From contig NZ_JARKMX010000008.1 of NCBI RefSeq assembly GCF_029360705.1, positions 2,100,202-2,164,201 of the forward strand: DNA of 64,000 nt, written 5' to 3'. The first letter of the stretch is position 1; each line of letters begins with the position of its first letter. The DNA is from Paraflavitalea pollutisoli. GTDB taxonomy: Bacteria > Bacteroidota > Bacteroidia > Chitinophagales > Chitinophagaceae. The notes under the pieces were generated by a model. The model worked only from the letters and a program-made list of their open reading frames with translations, did not search any database and was not told the origin of the DNA. This document shows positions 1-64,000 of the stretch, piece by piece. The translations under genes and the position numbers were made by a program.

Positions 1-1667
1 CCATCGAATTGCAATACGGCCTGCGGCAAGTGGGAAAACTGCGCCTGTAGTTGTTGAAATAAATGAGCGGTGGAGATAGGTGTCAACCGCGGTGTCAATT
101 GTTCCAGTTGGTCTTTACTCCACAACAATACCGTTTCCATGTTTTCCAGCAAGGCTTCTGCCGAATGCGTCAATCGCTGCTCATGTTGTACGACTTGCGC
201 TTCGGTGAGCAGGCCGGGCTCGTTCTTTTTCAACTGCAGAAAACTGACCAGGCTGGCGATCGGTGCCCGCAGGTCGTGGCTCAAGATGGCGAAGAAGCGC
301 GCTTTCACTTTGTTCGCGTTGTCGAGGTCGGTATTCAAACGCTGTAAGGCGGCGTTGGCCGCTTGCCGCTGCCTGCCCTGCCGAAACAAGAGCAACCCGA
401 TAATGCCCAACAGCACCACCCCGGCCACCAGGGCCCATACCGTGATGCGCTGGTTGCGCAAGGCGAGCTGGCTAATTTGCAGCTCTGCATTTTTGCGTTC
501 GATGGCTTGCTGGCTGGCCGCTTCGGCGATCTTGTTTTTGGCGTCTTGTGAATAGATGGAATCTTCCATCTCTTTATACGTTCTGTAATTGTAGAAGGCA
601 TTTTTGTACTCCCCCCGGTACTCCTGTAATTCAGCCAGTGCACCGGTGAAGAAGGACTGGTTGTCGACATCCCCGGCCTGACTGGCCAGTTGCACGGCAG
701 TATGCAGGTGCTGTGCTGCTTTATCGAGCAGCCGCGGGGCAGATTCGGGCAGGCTGGTAGTATTTGAGCCCGCATTTCGTACGAGATCGAGGTAGGCCAC
801 CCCCAGGTTGCCGGTGTTGGTGATGGCTTCGGGATGCAGCGGATTGACCTCGTTCCACAAGGCCTGTGATTTGAGTCGGGCTGCGATCACCGGTCGCAGG
901 TCGGGCCCTACGACCAGGGATTGTGCCGACCAGGCCGTTGCCAGACCCTGTATGTTGCCGGTACTTTCGTACAGGGTTTGCGCCTTGAGGAAGTATTGCC
1001 TGGCTGCGGTGGTATCACCGGCACTGTAATGTGTTTTACCCAAAGACATCATCGCGACGGCCAATTCGTCGGGTGTACCGGTCCGTTCGGTGATCTGCAA
1101 GGCCTTTTTGCCGTATTCGAGCGCACGGGGGAAGTTCTTCTGCAGGCTGTAGATATTGGCGATATTGGATAGGGTTAGCGCCTGTAAACTATTATCGTGG
1201 ATGGATTCAGCTACCCGCAGTGCTTTAAAATAGTACTCCGCCGCCTTGCTAAAATCTGCCCGGATATTCTGGGCCGCCGTCCCCATGCTATTGTAGGTAT
1301 TGGCGGTATTGTATTGATCACCCAAACCGATATGGGTTTGCAGGGCCAGATCGTAGTAATGGACGGCTGAATCGTAGTGCTTCTGGTTGGTATGTATGAT
1401 GCCCAGGTTGTTTTGAAATACGGCAATGCCTTTGGGCCAACGCATGGCCTGGGCATGTGCCAATCCTTTCACGGCGTATTGTTTTGCTTCCTCCACACTG
1501 GTCTGCGACAGTTCAAAGAACAGTTTGTTGTAGAGCCGCGCTTTAACGGTATCGTTGGCCGCCAGCGGAAGGGCGTTGACCAGGGAGTCGACCAGTTTGC
1601 GGCCATCCTGTTGAGCAGATGCAGCGAGTTGACCAAGCAGACATATGAGGACGCTTATCGTTTTCAT
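1..1667 (-). CDS. Sensor histidine kinase with TPR sensor region (3' end outside window)
   Basis: This is the sensor half of a two-component system. It starts at 1667 with a signal-type N-terminus ending near LAASAQ. About 350 residues of helical tetratricopeptide-like repeats follow, then one hydrophobic membrane segment (around positions 390-452) and a HisKA dimerisation region. The phospho-acceptor motif SHDLRAP is encoded near 261-282, and the histidine is about residue 464. The frame stays open to base 1, so the ATPase domain lies outside the window. The ATG overlaps the TGA of the upstream response-regulator gene in an ATGA, which indicates translational coupling and one operon. The kinase presumably phosphorylates that LytTR regulator; the signal is unknown. 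Confidence 0.9.
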   Translation of the reverse strand, partial: MKTISVLICLLGQLAASAQQDGRKLVDSLVNALPLAANDTVKARLYNKLFFELSQTSVEEAKQYAVKGLAHAQAMRWPKGIAVFQNNLGIIHTNQKHYDSAVHYYDLALQTHIGLGDQYNTANTYNSMGTAAQNIRADFSKAAEYYFKALRVAESIHDNSLQALTLSNIANIYSLQKNFPRALEYGKKALQITERTGTPDELAVAMMSLGKTHYSAGDTTAARQYFLKAQTLYESTGNIQGLATAWSAQSLVVGPDLRPVIAARLKSQALWNEVNPLHPEAITNTGNLGVAYLDLVRNAGSNTTSLPESAPRLLDKAAQHLHTAVQLASQAGDVDNQSFFTGALAELQEYRGEYKNAFYNYRTYKEMEDSIYSQDAKNKIAEAASQQAIERKNAELQISQLALRNQRITVWALVAGVVLLGIIGLLLFRQGRQRQAANAALQRLNTDLDNANKVKARFFAILSHDLRAPIASLVSFLQLKKNEPGLLTEAQVVQHEQRLTHSAEALLENMETVLLWSKDQLEQLTPRLTPISTAHLFQQLQAQFSHLPQAVLQFD

Positions 1668-2368
1668 TTCAGTTGCGCGAGATTTTCTTTGTACGCCCTG
1701 CCAACCGGCAGACTGGTACCTTTTACAAGAATATCCTGGCTCCCTATCCGCTCTACCCATTGTTTTTGCACGGCAAAGCTTTTGTGCACCCGCAGGAAAT
1801 TTTGAAAGCCTGGTTCCTGGAGAAGGTTGCCCAATGACGTAAGCACACAATGCTTGTTGTTGCTGGTGACAATACGGGTATAATCCTTCAACGCTTCGAG
1901 GTAGATGATCTCGTGCAAGGACAGCTTTACCTGCGCTGTTCCCTCCTTGATGAAGATCGTATCGCCTCCCAGTGTATGATCGAGCAGCTGCGCTTTCTGT
2001 CGCAGGGTCATGTACTGTTGCAGGCGTTCCATGGTCATGGCGAAGCGATCGGCCCGCAAGGGTTTTACAATGAAGTCGATGGCAGCGAGTTCAAAACTCT
2101 CGACCGCATACTCCGGATACGAAGTAATGAATACACACGCAGGAATACCGGACAACTGCCGGCGCAGTTCCAATCCACTCATACCAGGCATATCTACGTC
2201 GAGGAAGGCGATATCGGGTGGGTCTTGTACCATGGCCTGCATGGCCTTCCCTGGATGGTCGTATACACCAGTGACCTGTATAACAGGATATTGCTTCACC
2301 AGCGCCACGGTGGTGAGGCGGTCGATCTCGTCATCATCCACGATGATACAGCGTAATGGATTGGTCAT
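1664..2368 (-). CDS. LytTR-family response regulator
   Basis: The gene encodes a cytoplasmic two-component response regulator of 234 residues. The receiver domain (about 1-120) has the acidic DDD cluster, the phospho-acceptor aspartate in AFLDVDMPG, and the conserved lysine in VKPL. A LytTR DNA-binding domain follows (about 135-234), with the typical IIYLEALKDYTRI segment and a C-terminal RVHKSFAV strand. I place the start at the ATG at 2368; the frame extends five codons further only through a TTG. It is the first gene of an operon with the TPR histidine kinase, whose ATG overlaps this gene's stop codon. It probably binds short direct repeats upstream of its targets, which cannot be identified here. 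Confidence 0.93.
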   Translation of the reverse strand: MTNPLRCIIVDDDEIDRLTTVALVKQYPVIQVTGVYDHPGKAMQAMVQDPPDIAFLDVDMPGMSGLELRRQLSGIPACVFITSYPEYAVESFELAAIDFIVKPLRADRFAMTMERLQQYMTLRQKAQLLDHTLGGDTIFIKEGTAQVKLSLHEIIYLEALKDYTRIVTSNNKHCVLTSLGNLLQEPGFQNFLRVHKSFAVQKQWVERIGSQDILVKGTSLPVGRAYKENLAQLK

Positions 2369-2504
2369 CAGGTGCTGCAAATAAAGCTGCAGGTAGCCAA
2401 ATATAGCGAAAGCTGTTGTTTGTCTATTATAAATGTCGTTCAGCTATCGGCGCTGGCTAGGGGCCCCGGCATAAGCTAGTTTTACCGCATCAACTCCTAT
2501 TACC

Positions 2505-3371
2505 ATGCAAGTGAAGTTATTTATCCTGCTCGCAGCGCTCGCCTCGCTGGCAGCGTGTAAAAAAGATACACCGCCTGCAACGCCCGCCGACACGGCAAAA
2601 AAACCAGGCTCATTCCTCGTCAACTGGGAGTACAATGGCAGTACCTGGGTAAGAAGCGGGTATCTGATGCTCGACCTCGACCATGCCAGCAACAAAGACA
2701 AATCATATATGGTGTTTGATCTGGAACCCGCAGGTGGTACCAAGTTCAAGTTTGTGCTGAAGAAAGGGCCACTCCCCATCGATAGCCTCGCCACCAACTG
2801 GCCCGCATCGGTTCGCTCAGTAGCATTCGGGTACGGCAATGACATGACGGTGAATGCCGCTATGCGCCTGCAAGCTCAGACCCCGACGAAACCTTACACT
2901 TTCCGGTATGATTCCATTCACAAGTTTAGTACTGCCATCTACCTATACAACTACCTGAACAATCCATTGTATGCCGGTACGATGGCGGGTAAAAATCCGC
3001 AAGGCCGCGCCAGTGGTTGGGGACCGGATGCTGCCGGGAATGCAAGTCCGCGCGATATCATTTATTATTTCCGGGAATCTGCCTTCTCCGATGTGATTGG
3101 TCCCGGCCGGGGTGGCATAGTACTCACCGACCTGGTGAATGGCGTCAACACGGCCAGTACGCTCTGGAAAGAAGTGGATGCTGTGCTGACGTTTTTTGAA
3201 TCGGCCATCTACCACCACCTCTATTTCGACTTCGACAACTGGCGCTACTTTGTCACCTATGACTGGTGCCCGGCTTCTTATGGTGCGCCCTGTACCAAGG
3301 GAGGTGTGCAGGTGGCCGAGTGGAGAAACATGAATGACTTAATGACCTGGCCTGCTGGTTGGGGAAAATAA
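2505..3371 (+). CDS. Lipoprotein of unknown function
   Basis: This 288-residue protein starts with a lipoprotein signal peptide; the lipobox LAAC places the lipidated cysteine at residue 18, followed by KKD and a proline-rich linker. I do not recognise the rest. It is hydrophilic and aromatic-rich with alternating beta-strand character, which fits an envelope-exposed folded domain. It is the first of four closely spaced plus-strand genes (24, 15 and 39 bases between them) encoding a lipocalin-like protein, a ricin-type lectin and an astacin protease, so it may be expressed and act with those secreted proteins. A TAGTTTTAC sequence about 30 bases upstream resembles the Bacteroidota -7 box. Confidence 0.8.
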   Translation: MQVKLFILLAALASLAACKKDTPPATPADTAKKPGSFLVNWEYNGSTWVRSGYLMLDLDHASNKDKSYMVFDLEPAGGTKFKFVLKKGPLPIDSLATNWPASVRSVAFGYGNDMTVNAAMRLQAQTPTKPYTFRYDSIHKFSTAIYLYNYLNNPLYAGTMAGKNPQGRASGWGPDAAGNASPRDIIYYFRESAFSDVIGPGRGGIVLTDLVNGVNTASTLWKEVDAVLTFFESAIYHHLYFDFDNWRYFVTYDWCPASYGAPCTKGGVQVAEWRNMNDLMTWPAGWGK

Positions 3372-3395
3372 TAACCTCTTAAAAAAACATCCATC

Positions 3396-3809
3396 ATGAA
3401 ATCAACACTATTTATCCTGCTGGCCCTTGCGCTGGCCAATGGTCTACAAGCGCAGAACCCGGTTGGCAAATGGAAGGTACTCTCACATCAGATCACTTAT
3501 GAAGGTAAAAGTATGGACATGCATGCAGCCTTATTACAACAACGGCCCTGTGCTGCCAAAGTAGTATGGGAGATCAACGCCGATGGCACCTACCGCCTCA
3601 ATGCCGCCAACAGTGGCTGCGATGACAGTTACAAACGCATTCAGGAAAAGCTGTATGCCAAAACCAAGTGGAAGCTGGAGGGTAGCAAGTTTACGACCTC
3701 AGCCACCAATTTCGCCGTGGGACAATCGTATACGGTAAGCTTCTCGGGCAATAAAATGATCATGACCGGCACCGAGGGGCAGGGTATCATCACGTATCAA
3801 CGCCTGTAA
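3396..3809 (+). CDS. Small secreted lipocalin-like protein
   Basis: The gene encodes 137 residues with a Sec signal peptide ending near LQAQ. The mature part opens with the NPVGKWKV pattern and continues with WEINADGTYRL, a middle WKLEG strand and a closing KMIMTG strand. That order is typical of the lipocalin-like small beta-barrel proteins common in Bacteroidota. There are two cysteines in the mature part (in RPCAAK and SGCDDS), which could form a disulfide. Ligand and role are unknown. It lies between a lipoprotein gene and a ricin-type lectin gene in the same tight cluster. Its likely location is the periplasm or outside the cell. Confidence 0.72.
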   Translation: MKSTLFILLALALANGLQAQNPVGKWKVLSHQITYEGKSMDMHAALLQQRPCAAKVVWEINADGTYRLNAANSGCDDSYKRIQEKLYAKTKWKLEGSKFTTSATNFAVGQSYTVSFSGNKMIMTGTEGQGIITYQRL

Positions 3810-3824
3810 ACATCATTCACCGAC

Positions 3825-4337
3825 ATGAAAAGACTATCTATCTTATTGACAGTACTGATGACCAGCGTCGCCGCTTTATCACAGCGATTGATCAATGGCG
3901 AATACCTCATCAAGATCAATGACACGGGCCGGTACCTTTCCATTGCCGGTGCAGGCATGACCAATGGCGCCCGACTGATACAATGGGACAAAGGATATGA
4001 CAACCATTTTCGTTTTATCCTCACCCACCTGGGCAATGATGTGTATACCCTGCAATCACGGCACAGCGGTAAATTTCTCAGTACGGAGGGGGCACCCCGG
4101 CCTGGGGCCAAACTCATCCAGTGGGACTGGGTAAACCAGGACAACCAGAAATGGGTGATCGTACCGGTGAAAGGCAGCCGGGGATATGCCATGAGTGCGT
4201 ACACCGGCGGCCTAAAGGTGGTGATCCAGCATTTCAATTCGCTGGTAACACCCGCCAATGGCGCATATAGCTACCTGCAAGGCGACCCTTATTTCAGAAC
4301 GATGATCCTCGACTTCAAGAAAAACGAAGCCAACTAA
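3825..4337 (+). CDS. Secreted ricin-type beta-trefoil lectin-like protein
   Basis: This 170-residue secreted protein (signal peptide ending near AALSQ) is essentially one ricin-B-like beta-trefoil. Two clear repeats carry the family pattern: GEYLIKIND...RYLSI...LIQWD, and YTLQSRHSGKFLS...LIQWDW..DNQKW. The QW motifs are the trefoil core. Such domains usually bind carbohydrate, although sugar-binding residues cannot be assigned from sequence alone. It closely resembles the C-terminal trefoil of the astacin encoded by the next gene, so it is probably a detached paralogue of that targeting domain. It could bind the same surface as the protease. Confidence 0.85.
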   Translation: MKRLSILLTVLMTSVAALSQRLINGEYLIKINDTGRYLSIAGAGMTNGARLIQWDKGYDNHFRFILTHLGNDVYTLQSRHSGKFLSTEGAPRPGAKLIQWDWVNQDNQKWVIVPVKGSRGYAMSAYTGGLKVVIQHFNSLVTPANGAYSYLQGDPYFRTMILDFKKNEAN

Positions 4338-4376
4338 TGCCCTACCCTGCCGGATCAATCATCAAAAAACAACAAC

Positions 4377-5762
4377 ATGAAATCGACTATTCTTACAGTT
4401 CTCTGCGGCCTGCTGCTCAACTGCCTGGCTTTGCAGGCCCAGAAAGAGATTACCCTTAAACGCATCCAGGTAGGACCCCACCAGCAGGAATACAAGCTGG
4501 CCAAGATCGGACACTATTTTGTACTGAATGGCGACATCATCATGGCAGATGATTTTCCCAACACGAGAAGCTACGTGCGCATGGATCCACAAACTTTCGC
4601 ACTCAACTTATGGCCACAGGGGTATATCCCCATTGCCATCAGTCCGGATGTGATCAAGTGGGATATGTACAAGACCGTGCTGAAGGCATTGGAGTCGATG
4701 CAGCAACAAACCCACCTGCGTTTCAGACCACGTACAACCGAAGCCGATTACATCAAACTGGAGATGTACCTGGACGATCCGCTTATTGGCGGCCTTTCTG
4801 CCGTCGGTCGCCAGGGAGGCGAGCAACTATTGTTCCTCAACAAAAACCAACCAGAAGCCGTTGTCATTCACGAAATGTTACATGCCCTGGGCTTTTGGCA
4901 CGAGCAGAGCCGTAGTGACCGCAACACCTATGTACGGGTAAATACGGACAAGGTGGCGAAAGGCTATGAAGATAATTTTCAAATGGAACCGGGATTGGCC
5001 CTGGGCGCTTACGACTATCAATCGATCATGCATTACCCCGCAGATGCCTTTGCAGCCACTAGTGGTGTACCGACCATTCAATGCAAGAACGGCGACGTGA
5101 TCAGCAACTGCCCACTGGGCGGTGCCAAACTTTCTCCCAAAGACATCGAGGGACTGAACAAGCTTTTTGCCGGCAGTCAATCTTATGCAAAACTCAACCT
5201 CACCCAAGCGTTTAACATCCCCCTCACACAGGTATCGGGCAAGATCATCGAGAACGGCGTGTACCGCATCAAAGTAAGGAGCACGGCGAAGTACCTAGAC
5301 ATCAAAGACATCAGCAAGAATAATGGCGCCATCCTACAGCAGTGGGATCAGTTTACGGCCGACAACCAAAAATTCGCCATCACCTCGGTGGGCAATCAGC
5401 TGTACGAGATCAAGGCCATGCACAGTGGCCGTTACCTGAGTGTAGACAGGGCCAGTCTCGACAACCTGGCCACCATCATTCAATGGGATTACGCCAACCA
5501 GGACAACCAGCGGTTCTATATCCTGTACGCCGAAAACGTAGACGGGTATGTGATCCAGGGAAGGCAGAGTGGTAAATACTGGGGATTGCTGGGGCTTAAC
5601 AATGGTGGCGTGATCATTCAGCAGGAAAAAGCTTTGCAGGTATTTTCTTTTGAGCGGTTAGGAAATATTCCCTTGTCAGTGTCGCCCCATGCGGGCGAGC
5701 AAATACCCTCCAGCCTACCACGCCGGGGAGGAGGTGTGATCATACGAAAAAAGCAACCATAG
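4377..5762 (+). CDS. Secreted astacin-type (M12A) zinc metalloprotease with ricin-type lectin tail
   Basis: This 461-residue secreted endopeptidase has a signal peptide (about 1-22), a short propeptide-like stretch (about 23-75), an astacin catalytic domain (about 76-265) and a C-terminal ricin-type beta-trefoil (about 290-440). The zinc site HEMLHALGFWHE at about 165-176 matches the astacin consensus HExxHxxGFxHE, and the Met-turn SIMHYP is at about 216-221. QW motifs mark the trefoil. Its role is inferred as degradation of extracellular protein while the trefoil anchors it to a glycan. It is the last gene of the four-gene cluster and is followed by a strong hairpin terminator. The last 25 or so residues (proline- and arginine-rich) look unstructured. 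Confidence 0.93.
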   Translation: MKSTILTVLCGLLLNCLALQAQKEITLKRIQVGPHQQEYKLAKIGHYFVLNGDIIMADDFPNTRSYVRMDPQTFALNLWPQGYIPIAISPDVIKWDMYKTVLKALESMQQQTHLRFRPRTTEADYIKLEMYLDDPLIGGLSAVGRQGGEQLLFLNKNQPEAVVIHEMLHALGFWHEQSRSDRNTYVRVNTDKVAKGYEDNFQMEPGLALGAYDYQSIMHYPADAFAATSGVPTIQCKNGDVISNCPLGGAKLSPKDIEGLNKLFAGSQSYAKLNLTQAFNIPLTQVSGKIIENGVYRIKVRSTAKYLDIKDISKNNGAILQQWDQFTADNQKFAITSVGNQLYEIKAMHSGRYLSVDRASLDNLATIIQWDYANQDNQRFYILYAENVDGYVIQGRQSGKYWGLLGLNNGGVIIQQEKALQVFSFERLGNIPLSVSPHAGEQIPSSLPRRGGGVIIRKKQP

Positions 5763-5777
5763 GTACTACCTGCAACG

Positions 5778-5814
5778 CCAACGGGGTGCTCCACATCGTG
5801 GTGCACCCCGTTGG
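5778..5814. terminator. Bidirectional hairpin terminator between convergent genes
   Basis: A perfect 12-bp inverted repeat (arms 5778-5789 and 5803-5814) encloses a further 4-bp stem. It lies exactly between the convergent astacin and M1 peptidase genes. No long T-run follows on either strand. Confidence 0.75.
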
Positions 5815-5840
5815 TCACTACAAAGAGCACATGAGAAAAG

Positions 5841-7505
5841 CTATTTTGCGTTGGGCTTCACGTTGATATAGTACATCGCTTCGATGGCTGCTTTATCAAA
5901 CAGGGCCGCCTGACCATCTTTCAGGGTGATGTTTTGCCACTGGTCGTTGGGCTTGATCTTTACACTTGCCTCTTTGCCGTTAAGGGCGAGCGGCAGGTTG
6001 AAGCCGGCTATGCAATTGGCGTAGCGGTAATAGACCTGCTTGTTGTCATCACTGAAATAATATTCAAAGCTTGGTATCTGCGTGGTGCGCAGGTATTGAT
6101 CGAATACTTTGCTGTAGTCGAACTTCGCCTGCTTCGATACGTATTGTTCAACCTGCGAGGAGTTGACCGTTTTGTGGTAGAATGTCTTATTGAGACCGCG
6201 CAAAATGCCGCGGAACTGCTCGTCGTTGTCGATGCTGTGGCGAATGGCATGCAACAGGTTGCCACCTTTGGGATACATATCACCACTACCTTGCGCGTTG
6301 ACATTGTATGCCGGGATGATGGTCTTGTCATTGCGGATGCCTTTGCGAATGCCGTGGTTGTATTGGTTGGCTGCTTCCTTGCCGAAGATATAGTCGATGA
6401 AGAGGGTTTCGCTGTAATTGGTAAATCCTTCATGCACCCACATATCGGCGAGGTCGTTGGTGGTGATGTTGTTGCCAAACCACTCGTGGCCGCTTTCGTG
6501 TATGATGATGAAATCCCATTTCATGCCCCAGCCGGTGCCAGAGCCATCGCGACCGCGGTAACCGGGCTTGAACCAGTTGCCATAAGATACGGCACTTTGG
6601 TGTTCCATACCGGTGTTGGAGGTTTCGACGAGTTTGTAGCCATCCTCATAGAAGGGATAGTGGCCAAACCAATGCTCGAACGCCTTCAGCATGTTGTTGA
6701 CTTCTTTTGGCATATAGGCCTTGCCTTTTGCCAGGTTGTAGTCGAGTACCCAGTAGTTGACGTCGAGGTTGCCTTTTTCACCTTTATAAGTTTCTCCCCA
6801 GTTCACGTATTTACCGATATACGGGATGATACAATAGTTGCTGATAGGATTGACCACCGCCCACTTCCAGGAAGTGGTTCCATCGCCATTGGCTTGTTTG
6901 GATTGCAGTCGGCCCATCGAAATGGCGACGAGCGTGTCGGGCACCGTCATGGTGAGACTAGCCCCTTTATCGGGCTCATCGCTCTGGTGGTCTTTACAAG
7001 GGTACCAAATGGAAGCCCCGAGCCCCTGGCAGGTGACGGTCATCCAGGGACGGCCGAGCGAGTCTGTGGTCCAGGTCCAGCCTCCATCCCATGGCGGGCG
7101 CACGGCTTCATGGGCCTTGCCCTGGAAGTAGATGGCTACGGTATTGGTGGCATTCTTTTTCTGCTGGGGGGTATTGATGTACCATACCGTTCCTTCTTTA
7201 GCGAAGGTCAGCGGGGTCGTTTTGTTGAAAATAACACTGTCGATAACCAGTGGCTCGCGCATATCGATCTGCATGCGGGTGGATGGGCCTACCACTTTAA
7301 AGGTGATGAGGTTGGAGCCACTGATCGTTTTGGTATTGTAATCGGGTTTTACTGCCAGGTCGTAGCGCTGGATATCCCACCAGGTACGTTCGGGGGTGAG
7401 GGTGCCGCGCAAGGTGTCGGCGAGGGTAAATGATTTCGATTGGGCGCCGGCGAATAACGTCAGCAGGGATGCGCCGGCAACGGCGAGCAGTTTTCTTGTC
7501 AGCAT
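5841..7505 (-). CDS. M1-family zinc aminopeptidase (secreted)
   Basis: This roughly 554-residue peptidase of the gluzincin M1 family has a signal peptide ending near FAGAQ. An N-terminal beta-sandwich domain is followed by the catalytic domain with HESGHEWFGN and, 18 residues later, the third zinc ligand in WVHEGFTNYSE. GMEHQS just before it is the counterpart of the GxMEN exopeptidase motif. It lacks the long C-terminal helical domain of the largest M1 enzymes. The expected reaction is removal of N-terminal residues from peptides in the periplasm or outside the cell. The ATG at 7505 is chosen because a TAnnTTTG box lies only four bases upstream; the frame extends only through a TTG inside that box. 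Confidence 0.93.
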   Translation of the reverse strand: MLTRKLLAVAGASLLTLFAGAQSKSFTLADTLRGTLTPERTWWDIQRYDLAVKPDYNTKTISGSNLITFKVVGPSTRMQIDMREPLVIDSVIFNKTTPLTFAKEGTVWYINTPQQKKNATNTVAIYFQGKAHEAVRPPWDGGWTWTTDSLGRPWMTVTCQGLGASIWYPCKDHQSDEPDKGASLTMTVPDTLVAISMGRLQSKQANGDGTTSWKWAVVNPISNYCIIPYIGKYVNWGETYKGEKGNLDVNYWVLDYNLAKGKAYMPKEVNNMLKAFEHWFGHYPFYEDGYKLVETSNTGMEHQSAVSYGNWFKPGYRGRDGSGTGWGMKWDFIIIHESGHEWFGNNITTNDLADMWVHEGFTNYSETLFIDYIFGKEAANQYNHGIRKGIRNDKTIIPAYNVNAQGSGDMYPKGGNLLHAIRHSIDNDEQFRGILRGLNKTFYHKTVNSSQVEQYVSKQAKFDYSKVFDQYLRTTQIPSFEYYFSDDNKQVYYRYANCIAGFNLPLALNGKEASVKIKPNDQWQNITLKDGQAALFDKAAIEAMYYINVKPNAK

Positions 7506-7508
7506 GCC

Positions 7509-7516
7509 CAAATTTA
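7509..7516 (-). promoter_or_regulatory. Bacteroidota -7 box of the M1 peptidase gene
   Basis: On the minus strand this reads TAAATTTG, a full match to TAnnTTTG. The ATG at 7505 begins three bases after the box, so the transcript is probably leaderless or nearly so. Confidence 0.6.
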
Positions 7517-7663
7517 CCGGAGTGGCGGGAGAAGTGGCATCGCCAATTTAACCGGTTCTGTACGGAAATTGACGAGTGGATGAGTGGTGAGGGGCGGCAA
7601 AGTTGTGCCGGGGGCTTTTAATTATCAATTGCTTCTGTTATATTTACCCTATATCCAATATCC

Positions 7664-7933
7664 ATGTATCCTGAAAGCCACGCCACCGACGGCGGTCAAT
7701 TACCCTCCGATCTTGAAAAGGAGATCCTGCAGGTCCTGAAACGGGATGGCAAGATCCACGCCATCAAATCTTACAAGGAACTTACTGGTCTTAGTCTGAA
7801 GGAGTCCAAAGACACGGTAGAAGCCATTGCCAAGAAATACAACGTCAAAACCGAACACCCGAAGGGATGCGCCGGTGTACTGGCCCTGGGGCTGGTGATA
7901 CTGGTGATTGTGTGGTTGGCGGTGATGCCGTGA
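7664..7933 (+). CDS. Small membrane protein with ribosomal L7/L12 C-terminal-like domain
   Basis: The gene encodes 89 residues. The segment from about 13 to 60 (EKEILQVLKRDGKI...YKELTGLSLKESKDTVEAIAKK) follows the helix pattern of the L7/L12 C-terminal domain. That module also occurs in small non-ribosomal bacterial proteins. A single hydrophobic segment at the C-terminus (about 67-88, LALGLVILVIVWLAV) would anchor it in the inner membrane. This is not the ribosomal stalk protein, because the N-terminal dimerisation domain and hinge are missing. Function unknown. It stands alone between the divergent M1 peptidase gene and an outer-membrane barrel gene. Confidence 0.75.
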   Translation: MYPESHATDGGQLPSDLEKEILQVLKRDGKIHAIKSYKELTGLSLKESKDTVEAIAKKYNVKTEHPKGCAGVLALGLVILVIVWLAVMP

Positions 7934-8036
7934 GGGACGTCAGCCCCATCTATTAAGCCGGGCCGGGCATTCATTAAGTGCGCCTGGCAGCGACCATTCC
8001 CCTTCCCCATCTTCGTGGTCTATTAACAACAAGACC

Positions 8037-8603
8037 ATGAAAAAGAACCTGATTATCGCGTTATTCCTGCTCACCGGCAGCATAGGCTTTGCACAGACTG
8101 AAGTACGTATAGGCCCCAAGGTAGGCGTAAACATTTCCTCCTTTGCGCCCAGCCCCCATGCCGAGATCCAAACCCTCGTAGGCTACCAGGCTGGCGGGGT
8201 GGCTAGCTTTTCTCTTAGCAAACTCTTATCCGTACAACCCGAACTGTTTTATTCCGCGGAAGGCGCCACATCGCCCGGCATGAAGTATTCGCTCAATTAC
8301 CTGCGCCTGCCTCTGCTGATCCACCTGCAACATGCCAGTGGCTTCTATGCACAAGCCGGTCCTCAGGCAGGCTATCTGCTGAGCGGTAAATCGAAAGACA
8401 AACTACTGGACAAGCAATATGAACTGAAGGGATTGATGGGTCATTTCGAAACTTCATTCGTGGTTGGTCTCGGCTACCGGCTGCAGCAAGGCTTCGGGTT
8501 CGACCTCCGGTATGCGGCCGGGCTATCGCGTCTGCAGGCTGATTCGGAAGTGAAACTGCAAACTGTTACCGCTGGTATTCATTACCTATTGCCCACCCAT
8601 TAA
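8037..8603 (+). CDS. PorT-family outer-membrane beta-barrel protein
   Basis: This 188-residue protein has a Sec signal peptide ending near GFAQ. The mature part begins EVRIGPKVGVNISSF and continues with alternating strands containing QAGGVASFSLSKLLSVQPELFYS and YLRLPLLIHLQHAS, the usual pattern of small eight-stranded PorT/OmpW-like barrels in Bacteroidota. It ends in a hydrophobic aromatic-containing strand. Its role is unknown; such proteins are abundant envelope components. It is transcribed alone and followed by a clear intrinsic terminator. Confidence 0.85.
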   Translation: MKKNLIIALFLLTGSIGFAQTEVRIGPKVGVNISSFAPSPHAEIQTLVGYQAGGVASFSLSKLLSVQPELFYSAEGATSPGMKYSLNYLRLPLLIHLQHASGFYAQAGPQAGYLLSGKSKDKLLDKQYELKGLMGHFETSFVVGLGYRLQQGFGFDLRYAAGLSRLQADSEVKLQTVTAGIHYLLPTH

Positions 8604-8629
8604 CAAGGACGATTCATCATAGGACGGCA

Positions 8630-8662
8630 AAGCCCGGCAACGATGGCCGGGCTTGTTATTTG
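8630..8662 (+). terminator. Intrinsic terminator of the PorT-like gene
   Basis: A 9-bp perfect stem (8630-8638 with 8646-8654) with a 7-base loop is followed by a T-rich stretch (gttatttgt). Confidence 0.75.
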
Positions 8663-8744
8663 TCTTTATAGCTATCGTGAGCGTGAACTGCCAGGTTGTT
8701 ATTCTGGTAACATGTTCGGCCTCGCAGGCCCTGCCTAGCATTTT

Positions 8745-9170
8745 TTAAAACTTTCGGTGCTGATAAGGCATTCCCTTACCTTCCTCGCAATACAGCTTGA
8801 GGCTGTACAGAAAGAAACCCCAATTGTAGTTACAGCTACGGAAAAAGTCGGTCACCTCGCGCCAGTGCATATGCTTCAAAGTGATGGCGGTCTTAGTACC
8901 CTTGTCTTCCAGTTCAAAACTGATAATAGTCCTAACCCATTCCGGATCGGAGGCAACCACTTCCCAGACTACTTTTTTGCCGGGCACCAGTTCAATGATC
9001 TTCATCCGGTCGGTATCTGTACCAAAGGTAAATTCGTTGATCGCTCCTACATCCTGGTACACCTGTAGCTCAGTCGTCCATACGGCTCCTAAGCCTTTAC
9101 GCGTTGTCAGTGCTTCATAAACCTGCTGCGCCGGTACTTTAATGGTTAACAGGTGCTCGATATTTGCCAT
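8745..9170 (-). CDS. SRPBCC / AHSA1-like START-fold protein
   Basis: This 141-residue cytoplasmic protein of the Bet v1-like superfamily has the AHSA1-type opening IKVPAQQVYEALTTRKGLGAVWT, then strand pairs, then GKKVVWEVVASDPEWVRTIISFEL. A C-terminal helix (WGFFLYSLKLYCEEGKG) closes the cavity. Such proteins bind small hydrophobic ligands or act as accessory proteins; the ligand here is unknown. It is a single-gene transcription unit divergent from a GNAT acetyltransferase gene. No signal peptide or membrane segment. Confidence 0.87.
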   Translation of the reverse strand: MANIEHLLTIKVPAQQVYEALTTRKGLGAVWTTELQVYQDVGAINEFTFGTDTDRMKIIELVPGKKVVWEVVASDPEWVRTIISFELEDKGTKTAITLKHMHWREVTDFFRSCNYNWGFFLYSLKLYCEEGKGMPYQHRKF

Positions 9171-9277
9171 GTCTTATTTTATTATACTGTCTATAGAACA
9201 AATCCGGGCACAAGATAATAGCCGGGATGTACAAGACCAATTCTGATCAAACAAATCGCATGCCATCGACCATCCAG

Positions 9278-9309
9278 TTGAACACATTTCATCGTTCGCC
9301 GTAACTTTG
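9278..9309 (+). promoter_or_regulatory. Bacteroidota-type promoter with near-leaderless start
   Basis: The -7 box TAACTTTG (9302-9309) has a TTG triplet about 21 bases upstream (9278-9280). The ATG at 9316 begins six bases after the box, so the mRNA probably has almost no 5' leader. Confidence 0.6.
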
Positions 9310-9315
9310 CGCTGT

Positions 9316-9801
9316 ATGATACCGGACATTACCTATCGCATAGCATCCACTGCATCCGAATTTGAAGACGGAAAGCTACTCTTCCGGGAGTATGTCGACT
9401 CGCTCGACTTCGAATTGTCGTTCCAGGACTTTGCCGGCGAGCTGGCCATCATCGACCAGCAATTCAACCGGCCCACCGGTGCTTTGCTGTTGGCTTATCA
9501 TGAAGGCACCCCGATCGGCTGCTCGGGCGTACGCCGGATCGACTCTCCAACGGCTGAACTGAAACGCATGTACGTACGTGACGCCTACAAAGGGCAACGC
9601 GTCGGCGTACAATTGCTGGAACGTTCTATACAGGCTGCCCGTGATCTGGGCTACCAAAAGATAAGGCTGGACACCATCGATACCATGACACGTGCATTGG
9701 CGCTGTACCGCTCGTTTGGTTTTTACGAGATCCCGGCTTACCGGTTCAATCCGCTCGAGGGCGCGGTTTATATGGAGAAGGATTTGACGCACCCGGCGTA
9801 A
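9316..9801 (+). CDS. GNAT-family N-acetyltransferase
   Basis: The gene encodes 161 residues counted from the ATG at 9316. The GNAT core is clear: strand 4 in AELKRMYVRDAYKGQRVGVQLLE, which carries the acetyl-CoA pyrophosphate loop (QRVGVQ, a Q/RxxGxG/A variant). The following helix and strand, RDLGYQKIRLDTI, and the C-terminal ALALYRSFGFYEI complete the fold. It should transfer an acetyl group from acetyl-CoA to a small amine; the substrate is unknown. It is a single gene, preceded by a strong TAnnTTTG promoter, and faces the convergent GH2 operon. Confidence 0.88.
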   Translation: MIPDITYRIASTASEFEDGKLLFREYVDSLDFELSFQDFAGELAIIDQQFNRPTGALLLAYHEGTPIGCSGVRRIDSPTAELKRMYVRDAYKGQRVGVQLLERSIQAARDLGYQKIRLDTIDTMTRALALYRSFGFYEIPAYRFNPLEGAVYMEKDLTHPA

Positions 9802-9899
9802 CCGGCTTTCCAAGACTTGTGCACCTCATCGTACTGCATAAAGCGCGTTCTTATGCGCTTTCCAATCTGTAGGCCTACCCTTACGTGTATACCTAAAAT

Positions 9900-9934
9900 G
9901 CTACGAGGACAACCCAGGGAGCCATCCTCGTAGC
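9900..9934 (-). terminator. Hairpin terminator of the GH2 operon
   Basis: A 10-bp perfect inverted repeat (9900-9909 with 9925-9934) lies just past the stop of the GH2 gene. Read on the minus strand it is followed by ATTTTAGG. A second short hairpin (9841-9860) lies between it and the convergent GNAT gene. Confidence 0.6.
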
Positions 9935-9955
9935 CATCTATAAATGATTTCCTCA

Positions 9956-12900
9956 TCAATCGCTGCTTCCTGCCAACCGCAGCATATTCAATAGCAATTG
10001 CTGCCCCACGACATTTGCCGTATTTTGCTGGGAGTTGTTGAAGGTATTCATGGCTTCATTTTCACCATCTCCTTCTGCCCGCTTTTCTCCTTTCACACTC
10101 CGCAGACAAGACATGATATCCAAGGTGCTGATGATAATTTTACCCCGACCATGTGAAATCACACTTAACGCCGAGTACACCTCCGGCTTGTGATCGGATA
10201 CGCAGGCGGCGACCGTTTCGCCATTGAACAGCCGTAAACCCAACCTCTTTTTGTTATAGGCCGCAAAACATTGGTATTCCCAATTGAATACACAGTTCTG
10301 TGGAAGTCCGTTTAACAACGGATGTTCCTTCACAAAGAAGTTACCACCGTACCAACTTGTGCCTAACTCCTTGCTGCCCCGGTAATCGATCACTTCTTTG
10401 CGGCCCAGGAAGGTGGCCCAGCGTTCTACATCGCCGGCGACGATGAGCGTATTTCCTTCATTCACCCATTCCAGTATTTCCGTCACCAGCGGATTGCCTG
10501 TCTGCTGTGGTTCAAAACCACCCACCAATAGCCACTTACCTTCGGGACGGCCACTCTTGAATTCCTTGAAGGTATTGATGCCTGTCACGCGCAGGAAGCC
10601 TGCCATGACGCCGGTCGTATCTGCCACCATACCCGCCGCCGGCACACCGGCTGTTTGGAGCTTCACGGCAAACAACTGGTCGTCGCCACGAGCCACCACG
10701 GTGCTGCCTTTGCGCAGCTCTGCCGTAATGGTGGTATAACCCTCGGCTGGTGGCGCATACCGCAATCCAGCCGATAACAATTCGCCGTAGGTGACACCAC
10801 CGGTCACATTCACCCCGATCGTCTTTATGGCCGTTCGCTGTCCTTGTGCGTTCACAGCGCTGACCATTAGTTGATGCGGCCCTTTGATATCCTTTTCATT
10901 CACGATAAACAGGTCGATGGTCGTACTATCGCCCACCCCCAACACCTTTCGGTTCATTTTCACTGCCACAAACAAAGGCTTGTTATAGCGTGCGATCAAC
11001 TCCACATCCCCTTTGGGGTTGCGGTAATTGTCTACAATGCCTGAATGGTTTTCCAGCTTCATGCTTTCCCAGCCATTCACCGCATAGCCATCGATGGTAT
11101 TGCTGATGCGGATGTTCTCGATGGCCCGGCCCTGGTAATAGTATGCCACATTGCCCATGGCTCGGGTCAGCGCATCCACCGAGGGGAAGGCCTTGTAAAA
11201 ACCGGATGTTTGCAGAAACTGTGCGTACGCGTCATACCATGTCAGGTAATCCGCACTCTCCCACCCAATATCTTTCCCCCTGGATAAGATGTCTTTGCGG
11301 ATCAGTTCCAGGCGCGGTGGTGTTCCGATGGCCCCTTCCTCGCCGTAATAGATGATCTCATCGGGATGATCGAAATAACGCAGGTATTTGGTAGGATTAC
11401 TGTACAGGTTGTCATGGTATACGCCCGGACCACCTGCATGGTGCTGATCGAACCAGCCATAATCTTTGAAGGTGGTGCTATAAGGCATCAGGTGGAGTTT
11501 GAAACGCGGATCAGGCCCCATCTGTATGGAACCATTGGAAGAGTTGTAGGTGATGATCCGACTTTCGTCCAGCGCGCGGGCTGCCAGCATTTGTGCGCTG
11601 TCCTTTGCCTGTGGTTGCGCGCCCCGCTCATTGTGCAGGTTGTAAATCACCAGTGAAGGATGGCTACGGTCGCGCCGGATCATGCGAAACAACTTCTCAT
11701 TGCGCACGGTGAAATAATAGTCTGCCTGCTTCTTTCCCAGCGCATCGGTCGCGTTAAATCGATCAGCAGGATACTGGTTGCCGCCCGGTTCTTCAAAATA
11801 CAACAGGCCCAGTTCGTCAGCGGCATCGAGTACATTCTGCTGACCAATGGTACGGTGAAAGTTGAGCATATTCAATCCCAGCTGCTTCGCTACGGACACC
11901 TGTTTACGCGCCAGCTCGTCGGAGGGCATGATGCCATTACCTGGCCAGAAGCCCCAGGAGATGGCGGTGCGTAAAACGATACGTTTGCCATTCAAGTAAA
12001 ACTGCCGGTCGCCTGCGACGTCGCGCACTTCGAACCAGCGAAAGCCAAAGCGACGGCTCATCGAATCGACCGCCTTATGGCTGGACAGTCGTGCCCGCAA
12101 TACATACAAGTGTGGCGAATCGACGCTCCACAGTTTGGCGTCCGGCAGCTCGACAAACGTCCGGTATAGATTGCTATCCCGCTTTAGCCCTGTCAGTGCA
12201 TATTGCTCAGCCCATACCCGCTTACGGCTTTTGGCCTCCACCACTTCCAACGCCAGTTGTGCGTTGGTCACGTCGGCCCCGTTCGCTATGCGTACTTCTA
12301 CGCGTACCTTTTGCGGCGCGGGCATATTGCTTACAAACACATCACTGATGTGCAGTGGATCGGTGGTCACCAGCTTTACACGACCCGTAATACCGCCAAA
12401 GCCATGTGTGGGCTGGGTACGGTAATCGCCCCACATAAAGTTTTGCGAATCGCGCCAGTCGAAGTTGCCGTTGGGATCGGTGATGCGGACCGCTATTTCA
12501 TTCTCTTTGCCGTGTTGCACCGCCTGGGTAATATCTACTTCAAACGGTGTACTGTTGACCAGGTCATAACCCACCAGCTTGCGGTTGACAAACACTTCGG
12601 CCCGGAAGCGTACCGACTCAAACTGCAAGGTGATGCGTTGCCCCTTGCGTGTGGCAGGCACCATGACTTTGGTCGTAAACCAGGATACACCGAGATAGTT
12701 ACCGGCTACCCCAAAGGAATTGCCATTGCGGCCCCAGTAATACTGTTCTACGGTGGCAGGTAATTGTACCGTTTTGCCAGGAGCTTGCTGCAAATGATCC
12801 CAGCCACCGGTGGGAAGATTGACCGGTACGGACCGGATATCGACGGGCGGTGCAAATAGCTGGTCATTCTTCCAGCGTGCGGCAGTATCGAGCCATAGCT

Positions 12901-12997
12901 TCCAGGGATACTGCGTAAGGTCGGTGGTGGTTCTACCGGTTTGGGCAATAGCAGTGATCGCCCAACAAGAGGCGATCACTGTAAGTATCTTTTTCAT
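9956..12997 (-). CDS. Secreted GH2 glycoside hydrolase with C-terminal amidotransferase-like domain
   Basis: This 1013-residue exported glycosidase has a signal peptide (1-19) and a jelly-roll sugar-binding domain (about 60-210, SWFTTKVMVP...FRAEVFVNRKLVGY). An immunoglobulin-like domain (about 215-325) precedes the TIM barrel. Barrel landmarks are GLNMLNFHR, the acid/base glutamate in IYNLHNERG (about E457) and the probable nucleophile in YYGEEG (about residue 552). After a beta-rich linker, about 795-1010 resembles a class-I glutamine-amidotransferase-like fold (KWLLVGGF...VNEGNTLIVAGD...GRGKIIISTLDI), as seen in some large glycosidases. Substrate cannot be told from sequence. It is the last gene of the sigma/FecR/SusC/SusD operon, 18 bases after SusD, so it likely cleaves the glycan imported by that receptor. 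Confidence 0.88.
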   Translation of the reverse strand: MKKILTVIASCWAITAIAQTGRTTTDLTQYPWKLWLDTAARWKNDQLFAPPVDIRSVPVNLPTGGWDHLQQAPGKTVQLPATVEQYYWGRNGNSFGVAGNYLGVSWFTTKVMVPATRKGQRITLQFESVRFRAEVFVNRKLVGYDLVNSTPFEVDITQAVQHGKENEIAVRITDPNGNFDWRDSQNFMWGDYRTQPTHGFGGITGRVKLVTTDPLHISDVFVSNMPAPQKVRVEVRIANGADVTNAQLALEVVEAKSRKRVWAEQYALTGLKRDSNLYRTFVELPDAKLWSVDSPHLYVLRARLSSHKAVDSMSRRFGFRWFEVRDVAGDRQFYLNGKRIVLRTAISWGFWPGNGIMPSDELARKQVSVAKQLGLNMLNFHRTIGQQNVLDAADELGLLYFEEPGGNQYPADRFNATDALGKKQADYYFTVRNEKLFRMIRRDRSHPSLVIYNLHNERGAQPQAKDSAQMLAARALDESRIITYNSSNGSIQMGPDPRFKLHLMPYSTTFKDYGWFDQHHAGGPGVYHDNLYSNPTKYLRYFDHPDEIIYYGEEGAIGTPPRLELIRKDILSRGKDIGWESADYLTWYDAYAQFLQTSGFYKAFPSVDALTRAMGNVAYYYQGRAIENIRISNTIDGYAVNGWESMKLENHSGIVDNYRNPKGDVELIARYNKPLFVAVKMNRKVLGVGDSTTIDLFIVNEKDIKGPHQLMVSAVNAQGQRTAIKTIGVNVTGGVTYGELLSAGLRYAPPAEGYTTITAELRKGSTVVARGDDQLFAVKLQTAGVPAAGMVADTTGVMAGFLRVTGINTFKEFKSGRPEGKWLLVGGFEPQQTGNPLVTEILEWVNEGNTLIVAGDVERWATFLGRKEVIDYRGSKELGTSWYGGNFFVKEHPLLNGLPQNCVFNWEYQCFAAYNKKRLGLRLFNGETVAACVSDHKPEVYSALSVISHGRGKIIISTLDIMSCLRSVKGEKRAEGDGENEAMNTFNNSQQNTANVVGQQLLLNMLRLAGSSD

Positions 12998-13015
12998 GGG
13001 TGTGATAAACAGGCA

Positions 13016-14653
13016 TTATTGGTAGCCTTCGTTTTGTTTGAATTGATCTTTGTTGGTGACGGCATCGATCTGTGATTGCGGAATAGGACGCAATACGTGG
13101 TGCGCCTGAATGTTCACCGCATTATCCGGATTGTAGGCCTTTACACGCTCGATCAGTTTACCGGTACGTTTCAGGTCAAACCAACGCAGTTGTTCGCCGG
13201 CCAGTTCGCGGGCGCGCTCATCGAGGATGAAATCAAGCGTTACCTGTGCCGGGGTGATCTGCATTTCTGCTATTCTTCCTGGCTTGGCGGCACGCGTACG
13301 CACCTCATTGATATAACCGGCAGCCAGGTCAGCATGGTTAAGCTTCAGCTCGGCTTCGGCAGCGATGAGGTATACTTCTGCCAGCCGGATCACAAATACA
13401 TCGCGGGCACTTTGTGCTTCATTGAAGCTGGCGCGGGTGGGATCCATGAACTTCGACAGCTGCTCGTAGCGGTTATTGTCTTTTACCGAACCATCGGCAT
13501 TGTAGGTTTTGCTGCGGTCGTAGATCTGGTATTTTTTGGTGGCCTCCAGGGCATTATCGATCTCTTTGTTGGTACAGTATACCGCTGTATCCCCCACTTT
13601 CAATGTATTGGTAGCCGTATTGGCGAACCAGTATTGCCAGAAAGACCCTTCGTGGCGTGCATCGGCATCGGTATACAGATCAAGCAGGAAACGGGAAGGC
13701 ATATACCGCACGAAGGGGCGACCGTTCTTCAGGTCACGCACCAGCCCCGGCAGGTTGTCGTATTTCATCAGGAACAACATATGTCCGCTATTGCTGCCAC
13801 GGCCGTGTCCATAGGGATTGAGCGCACTATTGGCCAGGTCATTCAAAGCAAAGTCTTCGTTGTAGTTGACCGTGTATACGACTTCCTTGCTCTTAAGGTT
13901 GCTCATCTTCCAGAGGTCGGCAAATACGGGTTCCAGTTTGTAATTGGTATTGGCAATAACCGCCTTGGCCATATCGAGTGCTTCCTGGTTCATGCCCCGG
14001 GTAAGGTACATGCGGGCGAGGAAAGCCTGGGCAGCGCCTTTGGTGGCACGACCCCATTGTGGCTGTGTAGCCGGCAGGTTATTGATGGCGGTGTTGAGGT
14101 CGGCGAAGATCTGTTTGTAAAAAGTATCCACGGGCGTACGGTTGGCTGTCGATACGATGCCATTGGTATTCTCCAGTGTAAAATGCACCCCACCCCAGGT
14201 CTCTACGATATGCCAGTAGTAGAAGGCACGGAGAAAGCTTAGCTCACCGGTGCGGGTTGATTTTGCCGTTGGGGCCAATCCTGCTTTGTCGATGTTGATC
14301 AATCCTCCATTGATGAGGTTGATGCCGGCATACAGTTCGCGCCATTCGGACGAGAGGGCGCCATTACCTGCCTGCAGGTTGATGTACCGGGTAAGGTCGA
14401 GGTATACATCACCACTGCCGCTGGTCCAGATATCGGTACCGGTTTCGGCCAGGTTGTATCCTTCTTCTTTTCCGTACCACCAGCGTTGGTATGAATAAGC
14501 GGCATTGACCAGTGTTTCAAAACCCTCCGGGGTTGTATAGACCGACTCGGCCGTTAAACCGCCGGGATTGTATTCTTCCAACGTGCTTTTGCAGGCGGTA
14601 GCTCCCGCAAGCACCATCGTCAGCAATATGATATGGCAATAGATTCGTTTCAT
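13016..14653 (-). CDS. SusD/RagB-family nutrient-binding lipoprotein
   Basis: This 545-residue outer-membrane lipoprotein has its lipobox at GATAC (cysteine 21). It has the SusD signature: an N-terminal helix with TPEGFETLVNAAYSY, the conserved LSFLRAFYYWHIVETWGG, TPR-like helices, and the C-terminal block RLAEVYLIAAEAELKLN...INEVRTRA followed by ILDERARELAGEQLRWFDLKRTG. It caps the SusC channel and binds the substrate before import. The start at 14653 is chosen for the signal peptide; an upstream in-frame extension has no such signal. It lies 19 bases after SusC and 18 before GH2. Confidence 0.96.
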   Translation of the reverse strand: MKRIYCHIILLTMVLAGATACKSTLEEYNPGGLTAESVYTTPEGFETLVNAAYSYQRWWYGKEEGYNLAETGTDIWTSGSGDVYLDLTRYINLQAGNGALSSEWRELYAGINLINGGLINIDKAGLAPTAKSTRTGELSFLRAFYYWHIVETWGGVHFTLENTNGIVSTANRTPVDTFYKQIFADLNTAINNLPATQPQWGRATKGAAQAFLARMYLTRGMNQEALDMAKAVIANTNYKLEPVFADLWKMSNLKSKEVVYTVNYNEDFALNDLANSALNPYGHGRGSNSGHMLFLMKYDNLPGLVRDLKNGRPFVRYMPSRFLLDLYTDADARHEGSFWQYWFANTATNTLKVGDTAVYCTNKEIDNALEATKKYQIYDRSKTYNADGSVKDNNRYEQLSKFMDPTRASFNEAQSARDVFVIRLAEVYLIAAEAELKLNHADLAAGYINEVRTRAAKPGRIAEMQITPAQVTLDFILDERARELAGEQLRWFDLKRTGKLIERVKAYNPDNAVNIQAHHVLRPIPQSQIDAVTNKDQFKQNEGYQ

Positions 14654-14672
14654 GGTATGATGAGTTGTTGCA

Positions 14673-17600
14673 TTAAAAATTAACATTGAGTCCAAACACG
14701 AAGAGCTTGGTCATCGGGAAATTTTCTGAACCGCCGCGCTCCGGATCGTATTCGATGTTGTCTTTGGTCCAGGTGAAGAGGTTCTTGGCCGTTACATACG
14801 CACGGATGCTACTCACAAAGGAACCTTTCAGCAGGGCACCTGGCACATTATATCCCAACGATATATTGCGCAGCCGCACATAAGAACCGTTCCTGTAGGG
14901 CAAGGTAGACAGGTACAACAGGTTGCCGTTCTTATTGGGACGCGGATAGTCGTTGGAAGGATTTTCCGGTGTCCAATAATTGAGGCCGGTGGTGCTGTTA
15001 CCCAATCCTTGTGCATCGAAGCGACCATACCGGTCGGCATTGATCATCTGGCCTATGCGGGCAAAGAAGAAGACATTCAGGTCAAATCCTTTGTACTTAA
15101 CCGTATTGTCGAAACCGCCGCTCCATTTGGGACGGGGTGTGCCAAGAATGATACGGTCGTTCTGCGTTTCGATCTTACCATCGTTGTTCTGGTCTTTGAT
15201 CCTGATCTCTCCCGGCTTTTGGTTGTACTTCGCTGCGTCTGTGGCATCTTTGGTTTGCCAGATGCCGATCTTCTCATAATCATAGTACACGTTGATGGGC
15301 TGACCGAGGAACCAGCCATTGCCGATGTCATCTTTGCCGGTTACCAGTTCTACAAACTCTTCTTTGTTGTGCGTGAAGGTGAAGTTGGAGGTCCAGGAGA
15401 AATCACGGCTTTCGATATTGACGGTCGACAGCGATACTTCTACACCCCGGTTGCGGGTTTTACCGATGTTCTGCACAACCGTTGTGACACCTGTTGTAGG
15501 CGGCAGGCCCCTTGGCAACAGCAGATCCTTTGTCGTGGCTTCGTACACATCGACAGCACCAGTAATGCGGTTATTGAGGATACCGAAATCGAGGCCCAGG
15601 TTTTTGGTGGTGGTCAACTCCCAACCCAGGGAGGTATTACCTACCTGGCGGGAATAGGTGTAGGCCTGTGCGGGCGTATTGTCCCAACCAAAGGCCATGC
15701 GGGTCAATTGACTTTGTGTGCTGTAAATATAACTATTGCCCGGGTCATTGCCTGCCACACCATAGCTTACCCGCAACTTTAGATCGCTGAGCACATTTTG
15801 CTTCTGCAGGAAAGATTCGTCGATGGCGCGCCAGGCAAAGGCTGCGGAGGGGAAGAAGGTCCATTTGTTGCCTACTGCCAGTTTGGAAGAACCGTCTGCC
15901 CTGCCCGTAAGGGTGAGCAGGTATTTGTTCATGAAGCCGTAGTTGATACGGCCCGCAAACGATACCAGGTCAGACTTGAGGTAGTCGGAGCTGATCTTGA
16001 TCTCCTCCGAGTTGTTTTCGAGGGCATAGAACAATTGCGAAGGCAGCAATTGATTGACACCGGTAGCAGAAGCGTCTTCGGACTGAAAACCAACGTAGCT
16101 ACCAATGGCGGTGACCGACAAGTTGTGGTTGCCGGTGTTCTTGATATAGGTCAGTACGTTTTCCCAATTGAGGTTGCGGCTCATGCTGGTGAGGTATTGC
16201 GATTGCGATTTGCCCTGTAGGCCACGATCGAGCGACTTGGGCGAAGCATAGATACCCTGACGGGTATTGGCCGTATTGGCGCCGAAGGTGCTGCGGAATG
16301 TAAGACCCGTCATGGGTTTGATCTCTACATAGGCATTGGCCAGCACACGCGTCGTTTGTACGGAGTTTTTGTAGACGCCGGGTTGTTCATCGGCCAGCGG
16401 GCTACCGGTTTGTCCGTCGATGAGCAGGAAGTTGAAATTTCCCAGGGAGTCGTACAAAGCGCCCAGCGGGCTCACCTTGTTGGCCTGGTTGAGCGGGTCG
16501 CGGCGAACACTCTGGTTATAATACGTATACTGACTTTGCATGCCGATGGTCATGAACTTGTTGACGGTGAAGTCGAGGTTGAGGCGGCCTGAGTAACGCT
16601 TGAGGTCATCCAGTTTGAGTAGGCCCTTTTCATTGAAGTAGTCAAGCGACATGTAGGCCTTCAACTTATCAGACCCACCGCGTATGCCCAGCTGATAGTC
16701 CTGTTGTAGTCCTTTGTGCAATAGTTCTTCCTGGTAGTCGGTCCAGGTCCTGTTTTGAACAGCTTTCAACTCGCCGTTGCCAGCGAAGGCCACAGGATCA
16801 TCGGCTGTGCTGTTCCAAAGGCCGGCGGCACGATAAGCTTCCCGTCGCATATTGGTAAACTCATCGAAGTTCATGGCTTTGGGGTACATGGTGGCTTCTG
16901 ATACGCCCACATAACTATTGAAAGAGACATCGGTTTTGCCGCTGGCTCCTTTCTTGGTGGTAATGATCACCACGCCGTTGGCAGCGCGTGAACCATAGAT
17001 GGCGGTGGAGGAGGCATCTTTCAGCACTTCCATGGACTGGATGTCATTGGGGTTGATATCTTCTATACGCTGGTACTGGATACCATCTACAATGATGAGC
17101 GGCTGGGTTCCGCTCGCTACGGAGCGTACACCCCGAATGGTGATGGATACACCAGAACCTGCCTGACCGCTGCTGCGAACGATATCCGCACCGGCGATCT
17201 TGCCTTGGGCTGCTTCCAGCACGTTGGTGGTAGGCACTTCTTTCAGCTCTTCTCCTTTGAGGGATACAACCGACCCCGTCAGGTCTTTTTTGCGCACGGC
17301 GCCGTAACCGATAATAACGACCTCATCGAGGCTCGTGCGGGCGCTGTCTAGGGAGATCGACAGGTTGGTTTGTTTGCCGATGCGCAGTTCACGGGTTTGG
17401 AAACCGATATATGACACCACGAGGGTGGCGTTGGCTTTCGACACATCGATCGAGAAGGTTCCGTCGTTCTTCGTCATGGTGTTGTTGCTGGTGCCCTTCT
17501 CCGTGACGGAGGCACCGCTGAGTGGCTCGGCGTTGCTGTTGGTCACTTTTCCGGTAATGAGTTGGGGCAATGGCGGCGGCGGCGCTACCGGCGTTATGGG

Positions 17601-17897
17601 CGCGAGCCGTTCTTTCAACACGATGGTTTTGTCGACAATGGTCCAGGTGAGTGGCTGTCCTTCGAGGCAGGTACGCAGCGCCTGGTCGAGCGGAGCATCC
17701 TTCACGGCAACGGAAACTTTGTTGTTTTTGTCGAGCAGGCCATCGGCATAAAAGAATACATACCCGGTTTGACGGGTGATGGCTTTGAAGATCTTTTCGA
17801 GCGGTGCATTGCGCTCGTGCAGGGTGACCGTTTGACCGGTGGTCGCTGCTCCTGCATTGAGGCAGGCAATCGTGAGTAAAATGGCAGTTAATTTCAT
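14673..17897 (-). CDS. SusC/RagA TonB-dependent receptor with STN domain
   Basis: This roughly 1074-residue outer-membrane importer has a signal peptide and an N-terminal STN domain (VTLHERNAPLEKIFKAITRQTGYVFF onward) used for signalling to FecR. A carboxypeptidase-D-like repeat (ITGKVTNSNAEPLSGASV...), the SusC signature DEVVIIGYGAVRKKDLTGSV, the plug (VSITIRGVRS...PLIIVDGIQ; ASSTAIYGSRAANGVVIITTKKG) and a large beta-barrel follow, ending in the aromatic strand LFVFGLNVNF. With the adjacent SusD it forms the pedal-bin glycan importer. The STN domain plus the upstream FecR and sigma genes show that it also senses its own substrate. The start at 17897 gives the signal peptide. Confidence 0.96.
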   Translation of the reverse strand: MKLTAILLTIACLNAGAATTGQTVTLHERNAPLEKIFKAITRQTGYVFFYADGLLDKNNKVSVAVKDAPLDQALRTCLEGQPLTWTIVDKTIVLKERLAPITPVAPPPPLPQLITGKVTNSNAEPLSGASVTEKGTSNNTMTKNDGTFSIDVSKANATLVVSYIGFQTRELRIGKQTNLSISLDSARTSLDEVVIIGYGAVRKKDLTGSVVSLKGEELKEVPTTNVLEAAQGKIAGADIVRSSGQAGSGVSITIRGVRSVASGTQPLIIVDGIQYQRIEDINPNDIQSMEVLKDASSTAIYGSRAANGVVIITTKKGASGKTDVSFNSYVGVSEATMYPKAMNFDEFTNMRREAYRAAGLWNSTADDPVAFAGNGELKAVQNRTWTDYQEELLHKGLQQDYQLGIRGGSDKLKAYMSLDYFNEKGLLKLDDLKRYSGRLNLDFTVNKFMTIGMQSQYTYYNQSVRRDPLNQANKVSPLGALYDSLGNFNFLLIDGQTGSPLADEQPGVYKNSVQTTRVLANAYVEIKPMTGLTFRSTFGANTANTRQGIYASPKSLDRGLQGKSQSQYLTSMSRNLNWENVLTYIKNTGNHNLSVTAIGSYVGFQSEDASATGVNQLLPSQLFYALENNSEEIKISSDYLKSDLVSFAGRINYGFMNKYLLTLTGRADGSSKLAVGNKWTFFPSAAFAWRAIDESFLQKQNVLSDLKLRVSYGVAGNDPGNSYIYSTQSQLTRMAFGWDNTPAQAYTYSRQVGNTSLGWELTTTKNLGLDFGILNNRITGAVDVYEATTKDLLLPRGLPPTTGVTTVVQNIGKTRNRGVEVSLSTVNIESRDFSWTSNFTFTHNKEEFVELVTGKDDIGNGWFLGQPINVYYDYEKIGIWQTKDATDAAKYNQKPGEIRIKDQNNDGKIETQNDRIILGTPRPKWSGGFDNTVKYKGFDLNVFFFARIGQMINADRYGRFDAQGLGNSTTGLNYWTPENPSNDYPRPNKNGNLLYLSTLPYRNGSYVRLRNISLGYNVPGALLKGSFVSSIRAYVTAKNLFTWTKDNIEYDPERGGSENFPMTKLFVFGLNVNF

Positions 17898-18020
17898 AAT
17901 GAGGCGCTTTTTAGGTCGTTCACGAACACATACCGGCATCGTTGTTGGCAACGGGTTGCCGCAAGCAATCGAAAGCATAATGGGTTACAGTTTTTGGTGA
18001 ATACGATGTTGCATTTTCTC

Positions 18021-19232
18021 TTATGGTGATTGTACTTTGATGGTTTTGCCAGCAATGTCGAAACGCACTTTCCCGGTCGACTCCAGGATACTCAACAGTT
18101 GGGCCGCATTGACATTACGGGATATTTGTCCGGAGAAGCGCTGGGTGACAGTGTGGTTAAATTCAATGTCGACATCGTACCAGCGCGCGGCCTGTCGCAG
18201 AATGGTAGCCAGGTTGGCGCTCTGGAAATAGAACAGGCCATTCTTCCAGGCCATCACTTCTTCCACATCGACATTGCTGCTGACGCTGATGTTGTCATTG
18301 GCATGCCGGATAGCCTGCTCCCCTGGTTGTAGCGTAACCGTAGCCTGCGGGTTGGTAAGACCACGTACAGTCACTTTGCCTTCGAGGAGGGTGGTACGTA
18401 CCGCTGCTTCATCCGCATACGCATTGATGTTGAAATGGGTGCCGAGCACGGTCACATCGATATTGTTTACAGAAACATGAAAAGGCTTGCTGGCATCAGG
18501 GGCGATCTCGAAGTAGCCTTCTCCTTTCAATTCCACCCGGCGTTCATTGCCGGAGAAAGCGACCGGGTAGCGGAGGGAGGAAGCGGCATTGAGCCACACT
18601 TTGGAACCATCGGCCAGTAATACCTGGTATTGTCCACCCCGTGGGGTGTAAATGGTATTGTAAACAATTTCCGTCGTGGGTATTTGTTGTTGGTCGTACC
18701 GGATGCGACCATCCTGCAGTTTGATGACCTTAATGGCTCCCTGTTGAGCGAGCTCGCCGTTGTGGGCACTGTCGAGGGTAATTTCCGAGCCATCGGCTAG
18801 TGTAAGGACTGCACGTTGGCCGCCGGGCTGTAGCGACGAAGGGGTGACGTTCGCAGCATCTGCAGTTGGGGCGGCCGGCGTGTTAGCAGGCTGATTCCAT
18901 GGCCAGAAGGCCATACCCGCCGCGACGAGTAGGACCGCAGCCACGGCGATGCGCTTTCCATAAAAGCTCCAGCGTTTCTTTAAAGGCGCTGGCGATTGTA
19001 TCCGCTCCTGGATATGGTGTTGCAGTTGTTGCAAGAGCTGGTCGTCTTTGCGGGCTTCGAAGGCGCCTGTTTCCATTTCATGGGTGAGCAGGTCGGCGAG
19101 TAGTTGTTGCTGGGCGGGGTCCTGTAATAGTAGCTCCAGCTGTTGACGTTCGGCTTCTGTCAGGTTGCCCGACAGGTATTTATCCAGCAGTTGTTCGATG
19201 GGTGTGGTTGGCATAGCGATCGTTCGGATCAT
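18021..19232 (-). CDS. FecR-family anti-sigma factor
   Basis: The 403-residue protein crosses the inner membrane once. The N-terminal cytoplasmic part (IEQLLDKYLSGNLTEAERQQLE) should hold the ECF sigma factor; a membrane segment (about 90-110, IAVAAVLLVAAGMAFWPW) follows. The periplasmic FecR domain has the hallmark TPRGGQYQVLLADGSKVWLNAASSLRYP, and a C-terminal DUF4974-type domain (MAWKNGLFYFQSANLATILRQAARWYDVDI) contacts the receptor's STN domain. The protein relays substrate occupancy of SusC to the sigma factor. An in-frame ATG at 19214 is an equally good start. It sits 66 bases after sigma and 123 before SusC. Confidence 0.94.
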   Translation of the reverse strand: MIRTIAMPTTPIEQLLDKYLSGNLTEAERQQLELLLQDPAQQQLLADLLTHEMETGAFEARKDDQLLQQLQHHIQERIQSPAPLKKRWSFYGKRIAVAAVLLVAAGMAFWPWNQPANTPAAPTADAANVTPSSLQPGGQRAVLTLADGSEITLDSAHNGELAQQGAIKVIKLQDGRIRYDQQQIPTTEIVYNTIYTPRGGQYQVLLADGSKVWLNAASSLRYPVAFSGNERRVELKGEGYFEIAPDASKPFHVSVNNIDVTVLGTHFNINAYADEAAVRTTLLEGKVTVRGLTNPQATVTLQPGEQAIRHANDNISVSSNVDVEEVMAWKNGLFYFQSANLATILRQAARWYDVDIEFNHTVTQRFSGQISRNVNAAQLLSILESTGKVRFDIAGKTIKVQSP

Positions 19233-19298
19233 CTTTTGCAGATGTTCCGGCCGATAAAGACGCAGGAGATAAAAAGAAGGGGTACTGTGTTGGGTAAA

Positions 19299-20024
19299 TT
19301 ATTTTCCGGCGCGGTAGATCAGGGGCAGCAGCAGGGGTAATAAGAGCACTAGGTCATTGTGCCGGCGGATATATACGCGGATGGACTGCAGCGCGCGGCA
19401 GATATGCTTTTTGACGGTTTCCCGGGAGAGGCCCATCTGGCTGGCGATGGCTTCAAAGGAGAGGCCTTCGTGGCGGCTGAGCAGGTAGGCGGTCTTTTGC
19501 TGAGCGGGCAGGCTGTTGACCGCGGTGGTCAGGTGTTGCTGCAGTTGTTTATAGGATAGCTGTTCGTCGGGATTACCAGCGGCAGGCAGTTGCTCGGCAA
19601 TATCCCTGTCGAGGGGTGTGGCGATCTTTTTGCGCAGGGCGCTGATGAGGTGGTTGCGGGCAACGATGAAGAGATAGGCGTCGAACTTTTCGATGGCGGG
19701 CAATTGGTGCCGTTTTTCCCAGACCTTGACGAATACCTCCTGGACGATATCCTGCGCCTGGTGGGTTGATTTCAGGTAGGTCAATGCCTGTCCGTAGAGG
19801 ATGCGCCAGTAATGGGCGACCAACCGGGCGAAGGCCTTTTCATCTCCCAGGGCGACCTGGTCGAGCAGGTATCTTTCATTGGGCAGCTCGGGTCGCGATG
19901 CGGTATGCTGTGCTTTGCCGCCCAATATAGCCGTGAGCGGCTGAGCCGGGGTTGCAGCCTCGCCGGTGTTTTCGCCACGCAGAGCGATCAGCGCGCTGAC
20001 CATATGGTTCGAGTTGGACGACAT
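19299..20024 (-). CDS. ECF RNA polymerase sigma-70 factor
   Basis: An ECF sigma factor controlling the downstream FecR/SusC/SusD/GH2 operon. Region 2 is seen in ARLVAHYWRILYGQALTYLKSTHQAQDIVQEVFVKVWEKRHQL and region 4 in NSLPAQQKTAYLLSRHEGLSFEAIASQMGLSRETVKKHICRAL. The ATG at 20024 gives 241 residues, with a 48-residue N-terminal stretch that is not conserved-looking; the usual length is about 190, so the true start may be internal and non-ATG. The last 18 residues are strongly hydrophobic (LVLLLPLLLPLIY), which could touch the membrane or FecR. A perfect 14-bp palindrome lies about 40 bases upstream. Confidence 0.93.
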   Translation of the reverse strand: MSSNSNHMVSALIALRGENTGEAATPAQPLTAILGGKAQHTASRPELPNERYLLDQVALGDEKAFARLVAHYWRILYGQALTYLKSTHQAQDIVQEVFVKVWEKRHQLPAIEKFDAYLFIVARNHLISALRKKIATPLDRDIAEQLPAAGNPDEQLSYKQLQQHLTTAVNSLPAQQKTAYLLSRHEGLSFEAIASQMGLSRETVKKHICRALQSIRVYIRRHNDLVLLLPLLLPLIYRAGK

Positions 20025-20061
20025 TGGGACAGGTCAGGCAGTAGTTGATAGGTGACAAGAT

Positions 20062-20075
20062 GAGCCTGCAGGCTC
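20062..20075. promoter_or_regulatory. Perfect 14-bp palindrome upstream of the ECF sigma gene
   Basis: The sequence gagcctgcaggctc equals its own reverse complement and sits about 40 bases upstream of the sigma-factor ATG. It could be an operator or a chance PstI-centred palindrome. Confidence 0.3.
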
Positions 20076-20336
20076 GGGATTGGCAGCAAGTGCCGGGGAG
20101 GATGGCTGGTTGTGCATACTCATATGGAAACCTTTAATCGTTTTGGAAATTGGCTGGCGGCACGGGGTGTGGACCAACCGGTTATTAAAAGTCTGAAAAA
20201 AAGAGGTGGGCGGGGATTTTAGTTACGCAATCGATCCCGGAAGGGGGGATGGACCAGCCGCCAGGGCCGCTTTCTTTATCTACCGCTCGGGCGGCCGGGG
20301 AATTCGGCTCCGCTCCTCCTGATAGTGGTTACTATA
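20076..20336. other. Non-coding stretch between divergent/tandem minus-strand units
   Basis: Between the sigma gene start (20024) and the next terminator there is no credible gene. The stretch is GC-rich around 20200-20320. I see only a short imperfect hairpin (around 20232-20250) and no TAnnTTTG box on the minus strand that clearly serves the sigma gene. Confidence 0.5.
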
Positions 20337-20369
20337 AAAAAAAACCTTCCCCCGACCGGCGGGGGAAGG
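20337..20369 (-). terminator. Strong intrinsic terminator of the 189-residue protein gene
   Basis: A 9-bp GC-rich stem (20345-20353 with 20361-20369) with a 7-base loop. On the minus strand it is followed by a T-run of about eight to ten bases (20335-20344). Confidence 0.88.
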
Positions 20370-20391
20370 AAAAAAACGGCCAACAAAAGAC

Positions 20392-20961
20392 CTAGAGCGT
20401 AACCTCCAGTTCGCCGACATTACCAGGAAGATCCAGGGCTATAGCGCGGACCACATTGGCAGCCAGGGCCGCGTTCTGGGTCGTAGCGGTATAGATCCAC
20501 TTGTTCCTGTTGATGGGGTTGAGGATTGCATTGCCCCGCTCGACAATCACCCCAGCGGCTGAATAAACAGCTACTTCTACAGAGACCACCCTGAAATCAT
20601 CTTTCGCACTGATCTCGATCTTTGAGCCTATGGCACCGGTGTATTGAGCTACATTGATGCTTTGTACAACGGGGGGCTTCAGGTAATCGCGGGCTGCTAT
20701 GTTATAGGCAGTGCGACCTGGCTTCGCCTTTTTCTTGTATTCAGCTTTCAGTTCCGGATCAGTGATGGCGCCTTTCGCATAGGTAGCTGCCTCTGCAAAA
20801 AGGTCGCGCACTTTGTGCTGATCTTCTGTGATCACCTGGTTAGGATTCACTTCCGGCATTTTTGCCATGATGGTATTGTTGCCATGTTTGCGGTAAACGA
20901 ATTGTTTACCCATATGACCACTCGCTCCGCGAACGAGTAGGTTTTTATTGATGCGTGCCAT
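20392..20961 (-). CDS. Hypothetical protein, DUF6266-like in layout
   Basis: The 189-residue cytoplasmic protein has no signal peptide. It begins MARINKNLLVRGASGHMGKQFVYRKHG, a small beta-hairpin-like opening with G(x)SGxxG and VYR motifs. This resembles the N-terminus of DUF6266-type Bacteroidota proteins; that link is from memory and weak. A central lysine- and alanine-rich helical part and a beta-rich C-terminal domain (IEISAKDDFRVVSVEVAVY...GNAILNP) follow. Function unknown. The start at 20961 is chosen because the upstream in-frame extension lies in the promoter/leader. It is a monocistronic unit with a TAnnTTTG box 130 bases upstream and a strong terminator. Confidence 0.75.
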   Translation of the reverse strand: MARINKNLLVRGASGHMGKQFVYRKHGNNTIMAKMPEVNPNQVITEDQHKVRDLFAEAATYAKGAITDPELKAEYKKKAKPGRTAYNIAARDYLKPPVVQSINVAQYTGAIGSKIEISAKDDFRVVSVEVAVYSAAGVIVERGNAILNPINRNKWIYTATTQNAALAANVVRAIALDLPGNVGELEVTL

Positions 20962-21088
20962 GTCTTTGTAATTGATTTTGATTAAAAAAAAGGTTTTTGA
21001 TGTGAACAACCGGCAGGAAAGAAATGCAGTGCGGGTCACCCCTCCCACCCTGCATTGGGTAAAGCCTTGCTACCGGCGATCAACAGGA

Positions 21089-21096
21089 CAAAAGTA
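21089..21096 (-). promoter_or_regulatory. -7 promoter box for the 189-residue protein gene
   Basis: On the minus strand this reads TACTTTTG, a full TAnnTTTG match. It predicts a leader of roughly 120 bases before the ATG at 20961. Confidence 0.5.
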
Positions 21097-21137
21097 CGGC
21101 GCGGTGAACGGGGTATTTAACGCTATGTCGTGGGAGT

Positions 21138-21174
21138 CTAGGCAGGTAGGTACGGGATCCTAGGCAGGTAGGTA
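21138..21174. repeat. 15-bp direct repeat with 22-bp period
   Basis: The 15-base unit ctaggcaggtaggta occurs twice, at 21138-21152 and 21160-21174, with starts 22 bases apart (two helical turns). It lies about 300 bases upstream of a stand-alone LytTR gene. LytTR proteins bind paired direct repeats with about this spacing, so it is a candidate binding site. Confidence 0.6.
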
Positions 21175-21225
21175 TGAAGTTCGGGGTCTGTCAATGAAAC
21201 ATCCTTTGTTGGTCAAGCAAACCAT

Positions 21226-21314
21226 CGACCAACCATCGGCCAAAATAGCCTCGCCCATTGGCAAAGTATCGCTTTTGAGCGATGGATGAGGGATGGTTCA
21301 CCGATGGTTGGCCG
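21226..21314. repeat. Interrupted inverted repeat
   Basis: Arms 21226-21239 and 21301-21314 are complementary at 13 of 14 positions, separated by 61 bases, and flanked by further gatgg/ccatc words. Together with the direct repeat it fills the 508-base gap 20962-21469, in which I see no gene. Confidence 0.5.
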
Positions 21315-21469
21315 AGGGAACGAAGCACACTGCCCGGATACGGGCATACGAAACGAAGGAACGCGCTGCGGCAGAAATTTTGACTACAGTTACCTGATTG
21401 TAATAAATACTTTTACTATTTTCAATGATGCGGCAACGATAGCCGGCAGTACTAAAACCAATTGCATAT

Positions 21470-21964
21470 ATGAAAGACCAAAGTTTCTTTTACAGAGACG
21501 GCGACAGACTGAAACAACTGGATATAGACACGATTGCCTATGTACAGGCAAAAGACAATTATTGCATATTCCACACTGCACTGAAAAAAAACACTTACAC
21601 CATTCGTATTTCGATCGCAGCTGCGGTCCGCCTGCTGCCCAGCGCCAAATTTATCCGCATCAACAGATCAGACATCGTAGCTATTTCCCACATAGAACAC
21701 TTTAAAAAAGACGAAGTACTACTCAAGGAGCCAAAAATCTCCCTTTTATTGACCAAACAGTATTACGATATACTGCTGAAAAAGATCGTCCTCCTATACA
21801 CGCCCTCTAATAAACATAATAAAAAGGACGAATTGCTTACCTGGGAGGAATATCGTGCCAAGAGGCTGAAGGAACTTGAAGAAAATCAGCAGAAATACCA
21901 AAAGAAAAAAGCCGCCAAGGAAGCTAAGCGATTGGAACAACAAAGCAAATACCAGCGTCATTAA
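21470..21964 (+). CDS. Stand-alone LytTR DNA-binding protein with charged C-terminal tail
   Basis: This 164-residue cytoplasmic protein lacks a receiver domain. The LytTR domain (about 8-105) shows IDTIAYVQAKDNYCIFHTALKKN and the recognition-region equivalent FIRINRSDIVAISHIEHF. The C-terminal 55 residues are extremely lysine/glutamate/glutamine rich (KELEENQQKYQKKKAAKEAKR) and probably form a long helix or coiled coil. It should regulate transcription independently of direct phosphorylation. The paired 15-bp direct repeat upstream may be its own operator. Downstream is a very short lipoprotein frame on the same strand. Confidence 0.87.
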   Translation: MKDQSFFYRDGDRLKQLDIDTIAYVQAKDNYCIFHTALKKNTYTIRISIAAAVRLLPSAKFIRINRSDIVAISHIEHFKKDEVLLKEPKISLLLTKQYYDILLKKIVLLYTPSNKHNKKDELLTWEEYRAKRLKELEENQQKYQKKKAAKEAKRLEQQSKYQRH

Positions 21965-22062
21965 ACAGCTAACTGCATGGGTATATCGATTGTTGCCAAT
22001 AGCCTCCGCTTTACCTGACATTTTATTATATAGACTTTTATTGACGGGTAGTACATTTGTTC

Positions 22063-22209
22063 ATGCGCATTCCAACTTTGGTCTTACCCTTCCTCCTTCC
22101 CTTTCTGTATGCCTGCTCCGGCAATGCCAAACATGTGCCGGTAAGAACCTTTGACCAATTTAATTTTTCGTATGCAGAAACATTTTCCACGAGCTTTACC
22201 CTCCAGTAA
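22063..22209 (+). CDS. Very small putative lipoprotein (or 5' remnant of one)
   Basis: A 48-codon frame with ATG at 22063 and TAA at 22207. It encodes a convincing lipoprotein signal peptide (MRIPTLVLPFLLPFLYAC, lipobox LYAC, lipidated cysteine 18) and then only 30 residues, ending FSYAETFSTSFTLQ. The signal peptide is unlikely by chance, but the mature part is short. The protein may be intact and tiny, or the gene may have been cut by a frameshift: overlapping frames continue 60-100 bases after the stop without homology I recognise. It lies 98 bases after the LytTR gene. No further gene is seen between 22210 and 22432. Confidence 0.45.
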   Translation: MRIPTLVLPFLLPFLYACSGNAKHVPVRTFDQFNFSYAETFSTSFTLQ

Positions 22210-22432
22210 AGAAATTAAAGACGCCGGTCGTGGAGCAGCCGTAAATCTGGCAGTACCGTTTACCCGATAGATTTTGGCCTGGCGACTGGTGGTTTGAACT
22301 CTATAGCGGGTAAGACGGGAGGCGGTGGAGGAGAAAACAGCAGCATTTTGACAACAAATGTGCTGATTTCGCCATTGACCTGGTGGAGATCCTTTTGCAA
22401 TTTTGAAGTCACTACCATTCAACACGACTCAT

Positions 22433-22678
22433 ATGGACGCCATTGAACTGATACCTGGCAATAGCTTGATCACGAAAACACCGGAAGAAGGAAGACACCT
22501 GGCGATTAAATTATCGCGACTGATCATCAAGATAACCCAGCCGGATGCTGCCATCCGGCAGCAGCTCAGACCGCGCTATGCTGAAGACGCTGCCCTGCTC
22601 ATAGCCATCGGACAAACCGTTGCCCTCGAATTTGCCACCATTGCTGCCGCCAACAATTATTGGCGGGATCAATCATAA
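22433..22678 (+). CDS. Small hypothetical protein
   Basis: The gene encodes 81 residues with ATG at 22433, beginning MDAIELIPGNSLITKTPEEG. It is predicted helical with mixed charge, has no signal peptide or membrane segment, and ends IAAANNYWRDQS. I do not recognise a family. The coding call rests on balanced codon use, a defined start and an intrinsic terminator 38 bases past the stop, which shows that a transcript ends here. It may be cotranscribed with the tiny lipoprotein upstream. Confidence 0.6.
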   Translation: MDAIELIPGNSLITKTPEEGRHLAIKLSRLIIKITQPDAAIRQQLRPRYAEDAALLIAIGQTVALEFATIAAANNYWRDQS

Positions 22679-22715
22679 GGCTACGCTACGTGTGAAGCCT
22701 GTTTGTTAGTTTCGG

Positions 22716-22747
22716 CGTCTGCCCCGTGCCGGGGGCAGACGTTTTTG
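22716..22747 (+). terminator. Intrinsic terminator
   Basis: A 10-bp GC-rich stem (22716-22725 with 22732-22741) with a 6-base loop, followed at once by TTTTTGCTTT. No gene is seen from here to 22991. Confidence 0.85.
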
Positions 22748-22937
22748 CTTTGGGCTGCTCTACCTCTACCACGACAACTACGACGCTTTCCTGCATCGGG
22801 ACTACTTCGCCCACACATTCTACCCAAACGCCACAGGTTCCTTGTGCAGTGTGGGTTTCACCTCTTTCTGAGACCTCCTGTATCCGACAAAGGCGCTTCT
22901 TTACCACATTGAATTTGTAGGATAATCAACTGGCTGT

Positions 22938-22945
22938 TAATTTTG
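22938..22945 (+). promoter_or_regulatory. -7 promoter box of the 391-residue lipoprotein gene
   Basis: TAATTTTG matches TAnnTTTG and lies 46 bases upstream of the ATG at 22992. Confidence 0.5.
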
Positions 22946-22991
22946 GTGGCGGGTAAACTTTATTTACCCCTTAGCCATTTAACACCTTTTC

Positions 22992-24167
22992 ATGAAAAAG
23001 TTAGCCATTCCATTTTTCCTCGTGCTTTTCGCGATCAGCCTGACCCATTGCTCGAAAAACAACACGCCCGCTGTTCCTGCCACTCCCGACCTGAAAGAAT
23101 TACTCCTGAAAGATTTCCCGTTATCAGAAGTTACGTACCGGGATATCAGCATCACCGACCCGGTCATTGAGAATGGCCAGGAGAAAACGCCCGGCAAAAT
23201 TCTCATCAGTATTCCTTATAGCCACCGCAGCCTGCAAGTGAGCCTAAAGCAATTCGATTCTAAAGACGGGCGTTATGCGATCAGTCCGTCGATTGGTGTG
23301 GCCCAGAACTTTGCGAATAGCCCCATCACCTATACGGTATCTTTCAATAGTAACCCTGCCTTGAAACTGCGCTACCAGGTAACCGTGGTATATGGCGGAG
23401 AGCCTTATTCGGAGAAAGCGAATATCATTGGTTTCTCCTTCGAGAAAAGTCAGAACCCCGCCCTGGGGGCTACCATCGAAGCTACCAAGGTGGTAGATTA
23501 TGAGAACAGTTCAGAAGCTGCCATTTACGTGATCGTGCCGGCTGGGACCGACTTCAGCAAACTGGTACCGACGGTCACTTATGAAGCTGCCAAATTGTAT
23601 TACCGCACGGATGGCTCACTCGAGTACTACAAACCGGGAGCCGTCGTCAACTTTAAATACCCCGCGCGGTATCAGTTACAGGCCGAAAACTCACTTGGGG
23701 TAAAATCAAAGCTATACGAGGTAATCGTGGACGTGAAAGATCCTATCCAATTCGAGCAGACCAGCTTTATTACCCAAAAGGTAAAAACGGGCAATGGCAG
23801 CAATAGTCAGTTGTTTGCAAATGCCATTACCTGGACGAATGTTGGCAACCGTCCGATCACGGCCATGCTCCCCGCTGAGTACATCGAGAAAACTTTGTTG
23901 GTGGGTATGAGTCCTACGCTCAACGTGATCACCACCAACCTCGTGAATCCGGTGTCCGGAACGATTGGTGTACTGCCGGGAGAGAAAGGCAAAGCCGATG
24001 TAAAGGTGTTACAGACTAGCCAGCAAGCCAGTTTTACCACGAAAGCGATCTTCAAGCCGGTATTTCGTTTCGACAACCAGGTGATCACGGCACTGCCTTC
24101 GCCCAACCGGGTGGAAGCGTTGTACAATCCGGTATCGATCACCATTAATAGTACCGTAGAAAATTAA
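22992..24167 (+). CDS. Large lipoprotein with repeated beta-sandwich domains
   Basis: This 391-residue lipoprotein has its lipobox at SLTHC (cysteine 20), followed by a short proline-rich linker. The mature part is beta-rich. It contains segments of the type found in DUF5018/cadherin-like Bacteroidota surface lipoproteins: IIGFSFEKSQNPAL...IYVIVPAGTDFSKLVPTVTYEAA is the usual phrase of a bacterial Ig-like module built around the fraction of the input already in the structure. Cargo or partner unknown. It has its own -7 box and converges on the esterase gene, whose stop lies 22 bases beyond. Confidence 0.8.
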   Translation: MKKLAIPFFLVLFAISLTHCSKNNTPAVPATPDLKELLLKDFPLSEVTYRDISITDPVIENGQEKTPGKILISIPYSHRSLQVSLKQFDSKDGRYAISPSIGVAQNFANSPITYTVSFNSNPALKLRYQVTVVYGGEPYSEKANIIGFSFEKSQNPALGATIEATKVVDYENSSEAAIYVIVPAGTDFSKLVPTVTYEAAKLYYRTDGSLEYYKPGAVVNFKYPARYQLQAENSLGVKSKLYEVIVDVKDPIQFEQTSFITQKVKTGNGSNSQLFANAITWTNVGNRPITAMLPAEYIEKTLLVGMSPTLNVITTNLVNPVSGTIGVLPGEKGKADVKVLQTSQQASFTTKAIFKPVFRFDNQVITALPSPNRVEALYNPVSITINSTVEN

Positions 24168-24189
24168 GTGTGCTGCGAACGCGCTGGCA

Positions 24190-25161
24190 TTAGAATACTT
24201 TTTGCAGAAAGGCATGCACCTGCTCTACCACCTGGTGAAACCAGGGTTCGAAGAGCGGAAACGTGTGGGGCGCACCTTCGAAGGTATACACCTCGGTACG
24301 GATACCATACTGCCGCAGGATTTTCATATAATCATCACGACCAGCGTGCATCCTGTCGACCGAGCTATTGAGGAATAGGGTTGGCGGAGTATGTGGTCCC
24401 ACATAGGTTAATGGTGACGCCGCCTCCCACAGGGCGGCGTTTTCTTTTTTTGGGTACCCAAACCAGTAGGTGGCCGCGGAAATGCCTTTGCTGTCGTCGC
24501 CCTCGCCAGATTCGGGATGCACGAATGACAAGGTACCATCGAGGTCCAGGATAGCCTGCACCTCCGTGCCAGTTTTTGTATGACAGCCATTGCCTTCAAA
24601 TGCCGGATGATTGCCGGTAACGCCCAGCAAAGCGGCGAGTTGGCCACCGGCAGAAAACCCCAGCACCGCAAGCTGGTTCGTGTCGATCCCATATTGGCGG
24701 CCCTGCGTGCGTATATATCGAATGGCTGCTTGGAGGTCGTGTACAGCCGCGGGATACAGTGCTTCTGTCGACAGGCGGTATTCGGGGGTAAAGCATACAT
24801 ACCCACGACTCGCCAACTGTTGCGCCAGCGGGTGGTGTTGGGTGCGATTACCGGAGCGCCAACCACCGCCGTGGATGATCAGGATGGCAGGTCGTTGCTT
24901 CCGGCTTTTGCCCTTGGGGGCAAATACATCCAGCAGCAGCTGACGGGTACCGGTTGTACAATATACAATACCGGTATCCTGCTTGACCGCTGGCATGGTC
25001 GTGGTCGTGACCAGGGAAATACCCGGATGATATTTCAATTCTTTTTTATAAGCCCCTGGATTGTTGAAGGAGGTATCGGGTATACCGGTAAGGCCGGTCG
25101 TTATTTGAGCGGACGCAACGAAGGAAGACAAGGAAAGAAAAATTGCCAGCAATTGCTTCAT
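24190..25161 (-). CDS. Secreted alpha/beta-hydrolase esterase
   Basis: This 323-residue exported carboxylesterase has a signal peptide ending near VASAQ. The oxyanion motif IIHGGGWRSG (about 95-104), the nucleophile elbow GFSAGGQ (serine about 170) and a C-terminal catalytic histidine in EGAPHTFPLF place it in the HSL/BD-FAE-type esterases. These often remove acyl or feruloyl groups from plant polysaccharides. The substrate is not shown by the sequence. The start at 25161 yields the signal peptide; the in-frame extension upstream is not signal-like. A single gene in its orientation. Confidence 0.9.
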   Translation of the reverse strand: MKQLLAIFLSLSSFVASAQITTGLTGIPDTSFNNPGAYKKELKYHPGISLVTTTTMPAVKQDTGIVYCTTGTRQLLLDVFAPKGKSRKQRPAILIIHGGGWRSGNRTQHHPLAQQLASRGYVCFTPEYRLSTEALYPAAVHDLQAAIRYIRTQGRQYGIDTNQLAVLGFSAGGQLAALLGVTGNHPAFEGNGCHTKTGTEVQAILDLDGTLSFVHPESGEGDDSKGISAATYWFGYPKKENAALWEAASPLTYVGPHTPPTLFLNSSVDRMHAGRDDYMKILRQYGIRTEVYTFEGAPHTFPLFEPWFHQVVEQVHAFLQKVF

Positions 25162-25476
25162 GTCTATTGGTTTATGGCAGACCGGATACGAAAAAGGCAT
25201 CTGTAAGGGCACAGGGTATTGTTACCAAAATATGATATAATGACGGTTTCAGGACGTATTTTTTGGAATACCAAAACAAAGTTCTAAAATTGTGCTCTCA
25301 TTCGTCGCTAACAAACCCGTGTCACACGGCTTATATCTGGTAAGGTTTACAGCGATACGTGCAATTCGTTAATTACTAAATCCACCTCCCCCTTTAAATA
25401 TTAACAGACCGCTCTGTATCAGCAGCAGGTAGATGTCGATTGGCAACTAGATTGTTATTTATATTGGTTAAGGCAT
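25162..25476. other. Non-coding stretch between divergent genes
   Basis: This 315-base AT-rich stretch lies between the esterase and the second ECF sigma gene. It must hold both promoters. I see T-rich elements (such as TAGATTGTTAT near 25448) but no full TAnnTTTG box I would defend, and no small gene. Confidence 0.5.
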
Positions 25477-26073
25477 ATGCAACCGGCAGCATTACACATA
25501 ACATTAATACAAAAGGGCGATGCGGGCGCCTTTGAAGCGTTGTATCACCGCTTCTACAAAAAGCTCTGCTATTTTGTAGACCAACTGATCCACGACAGTG
25601 CGGTCGCCGAAGAAGTCGTTGCAGACACCCTGAATAAATGTTACCGGCTTCGCGAACGGTTTGGTGACCTCGATGCGGTAGAAGCTTTTTGCCGGGTAAC
25701 CTGCCGCAATGCGGCTTATGATCACTTGCGGGCGCAGAAAAGAGTACATGTGCGCAAAGAGGAGTTGACGCTGTTGCAAGAACAGGAAGAGCGGCTGGAA
25801 TTTGAACGTACTGCTTTGCACGCACTCATTGAAGCAGAAACGATGAAACGACTGCATGATGAGATCAACAAGCTGCCACAGCGCCGCCGAGAAGTGATCC
25901 AACTATATTACCTGCAGAACCTGCGCACAGAAGAGATTGCCGAAAAATTGCAGATTACCACGGCTACAGTTCACAAGACACGCCAGATGGCGTTGGAACA
26001 GCTTAAAAACGTATTCACAGAAAAGAATATACTGGCCAGCCTGGCAGCTTTGCTGATACGTCCCTTCCTGTAA
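25477..26073 (+). CDS. ECF RNA polymerase sigma-70 factor
   Basis: This 198-residue ECF sigma factor heads the second sigma/FecR/SusC/SusD set. Region 2 covers AFEALYHRFYKKLCYFVDQLIHDSAVAEEVVADTLNKCYRL; region 4 covers INKLPQRRREVIQLYYLQNLRTEEIAEKLQITTATVHKTRQMAL. As in the first sigma gene of this window, the protein ends in a hydrophobic tail (ILASLAALLIRPFL). It should direct transcription of the downstream receptor genes when released by FecR. FecR follows after 325 bases, so the two may be separate transcripts. Confidence 0.93.
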   Translation: MQPAALHITLIQKGDAGAFEALYHRFYKKLCYFVDQLIHDSAVAEEVVADTLNKCYRLRERFGDLDAVEAFCRVTCRNAAYDHLRAQKRVHVRKEELTLLQEQEERLEFERTALHALIEAETMKRLHDEINKLPQRRREVIQLYYLQNLRTEEIAEKLQITTATVHKTRQMALEQLKNVFTEKNILASLAALLIRPFL

Positions 26074-26398
26074 CCCTACCCTTACGATGCCATCTTACAA
26101 CTGTTATCGGCGTACACTTCCGTCCGATCATTTCTACTTTTACCACCGACACATCAGCAACACTGTAATACACACACCTGCACCACGCGTTTCGCCTATT
26201 CGTCATGATTAATACCTACCGCAACTATACAGCTTATTCAGACACGAATTTACTTGTGATATTACCCTATTGTTATGTATCTCCACTTAGAGCATGTTCA
26301 TAACGGTGTGGACAACTCATTATAAGATTTCTACCTAATCGGATACTACTTCTTTTCGAATTACTCGTGTATACTGGCAACGTTAAAAAAGCAGCAGG
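26074..26398. other. Non-coding stretch between sigma and FecR genes
   Basis: This AT-rich 325-base gap is unusually long for a sigma/FecR pair. No open frame with coding character and no clear hairpin was seen. A sigma-dependent promoter for FecR may lie here. Confidence 0.5.
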
Positions 26399-27661
26399 AT
26401 GTCTGATCAACAAGAAAAGGATTTGGCCGACCGCATCAGCTTATTGATTCAAAAGTATCACAACGATTCGATCACGGACGATGAACTCGCAGCCCTTGAG
26501 CAAATCAAGGATATGAGCGCCGAGCATCGTGCACAGATCGAGAACCTGATGACCCAGGATTATTTACGGGCAGGACTCGATCAGATGAGTAAATACAAAC
26601 GGCCTTTACAGATCAACTACGACAGGCCCGCTGTGGAGGAACACGATATACCAGCGATACCTGTAACCACCAAAGCCCATTCATCACGCATCTATATAAG
26701 GATGGCCGTTGCTGCATCGCTGGTAGCGGCTGCCTTTCTTGCCTGGTATTTTATATTATCGCCCAAGCTGGTTAGCGATAAGGTACAATATGCATCCGCG
26801 GTATCGGCAGAAGACGTTTTGCCGGCCGCCACCAGGGCCCGCCTGGTGTTATCGACGGGAGAAGCGATCAACCTGGATAGCCAGTCCGTGCATGCACTGG
26901 CCAATGAAGGTGATACGCGGATCAACCTGACGGGCAACGGTCAATTGGAATACCTTGCTGCTGAAACCACTCCTACCACTACCAACCGGTACAACACGGT
27001 GACGGTACCCAAGGGCGGGGTATTCAACATTTTGTTGGCCGATGGCACAAAGGTCTGGCTCAACAATGATTCCGAATTGAAGTTTCCGGTTTCCTTTACC
27101 GGTACCGAGAGAAGGGTTATACTGAGCGGCGAAGCGTTTTTTGAGGTAGCGAAAAATGCGCAGCGCCCATTCGTAGTGGAATTGCCCGACTCGAAGTCGA
27201 TCACCGTCCTGGGAACCGTCTTCAACACACGCGCTTACAAGGAGGAAAAGGAGTTCACGACTAGTCTGGTGGAAGGATCGGTACAGTTATCGAGTCTGGA
27301 TAATACCAGGCCCAGAGGTTCCCGCACCCTTACGTTGCGCCCCGGTCAGGAAGCGACCCAGCAACGAGGCACTACCGTCATGACAGCCCGTACACCAAGG
27401 CTGCTACTAGATTCTTATTCCTGGAGAACCGGGCTATTTCATTTCGAGGATGAGCCCATTCAGGACGTCATGAACCAGGTAGCCCGCTGGTACAATATCT
27501 CCGTGGTGTATGAGGGTTCCCCACCCAAAGACATCGTAAGTGGCGATATCTATCGTACATTACCATTGGCCAGTGTACTGGCAAGCCTTAGTAAGATCAC
27601 CCATGCTACTTACGAGTGGAAAGCACCTTCCTCGGTGATCGTGCGCGAAAAGGCTCCGTAG
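26399..27661 (+). CDS. FecR-family anti-sigma factor
   Basis: The 420-residue single-pass inner-membrane protein has an N-terminal sigma-binding helical part (about 1-70), a membrane segment near 102-122 (MAVAASLVAAAFLAWYFIL) and a periplasmic FecR domain. That domain carries the hallmark VPKGGVFNILLADGTKVWLNNDSELKFP and GTERRVILSGEAFFEV. A C-terminal DUF4974-type domain follows (SWRTGLFHFEDEPIQDVMNQVARWYNISVVYEG). It transmits receptor occupancy from the STN domain of the downstream SusC to the upstream sigma factor. Base composition is still like the chromosome at large. Confidence 0.95.
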   Translation: MSDQQEKDLADRISLLIQKYHNDSITDDELAALEQIKDMSAEHRAQIENLMTQDYLRAGLDQMSKYKRPLQINYDRPAVEEHDIPAIPVTTKAHSSRIYIRMAVAASLVAAAFLAWYFILSPKLVSDKVQYASAVSAEDVLPAATRARLVLSTGEAINLDSQSVHALANEGDTRINLTGNGQLEYLAAETTPTTTNRYNTVTVPKGGVFNILLADGTKVWLNNDSELKFPVSFTGTERRVILSGEAFFEVAKNAQRPFVVELPDSKSITVLGTVFNTRAYKEEKEFTTSLVEGSVQLSSLDNTRPRGSRTLTLRPGQEATQQRGTTVMTARTPRLLLDSYSWRTGLFHFEDEPIQDVMNQVARWYNISVVYEGSPPKDIVSGDIYRTLPLASVLASLSKITHATYEWKAPSSVIVREKAP

Positions 27662-27886
27662 GAGCAGCCACTCTACAACACCTAACGCTGCTACCAACCC
27701 GCTTAAAGAACCAGATCCTAAGAACTCCGCACTAACGAAACGCTATACGCTTGCTGCAAATTCTGTAAATCATCATTCCACCTTTGCCGGGGCGCCTACT
27801 TTCTGTCATTAATTGGCGGATCGGTATTGTATTGTCCAGCTCCGGCAAACTGAAAAAACAAGCAAAACAACCCAAAACTTTCAAGC

Positions 27887-30800
27887 ATGATCTCAGTTGC
27901 CGCCAGCCTTCGCTCATTTTCACCCTTGCGACATCGACGCCTATGGATCTTGACCACCCTCTGCCTGTTGCAATTGTTAAGCGCACGTGCTTACCACGAT
28001 AACGAAGCCGTGACCCTGACCGCCAACCAGCAACCACTCATCACCGTATTAGACGAACTAAAACGCCAAACCAATTTTGCGTTTGTGTACAACAAGGAGA
28101 CACTCCAGCAGGCGAATAAAGTAACGGCGACCTTCCGCAACACCCCTATTGCAGAGGCGTTGAAGACCATCTTTGCCCAGCAGCCCTTTCATTATTCAAT
28201 CGAGGGCAAACAAGTGACGATCTCCCTACCGGCCAGCAAGGCGATCGCGGAAAAGGTTACCACCACCCTTTCCGGCAACCTTAAAAAAAAACAGGTCCGC
28301 GGAAAAGTGCTCACCGAGCAGGGTGAGCCGGTAGCCGGCGCCCACGTGCAGGTGAAAGGTGAAAAATTGTTTAACACCGTCACCGACAACAACGGTGAAT
28401 TCTCGCTCGACGAGGTGCCGGATGACGCTACGCTCGTCATCACCGGTGTGAACATCGAGACGCATGAGGTAAATATCGGCAGCAAGAGCTCGGTAGTGGC
28501 GACGGTGAAGTCGAACGTAAAAACGATGGAAGAAGGAATCGTCGTAGCATACAACCACACCACTGTGCGCAAAAACGTCGCTTCAATCACCGTCGTCAAG
28601 GGTGACGCTATCCGCGACCTCCCCAACCGCAGCTTCGAGCGCGGCTTGCAAGGCATGGTGCCTGGCCTGCTCGTGACGAAAGGTACCGGCCAGCCCGGCG
28701 GTGGATTGGGGAATTTTGTGTTGCGGGGAATTGCAACGGGAGGAGATTTGTTAAGCGGAGGCTTAGCACGAAATCCACTTATTGTGATCGACGGGATACC
28801 TGTTCAGCAGGAGGGGGCTCAAATAGCCACCACTTCAATTGTTTACAATAACCCGATGGCTCAGCTGAACCCATCGGACATCGACAACATCACCGTACTG
28901 AAAGATGCTTCGGCAATCGCACTATATGGATCAAAGGCGTCAAACGGAGTTATACTGGTAACCACCAAAAAGGGGAAGGCTGGAAAAACCACCTATAACT
29001 TCAGACATCAGACAGATCTGAGTTACCTTGAAAAAGGTAGAATAAAAACCCTCAACCAACAGGAATACGTAGACCTTGTCTATGAAACTTATAGAAACAC
29101 AGACCCCGGGTATTGGACGGACGACCGCATTAAAACCGACCTTCTCCAAAAATTCCCATATCAGGTGGATAGCCGGGGCGATTCCAGCTTTTTACCTGCT
29201 CCCAACTGGGAAAAGGCACTTTACAACAAGGGAGCAGCCAGCATCACCAACGAGCTGTCGATCTCTGGCGGCACCGACAAAAGCATATTCTATTTTAACC
29301 TCGAACACCTTACACAAAACGGCATAGAAAAAGCAACAGGATTTGACAGAAGCTCGATGCGGTTCAACTTTGAGAATCGCCCGGCAAGCTGGTTGAAATA
29401 CGGACTAAACTCTACCCTATCCTATTCCGTACAAGATTTCAACTCCCAGGGAGCTAGCTACGCATTAACCACCAGCATGTCTCCCCTAAACGCGCTCTTA
29501 GACCAATCGGGCAACTACATTAATAACTATTCCTGGGGATTTGCGCCGTCAAGCAGCATTGGTTCAAACTCCAATCAGATTGCCAACCCCCTCATGCAAT
29601 CAAAACTTAACATCAATAGAAACAGATCGTATCGGAGCGTTGTAAAATTCTATGCCGAATTAAACCTGCTGAAACAGCTGACATTCAGCACCAACATAGG
29701 AATTAATTTCATGCTGACAGAAGCCATGCAAAAAAACCACCCCTCTTTAGCTTCAGGCGACCTATCTGTAGGCACGGGCAGTATTCAGGAACGTCAAATC
29801 CGCTACGCCAACCTGATCACCACCAATATACTACGGTACTCCCGGCAATTTGGCAACAAGCATAATATCAATATTTTACTGGGACACGAAGCTCAATTAT
29901 TCAACAACAAAAGCCTGACTTTAAAAAGAGACAACATCACCACCAATCCAGAAGCAGAGCAACTAAACCTGGGCACTATTAGTATAGGCGAAGGGAGCAT
30001 TTCAAAACAAAACCTGCTCTCTTATTTCGGACAACTAAATTATAACTTCAACACAAAATACCTTTTCTCAGGTAGCATCCGCCGAGACGGCTCTTCCCTA
30101 TTTGGAAGTAAAAATCAGTTTGGCAACCATTGGTCAATGGGCGCTGCCTGGGTGATCTCTGAAGAAAACTTCCTCGCCAGCACCAGCAAAATAATAGACT
30201 ACCTGAAAATCAGGGGCAGCATTGGCTCTGCAGGCAATTCAGCTTCTATGGCCAGCTTCCTGCACCAAGATCCGGTTTTACTCAGAAACTATCTTTCCCA
30301 GAATACCATATTCTCCAGTATCTCTCTAAATCCAGGTAACCCGACGATTAGATGGGAAAAAACGCTCACCTGGGATGCCGGCCTGGAAATCAAGTTTTAC
30401 AACTCCAGACTTGCCGTTACAGCAGACTACTACAATCGTAAAACGACTGATCTGATTGTAAATAACATCAACGTACCATTCTCGAGTGGTTACAGCTACT
30501 TTTCCAGCAACCTGGGAGACCTCAACAACAGGGGCATTGAACTCTCCGTTAGCCTAGACATCATTCGTCAAAAGCAATTAACCTGGAACGTTACTGCTAA
30601 CTGGAGCAGAAACACCAATCGTCTGATCAAAGCCTATTTCCCGATAGAGAATGTTGCCGGTACTTATCTAACCAACGAAGAAGGCAGAAATTACAATTCA
30701 TTTTATATGAAAAGGTGGGCCGGGGTTGACCAGGGAAGTGGCAGACCCCAATGGTACGACTCCACAGGAAAACCCTCCACCAATAGCAATGCAGCCAAAA

Positions 30801-31330
30801 GCGAGTTTGTAGGCAAACCTCAACCTGACGCGATCGGGGCGTTTACGAATACCCTGAATTACAAGGGATGGGAATTATCCTTCATGTTTTACTACCAGTA
30901 TGGATTCCAGATCTATGATCTCTACAAATCACAAGCTCTTCTATCTGACGGCTTAGACCCATTTCTCAACCAAAGTCGGGAAGCCCTCAACAGATGGCAA
31001 AAACCAGGAGACCTTGCCCCTAATCCCAGGAGAATACTGTTTGGCACAACGCCCACAGAGACTGATAATGGATCCCAAATATCAACCCGGTATTTGTACG
31101 ATGGCGATTTCATCAAACTGTCCAACATAAGACTCGCATACACAGTTTCTCAAAGCCTGGCACAAAAGCTCAGGTTAACAAGCCTGCGGATCTTTCTACA
31201 GGGTAACAACCTGAAAACCTGGACAAAATATCCAGGCTACGATCCCGAGACTGTAGGTTACCCAGGAACCTCATCATCGCCCTACCCGCTACAAAAAGTT
31301 TACTCCGCAGGCATCAACGCAACATTCTAA
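27887..31330 (+). CDS. SusC/RagA TonB-dependent receptor with STN domain; composition changes mid-gene
   Basis: This 1147-residue outer-membrane receptor has a signal/anchor (about 18-36), an STN signalling domain (about 45-112), a carboxypeptidase-D-like domain (about 136-200), a plug and a barrel ending in KVYSAGINATF. The SusC signature is altered: GIVVAYNHTTVRKNVAS replaces the usual VVVGYGTxxK. The first ~800 bases are GC-rich (34 of 60 in 28321-28380) and the barrel part is poorer (28 of 60 in 29401-29460), with the change near residue 271 in the plug. This suggests domain replacement by recombination. It pairs with the SusD 19 bases downstream. Its cargo is unknown and could be a peptide rather than a glycan, since no glycosidase is nearby. 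Confidence 0.95.
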   Translation: MISVAASLRSFSPLRHRRLWILTTLCLLQLLSARAYHDNEAVTLTANQQPLITVLDELKRQTNFAFVYNKETLQQANKVTATFRNTPIAEALKTIFAQQPFHYSIEGKQVTISLPASKAIAEKVTTTLSGNLKKKQVRGKVLTEQGEPVAGAHVQVKGEKLFNTVTDNNGEFSLDEVPDDATLVITGVNIETHEVNIGSKSSVVATVKSNVKTMEEGIVVAYNHTTVRKNVASITVVKGDAIRDLPNRSFERGLQGMVPGLLVTKGTGQPGGGLGNFVLRGIATGGDLLSGGLARNPLIVIDGIPVQQEGAQIATTSIVYNNPMAQLNPSDIDNITVLKDASAIALYGSKASNGVILVTTKKGKAGKTTYNFRHQTDLSYLEKGRIKTLNQQEYVDLVYETYRNTDPGYWTDDRIKTDLLQKFPYQVDSRGDSSFLPAPNWEKALYNKGAASITNELSISGGTDKSIFYFNLEHLTQNGIEKATGFDRSSMRFNFENRPASWLKYGLNSTLSYSVQDFNSQGASYALTTSMSPLNALLDQSGNYINNYSWGFAPSSSIGSNSNQIANPLMQSKLNINRNRSYRSVVKFYAELNLLKQLTFSTNIGINFMLTEAMQKNHPSLASGDLSVGTGSIQERQIRYANLITTNILRYSRQFGNKHNINILLGHEAQLFNNKSLTLKRDNITTNPEAEQLNLGTISIGEGSISKQNLLSYFGQLNYNFNTKYLFSGSIRRDGSSLFGSKNQFGNHWSMGAAWVISEENFLASTSKIIDYLKIRGSIGSAGNSASMASFLHQDPVLLRNYLSQNTIFSSISLNPGNPTIRWEKTLTWDAGLEIKFYNSRLAVTADYYNRKTTDLIVNNINVPFSSGYSYFSSNLGDLNNRGIELSVSLDIIRQKQLTWNVTANWSRNTNRLIKAYFPIENVAGTYLTNEEGRNYNSFYMKRWAGVDQGSGRPQWYDSTGKPSTNSNAAKSEFVGKPQPDAIGAFTNTLNYKGWELSFMFYYQYGFQIYDLYKSQALLSDGLDPFLNQSREALNRWQKPGDLAPNPRRILFGTTPTETDNGSQISTRYLYDGDFIKLSNIRLAYTVSQSLAQKLRLTSLRIFLQGNNLKTWTKYPGYDPETVGYPGTSSSPYPLQKVYSAGINATF

Positions 31331-31349
31331 TTGCCCAAAAACAAGAAAC

Positions 31350-32810
31350 ATGAAACTATACCACCTATCAATACTATTCTCCATTTCATTTTTATACTCA
31401 GCTTGCACTAAATCATTTCTCGACATCAATGACAACAGCAATCTTTACAGGCAAAACGCTATAAAGGATGCCGCAACGCTGGGAGCCTATAACACAGGAA
31501 TGCTACAGGAATTTGCGGCTGTCTTTCAACATGGTGTTGGCAGTGGATACGCAGAGATCATATCGGACAATCTAAAACCCGTTGATGGCGGCAAAACGCT
31601 ATTTTTCCATTACAACTGGCAACAGGAAGTCGACACCCGGGATGGGCAAGCATACTTTGGCGCTGACCCAAAGGCCAGATCAGCTAATCCGATGTGGAAA
31701 AATGGCTACCGAATCATCAGAAACTGCAATTACATTCTGGAAGAGGCAGCGAAATACCAAAGCGAAAATCCTACACTCATAAATACCATCAGAGGCCAGG
31801 CCCTTGCCTTGCGAGCTTTCCTTCACTTAAAGCTCTCCATGGTTTTTGCGCAGCACTACACTTACAGCGCCGATGGCTCACATCCGGGGATTCCTTACAT
31901 CACATCCTCCAATGTGGCCGAAAATTTCCCAAGAATTTCCGTCCGAGAAGTTTACAAAAACATGATCGAAGATTTAGAACGCGCACAGGCATATTTACCG
32001 ATCAACCTAACCGATCCCAGAGTATTTAATAAGGAATCCGTCATTGCCTTATTATCGCGTATACTTCTGTTTAAAGAAGATTTTGCAAAAGCGGAGCAAA
32101 ACGCCCTATCCGTGATTAAAAACCACCCACTACTACAAATCACGGAAGGCTATCCCGCCCGTATCTTTATGTTCGATGGTCAAAACAAAAAAGCTGAAAC
32201 TATACTCCAGTTAAGTCCTCAGGGAGGCCCCTCTCTCGGCGCTACTACGTTTTTAGGTGTATACCTCAAGAAATACCTAAACTGGTATGCAACTAGTGAC
32301 ATTGCCAGTATGCTACGAGAAGACACGTTGGATATTCGTTGCAAATGGGTACAACCCCTCGGGGATTCATGGATGGTAACAAAATTCCCCGAAAATGTAG
32401 CTCCGGAGGTGTCCCCTGCACTTAGTCAACCCACAGCATCCTACTACGAACCGATCATCAGGAGTTCTGAGCTGTATCTAATTGTTGCAGAATGTGCGGC
32501 AAAGACAGGCAATTCCAGCACCGCACAAGAGTACCTCAACGCAGTCAGGTTAAGGGCAAACCCCAACAACCTGCCCATAGCTCCGATAGGCAATGCACTA
32601 ATCGACTCTATCTATAAGGAAAGAAGAAAAGAGCTTGCTTTCGAGGGTTTACGCATGTCCGACTTACAAAGGTGGAAACAAGGAGTACATCGGGTTGATG
32701 CGCTACCCGGATCACCTAAAGACCTCCCCTATCCAAACGATAAATCAATTGCTCCTATACCACCGAATGACGTAAAACTGGGCGGTATTTCACAGAACCC
32801 AGCCTATTAA
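31350..32810 (+). CDS. SusD/RagB-family lipoprotein
   Basis: This 486-residue outer-membrane lipoprotein has its lipobox at YSAC (cysteine 19), followed by TKSFLDIND, the usual SusD start. It shows TIRGQALALRAFLHLKLSMVFAQHY (the conserved helix before the binding face), then SELYLIVAECAAKTGNSSTAQEYLNAVRLRA, and IYKERRKELAFEGLRMSDLQRWKQG near the end. It caps the SusC encoded 19 bases upstream. Low GC and A-rich codon use match the following genes rather than the FecR gene. It is the substrate-binding half of the importer; substrate unknown. Confidence 0.95.
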   Translation: MKLYHLSILFSISFLYSACTKSFLDINDNSNLYRQNAIKDAATLGAYNTGMLQEFAAVFQHGVGSGYAEIISDNLKPVDGGKTLFFHYNWQQEVDTRDGQAYFGADPKARSANPMWKNGYRIIRNCNYILEEAAKYQSENPTLINTIRGQALALRAFLHLKLSMVFAQHYTYSADGSHPGIPYITSSNVAENFPRISVREVYKNMIEDLERAQAYLPINLTDPRVFNKESVIALLSRILLFKEDFAKAEQNALSVIKNHPLLQITEGYPARIFMFDGQNKKAETILQLSPQGGPSLGATTFLGVYLKKYLNWYATSDIASMLREDTLDIRCKWVQPLGDSWMVTKFPENVAPEVSPALSQPTASYYEPIIRSSELYLIVAECAAKTGNSSTAQEYLNAVRLRANPNNLPIAPIGNALIDSIYKERRKELAFEGLRMSDLQRWKQGVHRVDALPGSPKDLPYPNDKSIAPIPPNDVKLGGISQNPAY

Positions 32811-32836
32811 ACGCCAACCCATAAAATAATCCCGGC

Positions 32837-35407
32837 ATGACTGATATACTTACAATCGCACTACTCGTACTTCAATTTCTCAAGCTGGACACAACAGCTG
32901 AAATTCTCAAATCCCATCCAACCCAACAAACAAATACAAAAGATCACATAACCATAAAAATTCTATCATCAGACAGCACAACCCAGCAACTACTTCTATC
33001 AAAAGCCGAGATTATTGGCCAGGAAAGAGACTGGGAACCTATCGCCCGTAGTGCGGAAAACCCAATACCGACCTATTCCTTTGCTACCAATTCACCACAT
33101 TACCTGTCACTCGAATCGCTTTCCAGCAGATTTAAATACAGAGCCCTTCTATTAGAACCCGGTGACAACATCACATTCCATGTAACCCCGGAGAAAGTCG
33201 CTGCTACCGGCAAGGGGGCCATCAAGTTTGAACTACTTGAGAAAATCGACCAGTTTCAAAAATCTATCCCTCTACCCAACAATACGCGCGACTATATAAC
33301 CACCTCTATCGACGATTATTATGAATGGGACGCCTATCTTAACAAGCTAGTAGCGGGAAAAGACTCCATCCTTTCGCACTATCAGGCAAAATTGTCAAAA
33401 TACAGCTATACCCTGCTTCGGGCACTCATGATAGATCAAAATATAGATGATCGTTCGGACAAATTCTACAATTTGGTTTTTGGCCTGGCTAAAACCCAAA
33501 AAATCCCAGGCAAAATCTTATGCAAGATCTACGACTCACTTTACTACCCTGCGACGAATAGCCGATTCCAGTTCTGCTCCACCATCATTTACGGAAACTG
33601 GAAACCCATTCTTTTTAGCATACATCGAACTTACAATTTCAACCGAACCGACTCTACCTATCAGGCGAAGTACAATACCTGGATTACCTGTTATCAAAAA
33701 GGAATCGACCACTATGTTGGCCTTAACAAAGAGCAATTCATCATCGATTTCCTTTACAAACACTTACTCAAGGAGTTTGGCTTCACCAAAGAGCTGGAAA
33801 CTTACCTGAAAGATTATTATTCCAGTAGTCAATCGGAGGAGTGCAAACAATATTTAAAGTCAAAAGAGTCACGCCTGCGCCGTATCATCAATGGCCGGAA
33901 AATTCCCGACTTTGATTTGGAGGACCCCAATGGCAACACTGTAACCAATACCATCCTAAAAGACAAAATTGGCATCATCGAGTATTGGTTCACCGGCTGT
34001 GCGGGCTGTATACAAACCGCAAAAACAATTCAAAAAGCAGAGGACCACTTTAGAGACGACACCAATGTAGTATTTCTCAAAGTATCCATAGACGGAAACA
34101 AATCGACCTGGCAACAAAGTATTAAGAAGGGACAATACACCTCCCCAACGGGAATTCATTTATTCACACAGGGGCAACAAGAGAATCATCAATTTATTAC
34201 TCAGATGGATGTAACAAGTTATCCAACACTTCAGTTTATCGACCCATTTGGGCAATTGTTAACGCCCACCATGCGTCCCGCTTCCCTGAAAAGCAATCCA
34301 GACAGTTTGATCCAATACATTTCGACTATTCGCCAGAACCAATTTGACGGTCCCTACCTGTACGAACAAGGCAACTCAAAACTTTTAAAAATAACCAGAA
34401 ACCAGCACCAAATCGACTCTCAAATAATTACCAGCGATGAAGACGTGTCTGTTGCAACAGACCAACTTAAAAAAGTATTTTCATTTCGTGTTGCGAACAA
34501 TGTAAAAAAACAGCCTTCCTACTATAAAAATCCCACTTCCATTTTCGCCCTTTCAGACATAGAGGGAAACTTTGCGGCATTCAGAAAACTATTGGTTGCG
34601 AACCATATCATCGACACCAATTTGAACTGGAGCTTTGGTAACGGACATTTCGTCATATGTGGCGACGTTTTTGATCGGGGAGAACAGGTTACGGAATGTC
34701 TTTGGCTTATTTACAAACTAGAACTACAAGCTATTGAAATGGGTGGTTATGTACATTTCATTATGGGCAATCACGACGTAATGAACCTACAAGGAAATAG
34801 CCGATATGCACAAAAAAAATATACCCAAACCGCGAACGACCTGAAATCACAAGGAATTACGTTATACCCTCCCCATTCTATTTTGGGCAAATGGTTGAGA
34901 ACTAAAAACATCGTAGAACAAATCGATAGCCTGATTTTTGTGCATGGAGGACTGGGAATTGAGTTTACGAGCGAGGTTGCAAATTCCAACCTCGATGAAA
35001 TCAACAACCAATATCGCCAATCGATCGGCACCAAGTGGAATGATTTGCCCAAATCAGACACCCTCTCCCGGGCCATTTTCCATCCTGCAACAGGTCCCTT
35101 ATGGTATCGTCAATACTATACAGATTCTGAACGCTTACAGCTCGGAAACGATACTACCACAAAATTCACCGTCCAAAAACCATCCCAGGAACACTTCGAC
35201 AGGTTACTAAAAAAATGGAAAGCGTCCAAGATCATCACCGGACACACGATCGTGTCTGATACCGTATCATCGCACTATAACAACAAACTAATCAACATCG
35301 ATACAAAACATAGTGCCGGAAATTCAGAAGCGCTACTCATTGAAGGTAATAAATACTATCGGGTCAATAACCTTGGAGAAAGAATCCCATTATTTAAAGC
35401 ATATTAG
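32837..35407 (+). CDS. Thioredoxin (TlpA-like) / metallophosphatase fusion protein
   Basis: This 856-residue protein has a short hydrophobic N-terminus (ILTIALLVLQFL) and a roughly 350-residue N-terminal region of the type that precedes TlpA domains. The TlpA-like thioredoxin domain (about 356-500) carries the redox motif CAGC at 388-391 and cis-proline 463. A calcineurin-like phosphatase domain follows (about 568-850). The phosphatase site appears intact: SDIEGN (D574), GDVFDRG (609-615), GNHD (644-647), FVHGGLG (H703) and ITGHT. This layout resembles PPP-like bacterial phosphatases. Predicted periplasmic. It would combine disulfide exchange with dephosphorylation, an unusual pairing. It lies 26 bases after SusD in the receptor operon. 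Confidence 0.88.
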   Translation: MTDILTIALLVLQFLKLDTTAEILKSHPTQQTNTKDHITIKILSSDSTTQQLLLSKAEIIGQERDWEPIARSAENPIPTYSFATNSPHYLSLESLSSRFKYRALLLEPGDNITFHVTPEKVAATGKGAIKFELLEKIDQFQKSIPLPNNTRDYITTSIDDYYEWDAYLNKLVAGKDSILSHYQAKLSKYSYTLLRALMIDQNIDDRSDKFYNLVFGLAKTQKIPGKILCKIYDSLYYPATNSRFQFCSTIIYGNWKPILFSIHRTYNFNRTDSTYQAKYNTWITCYQKGIDHYVGLNKEQFIIDFLYKHLLKEFGFTKELETYLKDYYSSSQSEECKQYLKSKESRLRRIINGRKIPDFDLEDPNGNTVTNTILKDKIGIIEYWFTGCAGCIQTAKTIQKAEDHFRDDTNVVFLKVSIDGNKSTWQQSIKKGQYTSPTGIHLFTQGQQENHQFITQMDVTSYPTLQFIDPFGQLLTPTMRPASLKSNPDSLIQYISTIRQNQFDGPYLYEQGNSKLLKITRNQHQIDSQIITSDEDVSVATDQLKKVFSFRVANNVKKQPSYYKNPTSIFALSDIEGNFAAFRKLLVANHIIDTNLNWSFGNGHFVICGDVFDRGEQVTECLWLIYKLELQAIEMGGYVHFIMGNHDVMNLQGNSRYAQKKYTQTANDLKSQGITLYPPHSILGKWLRTKNIVEQIDSLIFVHGGLGIEFTSEVANSNLDEINNQYRQSIGTKWNDLPKSDTLSRAIFHPATGPLWYRQYYTDSERLQLGNDTTTKFTVQKPSQEHFDRLLKKWKASKIITGHTIVSDTVSSHYNNKLINIDTKHSAGNSEALLIEGNKYYRVNNLGERIPLFKAY

Positions 35408-35485
35408 CACTTACCAATTATATCAGGCATAAAACGCCACAACACAGGACAGCTAAACAATGATGATTTAAGAAGTTAACATTCA

Positions 35486-35504
35486 CGTGCATTCTTCCTG
35501 CACG
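35486..35504 (+). other. Small RNA hairpin upstream of the Cys-peptide gene
   Basis: A 6-bp perfect stem (35486-35491 with 35499-35504) with a 7-base loop lies in the 172-base gap before the peptide gene. No T-run follows, so processing or translation control is as likely as termination. Confidence 0.4.
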
Positions 35505-35579
35505 CTCAGATTCTAATTTTAAAAATGAAACCAATTTCAATGGCCATTGAATGCTTCATTAACTTTTAAATCATTATTT

Positions 35580-35876
35580 ATGAAACTCAATTTCAAAAGC
35601 GTATCAATTCTTAGCCTGGTGCTCATGGGCGCCTCTGCAGTTACAGCTGCTATCATCCCAACAAAACCTGCCGACCTACGCGTGCAAGGTTCTATTAGTC
35701 AAGCTGGTACAGACGCCAACGTATTAACTTGTACACCGACAGCACAGATAAATGACAAAGCTTGTAATGCTTCAACTGCAGCAGACTCACAAACTACACA
35801 GGCAGGAGAAGACAATAGCTGGGTAACTGTAAACGGCGTTCAAGTTCAAACGACCGGAAACACAACTACCAAATAG
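35580..35876 (+). CDS. Small secreted Ser/Thr-rich peptide with two cysteines
   Basis: This 98-residue peptide has a Sec signal (about 1-23, ending SAVTA-A). The mature part of about 75 residues is rich in threonine and serine (about 19 residues) and has exactly two cysteines, C51 and C62 (C-x10-C), set in LTCTPTAQINDKAC. Size and layout recall the small secreted peptides (DUF6520/NVEALA types) next to TlpA and lipoprotein genes in Bacteroidota, but I do not see the NVEALA motif. ATG 35580 is chosen for the signal peptide. A strong hairpin follows the stop. It is a plausible substrate of the thiol-disulfide, phosphatase and kinase proteins encoded around it; that is inference. Confidence 0.8.
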   Translation: MKLNFKSVSILSLVLMGASAVTAAIIPTKPADLRVQGSISQAGTDANVLTCTPTAQINDKACNASTAADSQTTQAGEDNSWVTVNGVQVQTTGNTTTK

Positions 35877-35902
35877 CCGATTTACCAGAGCAAAAAAACA
35901 CG

Positions 35903-35935
35903 AACAAAACTTTCTCATCCCGAGAAGGTTTTGTT
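35903..35935 (+). terminator. Strong stem-loop after the Cys-peptide gene
   Basis: A 14-bp stem with one G-T wobble (35903-35916 with 35922-35935) and a 5-base loop; the 5' arm is A-rich and the 3' arm T-rich. It probably stops or trims transcripts so that the peptide mRNA is more abundant than that of the following genes. Confidence 0.7.
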
Positions 35936-35980
35936 TGTCGATCACTATTATCCTCAATTTTCACCTCCACTACCCAGCTC

Positions 35981-37135
35981 ATGAAACGTGCCTTCACGCT
36001 ATTTTTTCTGTATCTCCTGTTTGGCTGCGAAAATACGCCCCAAACCACCTACCAGGAATACTCATTCACAGAACCTGCCTACAATGAGTCGATCAGGATC
36101 ACCACTACTACTGACACACTCCATTTCGCACTATCAGACAGTACATTCAATCAATTTAGCACGATAGGATATAACAAAATAGACAATAAAGGCTATCTGA
36201 CATTCTACGATAAACGATCACAGAGTATAAACCTCTTCGACTTCGATAACCAAAGTCACTTCAAAAGGATTGATATCAAGCGAGTCTTTCCCCACATAAA
36301 GCTTTACAAAGTATCGATCTTCATCAAATCGCTGGACAGCATTTTCGTTACGGAAATGAATCGCCTCCACCTCATCAACAGCCAACCAAGTTTGTTATCT
36401 ACGTACACTTTAAAAGACGATGTCAGTGCTTTTGCCTACCATGATAATATCGCCCCTGCATTTCAGGTCAAAGACACGATTTATATGGCAGTCAGGCCTT
36501 TCGTGGAAGAAACATCCTTATCAGCAGTCAAAAACTGGAAGTTATTATACGGGATCGATATCAAGGATGATAAAAAGAAGATGTACCTCAACCTGCCCCC
36601 TATTTATTGGACAAATTATTTCACCGATCGATATTTTGAATATAGCTATTGTATCAATGATAGCGGGCATATTGTTTTCAGTTTTCCGGCAGATTTCAAG
36701 ATTTATGAAACGAATCTAAATGGCCTTACGAGGGGATATTATGCTAAGAGCAAATCTTTCTCTTATCAACCGGAGACCATTTCGAAAGAGATCGTCGAAA
36801 AGGACAAAGGCTTCAGGGAATATGTCACAAGAGATGTATATGGTCCTCTTTTTTACGACAAATACAGAAAACGATATTGGAGGCTGGCCCGGGCCAAATT
36901 GTCTAATGAAGCATATGACAAGGGAGTAGAAAAAAGGAAAGAAAGCATCATTGTACTGGATGAGCATATGCGCGTTATCGGAGAATGCCCATTTTTAGGG
37001 GATTATGTCTATAAAACCCTGCTATTTCTTCCAGACGGCAGGATTTATGCGCAGGTCAGCAATAAAGATGAAAATTTTTTACACTTTGTCAGGATAGAAT
37101 ACAACGAAATCAACTCCCAACTATCAAAATTATAA
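35981..37135 (+). CDS. DUF4221-like lipoprotein
   Basis: This 384-residue lipoprotein has its lipobox at LFGC (cysteine 16). The mature part is built of repeating beta-strand units with internal phrases such as NKIDNKGYLTFYDKRSQSINLFDFDN and SIIVLDEHMRVIGECPFLGDYVYKTLLFLPDGRIYAQVSN. This is the pattern of a six-bladed propeller of the DUF4221/BF3164-like type that accompanies small secreted peptides in Bacteroidota. No catalytic motif is seen. It is placed between the Cys peptide and a CxxC lipoprotein, spacing 12 bases to the next gene. Its likely role is binding a peptide or protein at the cell surface. Confidence 0.78.
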   Translation: MKRAFTLFFLYLLFGCENTPQTTYQEYSFTEPAYNESIRITTTTDTLHFALSDSTFNQFSTIGYNKIDNKGYLTFYDKRSQSINLFDFDNQSHFKRIDIKRVFPHIKLYKVSIFIKSLDSIFVTEMNRLHLINSQPSLLSTYTLKDDVSAFAYHDNIAPAFQVKDTIYMAVRPFVEETSLSAVKNWKLLYGIDIKDDKKKMYLNLPPIYWTNYFTDRYFEYSYCINDSGHIVFSFPADFKIYETNLNGLTRGYYAKSKSFSYQPETISKEIVEKDKGFREYVTRDVYGPLFYDKYRKRYWRLARAKLSNEAYDKGVEKRKESIIVLDEHMRVIGECPFLGDYVYKTLLFLPDGRIYAQVSNKDENFLHFVRIEYNEINSQLSKL

Positions 37136-37147
37136 CGCTTTATACGG

Positions 37148-37645
37148 ATGAAAAGCTACTATCTCCTGATCTTGATGGCAATCATAGCAGGTTCGTGCAA
37201 AGACAAAGATGGCAACATAGAAATGGAAGCGATCGTTGCGGGGCAACAAATACCTATCTACGCAAAACTCACTACGCTATTCGGGAGTATCCCCAGCAAC
37301 GACTCTTTGTCGGTATTGATCCTTCCTATCGATATCACCTGTCCCTCCTGCCGAAAAAAGATTCTTGTGGGATTCATGAAACACAAAGATCACCTTAAAA
37401 CAAACCACTATATTATCATTGCTGGCAATGGGGGCAAAAAACATATAGACGGATATTTCCAGGAACATAAACTGAGGTTGCCAACAGGTATAAAACGGCT
37501 AGCTTTAGACACGATTGGCCTGATGAAAAACAACGCCCTATTTGACGATGAGCCGGTAATCTATTATGGAACCAACCAAAAGATCACTGCAAAATCCAGG
37601 GTCTACCCCGACAATGTAAAACAACAGCTTCAATCGTTCTTCTAA
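37148..37645 (+). CDS. Thioredoxin-like lipoprotein with CPSC motif
   Basis: This 165-residue lipoprotein has its lipobox at AGSC (cysteine 17). The mature part has one hydrophobic strand leading into LPIDITCPSCRKKIL, a CxxC redox motif at the start of a helix as in thioredoxin folds. A second strand (HYIIIAGNGG) and a long C-terminal part follow. It is shorter than a typical TlpA, so the fold assignment is moderately sure. It would be a second thiol-disulfide protein in the operon, besides the TlpA-phosphatase fusion, and could act on the two-cysteine peptide encoded upstream. Confidence 0.75.
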   Translation: MKSYYLLILMAIIAGSCKDKDGNIEMEAIVAGQQIPIYAKLTTLFGSIPSNDSLSVLILPIDITCPSCRKKILVGFMKHKDHLKTNHYIIIAGNGGKKHIDGYFQEHKLRLPTGIKRLALDTIGLMKNNALFDDEPVIYYGTNQKITAKSRVYPDNVKQQLQSFF

Positions 37646-37661
37646 AACCATAATCAACAAT

Positions 37662-38513
37662 ATGTTCAAAACACCCAACATCATGCTCCGGGCACCCAGT
37701 AGTACGGGCAAAGCACGTTCATTTCCGATCAGGGTCAAGGACAAATTGCTTCAGGAGCCTTGTGAATTTGAGCGCAAGCAGTACCTGGTGGCACTGACTA
37801 TTCACAAGCTAAACTTCCTACCGCTTAGACGAAAGCTGATCAAGAGCAATATCATCGACAACAAATATCAATGGAAACCCAAAAACCATGATATTATTCT
37901 ATTCATTGACACCTTTGAAGGCGACAATATCAGCAATTGCCTTTGGCTGCTGTACTCTTTGGAGGAAAAGGCAAAAGTTGAAAACAGCTATTTGCACATT
38001 ATATTGAATCCAGGCCATCTCGTTGACCTAAAGGATGAGTGGGCACTTCATCATCCAGAATATCCCGACGCGCCTCTTTTACATCAATCCACCACCGCTC
38101 TGTATCAGGGAAACAAGGAAATATGGAACTGGCTTAAGACCAAAAATGTCATAGAAAAAATAGGGAATATGACTATCCTACACGATACAACATTATCCTA
38201 CGTAGCCAATAACCCTGTATCCTTAACAGAGTTAAACCAACTTATTAACCCACTATCCGACAGCAGAACATCATTCTCTGCATCAGCAGCATCAACCTGC
38301 CACCTCCCGGTTTCATACCTGCCTTTTTTTGGCACCTCCGCCATACTTTATGCAACCCATCAACCACCAACACAGCCCCAGCCCAAACAATCTGTAGCGG
38401 TATGGATCAATGCGGCTGCCACTGATGAAGGGGCTCATTTTGCCCAGGTCTACTTCAATGGAAATACGTATCGTAGCCGAATCATAAACACGGCCAAATC
38501 TGCCAGCTCCTAA
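37662..38513 (+). CDS. Degenerate metallophosphatase-like protein (pseudophosphatase)
   Basis: This 283-residue protein has no signal peptide. From about 41 to 185 it aligns by eye with the phosphatase domain of the fusion protein upstream: RRKLIKSNIID with FRKLLVANHIID, CLWLLYSLEEKA with CLWLIYKLELQA, and WLKTKNVIEKIG with WLRTKNIVEQID. The metal and catalytic motifs are lost: SDIEGN becomes LTIHKLN, GDVFDRG becomes IDTFEGD, GNHD becomes NPGH, HGG becomes HDT and GHT becomes THQ. It is therefore a paralogue unlikely to hydrolyse phosphate. It may bind the same phospho-substrate or control the active enzyme. The lack of a visible signal peptide is odd, since its paralogue is predicted periplasmic. 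Confidence 0.82.
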   Translation: MFKTPNIMLRAPSSTGKARSFPIRVKDKLLQEPCEFERKQYLVALTIHKLNFLPLRRKLIKSNIIDNKYQWKPKNHDIILFIDTFEGDNISNCLWLLYSLEEKAKVENSYLHIILNPGHLVDLKDEWALHHPEYPDAPLLHQSTTALYQGNKEIWNWLKTKNVIEKIGNMTILHDTTLSYVANNPVSLTELNQLINPLSDSRTSFSASAASTCHLPVSYLPFFGTSAILYATHQPPTQPQPKQSVAVWINAAATDEGAHFAQVYFNGNTYRSRIINTAKSASS

Positions 38514-38652
38514 CAAGACTACAAAACCCCTACAGCTCATGCAGACAAACAGAAGGTCGAGTTGTGTAAATAGACATACGGGAAAACACAACTATCCAAT
38601 AGTTACCCCCAAACAGTAAACCTTGCGATCAGGCAAATGGCCCTTAAGCTTA

Positions 38653-38677
38653 ATAGAGCCGCGAACTGCGGCTCTAT
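38653..38677. terminator. Hairpin between convergent genes
   Basis: A 10-bp perfect stem (38653-38662 with 38668-38677) and 5-base loop lie between the pseudophosphatase and the kinase/LanC-like gene. No clear T-run on either side. Confidence 0.5.
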
Positions 38678-38710
38678 GGGGAGAGATTAATTGCGGGTTG
38701 CAACGGAATT

Positions 38711-40825
38711 CTAAGTATTCTGATTAACCCGTACCCACTTCATCAGAAAAAGCGCCACACCCGTATTCCCGACCATCAAATCTGCTACAGGCTTCCGCTC
38801 CCCCTCCACCAACCAAAAAGGGCCTGCCGCTTCATCATCCCTGCGAAGGTTCAAAATTACCTGCACTATCCATTCTGCACGATGGAACCACTGATCGTCT
38901 CCAAATACTTTCGCAGCTTGTAGGTAAATCTCACCCAAGCCACTCAATCCATCAGCCTGACTCAACATCCCATCCACTAACTCCGCCTCAAAGCTATGTA
39001 AGGCGCCATAGGCAAATCTCTTAAATACTATATTCCCTGTACGTTGAAACGCATTTATAAAGGCAGCCGCGATACCCGCTGTCCCCTCACGAACCCAAGG
39101 CGCCATACGCTTCTTTTGAGAAGAAAGCCATTCCACTTTGTCCCTTTTCCAATTAGCTTTCCGCATCAGCCAGGCCAAACCAGCCTCTGCAGCAGGCAGC
39201 GCCGCCCGATCGTCATATCGCGCACTGTACTCCAATAGAAAAGCAACTATTCCCGCAACTCCGTTATGATACCCTTTGGTAGCCCGTCGCTTCTTCTCAT
39301 CTCCTTCCCTATTCCAGGACCCATCTTTTTCCTGCGTTTCCAACAATAAGGAAACATAAGCACTGGTCGCCTGATGAATTTTATCTGTCAAAACTATATC
39401 CCGGCACCCCAAATAGGCAATGCCCTGACCAGCAACCCCGGAAGAATAGTTAAGTCTGGTGTTAGGTACCTGCAATAAGAGATTGATCCACTCTACAAGC
39501 TCAGCGTCATGCCCCAACACCCCACTCCTCATGCCTTCAGACAATGCCAGGGCAATACCCGACGCACCCGTATGCAAGCTTGGCGATGCCCGCTCAATCC
39601 TGTCGATGTATTTCTTCCTGATCAAAACGATGCCTTGCTCAATAGCATCTTCAAATCCATCGACTTCAAATCCATTTACCTTCGCCTGACTCAAGAAATA
39701 AATAACACCCGCCGCTCCGTTGTACAAACTTGCGTACCAAGCCTTATTAATGGTATTCTTATCCACCTTCACCGGCATCTTCTGATGCTCCGAGAACCAT
39801 CCTCTATTTCGATCGCACAACAGCTCACTGTGTAGTGTTCCAATAAATCGCTGCACCAATTGCCTTACCTCATCTTTATCAATAACCGGCGCTATAAATT
39901 CCCCATTGGTTGCAGGCGCTTCGATCACCCTATCAATTACCTCAATAACCTCCGCTATCGTCGGCCGTTGCGCCGCATCCACCTTGAGACACCGCTGCAA
40001 CAGCCCCGCCAATTCCTTATCCGGCACAAAGAATGCTATCCGTTGCTGCAACCCGGCTTCCTCACTACACAAGATCTTATTGGTCGAAATCCCCGTCACC
40101 ATAAAAAGAAAGACAGCCCCCAACGCATACACATCCTGCGCCTTGGTAGGTATTTCTGTACGCAGCTGCTCAGGCGACATATAGCCATAAGTCCCCAATT
40201 TAAACGGGGGAGCCGGATAATCCAGGTCAAGGGAATAGCTCAACTCAAAATCGATTAGCCCCACTTTATTACCATGAATCATGAAGTTATTCGGCGTAAC
40301 GTCACGATGAATAATATTCTCCTGGTGCATACCTGCCATCAACAAGGCCATTTTACGCATGTACCGAAGCATCTTCAAACCCAGTGCATTCTTCTCCCGA
40401 TAAGCTGCGCGCAATGCACGCTGATGCCCCTTAACCAGTTTATACAGCGGTACCCCCTTGATTCGCTCGATCACCAGGTAATAATTCCCGTTCTCTTCAA
40501 AAGAGCCATAACACCGTGGAATCCGCAACTTACCCTGCAGTTGTTCGTGTAACTTCTTCTGCCACTTCAACCGGTCCTGGATATCGCGACCGTGTTCGTC
40601 TTTACTATCTCCTTGTGTGCCTTCTTTAATAACACACAAACCAAAATTGGTCAGACTTTTTATATACAGACATTTGACAACATCGTTCTTTTGGCTCTCC
40701 TTGAGACTCTTTATGATGATATAATTAAACCCAATCCGCTTGCCGCTTTTCTTCTCCACCTTTCCCAACGAGGCAGGCTCCTGTACCTCCTCTACTACTG
40801 AAGCAACCAATGTTTGTGTTTCCAT
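38711..40825 (-). CDS. Protein kinase / LanC-like fusion (class III-like LanKC relative)
   Basis: This 704-residue cytoplasmic protein has an N-terminal Ser/Thr kinase domain (about 35-300): candidate lysine K67 in CVIKEG, catalytic IIHRDVTPNN (H173, D175, N180), DFE for DFG (192-194) and GTYGYMSPEQ. An alpha-toroid LanC-like domain (about 355-700) has seven Gly-x-x-Gly repeats. The two cysteine zinc ligands of classical LanC are missing (the WC and CH positions read W577-V578 and A624-D625), although H520 in GYHNGVAG remains. This matches class III cyclases, but the N-terminal lyase domain of LanKC enzymes is absent. It may phosphorylate, or help dehydrate, a peptide. It follows the HTH gene by 12 bases. 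Confidence 0.9.
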   Translation of the reverse strand: METQTLVASVVEEVQEPASLGKVEKKSGKRIGFNYIIIKSLKESQKNDVVKCLYIKSLTNFGLCVIKEGTQGDSKDEHGRDIQDRLKWQKKLHEQLQGKLRIPRCYGSFEENGNYYLVIERIKGVPLYKLVKGHQRALRAAYREKNALGLKMLRYMRKMALLMAGMHQENIIHRDVTPNNFMIHGNKVGLIDFELSYSLDLDYPAPPFKLGTYGYMSPEQLRTEIPTKAQDVYALGAVFLFMVTGISTNKILCSEEAGLQQRIAFFVPDKELAGLLQRCLKVDAAQRPTIAEVIEVIDRVIEAPATNGEFIAPVIDKDEVRQLVQRFIGTLHSELLCDRNRGWFSEHQKMPVKVDKNTINKAWYASLYNGAAGVIYFLSQAKVNGFEVDGFEDAIEQGIVLIRKKYIDRIERASPSLHTGASGIALALSEGMRSGVLGHDAELVEWINLLLQVPNTRLNYSSGVAGQGIAYLGCRDIVLTDKIHQATSAYVSLLLETQEKDGSWNREGDEKKRRATKGYHNGVAGIVAFLLEYSARYDDRAALPAAEAGLAWLMRKANWKRDKVEWLSSQKKRMAPWVREGTAGIAAAFINAFQRTGNIVFKRFAYGALHSFEAELVDGMLSQADGLSGLGEIYLQAAKVFGDDQWFHRAEWIVQVILNLRRDDEAAGPFWLVEGERKPVADLMVGNTGVALFLMKWVRVNQNT

Positions 40826-40837
40826 AGTTAAGTTTGA

Positions 40838-41140
40838 TTAAGAAGCTAGTAAAACAAAATAAATACCGGCATAACTAGCCACACTGCGCAGACTACTGGC
40901 AACCCTCGATTTACAAAATGAGAAATCAATTTTAAAAACGCCCTCTTCGACATAATAGAAGGTAGATCGGTAGTGATCATACTTAATAGGTGCACCACCA
41001 CTTTTCATTTTATTCAAACAATCATACAGGCACCTCCGGGAAATACCCAGGCGTTCCGCAAACTCATCGGGCGTGCCAGTCCCCTTGATCCGTATCAAAC
41101 GGTCAATGTTCTGGATGCGGATAATAAAATCTGCTTGCAT
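40838..41140 (-). CDS. Small HTH regulator upstream of the kinase/LanC-like gene
   Basis: This 100-residue protein has a helix-turn-helix (about 22-48, TPDEFAERLGISRRCLYDCLNKMKSGG) followed by the beta-wing phrase APIKYDHYRSTFYYVEEGVFKI. This is common in small Bacteroidota regulators found next to peptide-maturation genes. The C-terminal 25 residues (SFCKSRVASSLRSVASYAG...) are serine-rich and end hydrophobic. It is the first gene of a two-gene operon with the kinase/LanC-like gene (12-base gap) and probably autoregulates it. No receiver or ligand domain is seen. The 208-base gap to the divergent GLPGLI gene should contain its promoter. Confidence 0.82.
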   Translation of the reverse strand: MQADFIIRIQNIDRLIRIKGTGTPDEFAERLGISRRCLYDCLNKMKSGGAPIKYDHYRSTFYYVEEGVFKIDFSFCKSRVASSLRSVASYAGIYFVLLAS

Positions 41141-41348
41141 ACAGGATTCAGTTTAATAATGTTGAAAAAACTAACGCGAATCGCTATTGAAGTTACACCC
41201 CACCACTGCAGTATTATTGCAGTCTAATATTAAGTTTTCTAACCCTACCGGTCGCAGCAAGCAGTCCACACAAAAACTTATCAATCAGTTTGAATAATTA
41301 CTAAAGTTTCGTACATTTACGACAATATCGTAATTTAATACACTGATT

Positions 41349-42239
41349 ATGAGACACTACACATTTTTACTCCTTTTACTTCTACCAACCTTTTCAACCC
41401 TGGCTCAGGAACCTGAAACCCTCTTAGTTGCTGTCGACTACTCCTTTTCGCATATCCATGACACCACCAATCGCAGCAATCCACTGAAAGAGAACATGAC
41501 CCTCAACGTAGCCGCCCACACCGCCAGCTACCGCCGTTCACCACTAATACCTACCAACACCGCTACCACAGCCACTGCTGCTTCCAGCGCAGGCGCCGCT
41601 CCCACCGCAGTCAGGGTCGTAGCAGGTGGCCCTATGGCCGTTGTATACGCTCCTGGCTATACCGAATACGAACTGGTACAATCTCCCGCCACCAACGTAT
41701 TGAAAATTTTCACCAGCATTGGGATGAGCGCCTATGTAATAGAACAACCACTCCCCAGGATCGACTGGCAGATCGGGCAGCAAACCAAAACCATCGGCGA
41801 CTACACCTGCCAACAAGCCACCGGCACCTATGCAGGCCGCCAATACATCGCCTGGTTTACTACCGAGCTCCCCTTTCGCTACGGCCCCTGGAAGCTATCC
41901 GGATTGCCCGGCCTCATACTCGAAGCCGCCGATGCCAACGGTGAAGTATCGTTCACCTGCCTCGCCATACGCAAACCCACCGAAGAAACAAAACACCGCT
42001 ATGGCCGCAACAGCTATATTCCCGCCTCCGAACAGGCAGTCGCCAAAGCCAAAGAAGCCTTTGAAGAAAACCCCGTAGCCACCATGCAATCACAATTACC
42101 ACAAGGCGCCCCCGCCCCACGATTGGCCTATCGCGATCTGAATGGCAAAAGCACTTCCGGCGAAGACGCTCAACCTCTGATCGACGAGAAACGCAAGATT
42201 GCCCGTCGTTTTATCAATAACCCGCTGGAACGTAAATAA
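41349..42239 (+). CDS. GLPGLI-family secreted protein
   Basis: This 296-residue protein has a signal peptide ending STLAQ. The family signature is present: FRYGPWKLSGLPGLILEAADANG, preceded by GDYTCQQATGTYAGRQYIAWFTTELP. A low-complexity alanine/threonine stretch (about residues 70-95, TNTATTATAASSAGAAPTA) is inserted in the N-terminal half, which is unusual for the family. GLPGLI proteins are typically encoded just before a TonB-type outer-membrane protein, as here (two bases to the next ATG). Their molecular role is not known. Base composition is back to GC-rich, unlike the preceding 12 kb. Confidence 0.93.
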   Translation: MRHYTFLLLLLLPTFSTLAQEPETLLVAVDYSFSHIHDTTNRSNPLKENMTLNVAAHTASYRRSPLIPTNTATTATAASSAGAAPTAVRVVAGGPMAVVYAPGYTEYELVQSPATNVLKIFTSIGMSAYVIEQPLPRIDWQIGQQTKTIGDYTCQQATGTYAGRQYIAWFTTELPFRYGPWKLSGLPGLILEAADANGEVSFTCLAIRKPTEETKHRYGRNSYIPASEQAVAKAKEAFEENPVATMQSQLPQGAPAPRLAYRDLNGKSTSGEDAQPLIDEKRKIARRFINNPLERK

Positions 42240-42241
42240 CC

Positions 42242-44917
42242 ATGAAATGGATCGTCGTGTGGATGGCAGTCTGCTGGCTGCCCCTGGCAACTATTGCCCA
42301 AACGAAAACACTGAGCGGGCAACTACTGAATAGCAAGAGCCAACCCATCCCGCAGGCCACGGTGGTATGGAAACGCACCGGCGGGCTGGTACTGCAATAT
42401 GCCATCAGCAACGAGCAGGGGCGTTTTCAAATTTCCTTTACCGATACCCTGTCGCTATCAGGTACCGTGCTGGAAATAACACACCTGAGCTACAAGCATC
42501 GGCAACTACTCTTGCTGCCTGGTCAATCAGATTACCGCATCATACTGGAAGAAAGCGCCACCTTGCTACCCGAAGTCAACGTCAAAAGCCGGCCAGCAGC
42601 CATTGTGAAAGGAGATACGACCAGCTTTAACGTGCGCTCCTTCGCCCGCGAAGATGACCGCAGCATTGGCGATGTGATTGGACGCATGCCTGGCTTGTCT
42701 GTAGATGAAAAAGGAACGATCTATTACAACGGGCAACCCGTTTCGAATTTGTATATACACGGCGACGATCTTATGGATGGCCGCTATGGCATGGCCACCA
42801 AGGCCATCAACAAAGAACTGATCCAAAGCGTGGAAGTGATCCAGCACCATCAACCCATCAAAGCGCTTGAAGGCAAAAAACCATCCGATGCGGTAGCCCT
42901 CAACCTCGTATTGAAAGATGAGAACAGCCTGGCCCTTTCGGGCCAGGCCATGGTGGGTGGCGGTCTCCCCGCCCAGTACGACGCCACCGGCAATACCATC
43001 GTATTGAGCAAGCGCATCAAATTGCTCAATAGTCTCAAGGCCAACAACAGCGGCACCGATTATGCCGACGAACTTGCCCAACTGGGCAGCACCACTCCCC
43101 CACCCAACAGTAGCAACCCACCCGGCCAGCTACTATATACCGGTACTGTCGGCAACCCCAACCTACCCAAAAGGAATTATTATTTCAACCGGTCGGCGAT
43201 CATCAACCTGAACAACCTCATCAACAACCGAAAAGGCCTACAACTGCGCTCCAATATCCAGGGCTTTATCGATCGGCAATCCCTGCAATACCACAACGAC
43301 ACCAAACAATACCTCGCAGACGACACTGTATACTACCGGGAATCACAGGACGCCATTCGTAAACCCTTTGCCCTGCAAACTGCCTTTACGGTCACCGCCA
43401 ATAAATCGTCCTATTACTTCAGTAACCGCCTTCGGGCCAATATCAGTGGAGAACAGCAATCGAGCCAGCTTTCCATCAACAACAGTTCACTGGGCCTTGA
43501 CCTGCGCCTGCGCCAATACGAGCTCAACAACTTCCTGCATTATATCCCGGGACTTAAAAATGGCAACAACCTCGAACTGCAATGGCTGGTCAGCTATAGT
43601 ACCAATCCACAACGACTGATGGCCGATACCGGTCTGCACCCAGCCATCCTGCACAAAGACATTCCCTATACAGCAACCAGGCAGGAAGTATCCGTGCCCG
43701 CGTTCCAACAACAACTTTCCCTTACCTATATGATTCGCAAAGGCAGTATCCTGCAACGCTACGAAGCTGGTCTGCTGACAGAACGCCAACAACTGCAATC
43801 CACCCTGGCCTTGGGTGAAACGAACGATAGCTTCCAGCCCTACCCGGGTGATGCCGGCAACGACCTCCGCTGGCAACGCGACCGCGCACATGTCACCGGC
43901 CACTACACCTATTCGAAAGACAAGATCCAGATCGGCTTATCCCTCCCCCTGATCTGGCAATCGATCCGTTACCGGCAAGAAGACTATAATCTGCAGGAAA
44001 GATTGCCACGGTTGTTCCTCAACCCTTCCGCCTCCATCAACTGGAAAATCAACCTGGAAGATTATCTGCGACTGAACTATAGCTACAACAACAATATGGG
44101 CAATATAACCGGCATATACCGTGGCACCCTCCTCACCAATTACCGCAGCCTGCAGGCCAGCGATGCCGACCTGCTCGAAACACGTACTGCCGGTGCCAGC
44201 CTCTATTATCATTATCAACGCAGCATCCATCTACTCAGCGCCCATGCCAGTCTTCAGTACAATAAGATCATCGCCAACGCCATCACAGCTTCCCGTATCG
44301 ACAACAATATCCAGCGAACCATCCTGCTGCCCTACGAAAACGACCAGAGCGCCATTACCGCCAATGCAGGCGTCAGCAAATATGTCTTTGCACTGAAAGC
44401 CACTTTTTCACTCACCGCCGCCTTCCAGCAAAGTCGGTATAACCAGTTCATCAACGACCAATGGCTTCCCTGGCGCAACCGGCAGTTATCAGTCAAAGCT
44501 GGCATCGACACCCGTTTGTTCAATAGGGTTACGCTGCGCTACAACAGCACTGCTGCCCGTAGCAACAACCACCAAAAAAACAGTCTTGCTGGGGAAAAAC
44601 CTATCACCAATACCATGAGCCGGCTCGATCAGCAGGGAGAACTGGGCCTCTCCAACGGTAGCAAATGGCTGATCATTCTGCGGGCACGACACCTCTATAG
44701 TCAGCAGCCTGGTCTCACCACCGTTAACTATGTATTCACGGACTTCAACATCCGGTACAAATACACCCGCTGGCGCACCGACTTCGAGTTGGACCTCATC
44801 AACATCGCCAATATAAAAAGCTATGATCTGTTCCGCATCAGTACTAACCTGATCTCGGCCACCCGTTATGACATAAGGGGTAGAATGGCCATGCTCCGGG
44901 CCACCTTCAATCTGTGA
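42242..44917 (+). CDS. Outer-membrane TonB-dependent receptor-like protein
   Basis: This 891-residue protein has a signal peptide ending in IAQ and a carboxypeptidase-D-like repeat (LSGQLLNSKSQPIPQATVVW...NEQGRFQISF). A plug-like domain follows (EVNVKSRPAAIVKGDTTSFNV...IGDVIGRMPGLSVDEKGTIYYNGQPVSNLYIHG...LIQSVEVIQHH), then a long barrel ending MAMLRATFNL. It lacks the SusC signature and an STN domain, so it is not FecR-linked. It is translationally close to the GLPGLI gene and forms the usual two-gene unit with it. Substrate unknown. The hairpin after its stop ends transcription from both sides. Confidence 0.92.
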   Translation: MKWIVVWMAVCWLPLATIAQTKTLSGQLLNSKSQPIPQATVVWKRTGGLVLQYAISNEQGRFQISFTDTLSLSGTVLEITHLSYKHRQLLLLPGQSDYRIILEESATLLPEVNVKSRPAAIVKGDTTSFNVRSFAREDDRSIGDVIGRMPGLSVDEKGTIYYNGQPVSNLYIHGDDLMDGRYGMATKAINKELIQSVEVIQHHQPIKALEGKKPSDAVALNLVLKDENSLALSGQAMVGGGLPAQYDATGNTIVLSKRIKLLNSLKANNSGTDYADELAQLGSTTPPPNSSNPPGQLLYTGTVGNPNLPKRNYYFNRSAIINLNNLINNRKGLQLRSNIQGFIDRQSLQYHNDTKQYLADDTVYYRESQDAIRKPFALQTAFTVTANKSSYYFSNRLRANISGEQQSSQLSINNSSLGLDLRLRQYELNNFLHYIPGLKNGNNLELQWLVSYSTNPQRLMADTGLHPAILHKDIPYTATRQEVSVPAFQQQLSLTYMIRKGSILQRYEAGLLTERQQLQSTLALGETNDSFQPYPGDAGNDLRWQRDRAHVTGHYTYSKDKIQIGLSLPLIWQSIRYRQEDYNLQERLPRLFLNPSASINWKINLEDYLRLNYSYNNNMGNITGIYRGTLLTNYRSLQASDADLLETRTAGASLYYHYQRSIHLLSAHASLQYNKIIANAITASRIDNNIQRTILLPYENDQSAITANAGVSKYVFALKATFSLTAAFQQSRYNQFINDQWLPWRNRQLSVKAGIDTRLFNRVTLRYNSTAARSNNHQKNSLAGEKPITNTMSRLDQQGELGLSNGSKWLIILRARHLYSQQPGLTTVNYVFTDFNIRYKYTRWRTDFELDLINIANIKSYDLFRISTNLISATRYDIRGRMAMLRATFNL

Positions 44918-44934
44918 AAAAGTAGACAAGAAAA

Positions 44935-44962
44935 AACGCCGGCTCTTGAAGTGGCCGGCGTT
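44935..44962. terminator. Bidirectional intrinsic terminator
   Basis: A 9-bp GC-rich stem (44935-44943 with 44954-44962), preceded by an A-run (44931-44936). On the minus strand this gives a T-run after the hairpin, an ideal terminator for the blaR-type gene; it also separates the convergent receptor gene. Confidence 0.85.
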
Positions 44963-45017
44963 GTATGTATCGATAAGTTTATACTTTCAAGAGTTTGCAT
45001 CGCAACGCCGCGTACTT

Positions 45018-46412
45018 TTAAGGATTGCGGTACCCCTGCACGATTCGCACACTTTGGAGCGCGGTATCAGCTGGAGTCAATTTGATCCCTGGTATCCTTT
45101 GAGCAGGAGACACTTGTGCTCCGCCGACTGCCCCTCCCGGCTGACCCACCCGCATTGATCGACCTGGCACTTCAAAACCCGCTACTTCACGATGGGGCGG
45201 CGTAGCAGCATTAGTACCTTCCGCGTCAGCAGGCTTCTTCCGGGGTGTAGCATATCCCGTCACTATCACTTCCTGCAGTTGCGGCTTATCGGGCTGCACG
45301 TTGGCAGATGTGCCCGGCCGGATGCCGGCAGTAGATGGCCGTTCATACAATGGCTCCTGCAAAGAAGTAGACAAAGGTTGCGCCGTAACGCCCCTACCAC
45401 GACGAGACGCGGCTGAACTGCGCTCCGCTCCTGGTTGTTGCGCACTTGCCGGCTTCAGCTGAATGGTCATCACAGGCTGCAGATCCGCTTGCGCTGCAGA
45501 CTGAACACTTTCCTCTACCACCATCAATTCCTGTGGCTGCAACAATTCCTGCACCGAGTCCTTGACCGATACCGTAAATGCCAGGCAACCGATCACCAGC
45601 ACTGGCAACAACACCACATAACACATCAACATAAACCGCGACGAACGTTTCCGGTTCATCATGCGGATACGCTGCTTCAGGTCGACCAGGTTGAAGTCGT
45701 TGGTAATGGCCAGACCGTTATGAACAGCGGTCACCTGCAACAAACTGTATTGATAACTTCGCCTGTCGGCACCGCCCCTCAGCACAGCGTGGTCGGCAAT
45801 GTATTCGAGATTTTCTTTAACGGCTTTGCGCATCAGCCAGGCAGCGGGATTGAACCAGTACAACAACAATCCCAATTCCACCAGGAGGATGTCCAGCGAA
45901 TGCCACTGCCGAACATGCACGCGCTCATGCGCGATGATCGTGGGCAACGCCTCCTGCTGATGTAAAGAAGGGTTGATGTATATCTTACGACAGAAGGAAA
46001 AAGCTCCCACAGGCTCATTGATCAGTTGCACTGGCTGATCACCAATGACAGCCTTCTGCGAATGAAGATGAATACGATAGAGTGATAGGGCCTGCTTTAC
46101 TATACGCACGAGCACATAAGCAAACCCGATAAAGAACAAGCCATACACATAATTGATGTAGACGGGCGTAGCCTCCACCGTCAACATAGAACGGAACTGG
46201 CGGCTTAGCTCCGGCACAGCTCCCTTGTCTGAAGCATCAAAAAATCCCGACAGGTCCATTAATGGGTAACTGCAGGAGAAGAGAATTCCCAACAGCAGAA
46301 AAAATCGATTGAGACCATAGTAAGTGAGCCGGCGCAGTATGGCATAATACACGGCCACGAACAATATCAATACGAGGTTGATCTTGAACAACACGATGAA
46401 AAAGGTAGGCAT
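45018..46412 (-). CDS. BlaR1-type M56 membrane metallopeptidase
   Basis: This 464-residue inner-membrane sensor protease has four membrane segments (about 5-25, 35-55, 87-107 and 262-282). The cytosolic gluzincin site HERVHVRQWH is at 162-171, with the third ligand region ENLEYIADHAVL. After the last membrane segment comes an extended Pro/Gln/Ser-rich tail with EVIVTGYATPRKK (about 381-393), which looks like the start of a SusC plug. The tail ends in QSVRIVQGYRNP. In the BlaR1/MecR1 model the protease inactivates the repressor encoded six bases upstream when a signal is sensed. No penicillin-binding sensor domain and no beta-lactamase gene are present, so the signal is unlikely to be a beta-lactam. 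Confidence 0.92.
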   Translation of the reverse strand: MPTFFIVLFKINLVLILFVAVYYAILRRLTYYGLNRFFLLLGILFSCSYPLMDLSGFFDASDKGAVPELSRQFRSMLTVEATPVYINYVYGLFFIGFAYVLVRIVKQALSLYRIHLHSQKAVIGDQPVQLINEPVGAFSFCRKIYINPSLHQQEALPTIIAHERVHVRQWHSLDILLVELGLLLYWFNPAAWLMRKAVKENLEYIADHAVLRGGADRRSYQYSLLQVTAVHNGLAITNDFNLVDLKQRIRMMNRKRSSRFMLMCYVVLLPVLVIGCLAFTVSVKDSVQELLQPQELMVVEESVQSAAQADLQPVMTIQLKPASAQQPGAERSSAASRRGRGVTAQPLSTSLQEPLYERPSTAGIRPGTSANVQPDKPQLQEVIVTGYATPRKKPADAEGTNAATPPHREVAGFEVPGRSMRVGQPGGAVGGAQVSPAQRIPGIKLTPADTALQSVRIVQGYRNP

Positions 46413-46418
46413 GGTGGT

Positions 46419-46781
46419 CTATTTTTCGTCTTTATCGATCAGGTCAATGATTTCCTTCAGGTCTTCTTTGGATATCTTATTCTCTTTGGCAAAGAAGGCA
46501 ACGAGTTCTTTATAGGAGTTTTGAAAAAAGCTATCGACCACACCATTCACGGACCGCTTCTTGTACTCGGCCTCCTTCACTTTCGCACTGTACCGATAGG
46601 CATTGGCAATCCGTTCACTTTTCAGGTAACCCTTTTTCTCCAGGTTCTTGATGGTCGATGCCAGGGTCGTATAGGGCAGCCTGATAGGATACAAAGCGGG
46701 AATAAAATCTTTGATAAACCCGGGGCCAACCTTCCAGATGGCGATCATCGTGGCCTCTTCGTGGGGCGTTAATTTTTCCAT
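46419..46781 (-). CDS. BlaI/MecI-family transcriptional repressor
   Basis: This 120-residue winged-helix repressor starts at the ATG at 46781 (MEKLTPHEEATMIAIWKVG). The wHTH includes PYTTLASTIKNLEKKGYLKSERIANAYRYSAKV, the standard BlaI/MecI recognition block, and the C-terminal helices (SFFQNSYKELVAFFAKENKISKEDLKEIIDLID) provide dimerisation. It is cotranscribed with the M56 protease gene that should cleave it. Its operator is probably just upstream of 46781 and its regulon is not visible here. Confidence 0.95.
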   Translation of the reverse strand: MEKLTPHEEATMIAIWKVGPGFIKDFIPALYPIRLPYTTLASTIKNLEKKGYLKSERIANAYRYSAKVKEAEYKKRSVNGVVDSFFQNSYKELVAFFAKENKISKEDLKEIIDLIDKDEK

Positions 46782-46870
46782 AGCTAAAAACGAGATGTCC
46801 GTAAATATACGAAACATTCATAGATTAACGCCATGTCTTACAGCAATTTGCAGCCAATCATAAGATTCAA

Positions 46871-46904
46871 TAAAAAAGGATCGCCCCTGTTTTGCAGGCG
46901 ATCC
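46871..46904 (-). terminator. Intrinsic terminator of the pectate lyase gene
   Basis: An 8-bp stem (46878-46885 with 46897-46904), followed on the minus strand by TTTTTT (46872-46877). It sits 35 bases past the stop of the pectate lyase gene. Confidence 0.82.
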
Positions 46905-46938
46905 CCGAGGGTCTGATAAGTAATTGAGCAGCCGCTTT

Positions 46939-49074
46939 TTACTGTTTGACCAATTTCAATATATCGGTTTTTCCTGGTCGCAGTATCTTGATGTAGTAGA
47001 CCCCAGGCGCCAGTTTGGCTCCGGTATTGGCCCGGCCCGACCCTGTGCCCTTCTCTACCTGCTGTCCACGCTCATCGATCACCTGGTAATCGAATCGACC
47101 TTCCGCCGTCACCGTGAAGACACCCGTCGCCGGATTGGGAAACACGGCCGCCACTACCCGCGCACCGCGCGGAAAACGTTCGGTGATGGATCCCCCGTCT
47201 GTCGCAACGCGCGCCACGCCACTACAACTGACCGGCGTAGCCTGCCCGGCACCACTCACCTTGAGGTAATCGATATTCGCAAGTCCATTGGCCGTGGTTG
47301 ACTCCAACCGGATGGTTTGTTGGCCTGCCGTAAACGATCTGCTTACAGACACCTCCGCCCAGGTCGTCCAGTTGGCAGTGGCCGGAAAATTGACCGCCGC
47401 CTGTACCTCTGCACCATTCACCAGCAAACGCCCTGGCCGGTTGCTGCCGCCACCATTGGCATTGCGCCAGGTCAGCGTATAATTACCGGCCACAGGCAGG
47501 TTCACGCGCCACGTGATACCATTGCCGACCGCATTGGTAGCATTGGCAAATCCCGCACCGGTATACCCGGCATTGTCACTATCCACCGTACCGTTGAGGC
47601 TACAGAAGCCATTGGCATTTTCCTGGACGGTAAGACCGGTTGCTCCCGCAGTACCGGTATTCTCGCCGGTGAGGAAGTTCAGGTATTCTTCCAGGTTGGT
47701 ATAGCCATCGCCGTCCGGATCGGCATTGTTGTCGGCCACGGAAGGATTGGCACCATTGGTAGACTCCCAGCTATCGGGCATGCCGTCACCATCACTATCT
47801 GTGGGCGCAGTACCATTGGCGTAGGTAGGCCAGCCTCCTACCTCCGAAGGCATATCGATAATGCCAGCCTTGCCGGAGGAAGCGCCGGTCGCCGAAGCAG
47901 TTCCATTGGTCGTTTCGGTAACGATGCGCTGGTCTACCGGATCCCGTACCGGCAAGGTTGCCCCAGCTTTTTGCAATACTTCGGTATAGGCTGCCTGAGC
48001 CGTTTGCACGGCGATATCTGCCCCCGAAAGGTTAAAGGCCGTGGTCGACTTCGTAGCTGCCTGCTGTGCAGCAGGTATCTTCGACAGATCCACCCCGGTC
48101 CAGTTATCATTGGTCTTGCCACTGTTACCATTCATATAGTTGCCGGCAATGTACCATTTCCCGATGCCGATGGCGTTGTAGCTGGGCTGTACAAAACTGA
48201 GGTTGGCATTGGCCGGCCCTGGTTTGTAGTAGTTATTGACCAGGTTGATCTGCGATACACCAATGGCAATCTCCATTTCGCCACCATAGGCAGCACCGGT
48301 ACTACCAGAATTATAGATCACATTGTTGCGGTAGTCGACCAATGCCGTGGTGTCGTGTGCCCGGGCACCACCAAAACGGATGGCCCGGCTTTGCTGATGT
48401 GCGATGAGGTTGTGGTGATAGGAAGAATACTGACCGCCCCATACACCACCGTATCCACGTACCCCTTTGGCGTGGCCGGCATTGTACAACCCCTCACTCA
48501 TGATACACCATTGTACGGTAACCCGCTTGGTATCGTACATCGCTGCGCACTCTTCATTGGCCCAACTGAAAGAGCAATGGTCGACGATCACGTTGTGGCA
48601 GTTTTCCATATCGAACCCGTATACATCGGTAGAGAGGGTACTGCCCGGTCGCGACCGCAGGTAACGGATGATGATATTGCCATGGTTACCACCCTGACTC
48701 AAGGCACGGGCACCGTTGAGAATAAAGGAATGCCCTTTTAAGCAAATACCACCACCAGGCGCCGTTTGTCCCGCAATGGTCAGGTTGGAGCGTTTGACTT
48801 GTATTTCAGATTGCAGGGTAATGGTACCGCCCACCCGAAAGATGATCGTTAGCGGTTCGCCCGGATAGGCGGCGAGGGCTTCGCGAAAGCTGCCAGCCCC
48901 GGCATCATTGAGATTGGTCACCGCTACCACCCGGCCGCCACGGCCACCGGTAGCAAATCGCCCGAATCCCTGGGCAGTAGGAAAGGCCAGTTGCTGGGCC
49001 TCTAGCTGTGTGATGGAAAGCAGCAGACATAGACATCCTGCGGAGTGCAGGCTTTTTTTCCAGGAAGGTTTCAT
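46939..49074 (-). CDS. Secreted PL1-like pectate lyase with Ca-binding repeat, CBM-like domain and type IX sorting domain
   Basis: This 711-residue multidomain enzyme has a signal peptide (ending LEAQ) and a right-handed beta-helix of the pectate lyase PL1 type (FPTAQGFGRFATGGRGG...VIVDHCSFSWANEE...YHHNLIAHQQSRAIRFGG). The segment DSDGDGMPDSWESTNGANP...DPDGDGYTNLEEYL is a thrombospondin-3-like calcium repeat. A CBM6/35-like module (VNLPVAGNYTLTWRNANGG...TIRLESTTANGLANIDYLKV) and a C-terminal Por secretion sorting domain (VFPNPATGVFTV...YYIKILRPGKTDILKLVKQ) follow. It should cleave pectin or a similar polyuronate outside the cell. Start 49074 gives the signal peptide. A single gene with its own terminator. 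Confidence 0.9.
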   Translation of the reverse strand: MKPSWKKSLHSAGCLCLLLSITQLEAQQLAFPTAQGFGRFATGGRGGRVVAVTNLNDAGAGSFREALAAYPGEPLTIIFRVGGTITLQSEIQVKRSNLTIAGQTAPGGGICLKGHSFILNGARALSQGGNHGNIIIRYLRSRPGSTLSTDVYGFDMENCHNVIVDHCSFSWANEECAAMYDTKRVTVQWCIMSEGLYNAGHAKGVRGYGGVWGGQYSSYHHNLIAHQQSRAIRFGGARAHDTTALVDYRNNVIYNSGSTGAAYGGEMEIAIGVSQINLVNNYYKPGPANANLSFVQPSYNAIGIGKWYIAGNYMNGNSGKTNDNWTGVDLSKIPAAQQAATKSTTAFNLSGADIAVQTAQAAYTEVLQKAGATLPVRDPVDQRIVTETTNGTASATGASSGKAGIIDMPSEVGGWPTYANGTAPTDSDGDGMPDSWESTNGANPSVADNNADPDGDGYTNLEEYLNFLTGENTGTAGATGLTVQENANGFCSLNGTVDSDNAGYTGAGFANATNAVGNGITWRVNLPVAGNYTLTWRNANGGGSNRPGRLLVNGAEVQAAVNFPATANWTTWAEVSVSRSFTAGQQTIRLESTTANGLANIDYLKVSGAGQATPVSCSGVARVATDGGSITERFPRGARVVAAVFPNPATGVFTVTAEGRFDYQVIDERGQQVEKGTGSGRANTGAKLAPGVYYIKILRPGKTDILKLVKQ

Positions 49075-49367
49075 AATGGCTTTTATGTTATTGATGATAA
49101 AATCAGCAATCGCTAAAAGCAAATATCCAGCTGCGTAAAGGAGTACAAGGATATAATGTTACCTGGTTTTTACGACCCGACCGTCCTGTGCTGTCTTGCC
49201 GGCATTGATCAATTGTGTAGTAACTTCATCAATTGATTGACCCTAAAATCCAGCACAGCCGGTCGGTACAATTGTTTTAACGCTTAAATTTGGTCACCCT
49301 GCTGTTTGTCCGGCCAACACCGGCCGCTTGTTGATGACCACGCCCTTGCGCCTTAAAACAAATACTT

Positions 49368-50249
49368 ATGCTATTAAACAGGAGCATTTCGATCGGCTAT
49401 TTCATCAATGAGATCAAGTTTCAGATTCTGCTCATTATCTTGTTTGCGCTCACCATGGCGGTATTCGACCACTTTTCGGCCTTCCGGAATGTCACCTTGC
49501 CGTTGAGTGTACCGGCACTGGTAGGCACCGCCGTATCGTTGTTACTGGCTTTCCGGACCGGTCAATCGTACGAACGATGGTGGGAGGCCCGCAACATCTG
49601 GGGCGCTATCGTCAATGACTCACGCAGCCTCATCCGACTTACCATGCAATTCCTCCCCGCCGGATCAGACGAAGAGATTCAGGCTTTCGTGCGCCGCCAG
49701 GCCATATGGAATTACGCGCTGGGTGAGTCGCTGCGCCGCCTGCCCTACTCCGAGAAAGTACAGGCCTACCTCGATGAACACCAGATACAGGCGCTCAACA
49801 TTCCGAATGCGATCCTCGATGAGCATTCAAAACAAATCGCCAGTCTGTACGAGGCAGGAAAGCTCAGTGGCTTCCAACAAATGCAACTCAATGAGCTGCT
49901 CATCAAATTGTGCGACAGTATGGGTAAATGTGAAAGGATCAAGAATACCGTATTTCCGCGATCGTACAGCATGCTGGTACATACCATGATCTACCTTTTC
50001 GCAGCTATCCTGCCATTTGGCCTCGAAGACTCCAAGCTGCTCATGGAAGTCACCATTACCATTGCGATACCGATCATGTTCATCGCCATCGAGAAAACCG
50101 CCATCATTATGCAGGATCCCTTCGAAAATACGCCGGTAGACACCCCCATGACCACATTGGCACAAACCATCGAAAACAACCTCAAGCAAATGAGTGGTCG
50201 CAACGATATACAACCCAAGGTGGACAATGGGCTGTATTATGAAATGTAA
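49368..50249 (+). CDS. Bestrophin-like (RFP-TM) anion channel
   Basis: This 293-residue inner-membrane protein begins with a short amphipathic stretch. Hydrophobic segments at about 18-38 (ILLIILFALTMAVFDHFSAF) and 45-62 precede the family motif FRTGQSYERWWEARNIWGAIVNDSRSLIR. Two more membrane segments lie near 205-225 and 232-250, and IEKTAIIMQDPFENTPVDTPM is the conserved C-terminal phrase of bestrophins. Bacterial members form pentameric ion channels; selectivity differs between members and cannot be read here. A single gene that converges on the outer-membrane barrel gene. Confidence 0.92.
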   Translation: MLLNRSISIGYFINEIKFQILLIILFALTMAVFDHFSAFRNVTLPLSVPALVGTAVSLLLAFRTGQSYERWWEARNIWGAIVNDSRSLIRLTMQFLPAGSDEEIQAFVRRQAIWNYALGESLRRLPYSEKVQAYLDEHQIQALNIPNAILDEHSKQIASLYEAGKLSGFQQMQLNELLIKLCDSMGKCERIKNTVFPRSYSMLVHTMIYLFAAILPFGLEDSKLLMEVTITIAIPIMFIAIEKTAIIMQDPFENTPVDTPMTTLAQTIENNLKQMSGRNDIQPKVDNGLYYEM

Positions 50250-50284
50250 CCGCACAGACAGGCGAGAAGGAACAGGAGCCGCTC

Positions 50285-52717
50285 CTATCCTTTGCCCTGC
50301 ACATTGATGTCGTTGTTGTCGATCTTCTTTCTTTCCTTTTGGGGTTTCTGTGACCTGCCAAACTCCCAACCAACGGTTAGTTTGAAGGCGCGGTTGTAAT
50401 AGCGGTTATCGGCCCTGGAGATAAAGGAGGGACGTTGTTTGGTATCCGTCTGGGAAGCATATTCATGGAAAGGGTTTACTGCGGCCAGCGTGACCGTCAG
50501 TTTTGCTTTTTTGATCTCCTTCTTCGCTGCAAAACTATAGTAATAAAAACGCCCTTCTTCGCCGAGTAAGGTCACTTGTCGCGTGTTGTATTCACCAAAC
50601 GCCTGCAGGGAATAGTGATTGGGTAGCCGGTAAGTGGTATTGACATTGATCTCCCCACCCCAGCCGGACCTGAAAATATCTAATGCGCCACTGCTGTAAT
50701 CAAAGTAATTGAGGTTCACATTGCTGTTGGCCGTCCACTGTTCCGAAATCTGCATAGTAGCCGACAGATTGAGACCGTATTGCCGGTTGGCGGCCAGGTT
50801 TTGCTTACTGGTATAGGAAATGCCGGTGGCATTGGTTTCCATAAATTCAATAATAGCATTGTCGGTCTGCCGCCAGAACAAAGCAACGTTCAGGAAAAAT
50901 GCCTTTCCGGTATTCAACCCGTAAGAGAACTCAGCCTGGTGCGCGATCTCCGGTTGCAACAGCGGATTGCCGGATTCGATATTCCGCGGATCACTGGCAT
51001 CCACGTTCGGATTGAGATCCCAGATATAAGGACGCGTGAGTCTTTTGGTATAGCTAAGGGTCAGGGTATTGCTTTCATCTAGTTTTTTGGTGAGTGTAGC
51101 CGTCGGCACGAAATTCAGAAAGACATTGCTGAAGGGGTTGCCATTACGCACAAAGTTCCCTTTGATACGGGTAGCCTCCACCCTTGCCCCTGCCTCAACA
51201 AACCAATTGCCCTTCAGGTGCTGCTGGTACATCGCATACCCCGCTACCACATTCTGGCTGTAAGTAAATTTATCCGACCGGTCAGGTTGCCCCACCAATT
51301 GATCGACCGCCGCCGGATCGCTGGCGCGCACCTCGTAGCGGGTATCTACCTGGCGCAGGATCGCCTTGGTGCCGGTCTCAATATGGGCAGTCCCTTTGGC
51401 ATTGAGCGGATGGGTGTAATCGACCTGGAAGGTCCACTCCCGGTTGTTCGTTTTACTGTTGTTCACTTCCCGGTACAGCAGGTCCTTACCCATGTTGATT
51501 TGCCGGGCATCGTAATCCGACCGGTCGCGCGAAGGGGAATTTTGCACCTGCAGCGTCAGCTGCTGGCCGTTACGTTTGAAGCGCCGGCTATACCCCAGGT
51601 TGATATCGGCACCCAGGTATTTATTGCGGCTGTCGATATCCTGACCGTACTGCTGTTCAACAGCTCCATCCGGCCTATTGAGCACGGTCGCTACCGTATT
51701 GTTATTGGGCCATTTGCCCAACCAGGCATTAACACCCAGGTTCAGTTCATTGGATTCATCGATGGTATAGCCGATAGACAGGTCGGCCGATCCATGAGGT
51801 GCCGCATTGTCTTCTTCCACCCGTTGCTGCAGCTGGTTGCTAGCGGAGCCATTATCGAAGGAGGTTCTATCCATCATCCTGGCCTCTTTGGTACGTAATC
51901 TGTGAACATGGCCTGCCAGGTTCATACTCCATTTCGAATTCGTATAGGTGAGTCTGGGGTTCAGCATCTGCTCCAGGTTGCTGGCGCTGGCTTCGAGTGT
52001 ACCGCTGAGGTCGTTCCTCCCTTTGCGCGTAATGATGTTGATGACACCCGCAGCGCCCTCCGCATCGTATTTAGCCGAAGGAGTGGTGATCACTTCCACC
52101 GACTTGATCATATCCGCCGGCATCATATTCAACGCATCCGCCGCACTGCGCGCCATCTGACCAGAATATTTACCATTGACGAGTATCTTCAGGTTGCTGC
52201 TGCCACGCATGCTTGCATTGCCTTGTGCATCGACATTCAATATCGGCGCCTTCCGCAACACATCGGCGGCCGTCCCCCCTTTATTGGATACATCGTTTTC
52301 TGCATTGTACACCAGCATACCCGGCTTCTGATCTACCAACCTTTTACGGGCGGTCACGCGAACAGCCTGCAGCTGGTCATCACCGGGATGCAACAACAGC
52401 ACGCCAATCGCTACCTGCGATTGTTCTGCAGACAAATCAAGCCTACGTTCACGTGTCTTGTATCCCACGAAACTGATCTCCATATAATAACGACCGGCTA
52501 CCGGCCATGCCAATTTGAAGGATCCGTTTTCTTGTGTATAGGTAGAAGCTATGGTTTGACGGGCGGTATCCAGCAGACTGACGGTGGCGTAGGAGATGGG
52601 TTTGTTGGTGGAAGAATCCCGGATGCTACCGGTGAGTAAACGACTGGTCGCCGGCTGTGCAGCCGCTTTGACGATCCATAAGGCAGCAAAGCAAAATAAC
52701 CATCCCAATTTCTTCAT
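50285..52717 (-). CDS. Outer-membrane beta-barrel protein (TonB-receptor-like, OMP_b-brl_3 type)
   Basis: This roughly 810-residue protein has a signal peptide ending VKAAAQ and a carboxypeptidase-D-like repeat (LTGSIRDSSTNKPISYATVSLLD...GSFKLAWPVAGRYYMEISFVGYKTRERRL). A plug follows (DVLRKAPILNVDAQGNASMRGSSNLKILVNGKYSG...EVITTPSAKYDAEGAAGVINIITRKG), then a large barrel ending with VGWEFGRSQKPQKERKK, a charged tail after the last strand. ATG 52717 is chosen; another ATG two codons upstream is possible, and the longer frame before it is not signal-like. Substrate unknown. It is divergent from a LysR regulator gene that might control it. Confidence 0.92.
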   Translation of the reverse strand: MKKLGWLFCFAALWIVKAAAQPATSRLLTGSIRDSSTNKPISYATVSLLDTARQTIASTYTQENGSFKLAWPVAGRYYMEISFVGYKTRERRLDLSAEQSQVAIGVLLLHPGDDQLQAVRVTARKRLVDQKPGMLVYNAENDVSNKGGTAADVLRKAPILNVDAQGNASMRGSSNLKILVNGKYSGQMARSAADALNMMPADMIKSVEVITTPSAKYDAEGAAGVINIITRKGRNDLSGTLEASASNLEQMLNPRLTYTNSKWSMNLAGHVHRLRTKEARMMDRTSFDNGSASNQLQQRVEEDNAAPHGSADLSIGYTIDESNELNLGVNAWLGKWPNNNTVATVLNRPDGAVEQQYGQDIDSRNKYLGADINLGYSRRFKRNGQQLTLQVQNSPSRDRSDYDARQINMGKDLLYREVNNSKTNNREWTFQVDYTHPLNAKGTAHIETGTKAILRQVDTRYEVRASDPAAVDQLVGQPDRSDKFTYSQNVVAGYAMYQQHLKGNWFVEAGARVEATRIKGNFVRNGNPFSNVFLNFVPTATLTKKLDESNTLTLSYTKRLTRPYIWDLNPNVDASDPRNIESGNPLLQPEIAHQAEFSYGLNTGKAFFLNVALFWRQTDNAIIEFMETNATGISYTSKQNLAANRQYGLNLSATMQISEQWTANSNVNLNYFDYSSGALDIFRSGWGGEINVNTTYRLPNHYSLQAFGEYNTRQVTLLGEEGRFYYYSFAAKKEIKKAKLTVTLAAVNPFHEYASQTDTKQRPSFISRADNRYYNRAFKLTVGWEFGRSQKPQKERKKIDNNDINVQGKG

Positions 52718-53001
52718 ATGCATGATCCCGGTTGATTTAGGTACAGGGCAGTGATTAAACGAATTGTGCCAGCCGGCGGAGCAAGGCTGACTGTGCAGCT
52801 TGCTCCGGCTGGACTTCTGACTAGTGCGCGGCAAAATTAAAGCGCCCTCCGCATTCAAACCTACCCCTTCAGAAAAAGCATTTATTAAATCGGGAATAAA
52901 TAACATCCATTACCATGGAAAGTGGGTAGTGTAAAAAAAGCTTTTTCCGTATCGGGTAAGATAGTTTCCCGATACGTCATAAGGGAACCACACCAACCTG
53001 T

Positions 53002-53009
53002 TAGTTTTG
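53002..53009 (+). promoter_or_regulatory. -7 promoter box upstream of a terminator and LysR gene
   Basis: TAGTTTTG matches TAnnTTTG; a second identical TAGTTTTG lies at 53047-53054. Both point toward the LysR gene, but a terminator hairpin stands between them and the ATG at 53130. Confidence 0.5.
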
Positions 53010-53057
53010 TGCTGTTGTAACAATGTCGCAAATTCTCATAAGCAGTTAGTTTTGGTA

Positions 53058-53090
53058 AGCCCCTTCCATTCCTGGAAGGGGCTGATTTTT
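53058..53090 (+). terminator. Intrinsic terminator in the LysR leader
   Basis: An 11-bp stem (53058-53068 with 53073-53083) with a 4-base loop, followed by GATTTTTG. No gene precedes it on the plus strand within 400 bases, so it ends either a short RNA of about 75 bases started at 53002 or attenuates the LysR transcript. The 412-base gap 52718-53129 otherwise shows no gene. Confidence 0.75.
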
Positions 53091-53129
53091 GCTACAGATG
53101 ACTATCTTGCATACCAATCGCCATGCACC

Positions 53130-54014
53130 ATGGAACTCAGACAACTCAAATATTTCCTGAAGGCAAGAGAACTGCGCAATTTCACCGAAGCAGCCCAACA
53201 ATTACACATCAGCCAAAGCACCTTATCCCAGCAGATCAGGCAGCTGGAGGAAGAATTGAATATTCCCCTCTTCAACCGCGTGGGCAAACGCATTGCCATC
53301 ACCGAAGCCGGTGAGCAGTTTGCGGAATACGCCCGACAAAGCGTTAAAAAAGCGGAGGATGGGTTACTGATGATCCGTGAACTGAATGACCTGCAAACCG
53401 GCACGGTTACCATTGGTGTAGCGTATGGGCTCAGGAACTTCTTTACCCAGGCCCTGGTGCAATTCGCCGCCAAATACCCCGGCATTCAAGTTCAGGTAGA
53501 ATACGAAGCATCGCATGACCTGTATGAAAAACTGGCCCGTTTCGAGTTGGATTTCATTCTCGCCTTTCATGAAAACACGCCAGCGCCGCTGTTTACCTAC
53601 CAGACACTCTTCAGCTCTCCCATGGTATTGGTAGCCTCCAGGAAGTCGGCCATAGCGAAGCAATCACAAGTAACCCTGGAAGAGATCTGTCAGTTACCCC
53701 TGGTGATTGCCACACGTGGCTACAGCACCGCCCATATCATCAGCAAAGCATTTCATAAGAAAAAGCTCAACCCACGGTTTTCGATCGCCGTGAATGATGT
53801 ACCCACGGTACTCGACCTTGTCAAAACCAGCCACTGGCACAGCATACTGGTACAAACGAGTGTCTGGGACAAAGACCTCGTCGCCATACCCATCAAAGAC
53901 AAGAGCCTGGTACGAACAGCGAAGATCATTACCCTAAAAGACGCTTATGAAAAAAAGGCCGTCAAGGCCTTCCAACAACTGATCAAACAGATCAATGAAC
54001 GTGGAAAAACCTGA
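53130..54014 (+). CDS. LysR-family transcriptional regulator
   Basis: This 294-residue regulator has an N-terminal winged HTH (1-60): MELRQLKYFLKARELRNFTEAAQQLHISQSTLSQQIRQLEEELNIPLF is the family signature. The linker helix is followed by a two-lobed effector-binding domain (about 90-290, starting TGTVTIGVAYGLRNFF). The start at 53130 is fixed by this signature; the frame upstream runs through the terminator and is not coding. A weak TATCTTGC box lies about 26 bases before the ATG. LysR proteins usually regulate a divergent neighbour, here the outer-membrane barrel gene, but the effector is unknown. Confidence 0.95.
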   Translation: MELRQLKYFLKARELRNFTEAAQQLHISQSTLSQQIRQLEEELNIPLFNRVGKRIAITEAGEQFAEYARQSVKKAEDGLLMIRELNDLQTGTVTIGVAYGLRNFFTQALVQFAAKYPGIQVQVEYEASHDLYEKLARFELDFILAFHENTPAPLFTYQTLFSSPMVLVASRKSAIAKQSQVTLEEICQLPLVIATRGYSTAHIISKAFHKKKLNPRFSIAVNDVPTVLDLVKTSHWHSILVQTSVWDKDLVAIPIKDKSLVRTAKIITLKDAYEKKAVKAFQQLIKQINERGKT

Positions 54015-54041
54015 ACGGCCCGTCAATAATTGGTGATCCGC

Positions 54042-54557
54042 TTAAGCAGTCAACACCTTCTCAAAAGCCTTTCTCGCACTGCCGCGGAAATACACTTCGC
54101 CGCAATACACATATCCCTGCTTTTGAAACAAATTCAGCATCGCCGGGTTGTCGAAATTCGTGTCCGCCTTGATACTCATAATGCCGTGGGTTCTGGCATA
54201 ATCTTCAATAAAACCAAACAATACTTTTGCCAGGCCTTTACCCAACTGTTGCTCAGCAATGGCCACCCGGTGAAACACGACAAAATCACCCTCCGTCAAC
54301 CATTTACCTTCGATGCCCGCATAAGCCGGCTCGTCGTTGACTAGAATGGCGCAATAACCAACAATCACATCACCCGTTATTAATACATAGCCGGCTCCGT
54401 TGTCGATGTCTTTTTGCACGACGACTGGATTAGGATAACCATCCTGCCATTGCTGACTACCATCTTTCTTTCTGCGGAGAATAGCCTGCTGCAGGATCTC
54501 CCAGATGGCATCCAGGTCTTCCGATACTGCTTTTCTGAAATTATAGTCCATATTCAT
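54042..54557 (-). CDS. GNAT-family N-acetyltransferase
   Basis: This 171-residue cytoplasmic acetyltransferase opens with MDYNFRKAVSEDLDAIWEILQQA. The acetyl-CoA-binding region is VVFHRVAIAEQQLGKGLAKVLFGFIEDYA (Q/RxxGxG/A variant QLGKGLA), and the end is LFQKQGYVYCGEVYFRG. Substrate unknown. Its ATG at 54557 overlaps the TGA of the upstream MFS transporter gene in an ATGA, so the two are translationally coupled. A transporter plus acetyltransferase pair often handles the same small compound, for example detoxifying an amine; that is inference. Confidence 0.9.
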   Translation of the reverse strand: MNMDYNFRKAVSEDLDAIWEILQQAILRRKKDGSQQWQDGYPNPVVVQKDIDNGAGYVLITGDVIVGYCAILVNDEPAYAGIEGKWLTEGDFVVFHRVAIAEQQLGKGLAKVLFGFIEDYARTHGIMSIKADTNFDNPAMLNLFQKQGYVYCGEVYFRGSARKAFEKVLTA

Positions 54558-55780
54558 TGTTTGATCATTTCTTGTTTTTCACGGGGCGACTGCGGCACCA
54601 ATCGCCGGATAAAGATAACCGCCACCAGGTTAATGGCGGCCAGCGAAGCACAGGTCACCAGGAAGGCAGTCATGCCCGCCCGCGCAATCAATAATCCACC
54701 GGCAAAGGGAGCAATGGCCTGCGCTATCAACGGCAGGCGACCCAGCCGGCCGATGATGACCGGATAACCTTCCTTGCCAAAAACGTGCAGCGGTAAGGTA
54801 CCCCTTAAAATGGAACGCATACCATTGCCTAGACCAAAGAGCACCACCGCCAGGGCAGCCGTATAGGCCCCTCCCAGCAAGAGGAGAATACCTGCCAGGT
54901 GCGCCAGGCCCGACCAGACCGCACTACCCAACACAGATTTCCCGGGCAATATCAGTTCAATAGCCCGTGCAGCGGCCTGACTGGGCCCCAACAGGGCTGT
55001 CATGGCAAGCACACTCGCCATGACCATGCCCCTGGCCGATAATATATCGATGAGATATATTACAATGCCCGTATTGAGCAATGCGCCAATGGTAAAATTA
55101 AAGAGGATCAGGTAGTATACCGGCGACCGGAACAGTGAGGGCGACAACACCGCAGCGGGAGCCGCTTCCTTCACAGGTAGTATACGATTATCCTGTACCC
55201 GAAATACATACCGGTGGATGGGCCATATCACCAATACCAGCAACAACGCATACACAAAACAGGTATTACGCCAACCGAACTGCTGCAATAAGAAAGAGGA
55301 GAATGCCCAGGAGATGGAAGGGGCCAGGCAAGAGATCAAGGTTACTTGCACGATCGCTTTGTGCGCCTGGTGCCCATATTGCTTACCGAGTGAAGCAAAC
55401 AGTGCGTCGTACAAGCCCATGGCCATCGCTAAGCCGATAATGACCCAGCCGGTAATAAATAAAGAATAATGTTGTGCCAGTCCTACCAATACCAAGCCAA
55501 CGGCCATCACGATGCCTGCATTTTGCAAGGCAACATTCAGCCCTGCCGTATCGATCAGTCGGCCAATCCGCGGCAACAGCAGGCCAGCAATCAACAAGGC
55601 CAGTGATAAGCAACCATAGATCTGCTGGTACGACCACTGCCTATCTTCCATGATCGGGGCAGCCAGCACGGAGAGCAAAAAATAAGAACCGCCCCACAAC
55701 AGGATCTGCGCAACGCCCAGCAGTGCGATCTGCCACATACCGGGTAGGGATGCTTCTGGCTTATGTATTGAACTATTCAT
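54554..55780 (-). CDS. MFS transporter (12 membrane segments)
   Basis: This roughly 408-residue inner-membrane major-facilitator protein starts at ATG 55780; a TTG extension of four codons is less likely. About twelve hydrophobic segments are visible. The loop 2-3 region reads LLLPRIGRLIDTAGLN, a weak form of the GxLaDrxGrr motif, and the central loop after segment 6 is short. It is of the oxalate/formate or monocarboxylate-like general type, but the substrate is not determinable. It is coupled by ATGA to a GNAT gene. An 8-bp-arm palindrome overlaps its start, implying control by a DNA-binding repressor. Confidence 0.9.
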   Translation of the reverse strand: MNSSIHKPEASLPGMWQIALLGVAQILLWGGSYFLLSVLAAPIMEDRQWSYQQIYGCLSLALLIAGLLLPRIGRLIDTAGLNVALQNAGIVMAVGLVLVGLAQHYSLFITGWVIIGLAMAMGLYDALFASLGKQYGHQAHKAIVQVTLISCLAPSISWAFSSFLLQQFGWRNTCFVYALLLVLVIWPIHRYVFRVQDNRILPVKEAAPAAVLSPSLFRSPVYYLILFNFTIGALLNTGIVIYLIDILSARGMVMASVLAMTALLGPSQAAARAIELILPGKSVLGSAVWSGLAHLAGILLLLGGAYTAALAVVLFGLGNGMRSILRGTLPLHVFGKEGYPVIIGRLGRLPLIAQAIAPFAGGLLIARAGMTAFLVTCASLAAINLVAVIFIRRLVPQSPREKQEMIKQ

Positions 55781-55804
55781 TGTCGGCCACAAAAGTCCGA
55801 CAAT
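55779..55804. promoter_or_regulatory. Palindromic operator candidate at the MFS start
   Basis: Perfect 8-bp arms (attgtcgg at 55779-55786, ccgacaat at 55797-55804) with a 10-base spacer. One arm overlaps the ATG of the minus-strand MFS gene. Typical size for a dimeric repressor site. Confidence 0.55.
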
Positions 55805-55888
55805 AGGCTAAATTGGTAAAATGGTCTTTTTCTATGGAAATGATCGATAAAACCGATGGATGACACCAAGCACTTCCCTACCCTCAAA

Positions 55889-55913
55889 TCGACGACAAAT
55901 GCCTGTTCGTCGA
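55889..55913. promoter_or_regulatory. Second palindrome between the divergent MFS genes
   Basis: Perfect 7-bp arms (tcgacga at 55889-55895, tcgtcga at 55907-55913) with an 11-base spacer, just upstream of the plus-strand MFS promoter. Confidence 0.45.
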
Positions 55914-55921
55914 CGGGCCGC

Positions 55922-55951
55922 TTTGCCAGCCCAGCTGTTACGATAGTTTTG
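55922..55951 (+). promoter_or_regulatory. Bacteroidota promoter of the plus-strand MFS gene
   Basis: TTTG at 55922-55925 (-33 element) and TAGTTTTG at 55944-55951 (-7 element), spaced 18 bases, 20 bases before the ATG at 55972. The second palindrome lies immediately upstream. Confidence 0.72.
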
Positions 55952-55971
55952 CGAGAACCAACCATTGTACC

Positions 55972-57144
55972 ATGACTACCTTAACACGCACGCAAATATT
56001 CATCATGGCAGCCACGGCAGGCATCGCCGTGGCCAATGTCTATTACAGTCAGCCCATCCTGCAAGCGATCGCGCAGCACTTCGATATCACTACAGAAAAA
56101 GCCGGCAGCATCTCCGTATTGTCGCAGATCGGTTATGGTATCGGTCTGTTTTTACTGACGCCTGTTGGCGATATGATCGAGCGTAAAAAACTCATCCTGT
56201 ACTTGCAGATCGGTTTGATCGCCTCCTTACTATTGATAGGCTTCGCGCCCAATCTATCCGTCCTGTATGCGGGTAGTCTGCTCATTGGTGTGTTTGCCGT
56301 GGTAGCACAGGTTATCCTGCCCATGGCTGCGAGTCTGGTACAGGAACATCGGGGTAAAGTGGTCGGCCAAATATTTACCGGCCTGCTGATCGGTATCCTG
56401 GTAGCCCGGGTATTCAGTGGGTTCGTGACGAACTGGCTGGGCTGGCAGTATGTGTACATCCTGTCGTCGGGCCTGGTAATGGCTACAGCCCTACTCATGC
56501 AGGCAGATTTTCCCACCGTGCCTACCCGCTTCACTGGCACCTACTTCGGACTGCTGCGATCTACTGTTGCACAGCTGGGCAGATTCTCCCCACTGCGTAA
56601 AGCAGCGCTCACCGGCATGTTGGCCTTTGGCACCCTCAGTGCCTTCTGGGTCACCCTTACCTTCTACTTGAGCGGAGCACCTTTCCATTACGCGCCCTCA
56701 CAGATCGGCCTGTTTGGTTTACTGGCAGCTGCGGGCGCCCTCGTCGCACCCGTGTTCGGTAAATTAGCCGACAAAGGCACGCCGCATCGCTCCCTGCTAT
56801 TCTCCACCAGCTTGACACTGGTTAGTATTATTGCGTTGAAATTGTTTCCAGGTACGATCATCGCCATCTGGATAACGGTCATCCTCCTGGATATTGGCGT
56901 GCAGGCTACGCAGGTCACCAATATCGCCATCATCTACTCGCTGGATCATACAGCCAATAGCCGCATCAATACTGTGTACATGACGAGCTATTTTGTTGGC
57001 GGGGCCCTGGGTGCCTTCTTCGCCATCCAGCTCTACGACGCGGGCGGCTGGGCCTGGTCAACCACCTTCATGGCCCTGTTATCGATTACAGCCATTGTCA
57101 ATGTGGCTACCATGCAGCCCATCAAAAAGCCCCTCGCTATTTGA
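55972..57144 (+). CDS. MFS transporter (drug/sugar efflux type)
   Basis: This 390-residue inner-membrane MFS transporter has twelve predicted segments. The loop 2-3 signature GDMIERKKLILYLQ, the opening TAGIAVANVYYSQPILQAIAQHF and loop 4-5 phrase LVQEHRGKVVGQIFTGLLIGILVARV are typical of the DHA1/YnfM-like efflux group. Substrate unknown. It is divergent from another MFS gene, with two palindromes and a clear promoter in the 191-base gap. Its last 8 bases overlap the convergent esterase gene. Confidence 0.92.
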   Translation: MTTLTRTQIFIMAATAGIAVANVYYSQPILQAIAQHFDITTEKAGSISVLSQIGYGIGLFLLTPVGDMIERKKLILYLQIGLIASLLLIGFAPNLSVLYAGSLLIGVFAVVAQVILPMAASLVQEHRGKVVGQIFTGLLIGILVARVFSGFVTNWLGWQYVYILSSGLVMATALLMQADFPTVPTRFTGTYFGLLRSTVAQLGRFSPLRKAALTGMLAFGTLSAFWVTLTFYLSGAPFHYAPSQIGLFGLLAAAGALVAPVFGKLADKGTPHRSLLFSTSLTLVSIIALKLFPGTIIAIWITVILLDIGVQATQVTNIAIIYSLDHTANSRINTVYMTSYFVGGALGAFFAIQLYDAGGWAWSTTFMALLSITAIVNVATMQPIKKPLAI

Positions 57145-58597
57145 TCCGCTGGTCGATCTCGCGTTGCACCCGTTGGGTAAAGGCCGGATTCCAGATCGTC
57201 CAGTGATTGGCACCTGGAAACAATTCGATGGCCATAGCCGCATTCACCCGAGCGGCTTTCTCCCTAAACAACAGCACCGCTTTATCGAGGAAGAAGTTAT
57301 CATCGGCTCCGGCATACACATGCACTTTCTGATCGAGGTCTTTGGCCAATTTCTTATAGTGGGTTAGTAAAAAGCGGCCCAGGTCATAGGCTTGCCAGGT
57401 TGCCACTACCTTTGGATCGATGGCGCCTGTAGCCCGATTGTACATCAGCTGTGGTCTTCCCTGCTTATCTGGCACGCCAAATTCAGCTTCGAATGATTGC
57501 AGCTGACCGCCGTCGCCGAGAAAGTCTTCCAGGGCCACAAACTTTTTCAGGGTACCCAACGGCTTGCCGTCGACGATAAAGAATGGACGTTCCGCACCAG
57601 TCTTGTCGACGTACAGATTAGCGCCGGGCTCGTACAGATCGACGCCGGTAAAATTGCTGAAATCCACCGGATCGGGCGATACCGCCCAGCAACCTCCAAA
57701 GGATTTGGGATAGTTCAACTGCAACCACAAAGCTCCATAGCCTCCGGAACTTTGCCCCATGACGAAATGTTGCAACGGGTCGCGATCGATACGGTATTGG
57801 CTGGTCAGGTGCGGAATGAGCTCTTCCACCAAGGCCTTGCCCCAGGGGCCATTCACCCTTGAGTCGACAAAGGCATGCAAGCCAAATCGGGTTTGTGTTT
57901 CAGGATTCAGGTAAACATAGATCTTGTCTTTGCCCGTACCAATACCATATCGCTGGGCCGCCTGTGGCCCCAGAATGTCATAATGGGTACCACCCCATCC
58001 CGGAATGATAAACACGACAGGGTATCGACGATTGGTGTCCTGGCTGTAGCTGGCGGGCAGCACGACGCCGGCTTTGATGAACCGATCGCTCCGGTGGAAC
58101 TTCGATAACAAAGCACTGCGGAAATTTACCAGCTTGATGGAATCACGCTCCCGGAATGGGCGTTGAGGAATTTGTCGTGCCAGGTGAATATGCGCTTCGT
58201 TGCCCGCCCTTACTTCCACTTTCACGTCTCTCGAGTACCAGTTGCCCGGTGTAGTGGTATTGTTGCGCTCGATGGTGTCTACATCCAGTATAGCGGCAAA
58301 CTTATAGAAGCCAGGTTTGAGCTGATCGAAGGGAATGGGATAAGCCCGGGCAGCACCATCAATTTCCTGTACGGTACCCGGTTGCCAGTTGCGTACATCT
58401 TTATAGAAACTGGGCGTGGGGCGAAATGGATCGGGGTCCTGCACACCATAAGCGGTATCGGTGACGGAAAACACATAAAGTCTACCGGTTTGCGCCAGGT
58501 GGGCCGCCGTATCGAGGTGTACATAAATCTTAAATGCCTGTGCGTGGCCGGCTATAGCAGTCAGCAACAACAGGCATACGGTCAATAAACGTTTCAT
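57137..58597 (-). CDS. Secreted esterase-D-like alpha/beta hydrolase
   Basis: This 486-residue exported enzyme has a signal peptide ending AGHAQ. An N-terminal beta-sandwich domain (about 20-165, FKIYVHLDTAAHLAQTGRLYVF onward) precedes an esterase-D/feruloyl-esterase-like catalytic domain. That domain shows VVFIIPGWGGTHYD, the nucleophile elbow VMGQSSGGYGALWLQ, and a catalytic histidine in FPGANHWTIWNP. It should cleave an ester outside the cytoplasm; the substrate (acyl, feruloyl or siderophore ester) is not shown. ATG 58597 is chosen for the signal peptide, with ATG 58612 possible. Its 3' end overlaps the convergent MFS gene by 8 bases. Confidence 0.87.
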   Translation of the reverse strand: MKRLLTVCLLLLTAIAGHAQAFKIYVHLDTAAHLAQTGRLYVFSVTDTAYGVQDPDPFRPTPSFYKDVRNWQPGTVQEIDGAARAYPIPFDQLKPGFYKFAAILDVDTIERNNTTTPGNWYSRDVKVEVRAGNEAHIHLARQIPQRPFRERDSIKLVNFRSALLSKFHRSDRFIKAGVVLPASYSQDTNRRYPVVFIIPGWGGTHYDILGPQAAQRYGIGTGKDKIYVYLNPETQTRFGLHAFVDSRVNGPWGKALVEELIPHLTSQYRIDRDPLQHFVMGQSSGGYGALWLQLNYPKSFGGCWAVSPDPVDFSNFTGVDLYEPGANLYVDKTGAERPFFIVDGKPLGTLKKFVALEDFLGDGGQLQSFEAEFGVPDKQGRPQLMYNRATGAIDPKVVATWQAYDLGRFLLTHYKKLAKDLDQKVHVYAGADDNFFLDKAVLLFREKAARVNAAMAIELFPGANHWTIWNPAFTQRVQREIDQRIK

Positions 58598-58786
58598 AGC
58601 TGCTGTATTCATGGTCGTATAATACCACGAAATTACACAGCCCTTGCTGCCCGTACGCGTGCAGTCGCCCACATGTTCATGTGAAAAAGATGGGTTCCGT
58701 CGAAATACGGGGCTGAAGAGGCTAATCCGGGAGCCAGCCGGAAGACTGGCCACTTTAACAATAGTCAAGGACCACCGGAAAACAAC

Positions 58787-60019
58787 TTATTCTGGAACCT
58801 GGTTTAACAACAACTGCATCATGGCAACTGCTGATGCTTTGCTTTTGCGGATCAGCCATTCCCGGGGAGAATTGTCGCTGAGCTCATGTACAATGGTTTC
58901 CGTGCCATATGTTTGAAATAAATAACTGAGGGAAGTATAGGAAGGGCCTTCGCTCACCAGTGGGCGGATGACGGGTTTTAAATCAGTAACCTGTTGCTGC
59001 GTGGCCTGGATCCACGTCTGTGAAAAACCAGGCAACAGGCTTTTCTGCTTGGGGTCAACGATGAAAAAGATCTCTTCCTGGGTGGAGTGAAAATCCAGGG
59101 CAAACAATAGTTTGTTATCGGTGTTCGCCAGCTCTCGTTGCAAATACTGTTGTACTGCTTTTGTTTCCGGTTGGTTAAAAGCGTACCAATCCCGGTTCAG
59201 GTCTACGCCACCGGCGCTGTGCCGCCAGGTGCCTTCATCTACCCCATCAGGATTCAGCATGGGTAACAAGTAAACCAAAAAGCGCTGACGAAACTGCTTC
59301 GCCAAAGCGTCGTTCTCCAGCAGCCGCTCTACAAAGGCTTTTTGTGCGATCTGTCCCGTTACCTCCGGTGAATGCTGGCGGCTCATCAGCAAGATGCGGC
59401 TGCAGGATTGCTGATTGCCCCATTTCAAGGCGTTGATCGGCTTACCCCATTGAGACTTTCCGATGACAGTGACCGGTACACCTGCTTTTTTGCTGACCTG
59501 GTTGGCCCAGCGTTGCACATCCGCTGAGGTGCTGAGTTCCTGCGCGGCTACCCAGGTAGTATCGGCCCCCACCCGCAAGTGGAAGGAATAGTCAGGAGTA
59601 GCTGAATCACGCTCCGATTCCTGTGTCAGCAAGGACCAATCCTGCCCATTTTTGCTGATCCATGGTGCATAGCGATGATTGACACCTTGCTGATAGGTTA
59701 GCTTTATGACGATTTGCTGTGGTCGTTTTGACCATACTTTAAAGGCATACCAGGGACTGGCATTGACCGGTGTATTCTCGGAAGTGATCAGTAAGGTATA
59801 CAGTGAGTCGTTGACTCTGGCCACGCCGCTCACCCGGGCACCGGGAAAATTATTACTAAACCATACGTCCCCACCCGGGAAAGAAAACACGCCCTTCCAT
59901 TGTTGTTGAATGGGGCGATTATACGTCTGTACCAACCGCGCAGCGTTTTGAGGCAGAGATTGGGCGTTCGTAGATTGTAATACCAATAGTAGCAGGGCAA
60001 CAGCAATAATCTTGGGCAT
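58787..60019 (-). CDS. M14-family zinc carboxypeptidase
   Basis: This 410-residue secreted metallopeptidase has a signal peptide ending TNAQ and an N-terminal beta-sandwich (about 35-160) of the kind found in cytosolic-carboxypeptidase-like enzymes. The M14 catalytic domain has RQHSPEVTGQ (zinc ligands H216 and E219), NRDWYAFNQPE (substrate-binding N275-R276), DFHSTQEEIF (third ligand H311) and a catalytic glutamate in TETIVHEL. It removes C-terminal residues from peptides or acts on peptidoglycan/polyglutamate tails; specificity unknown. Transcribed after GH76 in the same direction, 224 bases apart with a structured element between, so probably its own unit. Confidence 0.92.
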   Translation of the reverse strand: MPKIIAVALLLLVLQSTNAQSLPQNAARLVQTYNRPIQQQWKGVFSFPGGDVWFSNNFPGARVSGVARVNDSLYTLLITSENTPVNASPWYAFKVWSKRPQQIVIKLTYQQGVNHRYAPWISKNGQDWSLLTQESERDSATPDYSFHLRVGADTTWVAAQELSTSADVQRWANQVSKKAGVPVTVIGKSQWGKPINALKWGNQQSCSRILLMSRQHSPEVTGQIAQKAFVERLLENDALAKQFRQRFLVYLLPMLNPDGVDEGTWRHSAGGVDLNRDWYAFNQPETKAVQQYLQRELANTDNKLLFALDFHSTQEEIFFIVDPKQKSLLPGFSQTWIQATQQQVTDLKPVIRPLVSEGPSYTSLSYLFQTYGTETIVHELSDNSPREWLIRKSKASAVAMMQLLLNQVPE

Positions 60020-60135
60020 AATGAGGGGTTAATCCGGGTTACGAATGCCTGTACGGAACAGGTTCCGGCAAATATACATCACCCCACTCATTAAGTAGAC
60101 TACTATTTATGGCTCACCGGGTAGGAACAGGAGAA

Positions 60136-60221
60136 AAGGGCTTTGCAGCGCTCCCGAAGCCGCTACAGTCCCCGCAACAATGGCAGACTGCGGCACCCGT
60201 GATCTCAACTGCAAAGCCCTT
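60136..60221 (-). repeat. Long closed stem-loop downstream of the GH76 gene
   Basis: A perfect 13-bp inverted repeat (60136-60148 with 60209-60221) encloses 60 bases. These contain a second stem (gccgc...agtc at 60159-60170 with gactgcggc at 60186-60194). On the minus strand the outer stem is followed by TTTTCTCC, so it can act as terminator of GH76. The 86-base size with terminal repeats also resembles a small repeat element, but no second copy is seen here. Confidence 0.6.
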
Positions 60222-60243
60222 CTTAAAAAGATAGATGGTATGG

Positions 60244-62319
60244 TTACAGCTTCACCAGCCGCACAGGCTTATCGGTGGTTTTACCCGCCCGTACAAAATA
60301 CACGCCCGCGGGCAAAGCATGAATATTCAGGCGCACAGGGCCGCTCTGGGCACCCGCCTGCTGCCGCAATACTAACCGGCCATGCGCATCGTAGATTGCG
60401 ATCGCCGATTTAGCGGCCACATAACTCAATACCAACACATCCGACGCAGGATTCGGCAATACCTGTAGTTTTTTATTAGTTGGCGATGTAGCCTCTTCCA
60501 CTGTAGCTGTCGTCGTAGTTACCGTCGACAAGGGCGCTGCCGCCGTGGCCACCACTTCCAGGGAAGACACCTGGTCGTTCCAGCCATTGTCGACCAGGCA
60601 ACCATCATCCGCCGTCAGCGTCAACGAGCTGCCGGTATAGTTATCATCCCAATATACAATGACCCGGTAACCCGAGGCTACCCGGATGGACGAAATATCA
60701 TCATTCTTCACACCTGCAGCTATGAGATCGGTCAGCGTATAGCGACCCAACCGCAGGGGCACGCCCCCACCCGAATAGTTACAATTCTTATACACAGTCG
60801 CATATTGGTTGGTTGTTGCGGAATAAGGCGTATTGATCAGCAGGGATACGGCCGTGGAAGCGCTGAATCCAGCGTAGTAAGTACCCTGCGCGGCCCGCGT
60901 ACCCCACAGTGTCTGGATGATGTTCTCTGTATTGCGGTTGTTGTAGGCCACGCGCGCATTCAACTGTAGCCAGGAAATGAAGTCGGGCCGGTTGCAATCG
61001 ACGATATACCGCCGGGCATAACGCTGGAATATGCCTTTGAAGCCATTCAGGTCCGGACCTTCTTCATTGTTGATGACACCCGAATTGTACATATTCACCT
61101 TGGTGTACTGTGCAATATTGATCGCATTGGTCAGGTACGCCGCATCATTGGTATGGTTGTATAACATGACGGAAGCACCCAAATAGGTACCCTGGTTGTA
61201 CGTAGAACTCCAGTAATTGATGGTACCGCTGTTGTTGTTGTCGTACACCTTACCTGTAGCCGGCTCAAACAGGTTTACCTTCGACCAATTGTACAAAGTC
61301 ACCGCCTTGTTGACGTAGGCAATATCATTAAACGCCTGGTACAGGTACATACAAGCCACCATGGCCGGCCCATTGATACAGGAGTTGGTGCCTGCCGTAC
61401 CCTGCTTCCATACCAGCCAGTTGCCATTGTCGCGCGTGGCGCGGGCATACATTTTATCAAATTGATCTTTGGCTTTGTTGAGGTAGGTTTGGTTACTGCT
61501 GCGCAGCCCCATGCGTACACAGGCCAGCACCATCCAGGTAATATCGTCATTGTACTCATTCCACATCCAATCCTGTCCTTCCTTGGCGATGAACAAGCCA
61601 AACATCTCATCGAAGAGGGTTTTGTACTTGGTCTGCCCGGTTACTTCGTACGCATCCACCACGATCTCCATCATCTCGGCTACGCCCCAGAAACCTTCGT
61701 TGGGAATGACCTGATTGCCCGTACGCGCATCGTAGTACTTCGTTTTCCAGGCGGTAAATAAAGCATCGGCGATAGCAGCTGTAGGCGCAGCAGGCCGGTC
61801 GGTCACTTTTTCAAAACTCCAGCGCTGGTTGCTATTGGTATGGTTGGTCCACAACGCCACATCCGTACCATCTGCCGAACCGCTCGCCACAATATCCGCA
61901 GAAAAGCCGGTATTGGCGGCAGCGCGAATACTAAAGGAGCCATCACCATTGTTGACGATGTTCCAGCGCACCTGGTTGTTGTTGCTGTTGTCACCCTGGT
62001 CTACGTTGACCGAATTGGCCGGCGTGGCACTGGCCAGGTGCAGGAATTTTTCGGTACCAATGTTTTGCAGGGTGTAATTATTGCCGTTCACGAACACTAC
62101 CCGCCATCGTTCGGCATCGCTGTCGGTATCGGTCCAGATATCGACATTGGCGCCATTGGCCAGTGAGGCGTTGCTCACGTTCAGCAATTTGTTGTTGGCT
62201 TTAGAACGGATCTTGTAAATAGCGCCGGATTCGATACCGGCTGTCTGAGCCTGGACAGTAGCCGCCGCTATCAGCAGCAATACGGTGCCAGTACATAGGA
62301 AAAGGTTTGTCGACTTCAT
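60244..62319 (-). CDS. Secreted GH76-like alpha-mannanase with ricin-type, crystallin-like and type IX sorting domains
   Basis: This 691-residue enzyme has a signal peptide (ending VQAQ), a ricin-type beta-trefoil (about 30-172, with LLNVSNASLANGANVDIWTD and QRWSF) and a GH76-type (alpha/alpha)6 domain (about 180-505). The paired aspartates in WMWNEYNDDITWM (D258, D259) are the expected catalytic pair. A beta/gamma-crystallin-like module (about 505-600) and a C-terminal Por sorting domain (QVLPNPASDVLVLSY...GVYFVRAG...VRLVKL) complete it. GH76 enzymes cleave alpha-1,6-mannan of fungal walls. It has no PUL neighbours; secretion would be through the type IX system. A structured stem-loop follows the gene. 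Confidence 0.9.
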   Translation of the reverse strand: MKSTNLFLCTGTVLLLIAAATVQAQTAGIESGAIYKIRSKANNKLLNVSNASLANGANVDIWTDTDSDAERWRVVFVNGNNYTLQNIGTEKFLHLASATPANSVNVDQGDNSNNNQVRWNIVNNGDGSFSIRAAANTGFSADIVASGSADGTDVALWTNHTNSNQRWSFEKVTDRPAAPTAAIADALFTAWKTKYYDARTGNQVIPNEGFWGVAEMMEIVVDAYEVTGQTKYKTLFDEMFGLFIAKEGQDWMWNEYNDDITWMVLACVRMGLRSSNQTYLNKAKDQFDKMYARATRDNGNWLVWKQGTAGTNSCINGPAMVACMYLYQAFNDIAYVNKAVTLYNWSKVNLFEPATGKVYDNNNSGTINYWSSTYNQGTYLGASVMLYNHTNDAAYLTNAINIAQYTKVNMYNSGVINNEEGPDLNGFKGIFQRYARRYIVDCNRPDFISWLQLNARVAYNNRNTENIIQTLWGTRAAQGTYYAGFSASTAVSLLINTPYSATTNQYATVYKNCNYSGGGVPLRLGRYTLTDLIAAGVKNDDISSIRVASGYRVIVYWDDNYTGSSLTLTADDGCLVDNGWNDQVSSLEVVATAAAPLSTVTTTTATVEEATSPTNKKLQVLPNPASDVLVLSYVAAKSAIAIYDAHGRLVLRQQAGAQSGPVRLNIHALPAGVYFVRAGKTTDKPVRLVKL

Positions 62320-62486
62320 GTGGCAATTATTGTTTGGTTATAAAATACAGCAATCATTCATCCGTAATAATCATAGTATACATTTAGTGTATTCCCGAAT
62401 ATTTTCAGGTAAAAATGGGTCCGCTGTACCGTGAACAAAAAGTTCACCCGTACAGCGGACCTGGTTTTCTATCAATGTCAATGTTT

Positions 62487-64000
62487 CTACTTGCCGCCCG
62501 ACAATTTCAGCCGATAGCTGAACGTAGTTGGCTTCAGGTATACTTTGTAAGGCTCCAGGGGTCTTGGGCCACAACCATGTGACCCTACGCCCAGTGTTTT
62601 GTAGCTTACACACAGTACGGTGCCCTTACTGCCCGGCAGGTCGATCTTGTATTCGACCGGTGCCATTTCTTCATCGCTGTAAGGCAGGGCTGCCACCTGT
62701 AGTAAAGAACCTTCCTGTGCTACGGTAAGACCAGCACCCTGGGCCGATTGAACCCTTGCCCAACGCACATCTTCATGGTTACCGCATTCCATCGGTTTTT
62801 CATACGGTGTCATTTGCGCCTGCACACTACTGGCATAGTGCCCCACATCGAATCCGCTTTTACGGTCGCCGTAATTTTCCATCGGACCGCGTCCGAAGTA
62901 GTCGAAGCGATCCAGTCGCTTGTCGAGAAACAGCCGTACCCCCAATCTCGCTACGGGTAAACTGGGATCACTGCTGGTCACTTCATTCACGGCTAGCACT
63001 TCGCCCGCACCATCAATGGTATACGTCACACGGTGTTGTACGGTGAAGCCCTGCAAACCGGTACCGGTAAGGGTCGCTTTGATCTCCACCGAACCAGGTG
63101 TTACCTGTCGGCCTGCGACCTCCGATGCTACCCATACCAGCCTGGTGAGTCCTTTCTTCTCCCAATCGGGATAAGCCCACATATCATCTTTCTGGTGGGG
63201 TGCCCGCCACAGGTGCAGCAGGGGGCCTCCACCGGGTTGCAGGATAGACTGTCCCTTTTCTTCGATGTGGGAGAAAGTTCCTTTCGATTTATCAAACTCC
63301 AGGCTGAAGCCCGCGCCTTTTACCAGGAGCGACGTCGCCGTTTCCGATAAGGTCACTCCTTTGCCCACAACAGGTTTAGCCGGTGCAGGTGGGGTCGATG
63401 CCAACGCCAATTGCTGCCATGCCACTTCATATCCTTCGGGCGCCCATTTTTCGGCGCTGGCCAACTGGAAGGATATGCGCAGAAAGTATTCCGCACCCGG
63501 TTTAGGGCTTACCGAATAAGGTACCCGGATGTCTTTTTCCGCACCAGGCGCTACATCACCTACGGCCAGGTTACCCGAAGCGATCACCGTGCCGTTTTCA
63601 CTCAGCATCCATAAGGCCACCAGGCTCTTCAGGTTGGTAGCCTGATAGCGATTCTTGAGGGTAATCAGTTGTTGAGCGATGTCCTTTTCGCGGATAGTAA
63701 CCCATTGGTAAGCATGTTTCAGCTCCGGAAAATGTGGTTTGGGCGAACGGTCGGAGAAGACTACACCCTTATGAATAAAATACTGGTCATTGGGATACTC
63801 GCCAAAACCACCACCAAAGGCGGTAATGGGATGTTTGGGATCACGTTTGTTGTAGATGCCCTGGTCCTGCCATTCCCAGATGGCGCCACCCAACAAGGCG
63901 GGATATTTATCGAACAGGTCGTTGTAAATATCTACCGAGCCCATGGAATTGAACATGGCATGCGCATATTCGCAGAGGTAAAATGGCTTGGTGAGTGTAG
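62487..64000 (-). CDS. LacZ-like GH2 beta-galactosidase, 3' part (5' end outside window)
   Basis: This is the C-terminal portion of a large GH2 enzyme; the frame stays open to base 64000. The nucleophile block FYLCEYAHAM is read right at the edge, then FNSMGSVD where the family normally has GNSxGxxxD. The end of the barrel (GAIWEWQDQGIY), an Ig-like domain and the beta-gal small-chain-like sandwich (FDKSKGTFSHIEEKGQSIL...LLHLWRAPHQKDD...YFGRGPMENYGDRKSGFDVGHY...CGNHEDVRWARV) follow, ending in PLEPYKVYLKPTTFSYRLKLSG. It should hydrolyse beta-galactosides. The signal peptide, if any, is outside the window. Confidence 0.93.
   Translation of the reverse strand, partial: TLTKPFYLCEYAHAMFNSMGSVDIYNDLFDKYPALLGGAIWEWQDQGIYNKRDPKHPITAFGGGFGEYPNDQYFIHKGVVFSDRSPKPHFPELKHAYQWVTIREKDIAQQLITLKNRYQATNLKSLVALWMLSENGTVIASGNLAVGDVAPGAEKDIRVPYSVSPKPGAEYFLRISFQLASAEKWAPEGYEVAWQQLALASTPPAPAKPVVGKGVTLSETATSLLVKGAGFSLEFDKSKGTFSHIEEKGQSILQPGGGPLLHLWRAPHQKDDMWAYPDWEKKGLTRLVWVASEVAGRQVTPGSVEIKATLTGTGLQGFTVQHRVTYTIDGAGEVLAVNEVTSSDPSLPVARLGVRLFLDKRLDRFDYFGRGPMENYGDRKSGFDVGHYASSVQAQMTPYEKPMECGNHEDVRWARVQSAQGAGLTVAQEGSLLQVAALPYSDEEMAPVEYKIDLPGSKGTVLCVSYKTLGVGSHGCGPRPLEPYKVYLKPTTFSYRLKLSGGK

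Follow-up and report, generated by a model that had tools for sequence, protein, structure and literature searches.

What does a protein built like a lanthipeptide synthetase do beside a small secreted peptide, a periplasmic phosphatase and a SusCD system? The question is raised by a locus of Paraflavitalea pollutisoli lying in a 64,000-nucleotide stretch of contig NZ_JARKMX010000008.1 (the window, positions 2,100,202 to 2,164,201), for which the original prediction was that the kinase protein phosphorylates or dehydrates the peptide, which is then exported, processed by periplasmic redox and phosphatase proteins and possibly re-imported through SusCD. Every gene named in that prediction, from the sigma factor to the kinase/LanC protein and including the 98-residue peptide with two cysteines, stands where it was placed, confirming that the locus is real (Table 1). 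The kinase/LanC and HTH genes form a separate unit, convergent to the rest of the locus. Neither RNA families nor tRNAs were found in the window, and a PHROGs scan returned only generic phosphatase and unknown matches.

Table 1. Features of the peptide locus (positions within the window).
Feature	Position	Strand	Evidence or remark
ECF sigma factor	25477..26073	+	Pfam Sigma70_r2/r4
FecR anti-sigma factor	26399..27661	+	Pfam FecR, FecR_C
SusC TonB-dependent transporter with N-terminal STN	27887..31330	+	Pfam Plug, TonB_dep_Rec_b-barrel, STN
SusD-like lipoprotein	31350..32810	+	Pfam SusD_RagB, SusD-like_3
TlpA thioredoxin-like + PPP (calcineurin-like) phosphatase fusion, 856 aa	32837..35407	+	Pfam AhpC-TSA, Metallophos
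98-aa precursor peptide, ATG start	35580..35876	+	Sec-like signal/leader, two Cys, Ser/Thr-rich core
DUF4221 protein, probable lipoprotein	35981..37135	+	Pfam DUF4221, E 1.4e-19
CPxC lipoprotein (CPSC)	37148..37645	+	lipobox-like start judged by eye
Degenerate phosphatase paralogue, without signal-like start	37662..38513	+	active-site motifs lost
Kinase + LanC-like protein, 704 aa, lyase domain missing	38711..40825	-	Pfam Pkinase, LANC_like
Small HTH regulator	40838..41140	-	weak HTH_11 match below cut-off

The kinase/LanC protein possesses a Ser/Thr kinase domain with the catalytic residues characteristic of class III/IV synthetases (K67, D175, N180, D192 and E194, invariant in 27/27 loci) and a LanC-like domain identified both by Pfam (LANC_like, E 3.6e-20) and by a match to the LanC fold; the scaffold carries no export signal. 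Pfam and NCBIfam agree that the N-terminal RamC_N lyase domain is missing, and a search of the genome found RamC_N in no other protein; 12 of the 14 cluster genomes are likewise without it, and in the remaining two it lies in separate 890-931 aa frames. The LanC zinc ligands (Cys, Cys, His) are all gone in 23 of 27 copies, partly kept in two and complete in two lyase-less copies (L126 and L133); the window copy has WVREG and SQADG at the ligand positions and so does not have the zinc site of a class IV enzyme. Both the absence of the lyase and the loss of the zinc ligands had been overlooked when the locus was first described. The best profile, NCBIfam LanL, aligned only from profile position 183, at 256 bits against a cut-off of 650 bits, and the best structural matches of the model are the class IV synthetase CuvL, ThurKC, SalKC and PneKC. 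CuvL (PDB 8CAR/8CAV; TMq 0.73, the best of these) likewise has a kinase followed by a LanC-like domain in one chain, but the window protein is without the N-terminal lyase and falls far below the NCBIfam equivalog cut-off, and its family has mostly lost the zinc ligands. These sequence features suggest that the enzyme descends from class III/IV lanthipeptide synthetases, minus the lyase and with the kinase retained.

ThurKC, as described in passages of PMC10604976, shares the DF(E) kinase motif and a LanC domain without zinc ligands, but possesses a lyase; the present enzyme has none, and its locus encodes a dedicated phosphatase. According to the same passages, dehydroamino acids are formed only when the lyase-kinase and cyclase domains of ThurKC are combined, and its isolated kinase domain does not phosphorylate the precursor even when the cyclase is added; a lyase-less enzyme may therefore need another partner. 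Of the two modifications originally proposed, phosphorylation fits better, in keeping with the universally retained kinase residues, whereas dehydration and lanthionine formation are not supported because the window copy has no lyase domain and no zinc ligands and the genome no RamC_N.

The same gene set is found elsewhere. Kinase, fusion, peptide and HTH genes are co-located at the window and at 26 other distinct loci, a recurrence of the core set that indicates more than chance. Among 294 genomes of the family, the 13 that encode the kinase/LanC protein without a lyase are exactly those with the TlpA-phosphatase fusion, one additional genome being too fragmented for a co-occurrence call, and the two genes lie 3.2-6.0 kb apart in all 12 genomes that have both on one contig. 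The precursor peptide is present in 12 of 288 family genomes, every one a cluster genome; in these samples of 294 and 288 genomes none of the three was found outside the cluster genomes, and an order-level kinase search (9/298 genomes, all of the same family) added no lineage. Independent occurrence of the kinase/LanC protein and the fusion or peptide, which would have spoken against the original prediction, was looked for, and the 13/13 shared genomes were found instead; within the family samples the candidate locus is co-inherited as a unit. On this strict co-occurrence in the family samples, a chance neighbourhood or an ordinary nutrient-uptake locus was rejected. The lyase-less kinases form one clade, so that the 27 loci do not count as independent instances, and it may be by chance, on one occasion, that the lyase was lost and the phosphatase gained. 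Left out of the count were eight duplicates (L118, L120, L122, L125, L131, L132, L145, L152) and two fragments of genome G156 (L111, with the kinase frame split on a 4-kb contig, and L112); L104 and L105 are contig ends of one genome, G075, and were counted once, and the L117 fusion is truncated by the end of the sequence stretch with 693 aa visible.

The 27 loci yielded 38 peptide copies, some others being missed by the E 1e-3 rule or the reference set (for example L098:8887-9246 and a second L099 copy). The signal region is approximately 54% identical and the remainder approximately 24%. The ratio of leader identity to that of the rest is 2.29, versus 0.49-0.71 for four further exported proteins encoded at these loci, when the peptide start is chosen by motif and each other protein is given its longest start, a choice that favours the leader reading; with a uniform start rule, it is 2.24 versus 0.56-0.84 for the other families over 28 residues, and 1.94 versus 0.54-0.74 over 22 residues. 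A hydroxyl residue precedes the first cysteine in 38/38 copies (T24, S14), GN[ST] is likewise present in 38/38 (T35, S3), and Ser and Thr make up 25% of the mature part, whereas in two further exported proteins the share is 14.5% and 12.3%. Most copies have two cysteines; copies without any occur at L127 and L130. The locus thereby combines the conserved leader, variable core and adjoining modifying enzyme of a ribosomally synthesized, modified peptide (RiPP). No gene of the window locus encodes a dedicated leader protease or ABC exporter, and in their stead the precursor bears a Sec-like signal. Searched against Pfam at E 1, the peptide of the window matches no family, DUF6520 included, and a peptide from a lyase-bearing locus (L113) matches DUF6520 below the cut-off (E 0.014). 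With its leader-like signal region and conserved Ser/Thr columns, the peptide looks like a candidate substrate of the kinase, as had been proposed; the conserved signal region could also serve export alone.

The metal-binding and catalytic motifs of the phosphatase are kept in 27/27 fusions and the TlpA CxxC in merely 16/27 (CAGC in the window), which indicates that the phosphatase is the constant activity of the fusion. The fusion is predicted to be exported, so its phosphatase would act outside the inner membrane, consistent with the suggested periplasmic processing of the peptide. Among solved structures the nearest to it is that of a protein phosphatase, Shewanella psychrophilic phosphatase I (PDB 1V73, 2Z72; E about 2e-48), homologous across most of the phosphatase domain; the locus enzyme differs in being fused to TlpA and in having Glu in place of His in PPP motif 1, a substitution that speaks against the reading proposed below. 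The adjacent paralogue, described at the outset as a dead phosphatase, has indeed lost the active-site motifs that the fusion retains, and all motifs are kept in 9/26 such copies across the loci. The CPxC motif is present in 25/25 copies of the lipoprotein, which matches no Pfam or NCBIfam family and was not found at the two loci with cysteine-less peptides; its presence appears to follow the peptide cysteine pair, a pattern drawn from two exceptions that are sister loci. At the other loci, DUF4221 is encoded at 24/26 (L104 and L105 merged) and the HTH protein near the kinase at 26/26; MauE is encoded at some loci, the window locus not among them.

The sigma factor, FecR and STN-bearing TonB-dependent receptor together constitute a cell-surface signalling system of the FecR type, and the STN domain on SusC agrees with the predicted signalling through FecR and sigma. 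Such an arrangement is the usual one for sensing an outer-membrane ligand, and in Bacteroidota the signalling loci of this type have glycan enzymes downstream. The present locus has sigma, FecR, STN-SusC and SusD in the same order, but downstream, where those loci carry glycan enzymes, it encodes the peptide, the redox proteins and the phosphatase. FecR was detected in 15/27 locus rows, many other stretches terminating within SusC or SusD, and related sigma genes occur at some of the related loci.

Lyase-bearing kinase/LanC clusters of Bacteroidota (Chitinophaga, Mucilaginibacter and others) resemble these loci in their small exported peptides, encoded downstream of the kinase gene at many sister loci, in often possessing MauE, TlpA and SusCD, and in their often convergent layout. 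They differ in that the lyase domain is there, TlpA is unfused and the phosphatase is absent from the flanks retrieved for the RamC_N-bearing relatives (0/39 loci). Along the tree the lyase state switches five times or more, the kinase residues being kept, and in 10/23 full-length Bacteroidota relatives the lyase has decayed by residue with no phosphatase alongside. The phosphatase is thus not a general requirement, and a strict swap of lyase for phosphatase is weakened by these ten relatives.

The chances seem to us about even that the locus encodes a system for peptide phosphorylation that descends from class III/IV lanthipeptide synthetases and works with the periplasmic TlpA-phosphatase. 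The kinase would recognize the signal/leader and phosphorylate core Ser/Thr ahead of Sec export, with neither elimination nor ring formation afterwards; the fused phosphatase would strip the phosphates in the periplasm; the cysteine pair would be handled by TlpA, the CPxC lipoprotein and, at some loci, MauE; and the STN-SusC/SusD pair would move or sense the mature peptide at the outer membrane and signal to FecR and sigma. The phosphate is likeliest to be a cytoplasmic mask or solubilizer, taken off after export. A broader proposal, held more tentatively, is phospho-masking across the envelope, in which a RiPP-like peptide is phosphorylated in the cytosol with its Sec signal as the leader and unmasked in the periplasm by the TlpA-phosphatase, as one branch of a broader tendency in Bacteroidota for LanKC-type enzymes to lose the lyase repeatedly and turn into peptide kinases.

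The link between kinase and peptide is itself drawn from sequence, and the kinase might instead signal to another target (the HTH protein or the sigma/FecR branch), in which case the peptide would be a SusCD partner or ligand that carries no phosphate. The separate convergent unit of kinase and HTH genes and the regulators flanking the locus would suit this arrangement, which is nevertheless unlikely: at L102 (= L118) and L160 the peptide gene comes immediately after the kinase gene on the same strand, exported peptides follow the kinase gene in many of the lyase-bearing sister loci, and both the LanC scaffold and the leader-type conservation suggest that the substrate is a peptide. The chances appear slimmer still that the peptide works in its phosphorylated, secreted state (for instance by binding metal or another ligand), putatively returning via SusCD to be dephosphorylated and reduced in the periplasm; the signalling layout suits sensing of an outer-membrane ligand, and the fused TlpA and phosphatase would suit the unloading of a disulfide-bearing phosphopeptide.

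A true class III/IV-like lanthipeptide system would require an unrecognized lyase in trans, or a phosphatase turned eliminase, together with metal-free cyclization. Scaffold and fold agree with LanL/LanKC enzymes, most precursors have Cys and Ser/Thr, two lyase-less copies retain intact zinc ligands, and ThurKC cyclizes without zinc (passages of PMC10604976). A candidate lyase is a conserved protein of about 270 aa encoded near the kinase at 16/26 other loci, whose model (pLDDT 85.7) finds its best PDB fold match at E 0.057, which is not convincing; its gene, however, has no match in the window or at 10/26 other loci. Further against lanthionine synthesis by a trans lyase are the absence of RamC_N from the P. 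pollutisoli genome and most cluster genomes, the absence of HopA1-family matches (0/14 cluster genomes) and the cysteine-less peptides, making it highly improbable. A VRP3 search gave no match anywhere, its controls likewise being without match, and so carries no weight here.

Among the open-licence matches listed (titles and abstract beginnings), including those on Shewanella-like phosphatases, no paper on this cluster was found, nor were open-licence papers on DUF6520 or DUF4221, and passages of PMC10352776 do not mention SusC, TlpA or thioredoxin; the conserved gene set with kinase, exported peptide and periplasmic phosphatase is apparently undescribed. Lanthipeptide enzymes are usually regarded as producing dehydrated, bridged peptides. 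Genome mining, according to passages of PMC7268733, assigns class III/IV from kinase and LanC domains, and would label these clusters as lanthipeptides despite the lost lyase. If the proposed system is correct, phosphorylation itself would be the chemistry, reversed after export, the signal peptide would also act as leader, and a phosphopeptide would be expected in the cytosol and an unmodified disulfide peptide outside. The same data indicate that Bacteroidota possess peptide systems tied to SusCD transport and redox proteins.

In the 8.76-Mb host genome, the locus runs in the order sigma factor, FecR, STN-SusC, SusD, a fusion of a TlpA thioredoxin-like domain with a PPP phosphatase, the precursor peptide, DUF4221, a CPxC lipoprotein and a degenerate phosphatase, followed by convergent genes for the kinase/LanC-like protein and an HTH protein. 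Every gene that the original prediction had assigned to a single peptide-modification/receptor locus was found where it had been placed, and the paralogue described as a dead phosphatase is among the copies that do not keep all motifs. Nothing indicates that the GLPGLI-family protein and its large neighbour (see table) belong to the locus.

Had the kinase/LanC, fusion and peptide genes occurred independently, a single locus would have been untenable; instead, their neighbourhood association holds in family genomes. In a genus sample, kinase/LanC and fusion are both present and near each other in four of five genomes, and neither is in the fifth. Thirteen of 294 family genomes encode a full-length close kinase/LanC orthologue, and fusion frames of at least 823 aa are confined to the same 13; one additional genome (G156) is too fragmented for judging co-occurrence. 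Where both genes lie on the same contig (12 genomes), they are 3.2 to 6.0 kb apart. Fisher's test on co-occurrence (13/0/0/280) gives 7e-23, a value based on related genomes that are not independent. The phosphatase domain by itself is more widespread (44/294). A peptide profile, built from some of the same cluster genomes that were searched, matches 12 of 288 family genomes, every one a cluster genome; the matches sit inside the cluster, save for three extra copies in genome G268, which lie upstream of its fusion gene at a distance of approximately 11-12 kb. Cluster genome G288, which may lie outside the sample, is missing from these matches; its peptide is present in L103.

With further loci from a scan of named genomes, there are 26 distinct ones besides the window once duplicates are removed (L104 and L105 counted as one): kinase, fusion, peptide and HTH are present in all 26, and DUF4221, the CPxC lipoprotein and the second phosphatase in 24. 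The best named matches of the window kinase are from Niastella, Longitalea, Chitinophaga and Pseudobacter. A conserved protein of approximately 270 aa, for which a PDB fold search gave no convincing match, is encoded in 16 of the 26 loci, lying upstream of the kinase in L098, L146 and L160 and downstream of it in the other 13. MauE is encoded in 10 of the 26. A search of the window for both gave no convincing match, the best being a 26-residue match to MauE (E 0.54).

Features flanking the window locus and at related loci
Feature	Location	Strand	Context
BD-FAE family esterase	window 24190-25212	-	upstream of sigma
GLPGLI-family protein, then large protein with carboxypeptidase-regulatory-like N-terminus	window 41349-44917		directly past HTH gene
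Extra peptide copies (three)	G268:C1:6167381-6168610
Conserved ~270-aa protein	L124:12162-12947		near kinase
Lys-rich 114-aa protein, conserved C-terminal part	L101:13804-14148 (-); L103:5603-5947; L105:244-588 (-)		Niastella/Longitalea loci, between phosphatase and kinase operon
450-aa proteins, weak LanC-like matches, no kinase match	L119:8319-9671; L123:8340-9695		upstream of HTH and kinase genes
Kinases with decayed RamC_N, no LanC domain	L117:16215-17588 (-); L123:13915 (-); L168; L169; L173; L174		beside MauE or within cluster
Precursor-like exported peptides without any Cys	L113:7053-7313 (-); L135:12213-12482; L155:12234-12494		beside synthetases with intact lyase residues
Lyase-bearing kinase/LanC cluster (example)	L142:9416-12046 and following genes

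The window kinase/LanC protein matches the LanL profile only from position 183 onward and thus lacks the lyase (RamC_N) domain, which was not found in its own genome or, that genome included, in 12 of 14 cluster genomes; the remaining two have RamC_N in separate longer proteins. A structure model built with 19 relatives (pLDDT 85.4) most closely matches the lanthipeptide synthetases CuvL, ThurKC, SalKC and PneKC. Catalytic kinase residues are invariant in all 27 lyase-less proteins; the LanC zinc ligands are all gone in 23; L127 and L130 retain some of them, L126 and L133 the full set. Although the enzyme's ancestry lies with class III/IV synthetases, the lyase is missing, and the system is therefore not classed as a lanthipeptide system. 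According to PMC7268733, most LanKC/LanL proteins came from Actinobacteria and Firmicutes, and pinensins alone had by then been isolated from this phylum. Among the titles and opening abstract lines that literature searches listed, no description of this cluster was found.

RamC_N is carried by longer relatives (867 to 923 aa), which in Chitinophaga and Mucilaginibacter often adjoin exported small peptides, MauE, unfused TlpA and SusCD; Pedobacter has a kinase-only or split form in the same kind of neighbourhood, and two Olivibacter loci have peptides and lack MauE. Many of the lyase-bearing clusters L134-L170, from Mucilaginibacter, Chitinophaga and others, have MauE, exported two-Cys peptides, TlpA and SusCD. 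No phosphatase was found in 39 loci with a RamC_N-bearing kinase (27 from Bacteroidota), within flanks of up to 10 kb, shorter at contig ends; this set leaves aside L117 and L123, where an additional kinase bears a RamC_N domain that has lost its catalytic residues. Lyase residues were scored by transferring H67, K94, D152 and R163 of ThurKC (PMC10604976) by alignment and motif, with Arg accepted for Lys94. They are intact in 12/12 proteins from other phyla; among 23 full-length lyase-bearing proteins of Bacteroidota, 11 are intact, 2 lack one residue and 10 lack two or more. Each of the six kinase-only proteins lacks at least two. Kinase residues are retained in all 41 relatives so scored. 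On a tree of 62 proteins, in which relatives L116 and L163 have long branches, the lyase-less kinase/LanC proteins form one clade (support 100/100), and the lyase state switches at least five times, changes that we read as losses. Because kinase residues are kept while the lyase repeatedly decays or changes, selection appears to maintain the kinase rather than dehydration. At L113, L135 and L155, which have Cys-less peptides and where MauE was not found, products may be dehydrated yet unbridged.

The fused phosphatase domain is related over most of its length to Shewanella psychrophilic phosphatase I (E about 2e-48) but has Glu where that enzyme carries the motif-1 His. Its motifs are retained in 27/27 copies, the TlpA CxxC in only 16/27. 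By eye, most fusions open with what looks like a signal sequence (the copy in L117 is incomplete); the start of the window fusion is hydrophobic and poor in basic residues, and the protein is therefore probably exported. No such start is visible by eye in the separate phosphatase, which retains all motifs in 9 of 26 copies.

Mean pairwise identity of the peptide (one copy per locus, 27 loci) is 0.538 over the first 28 residues versus 0.234 over the remainder, whereas DUF4221, SusD, the CPxC lipoprotein and the fusion have the opposite pattern over their first 22 residues (ratios 0.49 to 0.71). Start choices differed between families in this comparison; under a single start rule for all, the peptide values were 0.545 versus 0.243, and at 28 residues the other exported families had ratios of 0.56 to 0.84. 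Such N-terminal conservation is what a leader would show. Ser and Thr make up 25% of the peptide core (38 copies) versus 14.5% and 12.3% of two other exported proteins, and Ser/Thr-interchangeable columns are among the best-conserved non-Cys core columns (before the first Cys, 38/38; GN[ST], 38/38). Bacterial PPP enzymes are described in PMC535813 as broad or Tyr-specific. Because 16 of 38 mature peptide parts have no Tyr, an enzyme acting on Tyr alone would not suit them. Where the CPxC lipoprotein is present (25 loci, including the window), every counted peptide copy has Cys; Cys-less peptides occur in the two loci without it, L127 (single copy) and L130 (one of two), which are sister loci on the tree.

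The ThurKC kinase domain alone was inactive on its precursor, whether or not the cyclase was present (PMC10604976), which counts against an account based on phosphorylation. That kinase and phosphatase contact the peptide is an inference, as are the sites involved, what the phosphate is for and what SusCD does. The locus works like a RiPP cluster, and in the simplest account the peptide would be phosphorylated in the cytosol and then exported by Sec; phosphate removal and disulfide handling would follow in the periplasm, and SusCD, with FecR and sigma, would provide transport or sensing at the outer membrane.
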